Shown here piece by piece: positions 1-64,000 of a DNA stretch of 64,000 nt. This DNA comes from Thuidium tamariscinum (taxonomy: Eukaryota > Streptophyta > Bryopsida > Hypnales > Thuidiaceae). The stretch covers positions 47,025,682-47,089,681 of the forward strand of contig OX344749.2 of the NCBI GenBank assembly GCA_947034885.2, given 5' to 3'. Position 1 is the stretch's first letter. The number at the start of each line of letters is the position of its first letter. The notes beneath the pieces are model-generated. The model made no database searches. It was not told the origin of the DNA and was given only the letters and a program-made list of their open reading frames with translations. The position numbers were made by a program, and so were the translations under genes.

Positions 1-4
1 AATC

Positions 5-114
5 AATGTAGGTGATCATACTGACCGATCACATGTGAACCTGCTTGTCAAACAGAGATTGACATCTCTGCGGACATCACATCATGCGATTGGCTAATTT
101 GCCACCTTTGAAGT
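5..114 (+). repeat. Direct repeat copy 1 (~110 bp)
   Basis: This segment begins AATGTAGGTGATCATACTGA and is repeated with scattered substitutions at 1089-1197, in the same orientation. Both copies contain the GATCATACTGACCGATCACATGTGAA core and a CAGAGAT-(n)-ATCTCTG hairpin. The copies lie in or beside introns of the ACT-domain gene. The family is not recognised. Confidence 0.75.
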
Positions 115-186
115 CCAGACATAGAAACACTGTATACAAGTACGATCTCACCACAAACAAGAAAGATAGAAACTCGATAAACGCAC

Positions 187-1379
187 CAGGATTATCAACA
201 CCGCGGAGTAAAATCTTTCGAAACTTGGGCGACGGACGAGCTTGTTTTAATTGTTCGTCTGAAACCCATCTTGTATTAACCTGAAACCATGTCAAACCGG
301 TCTGAGACATTCAATCTCCGAAAGTCAAGCACACTATCTGCTTGAAAAGAGTTTCACAACACGTTCAAATACCAATGACGCCGTAAAGGTATCTGTGTCA
401 TGAAACTACACTGAAGACAGACCAGACCTGAAGACCTTCAATCTGCAGAAGAGAGTTGCGCAACTGCTCAGCTTTCCTTGCCGTTCTGTACAAGTCATAC
501 TTTTGAGCCCATCTTACTTATGAACTCTGGACCTAAAATTTCAAGTTCAATGCGTCATGGTGCAACAAGCACGTGAAACAATGTGAGAAAAACTAGGCGG
601 GACACATACTAAGGATGATAACTCGGAAAGTATATAATAACAAAGAAGGCCACACCACTGTCTAATCACAGAGACTACCAGAAAGTATATCAAGAATCTA
701 AATCACAGAAATGCACTTACGTGACGTCGAAGGTGATGAGCATCAAAATAGAAAATTCACCAGCCAATCTGGCCATTCTGCTGAGTTCTATATTCCCACC
801 GGTATCAAGCACTCGCTTGCTCAACCTGGCTACAATGCCTGGTCCGTCGGGCCCTGATGCCGTGACAACCAATTGCTGAAGCCCTGTCCCAGGAACACAG
901 AAAATTTTAAAACACATCATTAGACGCTCCAGAGTAATTCAACAGCAAGAAACAAAGTCTAAAATCACGTCGAAAACTACACCGGAACTTAACAGAAACT
1001 TTGAGAGAGTCAGAGAAAACTAAATCTAGGTGTGCATCGTACCAGAATCTCAAGAAACTAAGGCCGGCATAATGAAGCGTACACCGCTAATGTAGGTGAT
1101 CATACTGACCGATCACATGTGAATCTGCTCGTCGAACAGAGATTAAATCTCTGTCGACATCATAGTCATGCGACCGGCTAATTTGTCACCATCGAAGAAC
1201 AGAACCCTAACAAAGTAAAGTAACTAGTGAGAAATCAACAACTTGAGAAAACCCTAGAAAAATTTCAGAAAGTCAGCCAGAGAAATTCCAAGATTTTACC
1301 AGGATCCGGCTCCTCCTGTGGCAAGAGCAGAGTGCTCAAAGGCACTCGCCGGCACAAGGACGGCCGTTGGTAACGCCAT
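187..1379 (-). CDS. ACT-domain protein (two ACT domains), 5' part of gene only
   Basis: Three exon candidates can be read on the minus strand. Exon 1 (1379-1300) starts ATG and encodes MALPTAVLVPASAFEHS, which looks like a targeting peptide; it ends at a GTAAAA donor. A middle exon (about 900-721) encodes VVTASGPDGPGIVARLSKRV followed by GNIELSRMARLAGEFSILMLI, a clear GcvR-type ACT domain, and ends at a GTAAGT donor. A third exon (about 280 or 258 down to 187) encodes SPKFRKILLRGVDNPG, the start of a second ACT domain. ACT domains bind amino acids and regulate metabolism. The exon 1 to exon 2 phase does not close with the sites I see, so an exon or another splice site is missing from my model. 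The gene runs out of the window on the left. Confidence 0.6.
1089..1197 (+). repeat. Direct repeat copy 2 (~110 bp)
   Basis: Second copy of the repeat at 5-114, inside the putative first intron of the ACT-domain gene. It differs by scattered substitutions and one or two small indels. Confidence 0.75.
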
Positions 1380-3502
1380 AGCACAGACAGTGCTCGAGAC
1401 CTCTGCATCGTTACTTCGAGATTGACAATGTGAACCCTAGCCCGGTCTTTAGGGTTTCATAACTTATTGAGAACACGTTCTCTTCACCTGTTCCCCACAG
1501 TTAGGGTCGGAAACTGGATTGGACGCCGAGTCCGGATGCTCCAGGTGTTTCCATCAGTTTTAAAATCAGAGGAACCTAAGGTAGACCAGCCTATTAGCAC
1601 CAGTGATCTCAAAATAGATTCAAGGTTTTTAGCCAAATGTTTATTTTTGAAAGATTTCTTAAAATTTATACAAAGGGCATGAAAAAATTAAATAGAAAAT
1701 GAGCGAAATTTAGCCAATTTTGGGATCACTGATTAGCACCTTGATTTGCAATTTGAATATTTTGGGGCCAAAAGTAAGATGGGCACATATTTTCCTAAGG
1801 TGTGCTCTTGTTTCACAAATCAAATGTAAGTAGAATTACAATTTTTCAAATAAAATGTTAATTTCTATGAAATTCTGAAGTGGTCTTCTTTGAAATTACA
1901 AAACCATTCATAATTGAAGTCATAAACATCCTCTGAACAACTATAATTGCCATGCCATGTATCTATTAGCACTTAAGTATTCACCAATCAAAGATTGACA
2001 CGTTCTCAAAGTTGGAACTAGGTATATTGAAATTGTTAGAAAAATAAATGGATATAGATGAGTTCTATGGTGGAGATGGAGCCAAAAGTCAAATGGCAGA
2101 AATAGAAAGATGGTGCAAATAGGCTAGTCTACCTAAAAATGCAAAGGTTGAATATTTAACACCATTTAAAGGGTCAACTTAGCTTCACTTGGTAACCTAT
2201 TGTCTTTATGCCGCAAATAGCTTCTTCTAGCTATAGTCCAAGCCCTCTAAGTTTGCAAATTTGCAAAACAAAGCTAGAGGTTGGAGGTTTCACTAGAGCT
2301 TTAGCTTGCAATAGCAACACACTCTTACCCATCTACCATACATAAGGTCTAATTTGGCATTTAGGTGCCATATTTGATTTCTTCATCAAATTCTTAGGGG
2401 TCTATATCACCTCATATCATTTACAAGATGACACATGGCACTTTTTTACAAAGTGACTTAATTCATACCAAATCTAACCTTCATAGAGGGCATCAAATTT
2501 AATGTTCTCTGATAAATGTTTATTAGCTTTGGACTACAAGGAAGGAAGCTTAGAAGCTACATGCAAGGAAGCTTGTGAAGGTACTTTACTAGAAAATGTT
2601 TCAATACTACAAAGATAAAGTCAATTGTAGTGTAACTACTATATTATACCAATTTCCATACAACAATATATTATATATTATGGAAATTTTGTATATATCT
2701 AAAAGATAAGGTCCAAATAAACTTTGTAGATTTGTTTTATTTGATTTACACATGTATTGATTTAAACATGTTTTGAATTTTCCAATGTTTTGTTTGTAAC
2801 AAAAATTTCTTTGAAGAAATTCTTAAAATTTTCAACAAAAATATAACACAAATAGAACCAATCAAAATTCATCAGCATAAAATAATATCAAAGTCACTTC
2901 AAACCTAAAATTTGACCTTTAAAAAAACACTACTTCTCCAAAATATTTATTTTTGGGAAAATTCAATTTTCTTTTAGCAAATTTTTGTCTTTTATACTTA
3001 AAATGAACTTGAAGATTATCATATATTTAGTCCTCTATTTTTCATAAGAATATCCAAGAGTAGAAGAATATAAGAGATAATGAATATATAAATAATGGAA
3101 TAAAATATAAAAAATTGTAGAATGTGAAATGGATGCAAATCTTTGATTGAAAAAATAAGCAAGGAAAAAATTGCATTTAAAGTGTCAAAAGTAGATCTCA
3201 ATATCTAAGTAGAAAATAAAGCATTAAAAAAATGTAGAAAATAGTTGGTCAATACCTTTAAAAAAATAGAACTAGTGAAATGTACAATACTTCAAATTTT
3301 AAATGAAATATATAATAGTTATTGGAAAGTCTATGTTAAATAAAACAAATTTAACATATTTGAAGTTTTTTTTAATAATAAATAAATCTTAAAATATGAA
3401 ATCTATATTAAATATTATCATTGTAAAATACATAACACAAAAAATGTATATATTTCTTTATTTTCTTTATTTTTGTTTTTAAATCAAAAAATTGAAATTA
3501 CA
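1380..3502. other. Intergenic, AT-rich, no gene seen
   Basis: The first ~90 bases form the upstream region of the ACT-domain gene and hold AGGGTTT/AACCCTA telo-box motifs near 1431-1459. The rest is strongly AT-rich, with only short chance ORFs. No coding or RNA gene could be supported. Confidence 0.6.
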
Positions 3503-4196
3503 TCCTCCTATAAAGATACGTTGTTTGTTTGTTTGTTACGTTGAGATCTCCCGAACCGTGAGTCCCCTGGGTGCATGTTTGGCACCATCGGAAAGCCCTT
3601 GGCGAGGAGGGGTGCACGGGCTTTGATTCATGGTGTTCCAACCTACGGCATGAAAGTTATTGAATTTTGAAGTTTCTATACATGTTTATTTGTTACGTTG
3701 AGATCTCCCGGACCGTGAGTCTCCCGGGTGCGTGTTTGGTACCATCGGAAAGCCCTCGGCAAGGAGGGGTGCACGGGCTTTGATTCATGGTGTTCCAACC
3801 TACGGCATGAAAGTTATTGAATTTTGAAGTTTCTATACATGTTTGTTTGTTACGTTGAGATCTCCCGGACCGTGAGTCCCCCAGGTGCGTGTTTGGCACC
3901 ATCGGAAAGCCCTTGGCGAGGAGGGGTGCACGGGCTTTGATTCATAGTGTTCCAACTTACAGCATGAAAGTTATTGAATTTTGAAGTTTCTATACATGTT
4001 TGTTTGTTACGTTGAGATCTCCCGGACCGTGAGTCCACCGGATGCGTGTTTGGCACCATCAGAAAGCCTTCGGCAAGGAGGGGTGCACAGGCTTTGATTC
4101 ATGGTGTTCCAACCTACGGCATGAAAGTTATTGAATTTTGAAGTTTCTATACATTAAAAAAATTTAGACCGTGGCAACGGCACTGGCCACCCTAGT
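3503..4196 (+). mobile_element. Non-autonomous Helitron-like element A
   Basis: The segment begins TCCTCCTATAAAGATACG directly after an A and ends CCACCCTAGT directly before a T. That is the Helitron arrangement: 5'-TC, 3'-CTRRT, insertion between A and T. A GC-rich stretch with hairpin potential (GACCGTGGCAACGGCACTGG) lies just upstream of CTAGT. No RepHel protein is encoded. The interior is four tandem 157-bp units. The same two ends recur inverted at 4656-5087, which supports the boundaries. Confidence 0.6.
3537..4154 (+). repeat. 157-bp tandem repeat, four units
   Basis: Units start at 3537, 3694, 3851 and 4008, an exact 157-base period. Each begins TACGTTGAGATCTCCCG and ends near TTTTGAAGTTTCTATACAT. 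Units differ by a few substitutions. They fill the interior of Helitron-like element A. Two further inverted units lie in element B. Confidence 0.9.
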
Positions 4197-4655
4197 TAAT
4201 TATTAAATTTCAATTGACATGCTTTTGAAGCTCTTCATGATTAAAAAGTGACTATCTATTGATAATGCTTTTGGCACATATAAAAGAAGATTTGAATATA
4301 TTCAAGTCTTCAATGTTAATAAGTATATTTTTACTATATGATTTGTAATATGACAAGATACAATAATGCATACTAAGGTAGAACCTCCTATTCCCAATCA
4401 AGGTCCCATACCCAACCTATAGAATGTAGCTATATCCAACCAAGGCTAGAAGAGATTTACAATCAAAACTTAGAATGTACTTTTACCCCATTTTTCAAGG
4501 TTGGGATTAATAAAGTCATGGCATATGTCCCAAAGTGTCATAAAATGTGTAGGAAGTACTAATTGGGAAAGTAATCTTGGCTATGATCCGAATTAGAAGA
4601 CTTTAGACATTGGCTATGGGTTCAAAGCACTTTTTGGCTTCTAAAAATCATAGTA

Positions 4656-5087
4656 TCTAGGGTGGCCCGTGCCGTTGCCACGGTCTAAAAGAAAAGAAAA
4701 ACAACAGAATAAATAATATTCTAATTTTTTTAATGTATAGAAACTTCAAAATTCAATAACTTTCATGCCGTAGGTTGGAACACCATGAATCAAAGCCACC
4801 CCTCCTCGCCAAGGGCTTTCCAACAGTACCAAACACGCACCCAGGGGATTCACGATCCGAGAGATCTCAACGTAACAAACAATTTTCTAATTTTTTTAAT
4901 ATATAGAAACTTCAAAATTCAATAACTTTCATGCCGTAGGTTGAAACACCATGAATCAAAGCCCGTGCACCCCTCCTCGCCGAGGGCTTTCCGATGATAC
5001 CAAACACACACCCGAGGGACTCACGGTCCGGGAGATCTCAACATAATAAACATCCAAACAAACAAACAACGTATCTTTATAGGGGGA
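4656..5087 (-). mobile_element. Non-autonomous Helitron-like element B (inverted relative of A)
   Basis: On the minus strand this starts TCCCCCTATAAAGATACG after an A and ends GGCCACCCTAGA before a T. It has the same termini as element A, with the last base of CTAGT changed. It contains two 157-bp-type units; the one nearer 4740 has lost a few bases around the GTGCACCCC segment. A 460-bp spacer separates A and B, so together they form a large inverted repeat. Confidence 0.55.
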
Positions 5088-6503
5088 TTTCAGTTTTGGG
5101 TATAAAAATGTGAAAAATTTGTAATCTCAATCTTTCTTATCTTACTATGTAGGAAAAATTTGCACAACCTCATATTCCTCATGATTTGTTCCAGAATTAC
5201 TTAAGTGATCTGGAATAGGTGGTTCTACCTTAATGAAGAATGGAACCTACATCTTTACTATGTCAACACTACATGGCATCAACAAAATAGCCAAACTAGC
5301 AAATCCATGCCTTTGTTATAATTATTAATCTTTAAAAGTATTTGAAGATTCATCATTATATAAAGAATTTTTGCTTAATGTTGTAGCAACACATAATGAG
5401 TTTAATAAATTATCCAAAAATCACAATAATTGTGTATGGGCTTCTTTTTGCATCCTCATTGCTAGCTATGGACACATGTAAAATTTATAAGGGCCCAAAT
5501 TATACCTAAAATACTCATCTGTTTTTACAGCATACTTAATTTCGGATTTGTTGACTAGAGATACCTAGCTCACCCAATTTACGAGAGGCTCTGGCTCTGT
5601 TCTTGTGTATTGGCTCGCTTTTCAAGTAACGTCCCACTCAAACATCCTCACTGACATGTCGAGGCACAAGCCAACAACGACTGTTATTAAGAAGTGGACG
5701 TGCTAGGATCGCAGCTTTCGAACTCATGGTGCAATAGTAACGACTTCATAATCAAGTAAATTATTAACGTAAAATAACGATAAAAACATTACAACGGAGA
5801 CTGAAGCTCTGAGTCTAGAGATACATTCAGTACGTTTGTTTGAAAATAATTCCATTACGAGCTTGCCTCCGGAAGCGCTCACTTGCCGACCTGCTTCTCA
5901 CTCTCTACCTCATCACACTGCATACATTGTTTTCAAAATTTGGATAAGTCGGTAACATACATTTGAGAAATGGATACAGTTTCGCTCAGGGTAGGGCAAA
6001 CAAGGAGCAGAGTTAGTAGGAGCAAAAAAACGGGTAGCCTACTATAGTGTCCATAGCTAGCAAGTTGGTTGGAGCAAACAAATGGATTTCTCGTAGTACT
6101 AACACTGAAGAGGACAGACAAGAATTGGGTCGAGTTGGCTGGCGACAAAGCTTAGATCAAAAGGAAAATCACGCGGAGAGAGTTGAGGAAGAGGGAGAGG
6201 GAGTTGCGAAGTTGAACACTGTAGGTACAATGGACGCGAGGGTGACCAATGATAAGAAACACGTTCAAAGAGGCAAGGACAAACGGATGTTTCGCAGGAA
6301 TTCATACAAGCGAAACAGGAGGGTCGAGATCGATCGAGAAGAGGGAAAGGAGGGCTGCAGATTAAAGGAAGGTTCGAGAAGGCAGAAAGAAGACAGTAAG
6401 AAGAGAAGTGGAGATCGACAGAGTGAAAAAACAGAAAAGACAATACCTGCAGCGGCAGGGAGAGCAGAGCTCCTACACGACCATGGGAGGAGCGACCGCG
6501 CGC
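5088..6503. other. Intergenic, no gene supported
   Basis: AT-rich to about 5500, then mixed composition. A purine-rich stretch at 6047-6556 gives open frames on both strands, but they have low-complexity K/R/E or S/L/P composition. It is probably untranslated or control sequence next to the ORF at 6504-6902. Confidence 0.5.
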
Positions 6504-6902
6504 TCATGCAGCAGCCGAGGGAGAATGAGAACGAATGCAAGGGAGGGATCCGCTAGCTCGTTGCTTGGTCTTCACATCAGCCCTAACCAAATAATCTGAT
6601 AAAGCTTTTCTTTTGCCTTTTGGGTCACCTTTCAATAGAATTATACGCCGGGGTTCCACACAAGAACCAAAAACCACTTCGCCGTCGGCTATAAGCTTTC
6701 CTGTGGCCGTCTTCATAACGTCGGAAACTTGGAGTCGGACGTCATCTGTAGAGCCCTCACCCCATCCACTTCTTTCAAGAATCCTTATATGGCAGCAAGA
6801 GATGCCGAATCCTCTGAGGCTCTCGTCACTCGCTAAAGCCCCACATACATAGCTCCAACTCTCTCTAACAAGTGAGTCTAATACGCACAGAGATGGATCC
6901 AC
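6504..6902 (-). CDS. Hypothetical 132-codon ORF
   Basis: The ORF starts MDPSLCVLDSLVRESWSYVC. It has a mixed, globular-looking composition up to about residue 113, then a Ser-rich tail that may be intron or untranslated sequence. I do not recognise a family. The segment from LRGFGISCC to SDYLVRADVKTKQR looks more protein-like than the shadow ORFs around it, with alternating hydrophobic residues such as VRLQVSDVMK and GEVVFG. No convincing partner exon was found. It could be a small single-exon protein, the first exon of a larger gene, or chance. Confidence 0.3.
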   Translation of the reverse strand: MDPSLCVLDSLVRESWSYVCGALASDESLRGFGISCCHIRILERSGWGEGSTDDVRLQVSDVMKTATGKLIADGEVVFGSCVEPRRIILLKGDPKGKRKALSDYLVRADVKTKQRASGSLPCIRSHSPSAAA

Positions 6903-8219
6903 AATCGCAATTCACCAATTGAAGAGGAAAATTTCTGCATGTGGCTCCATCAATACCCAACTCTGAAACTTTGCAGTCCAAATGTGGTAATTGCGTGGCA
7001 CCTCTAAAATTTCAAACTATCCAAAATCAGCAAAGCTTATCTACGGGATATCTCTAAACGTAGAGTCGAAAGGTGTACGACACAGAACAGTTCTCTCTAA
7101 ACTGAAGCCACGAAAGTGAACACTACCGGGCAATCTGCAGACTCTGCCACAACATTACACAGAAATTAGAATCCAAAAACAATGCTCAAGGATACAAGAT
7201 GGTGTGGAGCTTTGTGTCTTGCAGCATTCTGGGGCGTGAGATTGACTACTGCGGAGGCGACCAGGTAACCTGTACAACGCCGTCACATTGCCCTGCTTCA
7301 GTCTGACACAACGTTTGTGATCACTCATCGCTTACGTGAGGTGCCACAATATCCATGAACCTCGCCAAAAGACCTCGCCCAAACCCCGCCCATGTTTCTA
7401 TTTTTACGCATTTCTGGGCATCAGAATACGCCCACATATTTAGCCACACTATGCTAGCCTCCACAGGGAACAAAAGCAAAAAATCCGGGCTCAAAAAGCA
7501 GCATCCAAATCCCTGAAATACTTCTCTGTACACAAACTGCCCTCAGAATACGGCCCAAATGGCGCGTGTATTTTCAAGTCCAACCTCCTTTAAGGGTTAA
7601 CAAAGCAAACGGAGCCATGTGACCAACGTCGCACATCACGTGCTCCCAACAACTCTGCCCTACGGCAGTGCGAACCAGCTCATGATCCGAAGTCCAGCCC
7701 AGTCAAATTGCACCCTAAACAAGATGCCAGCCCATTCCATCTTTCCACGAGCGTACGATGAACTCATGGGATACTTTACGGGCATACTAAACTCTGAAGT
7801 CTCCACGTCCCGCAATATTAAGTACATGGACTCCCAACTTCAGACGAACTGAAACCATTGTGAACTACACAAAACATTTAGGGTCTCAATCCGTCACCTC
7901 CATCCGTCACTGCTGTACCCGTCGACAAATAGTCAGCTTAACGGGTTCGACGTCAGGTTCTCTTCCTCTACCTCTCCCCTCCATACTGGCATTTGGAAAA
8001 GGGAACCACAATCGCAGATCCGACATCAGAAAATGAACGCAACAAAAATATTTTCAACCATAATGTTCACTACCGTTGTCAGCAAGAAGATCTACTGCTG
8101 CACCTATGATGGGAGACAGAGGAGGGCGGCTGCTGCCGCTGTGTGGGTGGGCGGGTGGCACCGAAGCAAACCAACAGATTTCTCGCTAAAATACTACATT
8201 ACAACCTAGCAGAGGACAA
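6903..8219. other. No gene supported; 3' side of the NMT gene
   Basis: Mixed-composition sequence with short ORFs lacking recognisable motifs. The part nearest 8219 should contain the 3' UTR of the N-myristoyltransferase gene, which is transcribed leftwards. Confidence 0.4.
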
Positions 8220-9572
8220 CTACAGAAGCACGAGCCCCATCTCCGCAGGTTTAAGGGGGGCTCTGAGGCGGTAGTTGTAGAGGTAATAATGAAGTTGTCC
8301 GTCCCCAGGTCCGAACTTCAACTCCTTGAGAAAGCTCTCGTTTTGCATCACGTCCAGTGCATTGAACACGTCGTAATCCCTCTGTTTGGCCATGACCAGA
8401 ACGTCGTTCATGAGCTGCAGGAGCGGCGTCGACGTCGCCACGTTGTAGTAAGAGTAGGCGGCCTTCAGCAACGAGTAATTCTGGTTCCCGATGATCGTGG
8501 ACGGCAGAGTGTAAAAACTGGCGAAGTCCGTGATCTCGTGCGACTCTGCACTCTCCACCACAAAGCTATTGATGACGTTGTCGATGGGCAGGAGCAGGTA
8601 TTTCACATCGTCTTCCGAGAAGTGGGGCGCCACTTGGAACTGCGACAAATACATTTGCAACAGCCTCGTCACGGCCGGAACATCCCGTCTCTCCATCACT
8701 CGAAAACCTGGCGTGGCCGCCTCGTCGGGTAACCGGTACAGCTTGATGGTCCGACTCATCGTCATGCGAGGAGCCAACCGTGAGAACCCCACGTCGATCA
8801 GTTTCTTAGGGTTCAGAGGCCTGTGCCAATACTGACAAGTCGAAATCGGTGTGGGAAGGACCACCCCCGCTGTGTACGCGGCCTGCCAAATATCCTCCAA
8901 GTGCACCCGTCTCGTGACCTCTTTGATCAATACAGGGGCCAGCCGTTTGGACCTCAGCTTCTTGTGCACACACAAGAAGTTGATCTCCGCCATCGGTACC
9001 ACCGTCTCATGTGCTCGGATCTTAGCTGGAATTCCCGTGATGAAGGCCACCAGTTTCTTCGAGCTCTTGGCTCTTACGCCGATGTGCCAACTCGGGAAGT
9101 AGCCCGGCAGATTGAGTGCCCATCGCAAAAACGCCACCGAGTAGTCGAACCTGAACATGTTATCATCGTCTTCCACGTAGTTGTTTGTCAAAAGCGTATA
9201 CACCTCCTTCATCGTCTGGTCGTCCGTAAGATCGCACGTGCACCATTCGTACGTGCTGGGCAAGTTGTAGGGCTCCTGCCGCACCGTCGACACTGGTTGC
9301 GAGGGTTCGATCGGCCCCTCGCCCACCCCAGCAGCATCCTGGAACTGCCCGACCGGTTGAGTCTCCCAAAATAAATGCCTCTTCTCACTCTCCGCCGCCG
9401 CCAACGAGCCTTTCTGAAACTTCCGGGTCACGGTCTCCACCGCAGTGCCATGGTTCCCAATCGCCATGAGCCTGCCATCCTTGGGCGACCCTGAGGATTC
9501 CGAAGACTCCTCCTTGAGTACCCCATTGTTCGTGGCCGTCGACTTGTTGCCCGAACCCACCATGGTCCACAA
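8220..9572 (-). CDS. NMT1: Glycylpeptide N-tetradecanoyltransferase (N-myristoyltransferase)
   Basis: A complete intronless 450-codon ORF. NMT moves myristate from myristoyl-CoA to the N-terminal glycine of substrate proteins in the cytosol and at membranes. Both family signatures are present: EINFLCVHKK followed by LRSKRLAPVLIKEVTRRV (about residues 197-225), and KFGPGDGQLHYYLYNYR near the C-terminus (about 420-437). The chain ends GLVLL, and the C-terminal leucine fits the carboxylate that acts in catalysis in this family. The acyl-CoA-side motif NLPGYFPSWHIGVR and TPISTCQYWHRPLNPKKL are intact. Residues 1-85 are low-complexity (Ser/Gly/Lys), as is usual for the variable N-terminus. The length is slightly above the plant norm of about 430. 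The ATG at 9572 is the first in frame and has good context. No lesion is seen, so it is very probably functional. Confidence 0.96.
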   Translation of the reverse strand: MWTMVGSGNKSTATNNGVLKEESSESSGSPKDGRLMAIGNHGTAVETVTRKFQKGSLAAAESEKRHLFWETQPVGQFQDAAGVGEGPIEPSQPVSTVRQEPYNLPSTYEWCTCDLTDDQTMKEVYTLLTNNYVEDDDNMFRFDYSVAFLRWALNLPGYFPSWHIGVRAKSSKKLVAFITGIPAKIRAHETVVPMAEINFLCVHKKLRSKRLAPVLIKEVTRRVHLEDIWQAAYTAGVVLPTPISTCQYWHRPLNPKKLIDVGFSRLAPRMTMSRTIKLYRLPDEAATPGFRVMERRDVPAVTRLLQMYLSQFQVAPHFSEDDVKYLLLPIDNVINSFVVESAESHEITDFASFYTLPSTIIGNQNYSLLKAAYSYYNVATSTPLLQLMNDVLVMAKQRDYDVFNALDVMQNESFLKELKFGPGDGQLHYYLYNYRLRAPLKPAEMGLVLL

Positions 9573-10260
9573 TTAGGGCGAGCTGCGGGCGGTGGAGGCG
9601 CTGGTCCGATACTGGAGGCGATATTAACAACGAGACTGAGAGAGCGGCGGTGATGCAACAAGCATGATGGATGCACAAGGGAAACCCTAAACACAAAAAA
9701 ATGAAAGAGATTCAAGCCAACCCAAGGAAGACGAGAAAGACGACCTTCATTGGTGTCGTGTGGAGGAGGAGAATGGAGAATGGTCTCACCTGCGATTGAA
9801 GTTGCGGTTATTTTTCCGCAGTAATTTTCTGATCAGATTGTCAGCACAATCACCAATGCGACGCAGGCTGCAATCGAATCTCACAACTACAATTCAGCTC
9901 CCCTGCATTCCCTTTTAACGCAGTCAAACTCAATCCCAAATCCGCCAAAGCCTTTCTCTACAACCAAGCTCCGTCACGTATTCAGCACAAAACTTCTCTC
10001 AGGACAATACAAAAATTGTCTCTGAAATCGCTCGCCTTCCTTGCAGCACAAGCACCAGGAAGCATCAGCGACGATGCAGACATTGGAGACCTAAAACCGT
10101 ATTCCACGGGCATTTCAACGACGACCATGAAGACGACCTAAAACCCTAATCCACGCCCGGCCTTTTCAACAACGACGAGGGAATTGGAAGCAGCAACGAT
10201 CCGAAATCGGGGCCGGGGTGAACCACCCCTTGCTCGTCCCCGGTTTTAGAAAACACCGGA
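9573..10260 (-). promoter_or_regulatory. Upstream region of the NMT gene with telo-boxes
   Basis: Pyrimidine-rich and GC-rich leader sequence upstream of the NMT start codon. AAACCCTAA telo-boxes lie at 9682-9690 and 10141-10149; this plant promoter motif is typical of translation-related and housekeeping genes. Composition switches sharply to AT-rich at about 10260, which probably marks the outer edge of the control region. No TATA box could be assigned with confidence. Confidence 0.5.
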
Positions 10261-13200
10261 CCACTATAAAATTTGGAAATTTTGAATTCATATTTGGAAT
10301 CAAAGATCCATAATAGTTCAGGTCCAAAGTTGATAACAAATTATTCTAGTATGAAACAGGGATTTTTTTTAAACTTACACCCCCAAAATTAAAGTTGTGG
10401 ACTTCAAAAAGATAAGTGAGGGGTTAGTTCACTTGGACCAAAATTGGGTATGGTAGAGGTTACCCATAATCCATAAAATAAGCACATTTGAATATGATAG
10501 GATAGTGCAAGGCAAAGCAAAAACTTTCAAAGGTGCATTGACAAAAACAATGGGGATTGCAAAAATTTGGTAATTTATCTCTTGAATTGAAATTACTATG
10601 AATCCTGAAAAGCAAAAGTTAAGCTTGATCTATGACCAACATTTGAAGTCATCCACTTTTGATCATTCAAAAACTACTTTCTCACTAATTACTTCCTACT
10701 TTTGTGATCACTTATGTGTCATTAACTTAATGGTCCAAACCTTGAAAATGTAAACAGATGCACAATCTAACATAAAAACAGAAATCCATTCTAATCTTGG
10801 TTAGAAATAGGGTATTATATTTATTGTTGATGTAGCATGTATTACCTCTACTATGGTAAAGGGGTGAAACTTTGAAAAGTGAGATGAAAAATTTAATGAA
10901 GAAATATTCTTCACGACCATTCTTCACATCTAAAGGAAAATTACCTATAAATGCTAGAACAAATGTTTTTAATCCAATAGATGACAAAAAAAATCAATCT
11001 ACTTATGTTAGAAGTGCAATTATTCATCTTTGGAATTTTGTGTGATGGGTGTGTGTTTCTACAATACATTAGATGTTTTTTCATGCTTGAACAACATTGC
11101 AAGTTCATGATCAACAAAGAACAACAACCAAAATTTACTTAAAAAATTTCTCCCTTCTAAGAAAAATCATTTTTTTCTAAGTCATGAATATATCCTGTGC
11201 AATTCAAGCCTATCAATTTGCTATTTTTTTGGATTTTCTTTCTATAAATGGTGGAAAAAATCCCTTTGCTTAGACTTGGTTGGGAACTTTGCCACATTAA
11301 AAATCTAATGTGGCCAAGTGACTGCCACATCAAATAATATTTTTGATTTAATTTTTATTAATTTTACAATAATTTAAAAATATATTATTATTATTCAAAA
11401 ATATTTTTTATGATTTAAAAAAAATTATCATTTAACTCTTAAAATTTCCAACAACTTTCAAGGTGTTTTGGATCCTAATTTTGTAAGCTATGCAGATTTG
11501 AAGCTTAAAAGGCCATGAATCATTTTCATGCAAAATTACCATCATATCTTGTAGAAAGCTACGCCTTTCTTATCTCTACAAAGTTTCATTTCAATCCAAC
11601 TAGTAGATTGCAAGATTATAATATAAACGTGAAGGTTACTTCAAAGAAGTCTATGTTTTGGTGTAACTAAAATTGTGCTTTGAATGACTCTTTTGGACAC
11701 ATAATGTTTTAGAAAGTTAGCATCCTACACTCATTCTTAAGGTTACTAAATTCCACATGCATGGAAACAAGTTTTATATTTTTAGAACAAAAAAGGAGTG
11801 TAAAAATGGATCCTTGAAAGTATTTGCAAGGTGTGATATGAGAAAATTGAAAGATTTGCAACAAATTTGGAGCCAAAATTCAAGATCAAATATAGTAAAG
11901 TAAAAAATTTCAAGAAAAGATACACAATACAAAAGAAAATTTTGAAAAATGACTCAAATCCAAGTGCAAGATGTATATTCTAGTGGTTGTTACTAGATAT
12001 AGATCATGAAGCTCTAAAAAACACATGCCTCAACCTCATTGGCCAAGATTCCCTAATGACTGACTTTTTGACTTTTTACCTTTAGACCTTTTTGATGTTT
12101 TGGAATATATTTATAAATTCAAAAGTGAACCTTTTTCTTTATTTGGATACACTACTTCATAGTTAATTTTATTTTCTTGAAAATGAGTCTATAATTTTAT
12201 AAATGGCCATTCTAAAAACTAATAGACTATATTATGGTCGATGAAAATTTTAAAGGTTAAAAATCTGACCAGTAGTACTATAGTTCACACCTTGAAGAAC
12301 AATTCCAAACAATCTTCTAATGACTTGAAAAAACATCTAATGGTTTAACTTCCAATGAATATTTTTGGATTTTTTAAGTAGATAATGGATTTATACGATA
12401 GCAAAATTGATGGTTTCTGCGGTCATCAAACTTTCCTTTAAGGGATAATCTTTATCCTCAATTTTTAAAGAATGGACCCTAGACAAGCCTCCACAAGCCA
12501 ACAAAAGAGTGTCATGTCTCCACTCTTTAAAGATTGCAAACAAGGTGAAGAAGGTATAATAATCCCTTTATCTATTGTAAAAGAATCGATTTTAGGCCAA
12601 ATTTTAAACCTTCAAATCTTATATACAAGGTAGGATGACCCAAATCCAAATATAATATTTTCAAATATTGTTCTTGGATTTTATTCAACTTTAACTAGCA
12701 ATTTGTCTTTCTATGATTAAAAGATGAAAACTTCTCGACAATCAATAATGCCTTTTGTGTAAATTTGTAAATAAATTATCATGTAAATCTATTTGGTTTA
12801 AGGTGATTCTACTTCAATGCATTCTTTAATATGTTAGAAACATCTTTTGTTTGGCAATAGAACATATCAAAATATGACTATTCTAATTATATGAATTATA
12901 CTCAATTGATGGTTTCATATATCTCTACTTTAAACCACAAACCTTTGAATAACTCACTCAATCATTTGTAATTTACACAACCATCACTAAAAGGTGAGCA
13001 AAAGCCAATCTTTAGTTAACTCTATTTCATTTAGCTAATTGAATTCTCATTTAGTGCCACATGGTGATGTTGATGATGGTTGCAAAAAGTGTAAATTCGA
13101 AACAACAATTTTTAGAATGAAACAATGATCTAAAATATTACTAAATCCTAAAGCCTTTGAAAATGCATTCAACCATCTCCACGGATCACAATATGAATAT

Positions 13201-15400
13201 ATGATGCACAAAAACAAATCTTCAATTGACCTCCAATCTACTTATTTACATCCTAATCTAATCAAAGGTTAGAAGTACAAAGTGTAGACTCTTTAGATAT
13301 AGTCTGGAGACAAAGATTTAGACTAATTTGTATCAAATCTATATATAAAATCAATTCAAAATGACTTGTACAGATCACTAGCCTTTTGACTTAGTATTGG
13401 TAGTAAAATAAGATACTATAAAAATAAGATTTATTCTAAATTTGATTCTAGACCAACGTGAATGAAGAGTGAACTAGAGGCAATTATCTAGTTTTGATAA
13501 AGTCAAATTAGTTGTAACTATATTTCAAAGGTAAAGTACTTTTTTTTTTAAATTTAAAAAAAAATTACATATATATAAACTCACACATACACACACACTT
13601 AATAGGATAGATATTGTGACATGTCTTCAATGACTAAAACATGTCTTTTGTAGCTCAAAAATTGAATTGGAGTCACAAAAGATATGTCATAATAGACATT
13701 TTGTCATTAAGGACTGATTCCATTAAACAAAAACCTTCAAATAATTTGGTGTCAATATAAATAAAATTTTCAATTAGAGATCTTTGAAAAGAATACAAAG
13801 TACAATTTAAGTAATAAAATCAAATAATATATAGGGTTGTTTATTTTCAAGAAATCTAAATGAATTTTTGTATTTGTTTATTAATAAATGATTAAATTTC
13901 AAAGTTGATTGTAAAGGTTTGAATCCAAATTGATATAACAAAGATAAAACTATTAAAAAATGTTGATCCTTAAGTCCTAAATGCCCAAGGATCTTTTTTA
14001 GCTTCTTAAAGCTTATTCTAAACAAAACTAAAAGCCAAAACTTTTATTATTTCTATAAATTATATTTAAATTATAATCATATGATCTTGAATTAGATGTA
14101 CAATGGATCATATGGAAAAAGAAAATGCAACAATATCATAGAAGGATTGAAAGACAATAACAATTATGTTTGATTCAAAGGGGTGAGATTTTTGAAAGTA
14201 TTTGAAGTCTTAAGTCTTTCAATCTTCTTATAATTCAGTTGTAAAATTTAAAATTAAATTTACGAGGAGGTTTAAAAATATGGCATTAATGGATATAGCA
14301 TAGATAACTATAATCAATGTATGACACTTCAAAATCTATATACTCGGAAATTTTTTTAATGGCTTTTTAATGTAATTTCCCCCTAGGATTTATTGTATTA
14401 GAATGTCCTCAATGTCCAAGGCCTTTTCTAATTAGCTTCTTAAAATTTCCTCTAAATTGAACAAAAAATTCATAGTCTAACAAGTTTCATCAATTTGTAT
14501 TGAATCGTAATCGTACAAATTCAAACTAGGCATGTTAGAGATCATATGGAAAAAGAAAAGTCAACAATATCACTTATAGATTAAAAGATCATAATGTTTG
14601 ATTACAAGTGTCTTAAAATTGTGAAATTGATTTGAACAAAAAGCCCATAGTTTGACAAATTTATATTGAATTTATATTGAATTGTAATCATATATATTCA
14701 AACTAGACACATTAGAGATCACATGGGAAAAGAAAAGACAACAATATCACTTATGGATCAAATGATCATAATGTTTGATCACAAGTGTGTTAAAGTTGTG
14801 AAATTGATTTGAAGTCTTTCAATCCTATTTTCACAAGTCAAATCTAAAAAAATAGTCATCAAAAAGTATGAGATTAAGGGCATAATATGAATAACCCCTA
14901 TTTATCTACAACTTCTCAGAATCTACTCTATAATTCTTAAAAATAGAATTTTAATGTGTTTTTGCGTCCAAGTTCTAGTGTATTTGAGGCTCATTTCCAA
15001 GAGCCTTTAACAATAGACATCCTTGCAAAATATCTTGATAAAAAAATCACAATCATTCATTTTCAAAATTGTTTTTTATGCTAAACCTAGACTTTTAAAA
15101 AATCCCAAAATATAACCTACTAAAATTAGTATTTAGGCAAGGTTTTATTTAACTTCAAAATTTTATTGATTCTAAAATTCGGTGTCTTGGGCATTTAGGG
15201 ATTAACACTAGAACTTCAAGATTTGCAATTGATTCTTTGTAGAAAATCTTGAAAAGAAAAATTACAAATATATTTCCCTACATGGGATTTTTAGCTAAAA
15301 ATGAGAGGACTTGAAAGACTCATCACATACAAAAAAATACCAAAGAAATTCAGGGTTTGAGAAATCTAGGTTTTAAGAATCGTGTCATTGTCGGTATGAT
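10261..15400. other. AT-rich gene-free region
   Basis: About 5 kb of AT-rich sequence with no ORF of coding character and no RNA gene. A diverged ~180-bp repeat lies at 14046-14815 (separate entry). Otherwise nothing recognisable; probably old decayed repeats. Confidence 0.6.
14046..14815 (+). repeat. Three diverged copies of an AT-rich repeat
   Basis: Copies at about 14080-14200, 14500-14640 and 14685-14815 share the order: TTCAAACTAG, AGATCAYATGGRAAAAGAAAA, CAACAATATCACTTAT, ATCATAATGTTTGATYACAAGTGT, GTGAAATTGATTTGAA. The second and third are closely alike; the first is partial and more diverged. Family unknown. Confidence 0.6.
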
Positions 15401-17014
15401 TTTCAGTCGATTTTCATATGATTTTTAGTCGATTGCGAGGCGAGGTGAAATTAGGTCAAGCTCGTGTTTTCTTGGAGAATCTGCGTGTGGTTTCGGGAAA
15501 GTGGGTGACTTCAATTGTACGCCGTGGAGTCCATTGCGTAGATTTCTACCTTCCTCACGTAGTTTTGGATTCAACGGGCCTTTACCGACGTAACAATTCA
15601 GGGCAAGAGCCTCTTGAAATTGAGAAACGATCCAGACCCAAAGTGGTTCACCGCACATTTAGGGTTTCGGATTCCGAGACTGGGATCAATTGGAGGTGAT
15701 GGCAGTCACTGGTGAGGAGAACCCTCTCTGCTTTCTAGCACGAGCTGAAACTGCGAAGTGCGTACTCAGGGGTGCAAGAGGAGAGCCTTTTCGTAGCAGC
15801 TTAATTTTCGTAATAGTTTCAGCAGAACTGTTCATTACATATGGCATACCGATAATCTGTGTGCCGTGATCGAGAGAGCTGGACACTCGAAATTCTGTAC
15901 TGCAGCGTGACGTGCACGACAAAGGGCTCTCTGCGCAGCAATGAGCCTGCGATTATTTGGCTTCGGCTCGCGAGTTCTCCTTCGTGCCAAACAGAGACGT
16001 ACAATTCAAGCTAGAGCTCGATCATCTCCAGTTCATGACAATGGGCGACCACTGCATTACCTTCACACAACTACGATGACTTTCAACACACATATCCAGG
16101 ACTACAGGTAATGAGTATTGTGTTCAGCACTGAACATATTTTGAAAGATAAATTACATTCCCGCTACTATTTCGTACCAAATTTTATCATATACTGCGGC
16201 ATAAAACTAGTCCCCCATCTGACACTGTTAATTCCTGAAAGAAGAAATGATCGAGCTGGGTGTGACATAACAATTGCAAGTGTAACTTACAAAATGTAGT
16301 ACGCATGGACTGGGGATACCTTTGTAAGCACTAAATTTGTGCTAATTAAGTGATAGAAAATGCCGAGAGGCTTTATTGTAGATAAAATTTTCATGACAAG
16401 CAGGCCATTGATCGAGATGATTAGTGGCACTATACCAGTTCAAACTGGCTTACCTAGCAAGCACTTTCACGCTAGTGAGCACTCATCTAAAGCAAGTATC
16501 ATGAAATCTATCTAAAATTATCCAGCTCCCGATGCTGCGCCACTTGCTGAGATTATGGCCTTCTTTCCAAGCTCTGAGAACCGCTAACTTATATGCGATC
16601 GTCCTCCCCAGCTAGGCTTTGTATCTGCAGCGCTCAGTAGGGGAACGTGAAACCTGGGAGGAGAAGAAACAGGACTGCCTTGTCAGTTCCGAATCTGGAA
16701 AATTTGGACTACTGGGCACTCAGCATCTGAGCTTTTGGAGTGTGCATAAGATCAATATTCAATGATACACGTAGATACAAGTGTCGATCTTATCAGAGAG
16801 GTGAATTAATTTGCTCAACTTGTAAGGCAACATTCATAACATTCTTAAAGGATCGGAGCAGCTAATTCGATCCAGAAAGAGTCAGACTGTATACGTCCAA
16901 TAATTATGTTCTGTTTCTCTGAAACTCTCTCCCATTTTGAGTTCATAAATGAATGTGTTGGCAAGTGTAGTTATTAACAACTATATTTGCAACTACAGTG
17001 AAAAAGATGGGTGA
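15401..17014. other. Mixed-composition interval, no gene supported
   Basis: A GC-richer island at 15420-16100 contains TTAGGGTTTCGG (telo-box, about 15658) and may be the promoter or first exon of an unrecognised gene. The ORFs on each strand there (15418-15699, 15425-15658) show no known motif. From 16100 to 17014 the sequence probably includes the 3' exon and UTR of the lipid-transfer-protein gene, which I could not define. Confidence 0.4.
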
Positions 17015-17127
17015 TCAACATCGCTCTAGAATTGATCGAATGCTACGTTGAGCGATGAGGACACAATACTGTAAGTAATCAGAGATTGAAGCATCATATT
17101 TTCGTTCAGGTTCAATAGTGCACTTAC

Positions 17128-17443
17128 GTCCACACTTGAAGCCACGCAGGTCCGTGCGGCCGCACTTCTTGGGCAGCTGCAAACCATTCTTCACCATCTG
17201 GGCAGGGAACGAGGACGACTTCAGCTGGTTGCACATGCAGTTCTTGTCGATGCTCTTCACCACAATGCAGCACTGCTTGCTGGGCGCGGGAGGGCGAGCA
17301 CCCTGAATGGCCCGCACACACGGATACAGCGCGTTCACGCTGCACGTCCCAGCAGCGTGGGATTCGGCTACCATGGCGGACATCACCACCAGCACGCAAA
17401 GGCCCACCAGAGCTGCGTAAGCAACACCCTTGGACCCTGCCAT
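17128..17443 (-). CDS. Non-specific lipid-transfer protein-like, eight-cysteine motif (main exon)
   Basis: Starting at the ATG at 17443 (MAGSKGVAYAALVGLCVLVV) the product has a signal peptide of about 30 residues ending near ESHA-AG. The mature part has the 8-Cys pattern of the LTP/amylase-inhibitor superfamily: C(SVNALYP)C, then CC, then CMC, then C in LPKKC, then C in FKCG. Such proteins are secreted, bind lipids in a hydrophobic tunnel, and serve cuticle formation or defence. A strong GTAAGT donor (17127-17122) follows the last cysteine, so the last few residues come from a 3' exon not identified here. A further upstream in-frame ATG exists at 17485, but it would put 14 non-signal residues in front, so 17443 is preferred. 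Confidence 0.85.
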
Positions 17444-18333
17444 TGCTGTTGGGTACTGCTGTGCCACTACTGAACCGAAGAACACGTACTGAAGGAGCAG
17501 ACGATGCTGATGAAACTTGAAGATGGAAACTTAAGACTGACGCTTAGCTCTCGCCGAAAGTAAGGATGAATTGGGACAGATAACACAGCAGTCATATGTA
17601 GTGCATGTGTGCACTATCAGTGACGATTATGATAAACTTTCGCAGGTTGTTGTGTTTGGTTAACACTTCACCAAATCTGGCTGGATCGGTGCCAACTAAT
17701 TAATATATGATCGATGATGCATTAATTAATTGAGGCCAGTGTTTTTGTAGAGCTACTGGAAGATGGAGTTGGTGGATCGATCTAGTGTCAACGGCAAGTG
17801 TGGTAAATGATTTGCATGGTTGACTTCCGCAAGGATCGGATGTGAGTTTTCGAAGAGCTCCAATGATGGCACACCTAATTTAAATAATTCACATTCAGCT
17901 GCAGCAGTGCAGCTCTTGACTATTTGTGCATTTGAGCAGACTGGAGGTTGTTATGAAAGACTTGTAGGGTTTGAGGTTTGCAACGTTCGGAGGTATTCAG
18001 GTATGCAGTTTTTTTTCAATTGAAACAGTGATATAACATCGTTGGCCAACGCTTCAGTGAGGGCTTCCACAAAGAACTGGGAGCCACCCATCATGGCACC
18101 TTCCCAATCAATGGCTCTCTTGCACCTTTCCACTCGTCCAATGAAACTACCCATTGCAACTTCCAACCATTCAATCAGTTTGTATACATTATAACTAAAT
18201 TTTTTCCTAGGCATCTAAGAAGGCATTCTCCCTCCGCTTAAGTGGGAATGCTTCAAACTAGTTAACATTGTTTCAGAAGAAGATGTTTTGCCAAGTAGTG
18301 GTTTTGAGGATAGTGATGAAGCTATTGATATGC
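17444..18333. other. LTP promoter and left flank of the composite element
   Basis: Upstream region of the LTP gene, followed by a minus-strand ORF at 17951-18214 (MPRKKFSYNVYKLIEWLEVA...). Part of that ORF, RVERCKRAIDWEGAMMGGSQ and on, looks protein-like but belongs to no family I recognise. It may be a fragment of a host gene at the insertion site. No palindromes occur here. Confidence 0.35.
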
Positions 18334-18337
18334 TTAA

Positions 18338-18364
18338 AACCTATATTTAACTAATTATGGACAA
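18338..18364 (+). repeat. Left terminal inverted repeat of the composite element
   Basis: 27 bp pairing with 47859-47885 (mismatches at positions 4, 5 and 19). A partial 19-nt tandem duplication follows (ATTATGGACAA repeated at 18373-18384). Its second unit continues the match into ATAGTC of the right end, so the ancestral inverted repeat was probably 40 bp or more. Confidence 0.75.
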
Positions 18365-18579
18365 TTGCATGAATTATGGACAAATTCATAGTCGCAAGCC
18401 ACCTGAGAACGTGGAAAAGACGCTTCAAATGATGGAAAAGTGTCGGCAGCCCACCCACACCTTGTTGAGAACGAGCAGTTGCATAAGAAAGGAGAGGATT
18501 GTTGACTGTTGGAGCGTTTTTAGTGGAGTATCAAAAGCGGTGCCTAAAACCGTGCACCCATCCCGTGGCCAATGACATG

Positions 18580-19166
18580 TATAGGCTGGCAGCTGATAAG
18601 AGAGCAAAGTAAAGTGCGCCAGAAGAGTAAAACAGGACAACGAGCATGACATGTAGAGAATTTCCTACACCGTTTGTGCACTGAAGATAAAACAGTTGCA
18701 ACATGGTCTCCATAGGAGATTCAGATAAATATGTAAAGAAAGTACATAAACTCGCAGCAAGTGCTAAATGCAAGGATCTAACAACCGACGAGGACAAAGT
18801 ATCGCCTGAGAGAGTAACGTCCTCCGTCTAGCCCTGTCGGCAGCCAGCCGACAAATACGTAAAATGTGAATTGCCTAGTCATAAGACTTGTAGTGCCATC
18901 CTATGAAATATAAAGGCTTTCCGTAAAATAACATAAAGCCCCACCGAAGAAGATAAGAATGCACATCCTAAAATGAGTAAACATTGAGGACCTGCACGTA
19001 ATGATCTTAAAGTGAACATTCTGCTGACGAACCACGCGACCGTGATGCAGCCAAGCCCGTCGTATCGGCTGGCAGCCGACACCTGTATGGAGAAGACGAA
19101 TCCGTGTTGCAATGTGTTGTTGACATAACTGGAGAGCACAAATGGTGTATCGGCTGGCAGCCGATA
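18580..19166. repeat. Palindromes 1-4 (3' side of the minus-strand genes)
   Basis: Four 19-bp sites: 18580-18598 (TATAGGCTGGCAGCTGATA, degenerate), 18835-18853 (one mismatch in the arms), 19063-19081 and 19148-19166 (TATCGGCTGGCAGCCGATA, perfect 9-bp arms around one central base). They lie downstream of the last coding segment at 19186, in a presumed 3' UTR or terminator region. Confidence 0.9.
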
Positions 19167-19185
19167 AGTCCGAGTCGATGTATCC

Positions 19186-19833
19186 TTAATTGTCTCCGGC
19201 ATCGTCTGCATCTCTGTCGAGAGTTGCACCCGCGGCCTCTAGATTCGCAATAGCAGCAGCAACGGATGCCTCCGGGATGACATGAGACGTGGGAGGTCCT
19301 TTCTTTGCATGCGAGGGCATTCTGTGCGAGTACAAGACAATGTTGACATGTACCATCTGCGGAAGACAGAGTTCCTTGTGCCATCTTCGAGTCCAGCACT
19401 CCCTCGCAATAAGCGCTTTGGACTCCCTTTTTGCTTTCATGGGAATCCACCACTCGATTTTAAAGTTTCCATAGGTTGGCCCCGGAGTCATGTCTACACA
19501 TTCGAGTACTCGTCCCAGCCAGACAGGCAAGTGGTTGTTGTGACATGGTCGACAGAGCACAAAGTCTCCGAGGAGGACATCCCTGAATGGATTGAATCTC
19601 AATCTTGGCCTGTCCTTGGCAGGTCCGTAGTATGGAGTGGGGTCCCCTTCGTCCTCCGGAGTGGTGTCCGTTAAATAATTTTCGAGCGCCCCCTTGTCTA
19701 ACGATGTGGATGCGTGATCCCTTGTCCAGTCCGAGAGCGGCCATAATCCTTTTTGAAGCACTGCAGGAGTTTGTAGCAGCAGTGAATTGATCTCTGCTTG
19801 AATTCTTTCCCAGTAAGCCACACAACCTGTCAT
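19186..19833 (-). CDS. C-terminal extension of the DUF7869 gene, behind an in-frame TAG
   Basis: 215 codons in the same frame as the DUF7869 exon to its right, separated only by TAG (19837-19839) and one codon. The middle part, VLLGDFVLCRPCHNNHLPVW then LGRVLECVDM and FKIEWWIPMK, resembles a small beta-barrel reader or tail domain, with GDFV and WLGRV strands ending in WW. The last 30 residues are Ala- and Asp-rich. It could be the true C-terminus if the TAG is a mutated Trp codon or the end of an intron. It could also be a separate ORF starting MTGCVAYWERIQAE. The domain assignment is inference from pattern only. Confidence 0.45.
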   Translation of the reverse strand: MTGCVAYWERIQAEINSLLLQTPAVLQKGLWPLSDWTRDHASTSLDKGALENYLTDTTPEDEGDPTPYYGPAKDRPRLRFNPFRDVLLGDFVLCRPCHNNHLPVWLGRVLECVDMTPGPTYGNFKIEWWIPMKAKRESKALIARECWTRRWHKELCLPQMVHVNIVLYSHRMPSHAKKGPPTSHVIPEASVAAAIANLEAAGATLDRDADDAGDN

Positions 19834-19836
19834 TTC

Positions 19837-22075
19837 CTATGCGTATCGTCTGTCTCTGGCCATTCCCGATTTCCAGAATTCAATGAATTTCGCGATTCCG
19901 TTTTTAATGAATGTCTGTTTCTCATTGCACTCTGTGGCCCTTGCGACTTCCTTTTCCGCGTTTCTCTTTCTTGGATTAATGTCTACATTTCCCCAGAGTG
20001 CCTTGAAAGGCACAGGTCGAGGTTCCCCCTGAGGAATGTTGGGTTTCCCATTTTCATCCGCTGTCCACATTTTGACGGGTGGTCCAGGAGGGAGCCATGA
20101 AGAATCCGTGGCCCTGACCTTGTACCTCATGACCGGCCATCCCCGATCGACCCCATCCTCTACGACGTAGAACTTGAATAGGTGTTTATCTCCTAGCCCT
20201 ATGATTTTGTTGACCCCCTCATGATGGAATCCTGTGAAGTATGATTTGAAGTCCGCCACCTCTTGCACGAACTCCGGAATGAAGGCTACCGTTTTCTGTG
20301 AGTCCATGAACGCCTTCATGAGATCCGCGAGAACGTAAGTGTTCTTCCTCTTGATGAGTTTCGAGAGGTAACTGAAGTGCGCGTCAATGTCCTCGTGCGT
20401 ATGTCCGACAATGAGGAATCCGACTGAGACTTCCTTGAATATGCGCCTGGCAATGAGCAGTGAGCAGAAAGCCATGAGGAATCTGTTCTTGTTGTCCTTG
20501 GCCGAATTGTTGAGTTGCAAGAAGAGTTTTTTGGGCAGTGGTACCTAAGGTTGCCCTGGCGTTGGTGCGTCTGTGACCTTGTCCGATGACTGCGGGATTG
20601 ACGAGCTGCATCTGGATTTTCCATGTAGTAGAGCCTCGAAGAAGCTGTTTAGCGGTGGAGTGGAGAAGAGTATCTTTGATTCCCTTACAGGAGGTAGTTC
20701 TAGGGCCCTGAGTACCCTGCAGATGGATGAAATAGTGAAATTTGAATCCCCCGGCCAGAGCGATGTTGAGTAATGCGCGTATGCGCCATCTCCATGTCCA
20801 TGTGTGAGCATTCCAGTACAAGAGATTGGAATTTGTCCTAGTCCTGCGATGGCCTTTGTGATGCGCTGCATCCTGGGAATGGCAGTCTTCGTGGTGTCCA
20901 TTTTGTCATGAATAATGCAGAGGAACTCTGATGGATTCTGCACCGACTGCGCAGTCCATCCACTGTATACATTTCTACAAGCGCGCTGGTAATTGAGATG
21001 TCTCTCTCTGTCGTCGACGAGTGCCTGCCACTCATCACAACCTCTGGGATACTTTGCAATGAACTCTACGAGGAAGTCACACTCTGTGCATTTTGAGAAA
21101 TTGCTCCCTACTGCCTTGACCTCTACGTTTTTGAAATGAGCATTTCGAAGTCAGCTGATAGCAGACTGGGATACCGGCTCCATATTGCATATTCCATTGA
21201 CCTGAAGAACATGACTACATGGATGAGTATCCATGTAAGACGATAGAGTTGTATCGGCTGGCAGCCGACAGAACTGCGAGTGCCGTCCTACAGAAAGGAA
21301 AGATCTATGACTGCTCGCTTCTAAGTCTAGCCTTGAATGTATCGGCTGGCAGCCGACAGAGAGACATTTATACTGTAGACGAGGAGGCAGATGTTGGACT
21401 TACATAATTGACTTGTTCGCGTATGTGATCCCAATTCATTGCAGAGGGTAGGACCTTGAGATTGTCGACGCGTTTATTTCCAACCATTCTAAACTCATTC
21501 GGCATCTTGTCTGCATTCTCATCGATGATCGTTTTGAGTGTCGCTTGAGCTTGTATTGTTTGTGGCCGTGGCCGTCGAGCCCCTGCATTTCCATGCGACC
21601 CGTTGACGGATCCTCCGGCGGCCGCAGCCTTGTAAACGTGATAGGCCGACCTGGATACCCCGTGAATGATATACCATGCGTTCTCGCAGACGTCTCTATT
21701 AGCAAGAGTGATGAATTTTTTTCCTGGAATACTCCCTGCATGAAGTTGACTCTGCACCGCATACGCTACCTCCCTCCTACTCTCGAATGTGCAAGCGAAG
21801 AACTTTTGTCGTATAGACCTGGTGTCCTCCCAGGGAAAGGTCTGGCAGCATCTGAGCTTACAGCACTTCTGTGAGCTGACCTTACGTACCTCGGCCTCCG
21901 AGGTCTTGATTTGCAGCCTAGAGTGGCTCTCTTGATCCTTGGGAATGACCCTTCTGCGCACAGAGCGGTATGGATTCCTCGGTACCCCCTGCATTCCGTC
22001 ATCGTCTGCCTCCTTCAACAAAGCAGCCTGTGAGCAAAGCGCGACAATTTCTGATAGTAGCCTTCCCCCCTCCAA
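19837..22075 (-). CDS. DUF7869-domain protein (putative transposase-like), spliced
   Basis: Three exons. Exon 1 runs from 22075 (or further upstream) to 21404, exon 2 is 21201-20689 and exon 3 is 20544-19840. Introns 21403-21202 (GTAAGT...TTCTTCAG) and 20688-20545 (GTAAGG...CCTTAG) are both phase 0. Exon 1 has a Cys-rich segment (KCCKLRCCQTF) and NRDVCENAWYIIHGVSRSAY. Exon 2 has KCTECDFL and HDKMDTTKTAIPRMQ, then HGHGDGAYAHYS. Exon 3 has LQLNNSAKDNKNRFLMAFCS and VGHTHEDIDAHFSYLSKLIK, the hallmark DUF7869 motifs. That family is multicopy in plants and animals and is suspected to be transposon-derived with an RNase-H-like fold; its biochemistry is unknown to me. Exon 2 has an in-frame TGA (21151-21153) just before LRNAHFKNVEV, where a Trp would fit, so this copy may be inactive. 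Two palindromes lie in the first intron. Confidence 0.75.
21252..21358. repeat. Palindromes 5-6, inside the DUF7869 intron 21202-21403
   Basis: Sites at 21340-21358 and 21252-21270, both TATCGGCTGGCAGCCGACA on the plus strand. Read with the gene, they start at intron positions 46 and 134, and 50 nt remain to the 3' splice site. In the RNA each could form a hairpin with one G-U pair. Confidence 0.9.
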
Positions 22076-22093
22076 TCTTGTGTGTGTGAGCTT

Positions 22094-23335
22094 CTAGCGC
22101 ATGGTTGTCATTTGCAGTTCGTGACTGTCCGATATGAACATGACCCCAACATCCGTGTCGCCCAGGACGCCATCATCGCAAGCCTCATCTGGTAGGCAAA
22201 CTTGTATCATGGCTCTTCCCAGTACCGAGAAGTCGTCATTGAGAAGTTGACAGTATTGATTTCTCCAGAGCGGTCTATCTGGGATTGGAAGTCCATCTTG
22301 CACTCCAACCGGATCGGCATTGTCACCCCTCTGAGTACTATCTCTGAACGCATCCGAATGATCTATGCTGTCAGCAACACTTGCGTTGGACGCGGCAGTG
22401 CCAGAGGTGCTGTAACCATGAACATTGCGCTGGTCGTGTGTAGACCCGCGGCTGTCCTCGTCTGACGAATAGAGTCTATCATCTCGCTCGTCTTCGTCTG
22501 ATGCAGTAGGAAGTAGCTGCTGTGGTCCCGGATCACCGAGTTCTATCTGCACATTGTTCGAACTTCCACCACTCTCATAGTTCCCATCGATCTGAGGCTG
22601 CATGAAATTGGTCGCAGGTGCTCCTGTCGGCTGGCAACCGACAACGTTGGCCAAAGGGACAGATGACTGGATTGGTCTGACCTTGTAACCACTCCAGAGT
22701 ATTTTGTATCCTACACAACGTTTGAGTGAGATGAAATCAGGAATCTCGCAATAGGCAGTGTGATTCTTGAAGTCATCGACGACGTGTAGGAGCTTCACAA
22801 CGAGGAAGAAGCTGTGTGGAATGCGGAAGCCTCCCCAGTACCCCTTCGGGGAGCACTCTACAATTGTCCCTACACCAGCATAGAACAGAGTGTCGCCCAG
22901 AGTCTGGAGAAGTGAGACATCCATATTGACAGTGAGTGACAGAAATTGCTGTATGGGTTTTTCATCAGTGAGCACTTGTGTCGGCTGCCGGCCGACAGCA
23001 GCAGCAGAAGACCATTCCGCGTCTGCGTGCGGATAAACGTTGCCTGCCTCCCACACGATTGAGCTTCCCGGACAGTGTCTGAGGAAAACCATGTCTCCCT
23101 CCGGAAACGGAAGAGGCATATCGAGGTTGTTTGGAACATCTAGGATATGAACGCGCACGAGGTATGGATCGCGGTTGACCACCCTTTCTACGACCGCCCT
23201 TCCAGCGTAGTATAATCCTTCCAGTGTGAGAGCCACAACAACTCCCTTCTGCAGTTTCAGTCTTCCGGACCCGCCATTTCTTGTGAACGCCTCAATAGGA
23301 TTGGCACCCGAGGTCCATTCATCAGAGCCACTCAT
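22094..23335 (-). CDS. Unrecognised 413-codon ORF of the composite element
   Basis: Starts ATG at 23335 (MSGSDEWTSGANPIEAFTRN). Two segments look like related beta-rich modules: GVVVALTLEGLYYAGRAVVE (residues ~30-50) with GDMVFLRHCPG, and LFYAGVGTIVECSPKGYWGG with VVKLLHVVDDF. A linker rich in Ser, Asp and Gly (residues ~255-345) leads to a third such segment, CQLLNDDFSVLGRAMIQVCL. I do not recognise the family. Two palindromes lie inside the coding sequence and read VGRQPT (22979-22997) and VGCQPT (22625-22643). The ORF ends at TAG (22094-22096). The same frame then stays open into the DUF7869 exon, so the two may be one gene. Two more palindromes lie 65 and 130 bp upstream of the ATG. Confidence 0.6.
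   Translation of the reverse strand: MSGSDEWTSGANPIEAFTRNGGSGRLKLQKGVVVALTLEGLYYAGRAVVERVVNRDPYLVRVHILDVPNNLDMPLPFPEGDMVFLRHCPGSSIVWEAGNVYPHADAEWSSAAAVGRQPTQVLTDEKPIQQFLSLTVNMDVSLLQTLGDTLFYAGVGTIVECSPKGYWGGFRIPHSFFLVVKLLHVVDDFKNHTAYCEIPDFISLKRCVGYKILWSGYKVRPIQSSVPLANVVGCQPTGAPATNFMQPQIDGNYESGGSSNNVQIELGDPGPQQLLPTASDEDERDDRLYSSDEDSRGSTHDQRNVHGYSTSGTAASNASVADSIDHSDAFRDSTQRGDNADPVGVQDGLPIPDRPLWRNQYCQLLNDDFSVLGRAMIQVCLPDEACDDGVLGDTDVGVMFISDSHELQMTTMR
22625..22997. repeat. Palindromes 7-8, inside the 413-codon ORF
   Basis: 22625-22643 (TGTCGGCTGGCAACCGACA) and 22979-22997 (TGTCGGCTGCCGGCCGACA). Both are translated in the same phase, giving VG[C/R]QPT. Each has G-C at the second arm position and one arm mismatch. 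Confidence 0.88.
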
Positions 23336-24528
23336 GATTCGAAATCGGGGTGAGAACCCAGACTGGGAATTTTTGCTTCCGGAAAACCCGTGATGACCTT
23401 ATCGGTTGGCAGCCGATACGTTTGTGTATCAAATGCTTGACGACCTAGCAGATACGGAAATCGGTATTGGCTGGCAGCCGATACCACTATCCGTACGGTC
23501 TAGCACAGGGGCAAGACCGTACAACTGGAACTCCGGGGATCACGCACGAAGCTAGATTTTTCAAATCCTATGATCTACGCACTGTCCACAGATGCTCGGA
23601 CCAGGCTGAATCAAGAAATGGAAGCACAAACGCAACCAAATAGGAAATCAAGAACCTATGACAGGCAACTAATTCTCGAAAATGCAATTGAAATCCTACT
23701 GCAATTGAAATCCTCCTGCACTTCAAATCTGTCTCCCAGCAGTTGAAATCCTACTGCATTTCCTACGTAAGCTTGAACGCCAAATAACATCTGTCCTTCA
23801 GCGCTTCCAGAACCCGAGGACTACTGAATACCTAAGCTCTGCACTGGGCTGAGGTCTACTAAATTCCCTCTCTAACGTTGCATCCTTCCTAAACAACAGG
23901 CCACTGCAATTCCCTCACGGTTCTTGGACGCTCTGAGTGTGTGGGGGGGAAATGAAAATGGAAAATGAAGTCCTCCAAGATCAAATCCTAGGTGAGCATG
24001 CTTGTGACTGAACTTGGCGCCTGAAATTTGAATCTGAAAGAGGATGAAGTTGTGGTGATTGCAAGAGTGACAAGTCCGTGCATCAAGAGATCGTGGGTGG
24101 AAACGTACGTAGCTGAGCAATGAGTGTTCGTCACCTGCATGTACCTCGCTGGATGTGGAGTACACGGTAGCAGATGGAATCCGGGCGATGGATGAAATCC
24201 TTGGATGAAAAGCGGCGATGGATGAAATCCTAGGATGAACGGACTCGGTTTGTCATGATTGCGCCCCTCGGTTGGCAGCCGAGGGTATACCCCCCAGGCC
24301 ACTTTTATTTTCTGTCATTTGCCATTTGCGCTCCTGCTCTCACTCTCGCTCTCGCTCTCCCTCCCTCTCCCTCTTGCCTTCCAGCTTGCAGCTGACACCC
24401 CGACGCAGAGCAGAGGAGCAGCCGATAGGAGTATCTGGGCAGCCGACAAAGAAGGAGTGCGCGGCCGAAGTTTTCTTCAGCAGCCGACAAGTCCTTCTGA
24501 GCAACCGACAAGCGTCAGTCCTTCGGCG
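23336..24528. promoter_or_regulatory. Divergent promoter region with palindromes 9-11 and half-sites
   Basis: Lies between the 413-codon ORF (leftwards) and the ParB-like gene (rightwards). It contains palindromes at 23400-23418, 23465-23483 and 24266-24284. The last has changed ends on both arms (CCTCGG...CCGAGG), so pairing is kept by matched substitutions. A pyrimidine-rich CTCTCGCTCTCCCTCC tract at 24340-24380 looks like a plant 5' UTR. Four half-sites with CAGCCGA or CAACCGA follow at about 24419, 24439, 24480 and 24501, just before the ATG at 24529. Confidence 0.55.
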
Positions 24529-25621
24529 ATGGCATCCTCCGGTTTGGCAACAGAGAGGTACTTTTTCATTACATGTATTGGCTGCCAGCCGATACATTAT
24601 TATTTGTCAATTATTTTGAATGCAGCCATTGAGAGTCTGGGGCACCTGTGGGTTGCTGTATCGGCTGGCAGCCGACAGACATGGGAGCGCTCAGGTAACT
24701 CCTGAGCTCATGCGATGTCGGCTGGCAGCCGATATAAATCTGGGACAGTGGTCTTACGATGATCTGTAATTGACTTGGGATGGTAGGGTTTAGGGACTGT
24801 GGCTGTATCGGCTGCCAGCCGATACACTAGATGCACAAAGTGGAGTTACATAGTGACAACTTACTGAGAATTGAAATGTATTGTTTTGTAGGAAACCGAC
24901 TCTGTTGGCCCGAATGCTGGGTGAGCAAATCCCGAACTCTGGGATTTTGGGTGACGGGTTTCCACCACGAGCTACATGGCGAGGGATCGAGGCCATCCAG
25001 GAATGGGGCCTGTGTTGGAGGCAGGCACCCGACAAAAAAGTGGACATTGCATGCTCCTTCAAGTTGAAGGGGAACATGACCCCTGGCAAGGGAAGTGTGT
25101 TGTCCGTCAGGGCTGCTGGCGAGTGCGTGCATGTCATGATATGCTTGATGCCAATAGCAAGCACGGTCGGAGTCCCTGACTACTTCGCCATGGAGTTGCC
25201 GGTGAACAAGTGCACGGAGGAGGTCTGTGGACAGAAGTCCATGTCCATGGGCATGACATTTGGCGGCAACACACCGTCGTCTGCAGAGGAGCTCATCCAG
25301 GGGTGGGAGTACTTGAAGCAGGAGCGCGATGAGCACAATGCGTTCGTCGCTCGTGAGCTGGAGAAGGGGAAGAAGAAGGTACCGGCGGAGAGGAAGTTGG
25401 TGGCGGTGACAGTGGCTGAGGTCGCTGAAGCCGATCTTGAGGAGCCAGCGTCCCCGACCAAACCAAAGCGGAGAGGAAAGGGCAAGGATGACCCGTCGAA
25501 GCCGCTCAAGCTCACATTAGACAAAGCACTCCGCCGTGGAAATCACCTCACCACGAAGACCAAGGAGAACGAGGTGAACGCCATTTACCAGGCGCTGGAG
25601 ACGGGCCTCCTGCACGCGTTT
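24529..25621 (+). CDS. ParB-like/methyltransferase-like gene, 5' part (exons 1-2), broken by CACTA-1
   Basis: Exon 1 (24529-24557) encodes MASSGLATE plus two bases. It joins exon 2 (24892-25621) through a GTACTT...TTTTGTAG intron, giving R at the junction and KPTLLARMLGEQIPNS next. Phases agree exactly (29 + 730 nt = 253 codons). Exon 2 contains a globular region (VDIACSFKLKGNMTPGKGSV and on), a Lys/Glu-rich linker (RKLVAVTVAEVAEADLEEP, KPKRRGKGKDDP) that may hold a nuclear signal, and ends LETGLLHAF. At that point the CACTA element begins. Without it the frame runs straight into 42060 (PYKKQRLPGVIHSDKL), where the ParB-like domain starts. As it stands, the frame would stop four codons into the transposon. 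Confidence 0.7.
24576..24824. repeat. Palindromes 12-15, four copies in intron 1 of the ParB-like gene
   Basis: Sites at 24576-24594, 24659-24677, 24716-24734 and 24806-24824. The intron is 334 bp (24558-24891), so four sites lie in one intron at 57-90 bp spacing. The first and last have central C on the sense strand; the middle two have central G. Confidence 0.9.
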
Positions 25622-28600
25622 CACTACAAGAGATGACAGTGTTTTCAAGCAGAGAGTTCAGTATCAAATTACTGAAATGTCCATTTCGTTTGCTACAAGG
25701 TCACACATCACTGTAGACAGGACAGAAACTGTAATGTCATCGCGAATTTCAGCATAGACTGTTGCAACAGTGTCCTTTTTGGTCAGCTATGTTCGTTGGT
25801 CCTGTCAGTAGTTTCTCGGCAATACCTTCAGAACGCAAAACAGGATTCCATTTCCTCGAGAATTGCATGTCCATATTTACTTTGAGCTGTAAATGTAAAT
25901 AATGCAAGAGAGGAAAAATCGGCTGCCTTCACTTTGGCATTTTCAAGATTCGGAAATTGAAAAGTGCATCCACCCGCAGTGCCGAAAACGAGAAAGTTCT
26001 GGATTTAGTTATTTCCACGCAGTTACCTTCCATGGATATTGAAGACAACGAAGTGCCGAAATTGGAATCCCTGAAACACCTGACGTCACTAATTCCAGCA
26101 ATCTCTTCTCCCATTCACGTCATGGACGAATACATTTCATCCCTTTCCTAAGGCAGTGCCATCATTTTGTTTCTTCTCGCTCTCAGCAGTGAAAACAAGG
26201 AACCATTCAATTTGACATCAGTTAATTCATAGAATGAAGCGAAGTTATTCTTACCGTCCACTCCACCCTCTGCTCACTGTAGATCAATTTCAAATACATA
26301 CGTATAGAAAGTTCTTGAAGACAGCCATGTATCCGAGCACATTCAAGGGCTTCAAACAATACATAACGAAGATCAATGACAGAAACAGACATTTTTCTTC
26401 GAAGAACTTGTCCTCCAAGAATGGCACATTCGACATATTCGAGGCTAAGCGTTCCTTTGCCTCACTGGCAATACTCTCTGCTTAAGTAAAAAGCCGGACC
26501 TGTGGAACGAAAACCGCTTCAACTTTCAAAAACTCCTGAAGAAAATATGCTTGTACTTGCTAATTCATTCCCTTGGTAAACAGATGTGTTCAACCTACCA
26601 CTTCCTTATAGCCAAAGCTACTCATGACATACAAACCTCTCTCCTAGGCTCTCAATCGGCAATTCTGCGCAATACTTGGCGCCTACATCACCATGTCCGA
26701 AAAGAAGGCTTCACTACCACCTCCTTGCATTTCTTAAACAGGAAGACTCGTACTTCCCCTGTGCTTCGGAGGTCACTCTGCACATAACATATGCAAGAAT
26801 CTATGAGTCGTTTGCTCTTCGAGTCCATACTGACGACATCCCCCCAAGTATACAGAAAGTACTACTCAGACTTCATATTTACGGTCTGTAAATTACTATT
26901 GTCAGGACAAAACTGCACAGGGTTCAAAACTTCAATTTGTGACCCCGACTTCAGAAATTTGTATTCCACTTATCAAAACATGTCATAGGGTCCGAACTAA
27001 TTATGTTAACATCAGCCACGTTAACTTTGAAACCTCAATTGCCAACTGAGGATTCACGAGAACATGACGTAAACCACTGCAAGCCCTGCCTTCGGCATTT
27101 GCAATTCCAAGCATACAATTCCTTGGCCACCTTCTAGCTACACAGAATTCCTCACTCAAGTGCTGTTCAGCATATTAATGTACAGCATATGAGATTCAAA
27201 ACCTGCTGACCTTGCAATGGAGTTTGCATTAGGAACACACTGTCAACAGAAATACTGATTCAGCGTCGAAACTGCAAAGTCCACCAACACTTCGACATTG
27301 CATACGGACATACACTACCTAGTCAGGGTTGCCTTGCCATCATCTACTAAATACATGCAAGATTTAGAGCTAACTCGTACCTCCACTTCAGTGCTTTCCT
27401 GTCATTGTTATGGCCATGAGTCTCTATGAAGACCTTTCCTCTGAATATACAGAACTCCAGTTGACACTGCTCTTGATAGTCGACATTCACTTCGCCAGAT
27501 CATCGACTCCGCCCTCGCGACTGAATTATTTGTCTCTGCAAATTTTATTCATGATGTCTTCTCCATTGGAAAGCTCTACCTTGCGCTCAACAAGGATTCT
27601 TTCCCCCTGCACTTCAACTTCCACAAATCATTTCTACTCTTCTCGGTCGGGAAACAAATTTCAATCTCACGAAATTAGTTCTCATCAATAGACTAGTACA
27701 TTTAGTCCTAATTAAACATTAGCATTTATAAACATACAAAGATCACTTCGTCAGTAAGGGTTTAGCAAACAGGGATGCAGGAATTAATGTACACCTCCTT
27801 CTTACAACACGATATCCTTCGCGTGCATGACACCCCGAAAATAGTGTCCACTACTTCTCAGAAGCTTCCTTTGACCACCAAAGTCTTGAAAAATAGAGAA
27901 CTGCACCCGAATAACATAGGTTCCCTTATTCCTAATGTCTTATTGCCCGCATCAATACAACAAGTGAAACCTTAAGTAAAATCTGCGTACCGTATCCTTC
28001 GCACATGGTGGACTCGACGTCATCCAGAAAGCGTTTAATTCTCTCTGGATATTGCTTTTGTTATATCCTAAATAACATATGCTCATTACTGCCACCAGTT
28101 TGGAATATCTTCGTGTACCTTCTTTTGCATGCACACTCCAGAACGTCTGAGCCAGTGCAAACCTCTGTCTTTTGTCATTGCCTGTTTCGCGGTATTCAGT
28201 GTCTCGACGCCATTGCTGCATCAGTGCACATATATAGATACAAGTTCTCGCAATCGACACCTGTCCAAGAATTCAGCTACTTTCAAAGGCTAAGGAACTG
28301 TTCATTTCAAACACAATAAGTCTTGGAATTTGCAGTACTCAAGACAGTACGTACTGAGGACATTTCTGAACACTTGCATAATGAACGATCTAATAGCATG
28401 ATTACATCTTACAGAGTCACTTGAATATAAATTTATGTCGGAGGGAAACAAGAAGCTCAGCAACCACTGGTTCTACCACTTCATGCAATGATCCAAGTTC
28501 TGGACAACGGCAACATCGTCCTCCCTCCACAAAGGAGGTCTGCATATGCAAAGTTCGTACACTCAGCATTAAAAAGAATTAATCTCATGTCATCTGGAGA

Positions 28601-31389
28601 ACACTCGAAACGCTTTATTAGCATCTACCTCACAATACTGAAACAGATAATTACTCTCCACTGATGGCCCTATCTCAGTAGAAACACAGTACACTCTCTA
28701 AACAGGACTACAACGAGTTCAATTCCTCCAGTGACATCCCAACGTCTAATGCCAGGAATTCTTTGCAGGCCAAAGTCCTCACAGCAGTTGCTTATATCAA
28801 AGTCATTACACATTAACAAACTAACCGATTGGTGTAGTAAGGCTCATAAGAGTCCTGCAAATATCACAAACGAGCAGAAACTTAGACTACGCACAGGGAA
28901 GGCTAGAGGTCATCATGCATCATACCTCAAAGCACATGTGCTGATATTGAAATTCGAGGTTGACAATACCAAGGGAGACAACAGCATATGCCTGTGAAGC
29001 TCGCCACAACCTTTCGGAAACGGACATATTACAAGCCGCACAAATCACGCTTCAAGGTCAGGTTGTAAGCCACAGTTCGTGAAACATAATAAAACGCTCT
29101 ACTTCAGGAAAAAATACTTATAGCTCGATAAGTGACCTACAGGGAAGTGTTAGTCAACATTTCACCATGTAACATTCTTCGCTATCATTTCCAGTCATCG
29201 CTGCTTTCTTGCTCAAAGAGAATAGATTAATGTTTCACCTAATTGGATGCCCTCCTTGAAGTCTGTCTGGTGAAGCTAACACAATGAACTGATTTCAATA
29301 ATTACGACACCGAACCTCCTCAAACCAAGCTTTCGATGACTCTCAACTAGGTAATAGAAGAATTTCCAGTTCCAAACTTCTTAGACACTCTCTTGCACAG
29401 ATAATCATTATGCTCAAGGACACCGACATTCTGAAGGAAAACTGACGAGTACTAAGGAGGAAAGACGTTCTCACATAGGAAGAGACAATGGACCTGCTGC
29501 TAAAGATCTTCTGAATAACCTGGAAGTGGACACACTTCACGGTGCTCATCCACTGCAATCAAGACTTCTTCACTGAGAGAAAGCTCGACGCTGCAAGCAC
29601 CAACAGAATCCAACAAAAAATAATTGCATGCTCTTTGCAAAACACTTCGGCCATCGCTCCATCGGACGATTCAGGATCACTTCCTCTCAAGTACAGGCGA
29701 TACCCACTGACAGTTCCCAACGGAACTGACAATCTGCAGCAGACACAAAATACTTACATGCGACATTGTGATTGCATCACCACTTCCGCTTACTGCCTAG
29801 CACTCCCTGCAGTCCAATATCAAGGTACAATGCAGAACGCACATCCGAATATAAGGGGAAATTACTCCACAAGCGTTGTCTACAACTCTCTATTCCTTCT
29901 CCCGAAGTTCACAGAAAGTGACAAACACCGAAGCACGTCTTACACTCAAGGCACTTGCTTCAGTCATAGTACTACCACACACATACTCTGATCGTACATA
30001 TGGACAACGTTCTAGTACTAGCTGAAGCGGGAACTACTACTACTCGTTCCTCGCCTCCACCACATCGGCTTCTTAACCTCGGAATACCAAGTTATTGATC
30101 GTGCACTGTACGCAAGCGAAAATGAAGTCCAAAAAGTCGAATCACATTCTTCATTCACCTTACAAGTGCTGTAATACGTCACTTGCAATTGCAACGCAGT
30201 GCACTTTGCTTTACCAGCTATAACTGCTTAATATCAGCTCAACTGTCGACCAGCATGTCTTCGAATTCTACTTTCCCCAACTCTTTCTCTCATTCTAGAG
30301 TACTGACCTTGTTTTCCTGGATTCAATCTATGATGCCTCTGTCGGAAATTGTTTGATCTCAATAACTTAATTTCTGTTATCTGGCACACGAAATTCACTC
30401 CCTTCCCTTTTAATTAATTAAGAAAACATATCACAGAACATGACTGCCTTCGTCTTTACACCTCCGGCACTGCATACTGAATGAGATCGGAGTACTCATC
30501 ACTTTCTCAGTGAAGGACATTAGTACAGTTCTACACCAAACGAAACTGCCACCACCAACATGGAGGTCAGAAACGAACCATTCCAAATTCCAAATCCCAC
30601 TCCCAAACTTCAGCATAGTATATAAGACAAAATTCCTTTTGTTCACCACAAAATATGACACATGAACATAATGACTACCAACATACGCAACGCTCTCTTC
30701 ATTCAACTACATGCGCATTTTACTTGAGATCCACGACAGAACATGACACCTAGTACTGTAGTCCACACGTATGCCTGTGACAATGCAGTAGGTTAATCTG
30801 GCTACTTACTAACCCTGTTCATGCTTTTCCATGATGAAGATCCATATACCGAGTTCATTGAAATAGTTTTCTACCTCGCCTGCATGGAATTCAAAATCCA
30901 TGAAGACAACGTGTTCTTTACCTTGAGCAGAAGAATTTTACTATAAATTGAATTCATGAACATTTGACATCTCCCGTCACCTGGAACTAAAAAAATGCGA
31001 CTGCACACACTGCAACTCGGGTCCAACAATGACCACTCCTTCCATTACTCACTATGTGAATCCCCTTTGAATCCTCCGAACCTGTTATACGAGTTCTGAT
31101 TCCAACTGAATTGGCTTATTATAAAACAAAATTCTGACCAAACTAAGTGGCCGTGACTTACTGACTTGGCATACGTCTTCTTCTATGAAGAACGTGTCGA
31201 CAACAAATCCCAGCAAATGACTTACATAGAAAACCGGTCCTCCTGATCCATTGCCTATGACTTCAACTGCCGAACTCACAACACAAAACTAAATCGACAT
31301 TTCAGTGCACACTCGCATTCCCTCTACACTCATCGACAACATGTACCGACAAAACTATGGATTCTTACCTTCCAGAACATCAGATTTCA
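25622..31389. other. Long left subterminal region of CACTA-1, no gene
   Basis: About 5.7 kb between the left end and the 3' end of the transposase gene. ORFs are short and on both strands, and their products (Ser/Leu/Thr-rich) show no motif. CACTA elements carry transposase-binding subterminal repeats; short ACTTCG/CGAAGT-like words recur here, but I could not define a repeat unit by eye. A captured, decayed host segment is possible. Confidence 0.5.
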
Positions 31390-34300
31390 TCATTCTCGCT
31401 CTATGTCATCGTCCTCTCCATCGAATTCCAGGAGCATGTCATCTTCTGATCCCACGTTGTTAGAGTCCTCCCATTCATTTTCTACCGCAGCATCAGCTGC
31501 TAACAGATCCTCTTCCGTGACATGTCGCCCCCCACTCTCCGTACTTCTTTCACCACTGCCTTCGCCTCCTTCTTCACTTCCGTGACTGTCTTGTAATAAT
31601 TCTTCGTTTCCTTCGTAAAGAACACTTGAGTAGTACTGTAAGTCCGCATTTTCATAGACCCGTGTAGATCTAGGATTCATGTGAACAATCGCTGACCACT
31701 CCGCATCCTCCGCGTAGTGGGAGTAGAAAATTAATGAAGCTTGAACTGGGAAGACAAAGGAATTCGCTGACCTGCGCATGAGTTTTTTCAATTTTACGGT
31801 AGTGAAACCAAATTTGTCTTCTACCACAGATGCTGAAGGTCCTCTGAAAATTGGCGCAACCCAGTCGCACAAGAGTAGCACTGGTTTCAGCCTTCCGTAA
31901 TCCAGTTCCAATATTTCTTGGACTGTGCCGTAGTATTTCACTTGTCCTGTTACTTGATTTCTGTCAAAAACTCCGCTGCGCTGAACAGTTTCGGAAATTG
32001 TTGTTATTCCAGAATTCACTGTCACGAAACCCCTTTCCGCACTGCACACGCGAAATTGGTTTCCATAAGCCTTCATTGACTTAAAAGACCTCGCTTTTGA
32101 ACGGGGAAGCATAGACAAGTCTACGACGTCATCATGGAATTCTTGATTTCCTGACTCCACCAGACCTCGTAACCATGCATCAAAATCTGGGACATCATGC
32201 AAGTGCGGGGGATATTCCATTCGCCTCCTTTGTCTTGGATGGATCCCACGTCTGTACAAGGCTTGGGCCTCAGATACTTCAGCTGACACCTGTTTGTGCA
32301 TCCTGCATTCCAACAAACTCTAAGTTTGCATACTCAGATTAAAACAAAAATTCTTATTAACGCAGAAGAGTATTACATAACCACTGTGAGCCTCCGTCAC
32401 ATTTGTTTGTGGACAGCAGGAACTCTCATGAATTCTCCACAGGAAACTCGACACAACATCGTGAATGAAGACAGTTAAGAAGTTGAAACTCACTCCCTGA
32501 AGTCGTTGAGGCACTCTGAGTTACTCAAGACGCATGAGTGTGCCCACTGCAACTCTTCCATTGAAAGAGTTCTGATTTTGTACGCTTCGCTGAGAACTTC
32601 GCCACAGTCTCCGCCTTCTTCATTGGAATCCCAGACACGCTTTCGGGTAGACTGACTCTCGAGAAGGTATTCAGTGCACAAACCTAATCCAACTTCCATT
32701 GCAGTTCCAGTGGCCATGCATCCTTCAGGCCGTGCCTTATTCCTAACGTAAGATTTCATATATTTCATATACCTTTCTACAGGATACATCCAGCGGTTAT
32801 GAATTGGACCGCATAAGTACAACTCTTCAATTAAGTGAATCGGTGTGTGAGTCATGGAATCAAAAAAGGAAGGAGGGAACTCCCGTTCCAGCAAGCACAT
32901 TGCCAAAGCTACTTGTCCATTCACTGTCCCCATTTCCTCTGGATTAACCACCTTCATGCAAATGATTTTGAAGATGTTGCTGATATGCATGATGGCTTTC
33001 ATGACTCGGTCTGGAAGCAACCCTCTAATGCAGACAGGGATGACTTCTTGAAGGAGCACATGATAGTCATGACTTTTCAGTCCATGAATTGCTCCATTGG
33101 GGTCGATCTTGTTCTTCAAGTTCGACATGTACCCTGAAGGACATCTCAAATTCCTTAAGCGCTCAATAAATATTTTTTTGTTCGCCTGTGACAAAACATA
33201 CGGAGCTTCGGGAATTGTGAAACCTGTTTGTGGGGGACTTGCCCGTCGAATATGCAATGCTTTTTTGCAATCCAACTCTTTCATATCTTTTCGAACTGCT
33301 ATGCCATCCTTCATGCCCATTAACGTGTGAAGTAAATTCTCAGCGATGTTTTTTTCGCAGTGCATACCATCTAATACATGCCTGATCAATAATTTCTGCA
33401 AAATCCAGGACAAAAATATAGTACGATGACATGAGAATAACATACTTGTTGAGGGAACAAATGAAATGAGAATACTGCACTTGTTTACATAAATTAGAGA
33501 GTACTTATAATTTTCACAAATGGGACTCCGAATTCATTAAATTGAATCACAAGTTGTACGCATTGCAATGAGACTTTGTACATGAAATATTCTCTCTGAA
33601 ATCCTTCAAAGGATTGATCATGTGTTTTATTGCTTTCTAGAAGCATTGGTTCAAGTCTTCAGGATTGCTATAAGAAACATCTTCACTTAATGCATACAAG
33701 GAAAACAGGAAAACTGCACTTACCTCCTAGTAAGGCAACATGAAAAGTACTAAATGCCGTTTGACACCGGATCTCTTCACCGGATCGTTCTCTATTCCAG
33801 CTGCCCCGCCAGCATGCAACCACCTCTCGCGTGCTTCCCCTCTCCTGCGGTGTTCAACTCCAGAAACTCGAATTGGTTTGGTACGATGCTCTTCTTGACC
33901 ATTGAATGAATCTTTCATGAATCTGAATGGATGATTTTGTGGAAGATAACGCCGATGTCCTTGGAAGATATTCTTCCTCAAACTTTTCGAAAACCGTAAA
34001 TCAACGCTAGGTCCACATACAGGGCAACCTTGATAACCCTTTGTGGCACATCCAGAAATCAAGCCATACGTTGGATAATCATGAATTGTCTATAACAGAA
34101 TCGCTCGAAGCTTGAAAGTTCTCTGACCTGTGGTTTCAGACATGTCGACTGTTGGAATGCCATCCCAGAGTTGAAGCAATTCATCGACCAGAGGTTCGAG
34201 GTACACATCTATGTTTGTAGACTTTACTGATTGTTTTCCAGGTATTAAGAGAGATAGCATGACAAAAAATCGCTTAGTTACCATCCAGCCAGGCAAATTG

Positions 34301-35902
34301 TAATTGAAAAGTAATACCGGCCATGTTGAGTGCCTGGTGGACTTGTCTGCAAATGGGTTCATCCCATCCAATGCTAAGCCCAGCTTGACATTCCTCTTCT
34401 CTTGAAAGAAAGCGTTGTCAATGTTTTGAACTTCTTTCCAAGCTGGGCTGTCTAATACTGATCTAACTTTACCATCAGTGGAAGCGTTTCCGTCGTGCCA
34501 CTTCATAAGTGAAGCTATATCTTTGCAACGATACATTCGAAGTAATCTAGGGATTAAAGGAAAATGCCTGAGCACCTTCACTGGTATTGAAGTACTGCCA
34601 TCACTGTATCTAGAAGAATGGCACTTTGGACATTTAGACAAACCACCTCTATCTTTCCAGAATAGAGTGCATCCATTGCGGCAGACAGGGATAGTGTTGA
34701 AATTCAAGCCCAATCTATCAATGAATCTGCGTGCTTCATGTTGATTTTTGGGTAATCCATTTGGTTGGGGAAGGATGTCCATTCTTAGGAAGGAGAATAA
34801 TTCATCCAAGAAGGCATTGCTGACACTGTGAAGATGCGCTAGGTTCATGAGGACTAGGACACAGGCCAATGTTGAAATTTTGGAAGTTGAATATAGTGGT
34901 ACCTGCGTCTGGCGCAACCAGTCCTCCATGTCAGGATCTTCGCCATTACTGTCATCCGGAGGCACATCTTCAGTTGCATCGTCATCGTCTTCGGAAAGCA
35001 ATTCTTCTCTTCTCGCATCAACTCGCTCAAACCATTCTGACGTCAGTCGGTTGAAGTCAAATCCTTCATCCAGGGGCTCCTCGACAATATCACGTTGTGG
35101 AGGACTGTGCGGGTTCTCTTCGACTTCTATGTTGACGGGCTCCATATCAAAGGCGTCGTCATCCTCTGGCTGCAAGGAAGAACACATATTAATGAATTGC
35201 AAATGCAGGTGATATACATCTTTGATAGGTGAAAATTTGTAATGGAAGCAGAAGTATAAGTGTATTTAATTTCCATAATCGGCATATGTATATTGAATTC
35301 ATGAATACTGAAACCCTAAACCTGCTTCCCTATGAAGGATGATGCAAAGCTTCTTCCGAACTGGATTGTAACGCACTTGTCTGGCAGGACGGAGAGGTCT
35401 GAGAAAGAGAAATCACGATTGCAAGCACATGATGGGGACGTGATCTTGCAGAAAAGAATCTCAGACTCGAAGCAAGCAGGAGGTTCAAAAACGGGCAAAC
35501 TCTTGAGTTCATGTAACTGAAGAACATGTGTACTGCAAGAGAAGTAAGCTGAATTGTTGAGATATTATGTAGAGTTTGCAGCGATGATGATTGTACCACA
35601 GTTTGATTGGAGGTAGGAACGTTATGCGAAAAATTTAACAGTTCAAGACAGTTGACATTGCTTCACATAATGGAAGAAGAAGTTACCAACATGCAATGCG
35701 TAAGAGCAGGGTCTCTTCCGTGAAGTCGCAGATGTCTTTCAATGGTTCTCCGCTGCACAGGTCGACCTCCTCCTTTGCACTAAGAGCACGGGCACTTGTA
35801 AGAACTGAGTAGCCTCTCGTTAGCACGGGAGCGCTCTAATGCATTCAACGCCAGCAGAAGAGCTGCAAAGGAAGCGGTATGGGTCGTATGCGTTCGCTCC
35901 AT
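31390..35902 (-). pseudogene. TNP2/TNPD-type transposase of CACTA-1, three in-frame TAG
   Basis: Four exons with matching phases: 35902-35687, 35169-33724, 33395-32494, 32302-31390 (1,158 codons plus stop). Exon 1 has the Cys-rich N-terminal segment YKCPCS(*)CKGGGRPVQRR. Exon 2 holds the TNP2 core: LKVLRHFPLIPRLLRMYRCK, KLGLALDGMNPFAD, GCATKGYQGCPVCG. Exon 3 begins KLLIRHVLDGMHCEKN and contains LLEREFPPSFFDSMTHTPIH. Exon 4 has the DUF4216 domain (GTVQEILELDY...VLLLCDWV) and an acidic tail. TAG occurs at 35780-35782, at 34090-34092 (LRAILL*TIHDYPTYG) and at 33727-33729 (LPY*E). The family has Trp at the last two sites. There are no frameshifts or broken splice sites. The protein binds element ends and catalyses excision in the nucleus; this copy should be dead unless the stops are suppressed. 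Confidence 0.9.
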
Positions 35903-37257
35903 GTTGACTGTAACGCATCTGAAGGACCACTGCAAACACAAGACTGCCTCTGCTTATTAGGGTTTGCGTTAGGCGAGGTCCTAGTGAGCGTGAAACAACC
36001 TAGAAGCGTTTGAGTAAACCTAGGAGGCCTATGGAAACTGCTTATGCATGGCGTTAAATGTACGCTTCATTGAAATGACCTGGAAAAACCTAATTCTGAA
36101 AAGAAATCAATGCCCACGAGAGTACCCTAATTTTAGAATTGAAAGAGGTAGTACTTTTTTCCATTGCAGACAAAAATTTCTGAAGGACGAGTATAGAGGA
36201 CAGGAAAGGGAAAGCAAACTTACACGGAAGTATCTTAGAGCAGGTTAGATGACGATGACCTCAAGTAGAAGCGCTTCCTGCTACTTCATCGAGAGCATTG
36301 GGCAGGAATTCTCTTTGGTTGTAGAGAGATGTTTGAAGTCGGTTTTTACGCCATCATGGTACTATTCCGTCAAAATTGAGTGCCTCTGTTCATGTAATAG
36401 AGAAGCAAAGGAAACTGCATCGTAAACCATTTTATGCCTGTGGAATTCAAGGAAAGAGTATGGCGTCCGAGGAGTGCTCCAACTTCTACGAGGAACTGCG
36501 AAAGAAGAATATTCAAAGGAACGAGAAGTTCTTGCGCACACTGGGGTTGTGTCCCCTGAGGTTTGACTTTATCCCTTTTTGTGCAAAATATATTTTCTTT
36601 TCAGTATAAAACAGGAAGACTTCAGGTGGCGGTTGTGTGAATATACTGTTTTCATGTGCAATTTCTTTTATAACTCGAATGGAGACATATCTCCTCATAA
36701 CTGTTGGAAAGGCAGTCCAGTTCTGAAGTCGAACTTGTCCGTCGTTACTTAATCTGTTAGCTTGAGCAGGGAGTGCAGTAGTTGTTTGGGGCAGGCAGTA
36801 CGAAAATGCAAGCAGGAACAGGAACTTTCTTGAGTAGAAACAGAAGTTCTTTAGGGGAGAGATGAAGTGCGATTATTAATGACGGAAGTCGTCATCCTGA
36901 AAATAAGAGTGCACGTGGTGAACTCAGCCTGCTGTCTTTTTTATTTCCGTCAAGTGCGGCCTCATTACCGCCTTGCGCACACCATTGCCATGTGATCCAT
37001 AAATGCATCAGCTTAAAATTGGAATCACTACGTCACCATGGGAGGTCGTCCATGATTTTATTCAGCTGACTCTCTAGCTAGTCTGAGGGTAACTTCTCTA
37101 GGTACACAGTACCAGAACTGAATGACGCGTAGTCGAAGGAAAAGAAAATGTCTGCGGTGGGGTAATGAAGCCTTTGCCAAAATTCATGTATTAATATGCT
37201 TGTACTATAATTAGAGATGCTTCAGTAAGTGATGGCGGCGTTCCTTTCTGGTAATAT
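35903..37257. promoter_or_regulatory. Divergent promoter region between the CACTA-1 genes
   Basis: Non-coding stretch between the start of the TNP2-type gene (minus) and the first recognisable exon of the TNPA-like gene (plus). It probably holds both promoters and a 5' leader exon of the TNPA-like gene. No TATA box could be assigned. Confidence 0.4.
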
Positions 37258-37269
37258 TTGTCCACATGC

Positions 37270-40200
37270 AGAGTTGAGTCTACAGTGGGTCTGAAACGAA
37301 GTGGGAGAGGTGTCGTTACTCCATCGAATAGTCATACAGAGCGTCGTCGTAGTGCAAGGATTGCCTCATTGTCTGCATCCAATCCTAGGTTGACAAAACT
37401 GCAAGAAGTGAGGAATTCGAAGGAAATCAAGTCGGTGTTGCAAACAGGACAGAAGTACTGGACGGAGAGGAAGGAAGAGAAGGAACTGCTGGACCTCGAG
37501 GAAGAGTATCATCGGGTAAGAGTTTATAAATTACTTAACATGGACAACGTTCTCATTTTTGAAATTGAAGCTGCATTTTGAAGATCAAATTCACGGAAAG
37601 AGCAGCTTGGGTTTTCCACATTCTCATGACTTGCAATTATTTCTCGAAAAAGTAGGTGTCAGTGGAAGTGATTACCAGTATGGAGGGCAACAGAGAAGTC
37701 GTAGCCGAGTATTCAACAGATTCTTCTTCAGGTAGTTTCGACGAAGTGCATGGTCGTTCCGTCGGAGAGTGCAGCGAGACCTTCATGTCCGAAGAAGTGC
37801 TGCCGCAATATCTAGTTGTGAAGCAAGCGCCGCCTTGTAGTCCAGTCGACGTGCAGTCTCTAACTATGCAATCCGCGTCCGTTTTTGGTGCACAATTGCA
37901 AGAGTTTATCATGCAAGCATTGATGCAGTCAACAACAGCTATTGGAGGACGAATTCCTGCTCTGCTGCCTTCTGCTGAAGCTCGCTCGACTGGCACACCG
38001 TTGTTGTGTACTGAAGGTCTTCCGCCAGCAAGTCAGTGGAGCGAAGGTGCTTTCAACAAAGCCATTGTGCGGCGAACTAAGAAGCCACACATGGAGAGGA
38101 CATCAGCAGGGGAGAACTCCGATTCCCAGACTGATTTTCCTGTACCTGAAAATGAAAGCCCGCACGAGAAGTCCTTACGAACAAGGCGACTGAACAGGTG
38201 TCGAGGGAGGAGGGCCAAGGAACTCACCGCTAATAGAAAAGCAGCAAAGAAGCTACCATACGTGATTCACGTTGATGGCACTTGCAAGGCCAAAGGGATC
38301 CACAGGCACAAGTGGCGTGCAGCAGTGCGTGGACAGTGTCAACGCCTTGATCCATCCCTGGATAATATAAATCATCATCCAAAGCATCTTGTAGATAGCA
38401 TATGGCATGCCCTCGAGAAGGAGTGGGAGTTCGAGGGATATGGTCATAGGGCGCGCGAAATGTTTGAGCGGTGTGCCACGAAGTTCATGAGGAACAGGAA
38501 AATGCAATTGAAATACAAGTGGCAGAGAAGTGTTGAAGGCAAAAAACCAGATGACATGAATGCTGTGCACTGGGCTAAAATAGGAGATATAGCAAAGAAT
38601 TCAGCCAGGCAAGCGACATCGAGCGGATGCATGCTGAGTGCACGAAAAGGAAAAGAGAAGTTAGCAACAGATGCGGAGCAAGTTCACAAGACACCACTTC
38701 TGTTGCTGGTGAGTTTGATACGGTCGCACTGAAAAGTCTGTACAGCTTTATTGTTAAGGAACCTTTGTACTACGGAGGAGCCGGATGTTGTTGAGGGTGA
38801 ATGTAGGCCCCGCTGGAAGAGATGACTACGTTCACGACCCTTGTTGTAAGAAAACTGACCGTGCCAGATTCAAAGTTCAAGTGTTGGTGGTGGTAACATG
38901 CGCTGCGGTGGAATCTGTTGAGGAGCAGATATTAAAAGGCATTTTCGGGATGTCTTAATGAGGCGAGAATGCTGTATGCGAATCTTGTCCACAAGGAGTT
39001 CACGTATAGAAATTCTGTTTAGTTTGGTAGTCGGGATCTATATATTGCATTCTGTCATGGTCGGCATTACAATGAGTTAAGGATTTCAATTTCCTTGTGG
39101 TGCTAGAGCTGCGGAAACGAAAGTGGCATTACCAGTGAGAAGTCTCGAAGTGCAAGTAAGTCGAAGTTTCCGGAAGATAACAACGTCGAAGCAAAAATTA
39201 AAAGTCTACGAGAGGAACTACTGAGGCTTCAAAACTACCAGGAGGTGATGATGCTCTCGTTGAATTCCGTATGTCGACTGTCGTCAGTGTTTGTTTAGGG
39301 TAATTTTAATTAAAAAGTTTCAATTCAATGTTTGTTCTATGGATTGCGCATTTGAATGGGATGGAAGGTGGCCTTTAATTTCATCGTTAGCGACTTCATG
39401 TACCCGTAATTGTTGTTCGGAGGCAGTCTAGGAATGGGTTCAGCATGAAGAAAATCATGTGCAGGAGGGATGTGGCATCGAGATTCACAGAATGTAAAGG
39501 AATCTGAGTTCCGTGAGAGAGTTTTACCTGCATTCCCGTGCATGTGCAGGTCGGATGTGCTTTGCAAGGCGGCATGGCTTCCACCGGTCAAATAGTCCCG
39601 ACAGTGCACGTCCAGGAAGTACTAGGAGGGAGAGGTAAGCGTTTATCACTGTAGGGAATCCGAAGTGTTTCAGTCATATTACGTGAAATTGTGATTAAAT
39701 CCACGGTCTTCTCCTATCATAATAGTGAATGCATACGTGGAAGTATCAATTGAAAGCACAAGAACCTCCATGTGTGACGTGGTATTTTGCAATGAAAGGC
39801 TTAGAATTCAAGAACCTGTTTCAGTCGTGGTCAAGTTAACCGTGAAATACCGGAAGATTATGTCACTGTGACGATGTTGTGAGTAACTATCTTAAAACTG
39901 CATGGCAAAGATGAGTTGGGACATATACGAAATTGAAGCTCAGTAAGACGATGTCTGCAATTGATCATGATGTGGAAGTCCAAGAGAAGAGTGTTTTGTG
40001 AAGAAGGGCTGCTGTCGAAGACTTGTTAATTCCAAGAAGAGAGGACTGCTTGAATTATTGACGTACAAGACGATGCTATGTAGTTGCGAGGTGAAACTGC
40101 AGTCGGTTACTTTGCAGTTTGAACTTGCATAGGAAGTTGCGTATAGGGAAATAAGAAGACATGCACGTCATGCACGCGGAATTTTCTGTGAACCTGAACG

Positions 40201-41310
40201 GGAGAGTGGAGCTTTACCAGTAGTTTGTTAGTGAAAATTTGAAACAAAGCTAAGTGATTTCAAAACTTGGATGATTTTGACTTGTACCTGTGATTTTGCT
40301 CGGGTGCAGTTTCTGAAGGTATGAAGGAGAATATAGTCCCATGGAGTGCGACTGCGCACTATGCTCAATTGTTCGGAGAAGCGCCTTCGGAGATGGTGCC
40401 AAAAATAAGCAGCGAGGAGGCGCAGGGGAAGTTGTTGAGCCCTGCCGGGAAAAAGGGGAAGTCCCCAATAATTGACGGTTTCCAGTCGTCTCAAAAAGAG
40501 AAATTTACAGCGAACATCATCCACAGTGAGGTAATAATTTTCTCAATGCAATCACGGAAGTTGTGCATCTAACGATACTGGAATGCAGTATAATTCTGTA
40601 ACTGGTCCTGATCATGGGTGATCGTCACGGAACTCACGGGATGAGGTGGTCTGTGGGTGGTGGAGGACGGCCGTACAATGTAATTCAGAAGACGAATTAT
40701 TAGATATTTACTGTGACCAGGAAGTCAAAGTTTGTTTTGAAGCCTTTATTGGTACAAGGAGGAGAAGATTCTGATTAATTAACGTGTTGAAGAGCCGAGT
40801 AACTGTTGTACCCTGGAACCGTGAGGGTCATTCTGGATTTTAGAACAATTCCCTGAGCGAATGAGTATTCATTAACTTTGGACGAAGTAGAGAGAATTGA
40901 TCTGCAAGAATTACATTTAGCAAGTCTATCATCAGAGAAGTTGATGATGTTCTATGTGTCCAATTCTATCTTGTTCGTGTCGTTCACTAGAACTATTCTA
41001 AAAGGGACATTGAATGACTCGCATGCAGATGGAGTGTGGTGATATGGTTCGAATGTTTGCTGTGATAGCTGGAACAGAGAAAGAGGTCGGCAAGGGAATC
41101 GTCATGGGCTTGGTGGGTTCGAAGTTCTCAAAAAATATCATTCTAGAAGGATGGCGCGCAGTCAAAATAACGGCGAACACATATACCGGAGCTGGTCAAG
41201 TCTGCCCGCTTCCAGCAGGATGGACGGAAGTTGCCAAGAGTCGCACCATTAAGGAAGCGAATGGTCGAACTGTGCTCTGGCCGGATATGCTTCTGCATTC
41301 TCTGCTTTGA
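37270..41310 (+). CDS. TNPA-like (Transposase_24/TNP1-type) gene of CACTA-1
   Basis: Exons that can be read: about 37270-37515 (basic, RRRSARIASLSASNPRLTKL, then a coiled-coil-like KEEKELLDLEEEYHR, donor GTAAGA); 37656-38708; a short one near 39100-39174; about 40310-40530; and 41029-41310. The second exon has a Ser/Glu-rich start and a core typical of plant Ptta/En/Spm proteins: YVIHVDGTCKAKGIHRHKWR, then LDPSLDNINHHPKHLVDSIW and MFERCATKFMRNRKMQLKYK. The last exon has the TNP1-type C-terminal module EVGKGIVMGLVGSKF...VLWPDMLL. TNPA-type proteins bind subterminal repeats and cooperate with TNP2/TNPD. The exact 5' end and exon joins are uncertain. Confidence 0.75.
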
Positions 41311-42056
41311 ATATGCAGTTCACGTAGCAAATCCTGTAGTAGTCGTTTCCATTTCTAGGCAGGTTGCATCAGCACTTTCATGAAGGCGACTCATCTCTGA
41401 ACATCATCAAGTGAGGCATAGAATAAGTTCAATAGTTCATGTTTTATGTTATAAATGTTCACCTCCTGGTTCTTGAAGTTTTATTTGTGACTGAGGCTCA
41501 GTCGTCCTCTGCCTATGCATGCAGTGGAGAGCTCTTTACATAGTGATGAACGGAGGTGCAAGTGTCAATGTTTTTTCTCACTGTTCGTGAAGAAACAGCA
41601 TTAATATAAAAATTGCTTGCTCATGCATTGTGTGAGCTCCTGCTACTGTTTCGGAGACTGCTACTGTTTCGGAGAAGCATCTTGCGGCCTGTGAGTTCAG
41701 GTCCTTTGAACAACCGTCAGGAAGCCCTTGGTTGCATAAAAATCGGAGACAGAAAAAAGAATTACTTCAGACATTGCCAAGTGTCAAGAGAGCAAAGCTT
41801 AAAACAGAAATACACATTTGATGGTGGAAGTAACTACCATGGTCAGAATCATTAACCTGAATTACGCACTACTGTATTTGGATTCTTTAAAGTCATTGTT
41901 TTTGAGTCGCAGACCGTTTCCACATCCTTTCAGTAAGTACATTAAGGCGTGTCCTAGACACAAGTTATTCAGCATTCTGTACTTAAAGCACACGTCCTTA
42001 ATGTAAGCAATTTCTGCCTTAAATTTGCTCTTAAAGGACCCCAGTCTCTTGTAGTG

Positions 42057-42059
42057 TTT
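42057..42059 (+). repeat. Target-site duplication TTT of CACTA-1
   Basis: TTT directly after TAGTG, matching TTT at 25619-25621 directly before CACTA. In the host gene this is one Phe codon (HAF), present twice because of the insertion. Confidence 0.9.
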
Positions 42060-43847
42060 CCATACAAGAAGCAGCGTCTTCCGGGGGTAATTCACTCGGA
42101 CAAGCTCCACATTGCACCGGACGAGCTCAAGTATCGGAAGATTGCAAAGGACCGGCTGGGACAGGTAATTGGATGATCACTTCCATCTGTCGTTCATCAA
42201 AGTCATTTCATATCTTGTATCGGCTGGCAGCCGACATGTCTAACTAGTCATTAATGTTTTGGCCTTCTGTCATTTCAGGTGAAGACCATGTATAAGGGAT
42301 ATGGGTCCATCAGGAAAAAGCCGGAAATTCATGGGGTTCCACTGAAGCGGGCTCCAACGCCCAAGGACAAAGGGCTGGACGTAGTGATGGACAAGTGTCC
42401 CGGGCAGGAAGAACTCACTGTTGTCAACGGCGTCTCAATGCCGTGGTGGAAGGCGCCGGATGTCCACTGGTACATCATTGGAGGGCAACACACGGTGACG
42501 GCCTGCCGAGAACTGGCCGAGCAATATCCCGACGGCTCTGAAGCCAAAACGGACCTCCTGAAATTCGAGGTGATTCCGGTGTTCAGTAGAGACCCGGACA
42601 CACTCGTCAGAGTCTCTAATGCCCTCAATCTCAACATCGCTGAGAAGGTGGCAAAGGAGAACTTCAGATCCTGCGCAGAGATGGGAAGAGCGGCGTGGGT
42701 GAAGGCGGGATACCCAGAGCCGCATCGTGGAGGAGGCAAGCCGACAGCAGCATTCGAGGTACTACCCTCGCATCCTTTCTTTCTATTCGCATTTGCTCAT
42801 TACGTTATGTATCGGCGGCCAGCCGATACCTTTGTGCTCTGTTCTAAGCATTGTGGTTGAACTCAGGCTGCGAAGCTGAAGGTGATGGCGCACTTTGTGG
42901 AGGAGAAGGTGTCCTCCAAGTTGCCACTCATCTTCATCAAGGAGGGCACCTGGGAGCTGTGGACGGAGGTCTTCGATGCGTGGGAGAACGGCGAACTCAT
43001 TGGCGATGATGGAACGGTGCCCAATCTCCTGGTCAACCGGAAGCCGCTCACGCACATCACCAAGACGGATCTCACGCCAACGCTGGGGCTTCGTGATTCA
43101 GATCTGTGCGAGTTGGGACGGGAGATTGTGGCACTTCGCGTCAGCATCAAAAACACCGCCAAGGCCAAGTCCTCAGGGAAGATCACTCTCTTCGACTGGT
43201 GCAAGGACAAGAAGCTCGACAGGATCGTCATGAACGAGATCATGTGGACCAGGAAGAAGTACCCTCTTCCTTGCAAGGACGCAGGCTGGATCCCATATAC
43301 GGATGAGGTTTGGAAGGAGCTGGCTGAAAAGGAGGGGTACTCAGCGGCCGTAGTCCGGAATGTCTGGAAGGACATGATGAAGTTCACGGACGCAAGCAAC
43401 TGGTTGAAGGGCCGAGTCAACCCCATGAATCCCACCACGGACAAGTCCACGGATGGCAAGGCGCCGGGGGTCTTCTTCACGACTTTGGCAAGCTACGTCA
43501 AAGTCCCAATGCCTACCACGGTAGGCAAGTCAAGCGAACTGCAATATGAATGCCATGTCGGGGACAGTATTGCAGAGGTGGTGGACTTCGTTTGCCAATC
43601 GAAGGGGACGATGAAGCTGGAACCCGAGGACAAGAAATTCATCGTCGTTTTCGGGTATACAGAAATGGGGGAAGCTCTAGCGGTGAACAGGAACGAGCTG
43701 CTCGATCTATCGTTGGCAGCTGAAATTTCCGACGGGGAAGCTGATGAAGACAGAGACCCTTACATCCCCCTGCCAATGCTCCTCATCGGAAACTCGCGGT
43801 TCAGGAATTCAGTCGCCTCGGCCGCGAACTCATCCTCCACCGACTAG
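42060..43847 (+). CDS. ParB-like/methyltransferase-like gene, ParB-domain part (exons 2b-4)
   Basis: Exon 2b (42060-42164) continues the frame of 24892-25621; exon 3 is 42279-42758 and exon 4 is 42867-43847. All introns are phase 0 (GTAATT...TTTCAG, GTACTA...ACTCAG). PYKKQRLPGVIHSDKLHIAP, then MYKGYGSIRKKPEIHGVPLK, then WYIIGGQHTVTACRELAEQY matches the ParB/Srx-type core, where G-x-H-R-x-x-A is usual; here GGQHTVTA replaces Arg with Thr. FEVIPVFSRDP and NALNLNIAEKVAKENF follow, as in phage ParB-methylase fusions. Exon 4 has a helical region (LGLRDSDLCELGREIVALRV, LFDWCKDKKLDRIVMNEIMW). The frame ends at TAG (43845-43847) but is open again immediately after. ParB domains bind palindromic sites and hydrolyse CTP or cut DNA. 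The role here is inferred; nuclear location is likely. Confidence 0.7.
42218..42236. repeat. Palindrome 16, mid-intron
   Basis: TATCGGCTGGCAGCCGACA in the 114-bp intron 42165-42278, at intron positions 54-72, with 42 nt left to the 3' splice site. Confidence 0.92.
42810..42828. repeat. Palindrome 17, mid-intron
   Basis: TATCGGCGGCCAGCCGATA in the 108-bp intron 42759-42866, at intron positions 52-70, with 38 nt left to the 3' splice site. Confidence 0.92.
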
Positions 43848-45099
43848 TACTACCATGCGGTGTACTACCATCCATCTCCCCGGGGAGGCTTTCTAAAGGC
43901 AGAGATTGAGTCCAGGCCTCTGGTTACTCTCTCCTTGACCTTCCCGAAGCCCGAGGACAGGCTCAGTGTTTTCCCGGTCTTCAAGCGCTTCACTGGGGTC
44001 CACAAGGCGCTCGACTTGTTCAATTTCGACGTCGAGGGGGAGGTCGACTGGAATGGCGGGATGTGCGGGGTCGGCCATGGGCTCCTCGAGAAACTCATGC
44101 TACCCACCCTCAAGGCCAAGGATGCCACAGTCATCAACATCTGGGGTGGCGGTAACATCACGGAGATCGCTCTAGTACGTTTTCGTGTCCCATCCTCACA
44201 CTTGCATTGTTCTCAGGAAGTCACTTTCTGTCGGCTGCCAACCGATACAATTGATGGCTGACTTGCACTCCATGGCTTTGCAGAGGAATGGACGGGCTGT
44301 CATGGAGTTCGTTCGGGAGGAGGAGGGATTGGAGAAGGCCAAGGAACGTGTCAGGGGAATGAACCTCCTCTCCTCGGATGCCCTGGGACCTTCTCAGGTG
44401 ACGCTGGCGGTGACAGACCACGAGGGGCAACCGGCACGGGCGCAATCTCCTCAGCAACCGCGGCCGTTGTCCACCCTCGTTCTGCCCCGGGCTCCGGGGG
44501 CCGCAGCTCAAACTCAGCGGCCACAGGGTCAGTCTCAGGAGCAACCACCACTTGTGACGGTTGATACTAACTCAGACTCAGAGAGCTCCCCAGAAGCAAC
44601 ACTCATTCGAAGGGAACGGCAACCACGTCCTTCGTCTCCGAGGCCTTCGCTCAATCCACCCCCGACTCAAGATCTAGACCACCCCATGCTGCTCCCACAC
44701 AGAAACTCCTCGCACGCAATAGTCGTGGATCTACGTGCCGAGCCACCGTCGGAGGAGATAAGCAGGCTACCTCTGCCTCAGGTGGTCGTCGCGGCGACGG
44801 AGCCTCAGGTGGGAGTCACTACACTTGGGCGACCGGCGACTATAGCCGACATTCGTGTCGGCGGCCAGCCGACACCCATGGACACTTCTCCGCCGGAACC
44901 AAGACGGGGAAGGAGCAAGGGGGCACCACTAGAGAAGGAGTCGGAGTCGGCGGACTCGCGCCGCTCAACTCGGGTCTTCTTCAAGCGGAAAAGATCAAAT
45001 GAGAAGGACACTGGCGCGGCAGCACGGACGCAGGACTTCCCCAACAAAGAGATGTCTCCCGTCCGATCTCAGAAGAGGACGCAGACTGGAGGTTCGTAG
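43848..45099 (+). CDS. ParB-like/methyltransferase-like gene, degenerate MTase part and disordered tail
   Basis: Same frame as 42867-43847 but behind a TAG. Exon 43848-44174 is followed by a phase-0 intron (GTACGT...TTGCAG, 44175-44283) and exon 44284-45099. Joined across the intron, KDATVINIWGGGNITEIAL meets RNGRAVMEFVREEEGLEKAK and ERV. This follows the last block of N6/N4 DNA methyltransferases (normally D-P-F-x-G-x-G-T, then L-G-R-x-x-x-G-x-E, then A-x-x-R). The acidic and Pro residues of the SAM motif are lost, so it is probably not an active methylase. The tail (residues after ~930) is Pro/Ser/Gln-rich, then basic (RRSTRVFFKRKRSNEK), and looks disordered and nuclear. One palindrome is coded in it as VGGQPT (44856-44874). 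Whether the TAG is a true stop, a lesion or the end of an unmodelled intron is open. Confidence 0.6.
44229..44247. repeat. Palindrome 18, mid-intron
   Basis: TGTCGGCTGCCAACCGATA in the 109-bp intron 44175-44283, at intron positions 55-73, with 36 nt left to the 3' splice site. Confidence 0.92.
44856..44874. repeat. Palindrome 19, in coding sequence
   Basis: TGTCGGCGGCCAGCCGACA, read as VGGQPT in the tail of the ParB/methyltransferase-like protein. The phase is the same as in the two coding copies of the 413-codon ORF. Confidence 0.9.
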
Positions 45100-45234
45100 G
45101 CAGTAGACATGCTCCGCGATGTTTGTGGAGTATCATACATAGTTCATTCATAAGTAGAACTGCCTGGCTCAGACTCATGCGTAGACATGTCAGTAGGAGC
45201 CGTTTTGGGGGCAGACTAGACTTCCTCTCGACTA

Positions 45235-45304
45235 TGTCGGCTGCCAGCCGATACAGTGCAAAAATGTTTTGTCGGCTGCCAGCCGATATAGTGCACAAAT
45301 GTTT
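45235..45304. repeat. Palindromes 20-21 in a 35-bp tandem duplication
   Basis: TGTCGGCTGCCAGCCGATA at 45235-45253 and again at 45270-45288, each followed by a near-identical AGTGCAMAAATGTTTT segment, so the repeat unit is 35 bp. They lie in the intergenic region just upstream of the candidate ATG (45299) of the FCP1-like gene. Confidence 0.9.
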
Positions 45305-46204
45305 TGTCATCTAACTAAGTTCATACCATCTCATGTTCTATGTATTTCGTGTGGCAATGCAAATGATGACTATCAAAAGTCTGACAATTCCTCCGACACC
45401 CTATCAGAAGCTGGGAATGACAATGTCCAACAACAAACACAAGACAGAGCACGGACTCCCGACAGTGCTGGCCCTGCTCAAGTAGCGACTCCGAAGTTGT
45501 TTCTTTTCCTTGAAGTTCAGGGAACTCTACTTTTCTATGAGCCACTCATTGTCAAAGGGAAGAGTATGACTCAGAGGTCGACAGTCAGAGAGAGACCAGG
45601 TCTTCGGGAGTTCATCCTCTTCTGTAAGGGTCAAGACATTGTGATTGTCTACTGGTCAATCTTAACCAAGAACACTCTCGAGCAGCGCCTCCATAGCCTT
45701 AGATGGAAGGCGCCGGAGATCGGAGAGGATTACCTGGCCTTTGGACAGGAGTTCTGCGACGAGAGTACTTATCGGGACCCTCAGAATGCATCGCGACCAA
45801 TTTTTCTGAAGCGTCTCGCAAGAATTCTCGGCGCATCCTCCTTGTACGATATGGGCGCCACGATCAACAACTCATTGATCGTGGACTCGGAGCCATATAG
45901 GAACGTCTTGAATCTGCCGTTTAATGCGATTCATCCGCCCCTCGTCACCATGTACTCGGAGAAATCACTCAAGGCAGGGAAACTGCCATTTCTCCAGGCG
46001 ACACTGATCCCGTTCATTGAACGGCTCTTGTCTTCGGGACTCACGGTCGCACAGTTCTGTGAGAGGAACTCGTCCACTGGGCTTGCACGATGTATGCCGG
46101 GAACCCCGATGCATAATCAGTACGTGAATGTGACACCGCACTATCAGAAGGGATTCGAGGTGCCATATTCACAGGAGGAGCTAAAGGCCTTGAGTATGGC
46201 ATAG
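45299..46204 (+). CDS. FCP1-like HAD domain protein, catalytic residues lost (exon A)
   Basis: Starts at the first in-frame ATG (45299); a spliced start is also possible. After a Ser/Asp/Gln-rich leader of ~60 residues comes KLFLFLEVQGTLLFYEPL, the position of the FCP1/SCP D-x-D-x-T motif, here E-V-Q-G-T. RERPGLREFILFCKGQDIVI, VYWSILTKNTLEQRLHSL and LIVDSEPYRNVLNLPFNAIH follow, matching RPGL, W[ST] and DDSPY in the family. FCP1-like enzymes dephosphorylate Ser in proteins such as the RNA polymerase II tail. With the nucleophile and acid/base aspartates replaced, this one should be a pseudophosphatase. TAG ends it at 46202-46204, and the frame is the same as that of exon B. Confidence 0.7.
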   Translation: MFCHLTKFIPSHVLCISCGNANDDYQKSDNSSDTLSEAGNDNVQQQTQDRARTPDSAGPAQVATPKLFLFLEVQGTLLFYEPLIVKGKSMTQRSTVRERPGLREFILFCKGQDIVIVYWSILTKNTLEQRLHSLRWKAPEIGEDYLAFGQEFCDESTYRDPQNASRPIFLKRLARILGASSLYDMGATINNSLIVDSEPYRNVLNLPFNAIHPPLVTMYSEKSLKAGKLPFLQATLIPFIERLLSSGLTVAQFCERNSSTGLARCMPGTPMHNQYVNVTPHYQKGFEVPYSQEELKALSMA

Positions 46205-46234
46205 CCCACGCGAACGGATGGAGGAGGCGTAGTG

Positions 46235-46562
46235 TATCGGCTGCCAGCCGACACACTCTTGTGTACATTGTACATACTCTCTGTAGATACAGCACGGATA
46301 GACCAAATCTTCTAGGAACATTTTTTTCTTCTGTATGGATTAAACATTTTTTTGTAATCAAGACATTATAGTCAGAGTTCTTCTAAAGCGTGCGCATGGC
46401 TCACTCTCAAAGCATTCCAATGTTTCCTTTGAGAGTTGCATCATTAGGTCTTGGGGCAGGCACTCACTCATCTCTACTGTCTTTCTAGCACATGTCTCTT
46501 TCTCAACAATTAATGCTTCCTGTTGTATTGGGTCAGGCTCTAGTATCGGCTGCCGGCCGAGA
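46235..46562. repeat. Palindromes 22-23 between the two FCP1-like segments
   Basis: 46235-46253 (TATCGGCTGCCAGCCGACA) and 46544-46562 (TATCGGCTGCCGGCCGAGA). If exon A splices at GTAGTG near 46229 to the CAG at 46636, both lie in one phase-0 intron of about 408 bp. Confidence 0.85.
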
Positions 46563-46636
46563 CCTAATGCATGCTCTTCTCTTATCGGATGCTTTTGTTG
46601 TGGAGTCATGTGTCCACTAACTTATCTTCTGTTCAG

Positions 46637-47287
46637 GAGTCCAACGTGGGCCATACACAGTCCTTCAAGAAATGTGTGGTTCTAGGAGTCACGGGACTAC
46701 TTTGTTATCTCGACCCGAATATCAAGGTGGACAAGGCAGACCTACACAGAAACGTCATTAAAAGGCCTGGGCTAGTTCATATGTTCAGCACATTGTTTCA
46801 AAAGTTTCACGTAGGAATTTGGTCAAGGTTGCCAATACTTCAGCTTAGGCCTCTGCTTGCACACTTGCTTCCAAAACAAATCAGAGACAACATAGCATTC
46901 GTTTATGGCAGAGAGTACTGCGTAGATAGCCTCAAGTTCCCGTGGTGCTACAAAATGCTCTCAATACTACATACTAAGAGACCATCCAGGATTACATGCT
47001 TCACGGACCAAGTGCTCATCGTCGATGTGTGCCCACTTGCGCTCAGGAGGACGCCGGATACGGCGTGCTATATTCCGAGACCATTCAAGGGAGATCTCAA
47101 TTTCCCAAACACTAGTAGAGTTATTCCAAACATTTCAAATGATATTATTCCATTCATTTATCCAATGCACCAATATCAATCAGTCTCAGAATACATCAAA
47201 GGCGCACAGAGACCGGGACAACTGCACTATGAGGTTGCACAATCTATCAAGTATGGAAAGCCGAATTGGCAGGGGATATTCTGGTGA
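46637..47287 (+). CDS. Second FCP1-like HAD domain, catalytic residues lost (exon B)
   Basis: Begins after a CTTCTGTTCAG acceptor with ESNVGHTQSFKKCVVLGVTG and runs to TGA (GIFW*). KKCVVLGVTGLLCYL stands where D-x-D-x-T should be, and no aspartate remains. IKRPGLVHMFSTLFQKFHVG and IWSRLPILQLRPLLAHLL keep the RPGL and W-S marks, and LIVDVCPLALRRTPDTACYI takes the place of DDSP. It is related to exon A but far diverged. It is either the second domain of the same protein or a tandem paralogue. Palindrome 24 starts 15 nt after its stop codon. Confidence 0.65.
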   Translation, partial: ESNVGHTQSFKKCVVLGVTGLLCYLDPNIKVDKADLHRNVIKRPGLVHMFSTLFQKFHVGIWSRLPILQLRPLLAHLLPKQIRDNIAFVYGREYCVDSLKFPWCYKMLSILHTKRPSRITCFTDQVLIVDVCPLALRRTPDTACYIPRPFKGDLNFPNTSRVIPNISNDIIPFIYPMHQYQSVSEYIKGAQRPGQLHYEVAQSIKYGKPNWQGIFW

Positions 47288-47301
47288 TTCAGCAAACATT
47301 G

Positions 47302-47840
47302 TGTCGGCCGCCAGCCGATACAACGGCAGTGGAATCGGGGAGGCTACAAGACCCTTTTTCAGAAATTGGAACAACTCATTTCAGAGCCAGTCCTATCGAG
47401 TCCATTGCCTCTTCACTACAGGACCTGCTCTCTGGAGTTTTCGGGGGGGGATATCGACTGACTGCTGATACGCGCGATTTTATTACTTGGGTCGGATGGA
47501 CTAGGGTTTAGGGTTTAAGGTCGACAATTTGTCGCGCTTCATCTTACAAATGAATGCCGTAGCACTTTACGCACTTAGGACACTTTCAGAGGTCTAGGTG
47601 CTCTAGTGTGTGATGTTAGGAATCGGCTGCCAGTATCAGGCGCCAGCCGATACTTTGTCACAAATTAGGACACAACACACGTGTTTATTTAACAATAAAA
47701 GTTCATAAACTATTATCTCTCAACTCTTTTATGGGCCAGGTGTTGTGATACTTTGGTTTCTTTAGTGCTTGCAGCCATTTTGGTTCATTGCTTGTGGCAC
47801 ACAAAACTATGCATTCGACTATATCGGCTGACGGCCGATT
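47302..47840. repeat. Palindromes 24-27, 3' end of the composite element
   Basis: 47302-47320 (TGTCGGCCGCCAGCCGATA), 47452-47470 (TATCGACTGACTGCTGATA, degenerate), 47622-47652 (both arms present but split by an extra ~12 bases) and 47822-47840 (TATCGGCTGACGGCCGATT). The last site is 49 bp inside the right TTAA. Confidence 0.85.
47502..47517 (+). repeat. Interstitial telomere-like motif
   Basis: TAGGGTTTAGGGTTTA, two full plant telomere units. It lies in the 3' region of the composite element, about 370 bp from its right end. It may be a telo-box or a trace of repair. Confidence 0.6.
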
Positions 47841-47858
47841 TATTTCTGGACTATGGAT

Positions 47859-47885
47859 TTGTCCATGATTAGTTAAATATTAGTT
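47859..47885 (-). repeat. Right terminal inverted repeat of the composite element
   Basis: Reverse complement matches 18338-18364 at 24 of 27 positions and is flanked on the outside by TTAA (47886-47889). The match goes on inwards as ATGGACAAATCCATAGTC against the second unit of the left end. Confidence 0.75.
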
Positions 47886-47889
47886 TTAA

Positions 47890-49128
47890 TGAGGTGATTG
47901 GAAGAAAGATTGACCATATTTTGCAGCATTTGCCAAATTGTTTTTTATCCAAGCTACAAATTTTGAAGTAAAAACCCAATGCAAGGCCAAAAACAAAAAA
48001 AATCTATAACTAGATGTTTTGACTCTAATCATGTCTTATATATTTTTTAGAATAAAAGAATCTTTTTATTTTTTGAATGATTTGTCACATTGTTGAGTTT
48101 TTTTGTTTTTTAGTACTAAAGAATATCTAAAAAATGACACTATACCAAGGGTTGAAAAAAATCATTTTTACAACTATCCATGTTTGTAGATTTCAAATAT
48201 TTTTTTATAGGCTAATTTTTTGAACTTGAAATTTGGCACATATGTTACTAACATAGAGATGATGCTATAGACAAAATTTCATGGTAAAAAAACAATTCTT
48301 TAGCCATTCGAAGGGGGTCAAAGTTGATAGCGTTGAAATTGTCTCTGACAATGGCTTATGTTGATAGATTTCAACCATCTTTTTTTGTGTGAATCTTTTG
48401 ACCTTAAAATTTGGCACACATATTACCAATGTAGAGGTAATGTCATGGAAAATATTTCATGGAAAAAGAAGATTTTTTCAATCTTTAAGAAGGAGTCAAA
48501 GTTGGTAGCACTAAAATTATTCTCATAGCTACCTACACATGTTGGTAGACATGCTTTCACTTGGCAACAAGAAAATATGAAAATCTAAACAAACTAATAA
48601 TAGTACCTAGGCACAAGACCAATTTGTCGTGCTTTTGGGTGTACCCATCTTAATCAAAAGGTTGAGGACTTGTGCCTCTTTTTGCCTCAATGCTCAATGT
48701 TCAACAATTCTTTCAAGGACTAAGTTATTAACCCTTGAGAGCCTAGAGCACGACGTCCTTCAATGAGCTACATTGGACCTCTTGCCAATTGGAGTGTCAC
48801 TATGAATTTATCCCGAAAATTCACAAAACCTCACCGTTGAAAGTTAGAGAGTACTCGGGCTCCGAGGTGTGGGAAAAGTTTGCAAGCTTTTCACCATCCA
48901 AATGCTAAGATTATAGCTGTCAAACCTCCGTTGACTTTGAAAAGTTCACCACATTTGGGGGTAGTCAGGTACTTGAGGCTCATGTAGCTATGCAACAAAG
49001 TCTCAGAAGGTGCTGAAATTTTGGCAGAAGGTAGAACATGTAGGCTTCTAACACCCCACAAATTTTCAGATTTTTCTGAATTGGAAAAGACAACATGATC
49101 GACCCATCAATGTGAGGGACCCTGAATT
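47890..49128. other. AT-rich flank with a diverged ~185-bp tandem repeat
   Basis: Two clear units and a partial third at about 48130-48550 share: GATTTCAACCATC, TTTTGAMCTTRAAATTTGGCA, CATATKTTACYAAYRTAGAG, AAATTTCATGG and GGRGTCAAAGTTGRTAGC. The remaining sequence to 49128 shows no gene. No palindromes of the composite element occur here apart from those listed inside its ends. Confidence 0.6.
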
Positions 49129-49292
49129 CACTAGAAGAAATCTACGTTTGGTTCAACACAATCTACTTGATTACTTTGTTGAGGCAAACGCAAAAACTAC
49201 ATTTTTATGTGTTTTTCAACACAATTTTTGTGTTTGCTTCAACAAAGCAGTCAAGTAGATTGTGTTGAACCAAACATAGATTTCTTCTAGTG
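49129..49292. mobile_element. CACTA-type MITE, 164 bp
   Basis: Starts CACTAGAAGAAATCTACG and ends CATAGATTTCTTCTAGTG. The arms pair for 40 bp or more, so it is a near-complete fold-back. It is flanked by a 3-bp duplication ATT (49126-49128 and 49293-49295). CACTA ends plus a 3-bp duplication mark it as a CACTA-derived MITE with no coding capacity. Confidence 0.88.
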
Positions 49293-49994
49293 ATTGGAAC
49301 TCATAGATCACTGAGTGCTTGGTATGATTAGATTGACATGTTTGCACATGGAGGCAATACCCTATCGCTTACAAGGTGCCAAGTTAGGAGTCCCGCACCC
49401 CTCACATAACCACCGAGGTCATCTTATACAAAACTCCGCCTCTGCGCAGCCAAGCACTGATTTTCACTAAGAGGCGGGTGAATTGGAATGACAAATTGAA
49501 ATTCAGTTTGTTGAATTGGAACTACAGTTCTGATTCTTCTTCTTCATCCGCGAAAGCCAAACCCTCCACAAATTCTTCTTGGGTGATTGAAATATACTCT
49601 TCCCTATCCACACACCAAATACCGAGTATCAAAACTTTCACGGTTGTTGACAAATTTTGCTCTGTAGCGGGGTTCCTTAGGGAAGGTGAACATGACTACA
49701 AGTGTAGTATCTACACAACGATGGTGATGCTTCAAAGATTTCAACACTGACACCAGCATCGACTCCACCACAATCAAAACAAAATACATAAATACTCTTA
49801 CAAAATGAGCCTCTACATAAGATCGTATTCATGGCATCTATGCATCTCTTACCCTACTAACATTGAGTAGCCAACAGATTGTGCCAGAGACACAATTTCA
49901 ATACACTTCAACATGTTGTAGGATGGACACTATGATTCTAAATTGAAGTTATCAAATGTGACATACATACATGATATATGACGGAATGCCCAAG

Positions 49995-50210
49995 CACTAG
50001 TAGTTATCTCTGTTTAATGTGACAAGACCTAATTTTTCTTGACGGATTTTGTTAGGCATGAAATGTAACAATTCATGTTTTTATGTTAACAAAATCATTC
50101 AACATAACATCAATGCTGACTTAAAAACACAAGTTGTTACATTTGATGTCTAGCAAAATCCGTCAAGAAAAATTAGGTCTTATCACATTAAATGGTTTTT
50201 TTTACTAGTG
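49995..50210. mobile_element. Second CACTA-type MITE, 216 bp
   Basis: Starts CACTAGTAGTTATC and ends TTTTACTAGTG, flanked by AAG on both sides (49992-49994 and 50211-50213). Long inner arms pair: TTTAATGTGACAAGACCTAA near 50013 against the reverse complement of TTAGGTCTTATCACATTAAA near 50173. It differs in sequence from the MITE at 49129. Confidence 0.88.
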
Positions 50211-50354
50211 AAGGCAATCTCAAGTAATCTTGAGAAGAAAACCCGGTAAAACAGAAACCATCAACCAACATTGAATACATTTGGAAGCAAAATTGGAAAT
50301 TACAAAGGATGTGACCTTCATCAGTCTAAGTTGTTTGGGTACAAAAACTAACTA

Positions 50355-50764
50355 AGGTAGATGGCTGTAAAAGCGCCCCTCTCCTTGCAACCACCCCATA
50401 GGTGGTTGTAAAATGGATGGGAGCTGATCTTTAAATGGACCAATGTCGCTATTGAATGAATCAAGAAAATTTATTTTATTTTATTCTAAGAACCAATCAT
50501 TTCCTCCATAGTTCAGAAATCGTTTTAGCAGTTGCAGGGGGACAGATTTTGGGAGACCTATGGTCACAAATAGGTACCTACTACAAAAATCTTTGAAAAT
50601 TCATAACTAATTCAAAAATGCTTCAAAAAATATGAAACCACCTATGTTACATTCAACATCCATTTTTCTTTCTGTGAAAAATGAGCTAAAAATATTCCTG
50701 TTCATGCAAACGTATGAAAAAGGTGGATCAGCCCTTAAAGTGTCGCTTTTAGAGCCATCTACCT
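50355..50764. mobile_element. MITE with TA flanks, ~410 bp
   Basis: The left end AGGTAGATGGCTGTAAAAGCG and the reverse complement of the right end (AGGTAGATGGCTCTAAAAGCG) differ at one base of 21. Both are flanked by TA. This fits a Tc1/mariner-type (Stowaway-like) MITE, though the terminal sequence is not the usual Stowaway CTCCCTCC. No coding capacity. Confidence 0.65.
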
Positions 50765-51973
50765 TACAGGTCGGCTACTTCAGTACTGCTCACACCTCTA
50801 GCACCTGAGGAAGTAAGACATGAACTACCCCTATTCAAAGCAGCATTGGCTCTGATACATGACACACCAAATTGAAAACACTAAGGGCATCCCCTCTAAC
50901 CTCGGCTAATGTCGATCATGAATTGTAGGACCTCTTGAACCCCCCTCTGCCACACTACTGCTCAAGTACTTGACCCGTGCCTCCATTCATAGCTATACAA
51001 AAATATGGCAGCAGACTCCACCTGCAATTTGGCCCCAAAAAATTGGAAGCTAGAGAAACTGAACTCCTCACCCATTACCACCACATTGTCGCGGCAATAC
51101 TTCACCCATGTCTCGACCCGTAGCAAGGCGGAAAGAGCACCTGCATTTCTCCACTCAACGTGTTGTTGCCCACTCTCTCCAATCGGAGTGCAGTCAGTGC
51201 ACTCAGTCGCATCTCCCTCAGCAACAACTACCTCGTACTAGAAATCCACACCTTGTATGTCGAAGACCCAATTACACTCATACCCTAAATCCTTGCACAC
51301 ACGAATGAACTCGCAACACTGACTGGAAGAGCAAACATTTTCAATTTAAATGTCAATTTGGTGTGGAGATGGTTTCATTTGCAAATGGTTTGATCTGGGG
51401 ATGCTCAATATGCTAAAAGAAATCCAACTGAAACTGCTCAATTTGCAACTCAATTTACCAAGTTATTTACCCTAGGAGTTTTTACAGATGAATTCATATT
51501 GAAGTTTAGTTCCAAATAAAAAATTCAATTTTGAAAATGAATGTTGGTGTTTTTTTCATTCAACATTTTGTGCAAGGATGTTCATTGGAAATCTTAATTA
51601 TTTATTTATATATATATATTTGAAATTATAAATATTGTTCTTCACTAAACATAAGATGAAGTAGTTACTAGCCCCAAAGTTATAGCTATCAAAATGCATT
51701 TTGGTGAATTAATATTGAAGCTCGTATACTTTACTAATTTTCAAAAATTCAATATGTAATGGATTGATTTGAAAGTTTTATTTCACAAACTAGACAAGTA
51801 GATGCATTTTTTCCAACAAATTTTATTTAATTTAGACATAAGATGCAAAAGTTATAGCTTTTCTAAGTTTGCTACAATCCTAAATATACTAAACATGTCA
51901 ATCAATAGGGATCATTAGGGTTTATGGTTCCTATTGTGGTTAACCATTGAAGTGTTGTTGGTGAAGTTCATTG
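50765..51973. other. Intergenic, no gene supported
   Basis: Mixed then AT-rich sequence between the TA-flanked MITE and CACTA-2. An ORF at 51005-51241 has Ser/Thr/Pro-rich low-complexity content and no motif. Confidence 0.5.
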
Positions 51974-52834
51974 CACTACCAGAAAGGGGGGCCCGTTTTT
52001 ACACATTTTCTGTTGATTCATGTTGATTTCTGCATGACGCTGTGCGAAAATGGCAATGTGCTCAAAGGGTTTAGGTGGATTAACAGAGTTTGATATTCTT
52101 TGTTGTTTAATAGTACCCAAACCTTGGGGACACCTCCGTGGCTAAATTAGACTACCTTAGCCTAAACTTGGAATATTACATATTCACTACTTCGAAGTAA
52201 ACTAAATCTTCTTTACTCTGAGGTAAACTTCTTTCACCTATAATTACATTGGTGATGGGCCAATTCGTAAAACAAACATAAACCTTTTTACTACTGCACA
52301 CACTTCGACTAAACTTTTTCCGTACAAACTTAATACCCCCTGAGTGAGCTTTGAAGCAATATTTTTTACACGGAAGCTAACATATTTCTGTCAAACACAG
52401 TACTCGAAACGTGCGTTGCATGTACCTAAATTGGAACCACTGCAACTGAATACCTAATCTCAGATCTGGCTCCTCATCTCCCTGTTTAAATAAAATGCTA
52501 CACATGGAGATTGTTACAAGGAACTACTCTATTTACAGCACTTCATATTTAATGAAAAAACACATTCCACGACATCTTCACATACCAAATTTATTATGCA
52601 ATATTCTGAACTCCAACTTCAACAGCATTCACTTCATTAAAAAAAACACCTCCACATTGGTTTAGCAAACTAAATCACTGGAGAGAAACCTCGCCAGTAC
52701 ATGTCCAAAGCCTGCACTTAAAATTGAAAAACTAATACTAACTACCTCTCAAATCTTCAACGCCAGAAAAAGTCGCCACCCTAATGTTGACCACCTTATC
52801 CGCTACACAAAATGGCATTTTCAGCGTAGCAAAA

Positions 52835-55800
52835 TTACTCGTCTTCTTCCTCTGAAGAGCCAGATTCACCAAGGTCTAAGTCACGCACAGGGACCTCTTG
52901 AACCCACTGCACTACAGCTTCGTCTCGTCGAATAGTCCTCTCTGTTCCTAAACCAGCCTCGTTCTCCTCGGGAATGACCTGCGGTGCCCGCAAACCCTCG
53001 TGATCTGAATCGTTTCCAATGGCAAACATGCCTTCATCTTCCTCACCTCCAAGACTCCCATGCACTTGTTGTCCTCGAATCTCCTTTCGCAGAACCACCT
53101 TCCACCCTGGATCCTCGCGAGCGTCAACGAAAAAAACCTGCTCCACGTGCATGGGAAATGCGAATGACTCTGCCCCGAACGGAACCGGTCAACAGAAGTT
53201 TGCGAGTGTGAAGCCCCATTTGTCTTTTTTCACAGAAGCGTTGTGGCCTTCATAGTTAGCCTTCACCCAACTACATAACAAGACGACAACGCAGAGACCT
53301 CAATAGTTCAATTCCAGTATTTCTTGCAACTGACCAACATATTCAACATTTGCAATTACCAAATTGCGGTCCCTTACACCGGATCTCCAAGGTCTTCGAA
53401 ATGTGGCGGCCACACCAGAGTCAGACATCTTCAAATGGTGCTCTGTGCTCACAACACGTAAGTGGTTTCCGAAAGCCCACATTGACCGATACTTTGTGGC
53501 CAACTTTGATGGGGGCTTAGAGAAGCAGATGACATCTTCTTCAACCTCATTCGAATCATTAGCCACCCTGTCGGCAACATGTTCTTCCAACCACTCCGAA
53601 AATGGCTTCAGACGACTCAACTCCTGAGGATACGGTACTTGCCGATGCCCATGGCGACGAGGATTCAGCCTCCTAAACCTTGCACGATCTGTCGTCATTG
53701 CTGCTTCATATTCTTCATACTGCCTTCACTTACACAAACATCGATATCAATAACAACGAACGCAGTAAAGAGCAGTCAAACTCAGCCTTCATGCTTACCC
53801 TATGTTGTGAAGAAACAAGAGGACCACTCCTCTTCATAGACGTCCGCTCCTCTGATTTAAAAATGACATCAAATTCATTTCTTCTTTGCAATATGAAGAA
53901 AAACCCCACATGTAATCGTCTGTGAAAAATCCCTAGACCCAGGTACCAGACCCTAACCTGATGGATACAAATTCCAATTAATAAACAAGAAATAACTGAC
54001 AACGGGGCATTGACGGCAGACTATCTCCTCCTGTACACCACACTGCTTGCACTCTCTTGTAATACACCATTCTAGTCTGCATTTTTAAACACTTTCCTAC
54101 TTATTCCTTCTTCTCTTACGGACAAAACATGCACTGCCACTGCTGTAGATGGAATAACAGATACCGAACCATTCTCACCACTAACCTAACATTTTCATTT
54201 TCAGATTATGTACACAAAGAAGAAAAGACAAAAACACTACTTCAGTCACATTGGATTCGAAAGAATCTTACTCACGGTATGACTGCAGTTGACCTGCATT
54301 CTCAATAACGAAATTGTGCATCCAGAGCCTCAATTGTTTTGACAATTTCCTTGGTCTTCCTTTCCCTTCCATGATTTCATCAGTCATTGTGGGATCTTCC
54401 TTGCTATCCCACACACGCCTACTGGTTGGGTTGTACTGGCTCATGTATTCTGTCACAAATCCAAGAGCCTCTTCGACTTGATAGCCTTGAGTTATACTGC
54501 CCTCCGGCTTTGCTAAGTTCCTTACAAAACCTTTAAGTCCTTTAAAGTACCTCTCATACGGGTACATCCAACGGGTATGTACTGGACCACATACGAAAAG
54601 TTCCTCGACAAGGTGCAAAGTCAGATGCACCATGACATCGAAAAAAGAAGGTGCGAATTCCCTCTCCAGAATGGACATAGTCTCCGCCACATCCTCCATC
54701 AGTTTCTCTTTGCCCTCTGGGTTGATGACCTTCATGCACAGTCTTTGAAAAATTCAGCCTCATGATGGCCCCCATGACGCGATGATTACCGACGTTCCTC
54801 AAGCACACCGGCAAAATCTGCTGGAGTAAAATGTGGTAATCATGGGATTTAAGCCCACGCAACTTTCCATCGTGAATTTTTGTGGACAAAGTTGAGACAT
54901 ATCGTGATGGAAACTTTATACTTCGCAAAGTATCCATGAACTCCTTCTTATCTGCTATTGACAACACGTAAGGGGCGTCAGGAAGCCAAAATCTGTCGCC
55001 GTTTGGACCTCGCACTTGAAGCCAAAGCTGTGGCCGAATTCCCCTTTCTTGCAAGTCCACTCTGACAGCAGCATTGTCTTTTTCACCAACTAAAGTTTTC
55101 ACTAAATTGTCACATACGTTCTTTTCACAGTGCATGACGTCGAGTAGTTGTCTGATTGGAAGTTTCTGTACACATAAATTGCATTGCGGTTAGGAGTGCC
55201 ACCGCTACTTAAAACCTCTTCATAATTAACAACAAGAACAGAGACCAAGTTCAGCTTCGTAAGACAATACCTTCTATAAGAACCAACATCAGAATTTTGC
55301 CAGCAAACTTCACAAACCTCATTCCTAGGACAATACAGTTACTGACAATGTGACGACCCTGTCTCCAATTCTTGCCTTATGGTCGCTGCTTTATTGACCC
55401 AACCGACCAATACTACTTCCAAGTGTAGTATTACTTCGATCAAAGTCTTCACAGAGCAAAAACACGCTTGACATAATACGTAATGACTACCCTGCAAGAG
55501 TCAACGAAATACTCTAAACCCTCAGCTCCATGACTTCCACAAATCTTTTAAAAACTACAATTCAGGGTTCAGGGGCTGACTTATCTTAAACAATCGTTAA
55601 ACACCCAACAATCAGACTTACATTAAACTACTTTACATTACTGTGGTAATAATTACTTCTCGTCTCTTCCTTTCATAGACTCGGTTTAACTCATTTGGAA
55701 TAATGTTTTAATTAACTTGTCCTCTTCTTTAGTAGGACCTTCTACTTAATCAGAAACATTAGTGCACACCCTTGGAAACCTGGACTAACCTGTCAACAAA

Positions 55801-58165
55801 GTACAGTTTTCGAATTAGTGAAACTAGCAAACCTCATTTGACCAAAACATGCACATTTTCCTCAAAGCTCTGGTATAAGCAAATTGCTTGACAGTTGTAT
55901 TCATTTTTGTTTAAGCTGATTATAAAAACATCAAAACCTATGAGTGCTCCTCCCAACGTTAATCTTTACCTTTCCAGTCCACAGTATTCACATTCAATTT
56001 CGGGAGACAAGTGCAACAGACGTCACTGGAGGCAGTCAATAAGAAGTAAAAATTGACCAGGATTACATGGAGTTACTCACCGACCAATACGGAAGCAGGA
56101 ACAATACGCTCACTCTCTTGACGCTATGCAATTTAACTGGATCATTGTCGCCATCTACTCGACCTCCCTCAGAAAGATACAAGGTGCGTTCTTCTCCTAT
56201 GCGGAGAATATCTTCTCCAGACGGCCTTCTCGGAGGTGGACGTCCCTCTGTACTCCCATCAAAAGCTACACGGGCTCTTCGAAATCAATGATCGTTCGCC
56301 AACCATCTCCGACTTCCCAAATACACCATTTTCTTCAAAGCTCTAGAGTGACTCGCACAAGTCTCTGTTACGCAGACTGGGCAACCTTTGTAGCCCTTCG
56401 TTTGTTGGCCTGAAATCAACCCGTACGCTGGAAAGTCATTTATGCTCCACAACAGTATCATCCTCAGCAAGAAAACGCGGAGAGCACCTCTCACCGATGC
56501 ATCAACACTTGGGACACCTTCCCAAAGTCTCAGCAAATCACGGACTAATGGAGCTATGAAAACATCAAAACCTTCTCCGATTGGCGACTTCTCCCCTGGA
56601 ATCAGTACTGTAAGAGAAATGAAATTTTTTTTGGCCACAAGCCAAGGAGGAAGGTTATAAATTACTAGTAACACCGGCCACATAGAGTATCGAGTGCTCT
56701 GATTTCCATATGGATTCACTCCGTCAGCCACCATTCCAACATACAGATTGTTTTCTTCATCTTTGAAAGTCGAATCAATTTCTTCCACTGATGCCCATTG
56801 TTTGCTATCAATCACAGAGCGCATTTGACCATCACTTGATTGTTCTCCACATGCCACTTTAGAAGTTGTGCCACTTCTGGACAACGGAACAAACGCTGCA
56901 GACGTCGGATGATGGGGAAATACCACAATACCTTCAACGGAATAGTATCAGACCCTTGGATATATCTTGATATGCCGCATTGTGGACACTGCACTAAGTC
57001 CTGGTTCTCCGGACCTTCATACAGGATGTGTCCATCTGGACAGCAGTGAATAGCATCATGCTCCAAACCCATTTTTATGATCATTTTCTTCGTCTCATAC
57101 GTACTTCTGGGTAAGGTGTTGGACTGAGGCAACAAGTCTGTAGCTATAAAACATAACAACTCATCCATGAATGAATGAGGAACACCAAATAAGTTGGCCA
57201 TATTCATGAGAACAATGCTAGCCTGCAATCTATTGACTGAACAACCGTCGTACAACGGTTGAGTGCTTTCGGCAACCAATTCCTCCATATCTGCTATGTT
57301 CAATTGTGCTTCCTCAAGCGTGTCCTGAGGATCCCAGTCCGGAATTGGTACCTCGTCACGGTCACCCACAGACCACAGTTGCATGTAGGTTATCGGCATG
57401 GGCGAAGGCGTCCTACACCATATTGTCAACCTCTACCTCCGTTCGGCGAGGCCATACAAACTGGTCCCCTTCTTCGTTCCCCCTTCTCCAAGCATAATCC
57501 TCCTCGCCATTTTCAGGCTCGTCCGTAGGACCCCTAATATTGCGCCCATCTTCAGTTTGTCAAGGAAAGACATGCAAACTGTTAGACAGGGACCATGAAG
57601 TTATAATTATCATGAGAAAGAGTAATGACAAAATGGAACTCAAATCGTGTGAAGCACAGATCCAAACAGAAAGCGCCTGATATTCAAGCGCGCACATGTA
57701 CACATTCATAAAAAGAAAAAAGAAATTACATGGACATGTTGTACGATGGTTCGATGATTTCCTGAAGCTTCAGTACCTCATAATATTACTACTTCATCGA
57801 TTAAAGGGCTCTATACATATAGAACAACAACACTCTCAAAATAAAATACTTATGATGAAATGAAGTGCGCAAGACCAATGTGAGACGAATAAAACAACAC
57901 ATGAAAGTATTCCTTCAACATCCAATTTTATCAGAGTGAAGAGACTTGCCAGTACAGGGTACCGAAGAGAGGAGTCCCGTCCATATCGTCGGTGATGCAT
58001 TGCTACAAGGGCAGTGCTACGGATTCGGCCACCACGACATCGGCAACATGCACACGGATATTCCGCAAAACCTTGTCTGAAGGCAATAGATCTTTCAATA
58101 TGGTAAGCGGCTCCATAACCTCTGGGCCGCATTGCAATGCTTCCTGAAAACAAAGAAACCAACAA
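52835..58165 (-). pseudogene. TNP2-type transposase of CACTA-2, frameshifts and stops
   Basis: Homologous along its length to the gene in CACTA-1. The N-terminal Cys-rich exon (YPCACCRCRGGRIRSTALVA, near 58080) is followed by IPLKVLWYFPIIRRLQRLFR, MVADGVNPYGNQSTRYSMWP, GQQTKGYKGCPVC, MHCEKNVCDNLVKTLVGEKD, ILEREFAPSFFDVMVHLTLH, and a DUF4216-type end (LQEILELNY, MHVEQVFFVDAREDPGW) with an acidic C-terminus. Lesions: a frameshift near 56845 (KWHVEN against QSSDGQMRSV), TGA at 56285-56287 inside NDH*FRRARVAFDG, a frameshift near 54745 before CMKVINPEG, and TGA at 53300-53302 and 53189-53191. It cannot make an intact transposase. Confidence 0.88.
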
Positions 58166-58457
58166 ACCATGACAATGTTATCCCCACCGTTAGGTCTCAA
58201 GTAATAGGAACACATGCATCACGCAAAGAATAGAATTGTTTTATAATAAGAAGACGTGAAGCCATGGCCACCATCATGTTGTTTTGACTGAACAATCTGC
58301 AGGCAATTGAAGGTGCAGTTCGGGTTCGACAAGGCGAAGACCATCTATAAGTCAGTCATGCGCAAGTGCATGTTTTCATTCATAATTGAAGAAGTCGTCA
58401 GAGAAATACAGAGGGCAGTCATACTCCATACAGGATTGCATGTCTTTCCCTAATCCA

Positions 58458-58955
58458 TTAATGACTACTTCTTAACAATGAAGCTAGCGATAATTTCCTT
58501 TTCACTGGAGGAGAAGCAACTTCTGTAGTGCTAGAGAGTACAGAGGGAACCTCTTCTACTGCTTGTGTAATTCGTGCACTACCATATTTTTCAATAAAAG
58601 CAGCATAGTCGGCCATTTGCTGATCGACCCTAGCTCTGAAACTAACTTTCGGTGGATACCGGATTGAGTCGTTACTGCCGTGCGGCATCGGCAATTTCGG
58701 AGAACACGTGGAGAACGCTTCCAGTTCTGAGTCACTCTATTTTCCATGTGAGTTGACATTAGTAGAAGGTAGGGGTGCCTCCCTCATACAACTGTTTTCC
58801 TCTCCCACGTCTACAGAGAGCCCCACTGCACTAATGGAGTTGTTGGAAGATAGCACTTCATGCACGTTCTTCTCCTCATTTGAGTCAGGAGTGCCTACTC
58901 GACGTCTTCTTCTTGGAAACAATGGGGTTGCCCTTAGTCTTTTCTGGTTCGGCAT
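58458..58955 (-). CDS. Small basic ORF in CACTA-2 with one in-frame TAG
   Basis: Starts MPNQKRLRATPLFPRRRRRV (likely nuclear signal). It runs 72 codons to TAG (58737-58739), then stays open in the same frame through SDSELEAFSTCSPKLPMPHG and QQMADYAAFIEKYGSARITQ to a TGA-free end at LASLLRSSH*. Total 166 codons. No family recognised. It could be an exon of the transposase transcription unit, an accessory protein or a captured fragment. Confidence 0.4.
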
Positions 58956-61106
58956 TCTATGATTCTATGGTCCTTGATGTCACGACAAGGAAGGGATAGT
59001 CGTGATAGCACTATAGCAGAATTAGGATTTAAGCTTTCTTCATGTAGACTGCGTACCTGACGGACTAAAAATGACAGCGTTCTTTGAGTCACGTTCAGGA
59101 CTTCATGTGCTCAGTTGTTGACGACACTGAGTTATAACTGGAGTCGTTGGGCAGGAGAACTTCAGCTCCTGTGTCCAAGTCGCTTAAATGTTGATATCCT
59201 AGCAAAACCAAGCTGGAAGAGAAGTGTCAGAGTCCATTGAAACAGTAGATGCAGTGTGTTCATGAGCATTGACATTCTGAGAACTTCTCCAAGATGACAC
59301 CATTTCTTTTATTCACTTTTGTATTCGCTCTAGTGTATGCAAGAAGAGAGGCTCTTCCACTTCGTTTTGAAAAATGAACTCAACCAATCATGTTTACAAT
59401 TATACTAGCATGAAATTAAAATGGAAACCCATATTGTGAGTCACATTCTAGACTTAAAAGGCCCCAAACCGCACGATAGTAACATATCATTATGACGTAT
59501 ACTGAGTTGTCACAATTTTCGGAAGACCAATCTTACCACCCTGCTCAGTTTTCACAATTGAACTCAAAGAAACAAGAGAACGATTAAATTTCTGAATCTA
59601 AATAAAGCGTACTGGAGGTGGCATTTTCGTTTCCTTGAAGTGACAAATCCACCATCACATTAATCAAATTAACAATATGATCTTCGAAATAATTGTAACA
59701 TGTCTTTCTTTCAAATTATTTAATCTTCTCCATTGTAATGTTTGTGTTCCAATGTTAATAAATGCAAAAGGAACTTGCCATGAAACGGAATACCGAAACG
59801 AATTTTATTTTGGAAAAGACACAATGTATGACAACAATAGTCTGCTTGTAATAGGAAGAGCATGATCACGAAGAAGAACACTTACCTTAATCAGCTGAAC
59901 CGAACCAAGAATCGGCCAAATTGTCAGCAGCCTCACTTCATAGCTGGAAATGCCTCCGAGCTTTTCCAGAAGTTGTAAGTCTGGGAGTCATATCGAAGAC
60001 AAGATGTGCTGAGGTCGTTGTATTGAAACTTTATTATGAAAGCTACCAAGTGATGAGTATGTAACATTACCCAAACCTAGACAGTGACGTTTTGAGTGCT
60101 CTGACACGACTACGAAGTTCATATGTTCGCACCACATTAAGAAAGAAGTTCATTGCAACGACTCTCACGAGGAAGGAGAGTAACATTGGCACTTACCTGA
60201 AATTTGGCAGCATATAATAACGGCAGTGATCTACCTCTGCAACTAGTATTGAATCGTCTGTCAACATGAAGCACACGCAGAGAACCAGAGCGTAGGCATC
60301 AGAGAAATTTGGAAGTTTTCCTTTGTCCGTGCTCGCATGAACAATTGGAGGATGAAGGAAATGGGGGGCAGCTCAAACTTCGCTGGCATTGGAGCGCCTG
60401 AAATGGCTACGAGAGTGGCTGCCACTTTCGAAGAGCTCCTGAAGTTGGCGGACGTACTTTTGGAGAGACTCACGAGTTTTGGTGACACGTAAGTCATCCC
60501 AGTGTTTCCCCTCACACTCCGAGCTTGCTAAGTTTGGACTCTGCATAAATGCGGAAGCAGTCAAAAGTTTGAATTGCATTGAGTAGCGTATGGTAAAAAT
60601 CACTCTGCAGAAATGACACTTACTTCAGTGGTGTCTCCACGTACTAGTCTTCACTCGTTACAAAGTTTGTTTAGGGTTGCCGCAACTTGGTGCTTGACAG
60701 AGGTCCTCAGATTCCAATTTTAGCATTGGTCAGCAGGAAAAGTAGTGGGCACCTTAAGCCGCAACTTGCGAGAGTAATGAGCATACTAATAGCAGATGTC
60801 CCAAAAAAAATTAGGTCTCCGTGGTGTGACGAAAGCCATGGAAAACGGATCTCTGCAGCTAAAGGCACGGAAAACGATGAATTAGCGGTGCGCTACAGTG
60901 ACATGCACGTTCCGGGAATGAGAGTTCAACAAGTTGACTATAATCTCAAAATGATAGTACAAGGAGAACACTGTTTGTAACTCAGCCGCCACACTCTGTT
61001 CAAGCTACTTTTACGACTTATTAGGTTGCAGAAGGAAAGTAGAATTTCTGGGAGAACGAAGTAGATAGTCGGCTAAGGAAATGACTCTTACACATTTCTA
61101 TTGCAT
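58956..61106. other. Central region of CACTA-2, exons not resolved
   Basis: Divergent control region and probable 5' exons of the TNPA-like gene. ORFs at 60687-60980 (plus) and 60261-60603 (minus) are possible exons but show no motif. Confidence 0.35.
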
Positions 61107-64000
61107 TTTCCGTATGTGTCGCTGGTCATCAGGCTTCAGAAGAGCAACGCAGCAAACGGCAGTGGTGACTTCGGTTTGACGAGTTCAAATGTTGATATTC
61201 CTCTGAGTCTAAATGGATGGGGTACAGCTTCCAATTGGGGTTTAGTACGCTCTGGAGGTGGCGAGTGCGGAATCGCATGCAACAGTAAGGACCATCAGGA
61301 GCCGTTGCTTTTGCCGCCAGGGTCTGTGTCATCGCCTCTGATCTGCGATGTACCAGCAGTAGTTATCGAAGAGCACAACTCAGGTAACGCTACCGTGAAC
61401 CCAATTTCTCTGGCGGAGTCCATTACTTTCCTACAAAGTACAGCGCATCAAGCTCAGGAATTGGTGAGAAGAAGTGCTCTACCTATTTTGGCCGAACTAG
61501 AGTTTGGAGACTCAGAAGTGTTGAGAACAAACGCAGAGAGTAAAATTGCATCAGCACAGGTATGTACTTGAGCTATAAATCGATCTGCGTAGGTTATCAG
61601 GAATATTGAGTACCTCGTAGTGGTTGAACCTAATAGGGTTTAATCCTATTCAAATTTCTAGTCGTATACGTCGCATTATTTTCATAACCAATACATGAAG
61701 TAAGCGTACTTTCTGTCATTGACAAACTTCAGCAAGGCTGAATGAGTTACAATGTTATTGACAATATATCAAAATAAGCAAAATCGCTTGTACTATGTTT
61801 TTGGTATTCACAATTTCAGACGCACAGTGGATTAGAGAAGGAGGCATCCTGGAAGTCCCTATGAGAGTAGTCCGAGAGCGCTAAAAGCGCAAGAGGTCCA
61901 TTAGTCAGACTTCAGCAACTGCTGCAATCTAAAATGTGGGGAAAGAACAGACATTACCATTCAACATTGTTTTTCTTTAAAAAAATTATCAGTCTAGGAA
62001 TTCCTACATGTTTAACGGGACTTAAGTAATAGATGTCCCTGGACTTATAGAATTGTTCGTTTATAAAGAAATGCTTATCAAGCAAATCTAAAATGGGTTA
62101 ACGAGAGAAGACGATGTCCTTTTTTTATGTTTTGCTTATGTATGTAATACTGCTTCAGGAGAAGGCCATGGATGGACGTGGAAAAAGATAGGGCAAGGAA
62201 AAAGAAACCTTCGAGTCCTGGACCAAACCTAAGCGAACGGGGAGTGTCGGAACTCGAGGGAATCCATCTGCTGATAAAGATTCAGCTCGTCGTTCGTGTC
62301 CACCAGCAAAGAGGGATCTTCTTGCGAAGCCAAAGGGTATGAAAAGAAGTGGAGGACCAGTGGGCAGAATGGAGAGAATGTCGCCATGTGAAGTACCAAC
62401 AGAGGGAGGCATTGACAATCAAGACGCATCAAACCCAATGTACACTAGGTTAGAGCAGGAGAGAGAAGTTCCTCGATTGAGCGAGCAAGTGAGGTTGGAA
62501 AACCGGAGGAGGAAGTTGGCAATGACAGGAGATGGAAGAGAAGAGGATGGTGTTAGTGCAGATGAAGTTCAACCATCAATGCATGATTCAAAGAGCATGT
62601 CGAAGAGTATGATTTAAAACCTGCTTTCACAAACTATGTCTCGTATTATAGTTGCATATTGGGATTATTATTTTTGCAGTGCAGTAGCTTATCTAAAATG
62701 ACTTCTGCGTCATTTTTTCCTTTTTCTGGAAATAGGAACATAGAACAATGTGTTGCATGTCTTGATAGATCAATGAAATAGGTGACTTGATAGTATTTAT
62801 TGTGCATGACTATTGCGTAGGATGGAGGAGCAATAGCCATGCAAGCAACGTTCAACAGGTGGGAGAAGATGCGGTTATGCAGCACCCTCGGAAGGAGATG
62901 GAGCATACACCTTCTAAAAAAGGGGATGCCCAGTTCAAGTCACCGTATGCATCAGAGAACTCCAGATTTTATGAGGAAGATAATGGAATGTGTGGAAGCG
63001 ATGGATCACTTGAAGATTCCATCGAAATCCTTCGAGAAAGTCGATCAAAAGGGATGCAGATCAAAAGTAGAGGCCAGCGACATGGAAGTCCTGGTGGCAG
63101 TTCGGATTCGCGATCAGCAGGGGTGAGTGAGGTATGCTTGTGGTAGTTCTCGTCGATGAATTGTGTATTTGTATTCTGCAGTTGCAGTCATGCTCATGGA
63201 AATTGGATGTATGTAGAAACGAAGCATGTGCTTTGTATTATCTAAGAGTGTTGTAGTGCTTGTGACGTATATGGATTGCATCTTATCATTTGACAGTGGT
63301 ATGTAATGGTGCATGCGTAGAGGACAAGGAGAGGTAGATGCCAAGAGCAGGGACGGCAACGGCAAAAGCAGCAGGACCTCAGTTGTGACGGGCGACGTGG
63401 TAAAAGCCGAAGAAGCCCTCAGGAAGTTTCTACTGAAGTAGAGCATAGCAGTGCCGAGGAGACTAAGATACAGTACAGTAGACGGAGAGGGGACCAACGG
63501 CGTCTTATATCCCCTGAACGCACAGAACGGGAATATGAAGAAGTCGATGACAGTGAAGACAAGCAATCATCGTGGAGTAGTGCAGAGGAACACCGTAAGA
63601 GACGTGACAGCTTGGAGTTAAAGGGGAAGAAAGTGAAGCACGAGTCATCGGCCACTGAAACAGAGAAACGCAGGGACAGACGACGTCGCCAAATGGAGAC
63701 AGAAACTGAAAGGTACAAACGAGAACGGCAAGGCCTGAAGGGGCACTACATTTCAGTGGACCATCGAGGTATTCCATATGGATTTGGTGTTGGAGCTTGG
63801 CGGCAGGAACTGACAAAGCTCAGTAATTCATTGGATTCGTCAGTGACAAATATTCGTCACCAGCCCGACGAAGCCATGGCTAGTTTGAGACGAAGGCTGA
63901 AAGAGAACTTTGATTATGGAGCACCAGTGGACCATGCTTATATAAGACAATTAGCGGGAAAGTGTGTAACACAACGTCGTTCACGCCTAATTAGATCCCT
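61107..64000 (+). CDS. TNPA-like gene of CACTA-2, 3' end outside the window
   Basis: Readable exon candidates: about 61107-61560 (ends ESKIASAQ at a GTATGT donor), about 62158-62615 (LEQEREVPRLSEQVRLENRR, coiled-coil-like), about 62830-63123, and 63500-64000. The last is strongly charged (TETEKRRDRRRRQMETETER) and then enters the Ptta/En/Spm core: HYISVDHRGIPYGFGVGAWR, LDSSVTNIRHQPDEAMASLR, FDYGAPVDHAYIRQLAGK. This aligns in order with the core of the CACTA-1 protein (IHVDGTCKAKG, LDPSLDNINHHP). The role would be binding of subterminal repeats. Exon joins are approximate, and the gene is cut by the window end. Confidence 0.65.

Follow-up and report, generated by a model that had tools for sequence, protein, structure and literature searches.

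The 64-kb window, that is, the whole stretch of DNA that was analysed, contains a genuine multi-copy cut-and-paste transposon of about 13 kb. This element has terminal inverted repeats (TIRs), extends from 18338 to 47885, and is 13,110 bp long (about 13.1 kb) when a CACTA insert is left out. The left TIR of 27 bp (18338..18364, plus strand) and the right TIR (47859..47885, minus strand) are identical at 24 of 27 positions, and TTAA lies outside both of them as the target-site duplication of this copy (18334..18337 on the left and 47886..47889 on the right). These inverted ends, their outer TTAA, and a self-contained element of about 13.1 kb had been proposed in an earlier note on this DNA; they are confirmed in the window, and the same ends, single-base differences aside, were found in all 13 copies for which both ends were available. 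The CACTA (En/Spm) insertion (25622..42056; 16,435 bp; target duplication TTT) lies within exon 2 of gene 2 and is missing from all seven other full copies aligned, in agreement with the earlier view that it came later than the element itself. The window copy is damaged: gene 1 is interrupted by premature stops and lacks one of the conserved acidic residues of its catalytic core, and gene 2 carries the CACTA insert and a premature stop.

Several other features were observed in the window. Inverted arms of 36-40 bp (15011-15077 and 51520-51587), about 36 kb apart, bracket the whole element. A small cysteine-rich open reading frame (ORF) on the minus strand (17015-17485) has by eye the look of a lipid-transfer protein, and 157-bp tandem repeats occupy 3521-5067, with inverted copies 0.6-1.2 kb off. 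The region 52000-64000 shows a strong change in GC skew, like that across the CACTA element, and is perhaps another large transposon.

The other copies were sought in the same genome through a 19-bp palindrome of the element. We examined 22 clusters, including the window, chosen among the first 100 matches listed of a genome-wide palindrome search; 11 of the other clusters were taken whole or in part, and for 10 more the predicted ends alone were taken. Both ends were in hand for 13 of the 22 clusters (seven of the first 11, five of the second 10, and the window), while in the remaining nine one end or neither lay within the stretch taken, or was not found. Seven other full copies with the same ends, for which the earlier note had called, were obtained; they were 13.0-13.5 kb long and 91.6-99.1% identical to the window copy over the aligned pieces. 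The copy number was about 40 full-copy equivalents (620 forward palindrome matches divided by 13-18 per full copy), a rough figure to which partial copies also contribute.

A perfect 4-bp target duplication was present in 12 of the 13 two-ended copies, the exception being that at C1:31.37 Mb. No two of the duplications were alike (TTAA, ACTT, ATAT, CTTT, AGTT, AAGC, GTGA, AAGA, ATTT, CAAT, GTTT, and ATTC), and A or T made up 37 of their 48 letters. The target duplications are thus 4 bp long, sequence-unspecific, and AT-rich. TTAA occurred only in the window copy, and, because the 12 perfect duplications all differ, it was the target of one insertion and not the rule, so that TTAA target specificity is ruled out. 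To look for empty sites, we also fused the two flanks of each of the 13 two-ended copies through a single target copy and searched the loci already retrieved with the result, two self-matching rows being dropped (C1:23.43 on L009 and C3:29.07 on L030). A relative crossing the junction was found in the same genome for 5 of the 13 insertions. Paralogous empty sites with a single target copy, which the earlier note had also asked for, were clear for two insertions and fair for one. For C2:11.85 Mb, six loci with 72-81% identity were found, four of which have GTGA itself, and for C4:28.21 Mb the empty site aligned over 651 columns with 77% identity and has GTTC in place of ATTC. The fair case is C1:23.43 Mb, where ACTT is there but the flanks lie within an inverted repeat. 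The site of C3:19.48 Mb was weak (TCTT in place of CTTT, and just 22 bases past the junction), and that of C1:31.37 Mb was unclear. Among the loci retrieved, no empty relative was found for the other eight insertions, including that in the window.

Gene 1, on the minus strand, encodes one protein of 1315 amino acids, which is uninterrupted in the copy at C1:23.43 Mb. Exon 1 (21404..23335) is one open frame in that intact copy and holds two palindromes in frame. The 413-codon ORF, which had been taken for a gene of its own, is the first part of this gene, cut by a premature stop in the window copy. The intron (21202..21403), with splice sites placed by eye and the frame open across it in the intact copy, contains two palindromes, and exon 2 (19186..21201) carries DUF7869, an RNase H/DDE core, and a BAH-like C-terminus, with premature stops in the window copy. 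The earlier recognition of DUF7869 (PF25273) was upheld by an E value of 2.2e-30 on one exon in the window and, for the complete protein of the intact copy, of 7e-40 (137.1 bits, with a curated cut-off of 26). The core of the protein was modelled as RNase H/DDE-like, its best matches being Mos1, SETMAR, and integrases, and in the model it has the D, D, E/D residues of an RNase H-fold transposase. The DUF7869 protein is therefore probably a transposase of the DDE type, from a protein family not described before. When gene 1 was parsed by script in five of the eight full copies, one was uninterrupted and four were broken; the dN/dS was 0.26-0.37 (simple counting of the reference copy against six others, the window being omitted for its insertion). 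Relatives of the protein range from mosses and a liverwort to a lancelet, and the nearest relatives with a name suggest that the host is a moss; a comparison of the gene 1 alignment with viral contigs returned no relatives. The C-terminal part of one relative, P0001 (L010:1488-3500), was modelled like a BAH domain (or MazF), and P0113, a relative from a lancelet, has a Ulp1 protease domain at its N-terminus. A literature search by name did not find DUF7869.

Gene 2, on the plus strand, encodes 1155 amino acids in five exons. Exon 1 lies at 24529..24557; exon 2 begins at 24892..25621 and resumes past the CACTA insertion at 42060..42164; exon 3 (42279..42758) contains a ParB-like motif, IIGGQHT, seen by eye only; exon 4 (42867..44174) carries a DNA methyltransferase-like domain; and exon 5 (44284..45099) holds the probable last part of that domain, where the match to CcrM was weak (E 0.033), and an extended tail that includes one in-frame palindrome. 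In the model, this domain folds like the beta-class DNA methyltransferases. DPPY is the catalytic motif IV of beta-class DNA amino-methyltransferases. It is lacking in exon 4, and no [DNS]PP[YFW] was found in any of the 13 rows of the gene 2 alignment, some of them partial. Box II of ParB-fold proteins is GxxR (PMC12704722), in place of which exon 3 reads GGQHT by eye, and gene 2 gave no match to ParB family profiles. Sequence searches of Pfam, PHROGs, NCBIfam, the PDB, and 50,697 phage records returned nothing significant, and the gene 2 alignment had no relatives among viral contigs. No full-length gene 2 was found among predicted proteins at E 0.001 (7991 candidates scored); the known relatives are single exons, below the length of that search. 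Three intact copies besides the window were parsed by script. The dN/dS, counted as for gene 1, was 0.19-0.30, and this purifying selection argues that gene 2 is not a mere passenger.

Two further ORFs follow on the plus strand, ORF D (45371..46204) and ORF E (46640..47287), which are related to each other (BLASTP, 26% identity, E 0.005). The NIF/FCP1 family (PF03031) was matched at 46571-47287 with an E value of 1.3e-7, and ORF E scored 31.8 bits against a cut-off of 21.8. DxDx[TV] is the catalytic motif of FCP1/NIF phosphatases, and neither ORF D nor ORF E contains it in the window translation. ORF D has no Pfam match of its own. Sequence comparison of both with the PDB gave nothing significant. 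The pooled dN/dS was 0.31 for ORF D and 0.26 for ORF E; individual comparisons, each based on few changes, reached 1.2 and 0.84, respectively. In all four ORFs (gene 1, gene 2, D, and E) the changes between copies were mostly synonymous (dN/dS about 0.2-0.4), which argues that the gene set was kept as coding during the spread of the element, though gene 1 is broken in four of the five copies parsed.

The palindrome of 19 bp (TRTCGGCTGSCAGCCGAYA) is dispersed over the element in 25 copies (18580..47840). Matches to TATCGGCTGSCAGCCGATA with up to three mismatches numbered 25 in the 64-kb window, in comparison with 0.00 expected from 100 shuffles. Every one of them falls between 18338 and 47885, and none was found in the CACTA part or outside the element, so the palindrome is indeed private to the element in this window, as had been claimed. 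Genome-wide, with up to two mismatches, there were 620 forward and 630 reverse matches, and the reversed control gave 0 and 0. The coding sequence of genes 1 and 2, which makes up 7416 of the 13,110 bp, contains 3 of the 25. Each of the five predicted introns has at least one palindrome; together the introns occupy 6.6% of the length and hold nine sites (binomial P 2e-5). The half-site counts observed (73, 54, 22, and 20) were close to those expected under independence (71, 56, 24, and 18), so that the two half-sites vary independently, as in a dimeric DNA site. No purifying selection on the palindromes was found between copies, single sites being no better conserved than their flanks.

Traces of the palindrome were also seen in diverged relatives of the genes. 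In gene 2 relatives whose reading continues into the intron that follows TEIAL, the palindrome is visible in the translation (PVGRQPI, YRLPADI, YIGRQPI, VGWQPI, CRLPADT, and LSAASRY). Strict trace patterns gave eight matches in 132 proteins, in comparison with 0.05 per shuffle and 0 reversed; six follow the TEIAL boundary and two are in the tail of P0132, and all are in 4 of the 12 gene 2 relatives. Because the patterns were drawn up once the first traces were known, this count does not amount to an independent test. Relaxed patterns gave 20 matches against about 0.5 in shuffled sequences, yet 5 in reversed ones. Relaxed traces were found in P0125 and P0126, while no trace was seen in P0123, P0124, and P0131, although these likewise continue beyond the boundary. 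Among gene 1 relatives, two relaxed traces precede exon 2 in P0001, P0006 (Ceratodon) and P0010 (Physcomitrium) have two each that match the two coding sites of gene 1 in spacing and neighbours by eye, and P0007 has one at the position of a gene 1 coding site and one elsewhere. These traces point to a site that was kept over long divergence while its centre changed; the lack of extra conservation of single sites between copies speaks against this.

The explanation that we consider probable is a DDE/D cut-and-paste transposon with a DUF7869 transposase, a gene 2 product that reads the palindromes, and NIF/FCP1-like ORFs that aid transcription or chromatin. The DUF7869 protein would cut at the TIRs and join with a 4-bp stagger, as follows from the parts described above (the ends, the 4-bp duplications, the empty sites, and the DDE-like core). 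Gene 2, a putative ParB/pseudo-methyltransferase fusion, would supply the element with a DNA-binding protein of its own, which would recognize the palindromes by dimeric binding to their two half-sites and may coat or mark the element to keep it active, much as VANC anti-silencing proteins do for VANDAL elements. The two pseudophosphatase-like ORFs might assist through transcription or chromatin. Palindromes and gene 2 together would then form a self-recognition system, either anti-silencing or coating. Gene 2 is the obvious candidate reader, because a ParB-like/methyltransferase-like protein suits odd-length dyads and the sites are placed like the VANC21 motifs.

In En/Spm elements, subterminal or internal repeats are bound by the transposase, and the chief rival reading is that the palindromes are likewise binding sites of the transposase itself, gene 2 serving otherwise. 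The moss traces do sit in gene 1, in which the Ceratodon protein (VGCPPT twice) and the Physcomitrium protein (VGGPPI and IGGPPT) keep a like palindrome in frame with a changed centre; no named moss protein was among the matches listed of the gene 2 search, and the last palindrome is 45 bp from the right end. However, the palindromes are spread over the whole 13 kb and every predicted intron instead of being crowded at the ends, and gene 2 is itself under purifying selection, so we regard this reading as unlikely. It is improbable that the palindromes are functionless remnants spread by local duplication within the element. Their lack of extra conservation between copies would fit such an origin, but within the repeat families of the window the likeness of most site pairs hardly passes the palindrome, with one neighbouring pair longer (45235 and 45270), and traces with the same core recur after one shared intron boundary in gene 2 relatives with 39-50% identity. 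A role in RNA, as hairpins that act in splicing or transcript stability, would agree with the presence of palindromes in all five predicted introns. In transcript orientation over seven copies, the second and penultimate bases were G-T in 54 cases and A-C in 22, and tolerance of G-U would give a bias of this direction. But these numbers fit independent halves (56 and 24 expected), the instances of any one site in different copies are not independent, and within a single copy the 26 sites, counted by hand, give 7 against 4. Because the half-site counts fit independence, this reading is rated lower, as very improbable.

Beyond the preferred account of a palindrome-reading gene 2 product, we tentatively suggest a wider history, which is quite possible though short of probable. 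DUF7869 would define a superfamily of bryophytes and animals, one lineage of which took up a prokaryotic or phage ParB/DNA-methyltransferase fusion, disarmed it so that it only reads DNA, and distributed about 25 lineage-specific dyads over introns and spacers as a parS-like or anti-silencing address co-evolving with the reader. The data give a concrete reason to read DUF7869, a widespread domain of unknown function, as a DDE transposase. Alongside VANC itself, plant transposons would thereby have a second candidate for such sequence-specific self-recognition, in which both the protein and the site are defined.

No description of this element was found among the papers listed by literature searches on DUF7869, ParB with transposons, Sola, VANC, or BAH with transposase. 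The earlier view that the gene set resembles no known type of transposon has been overtaken in part, since the DUF7869 protein itself folds like a DDE transposase. PiggyBac and Kolobok share with the element a 4-bp target duplication, and Kolobok ends in 5'-RR as the element does, but both are TTAA-specific (PMC9587614) and the element is not. With TTAA in one of 12 perfect duplications, membership of either is excluded by target, and the earlier comparison with piggyBac falls. The element may instead be a deeply diverged member of the Sola superfamily with extra genes, a doubtful but reasonable possibility that would name its class and does not conflict with the palindrome account. Sola2 is described with 4-bp AT-rich duplications (ATAT, AAAT, and ATTT) and TIRs of 12-21 bp (PMC3627910), which the AT-richness of the duplications found here resembles, and the Sola transposase is a DDD/E enzyme (PMC9587614). 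Unlike the element, Sola has no ParB/MTase or NIF/FCP1-like gene named in the descriptions cited (PMC3627910). Fungal DNA transposons that carry TET/JBP likewise have an extra gene of a DNA-modification family, with other transposases and another enzyme (PMC12730594). Fusions of a ParB-fold domain to a DNA amino-methyltransferase domain, which gene 2 with its ParB-like motif may resemble, are described as N6_N4 methyltransferase fusions commoner in phages, and sulfiredoxin as the commonest eukaryotic ParB-fold protein (PMC12704722); gene 2 differs from the phage-type fusions in that it lies in a eukaryotic transposon and lacks DPPY and the Box II arginine. In VANDAL21 of Arabidopsis, the element-encoded VANC21 recognizes a short motif in the introns, intergenic parts, and terminal noncoding parts of its own element, and the motif varies between related elements (PMC5735166). 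The VANC motifs are short (YAGTATTAY) and often in tandem (PMC5735166), whereas the site described here is a 19-bp dyad, mostly single and dispersed, and its candidate reader is a putative ParB/pseudo-methyltransferase protein beside a probable DUF7869 transposase.
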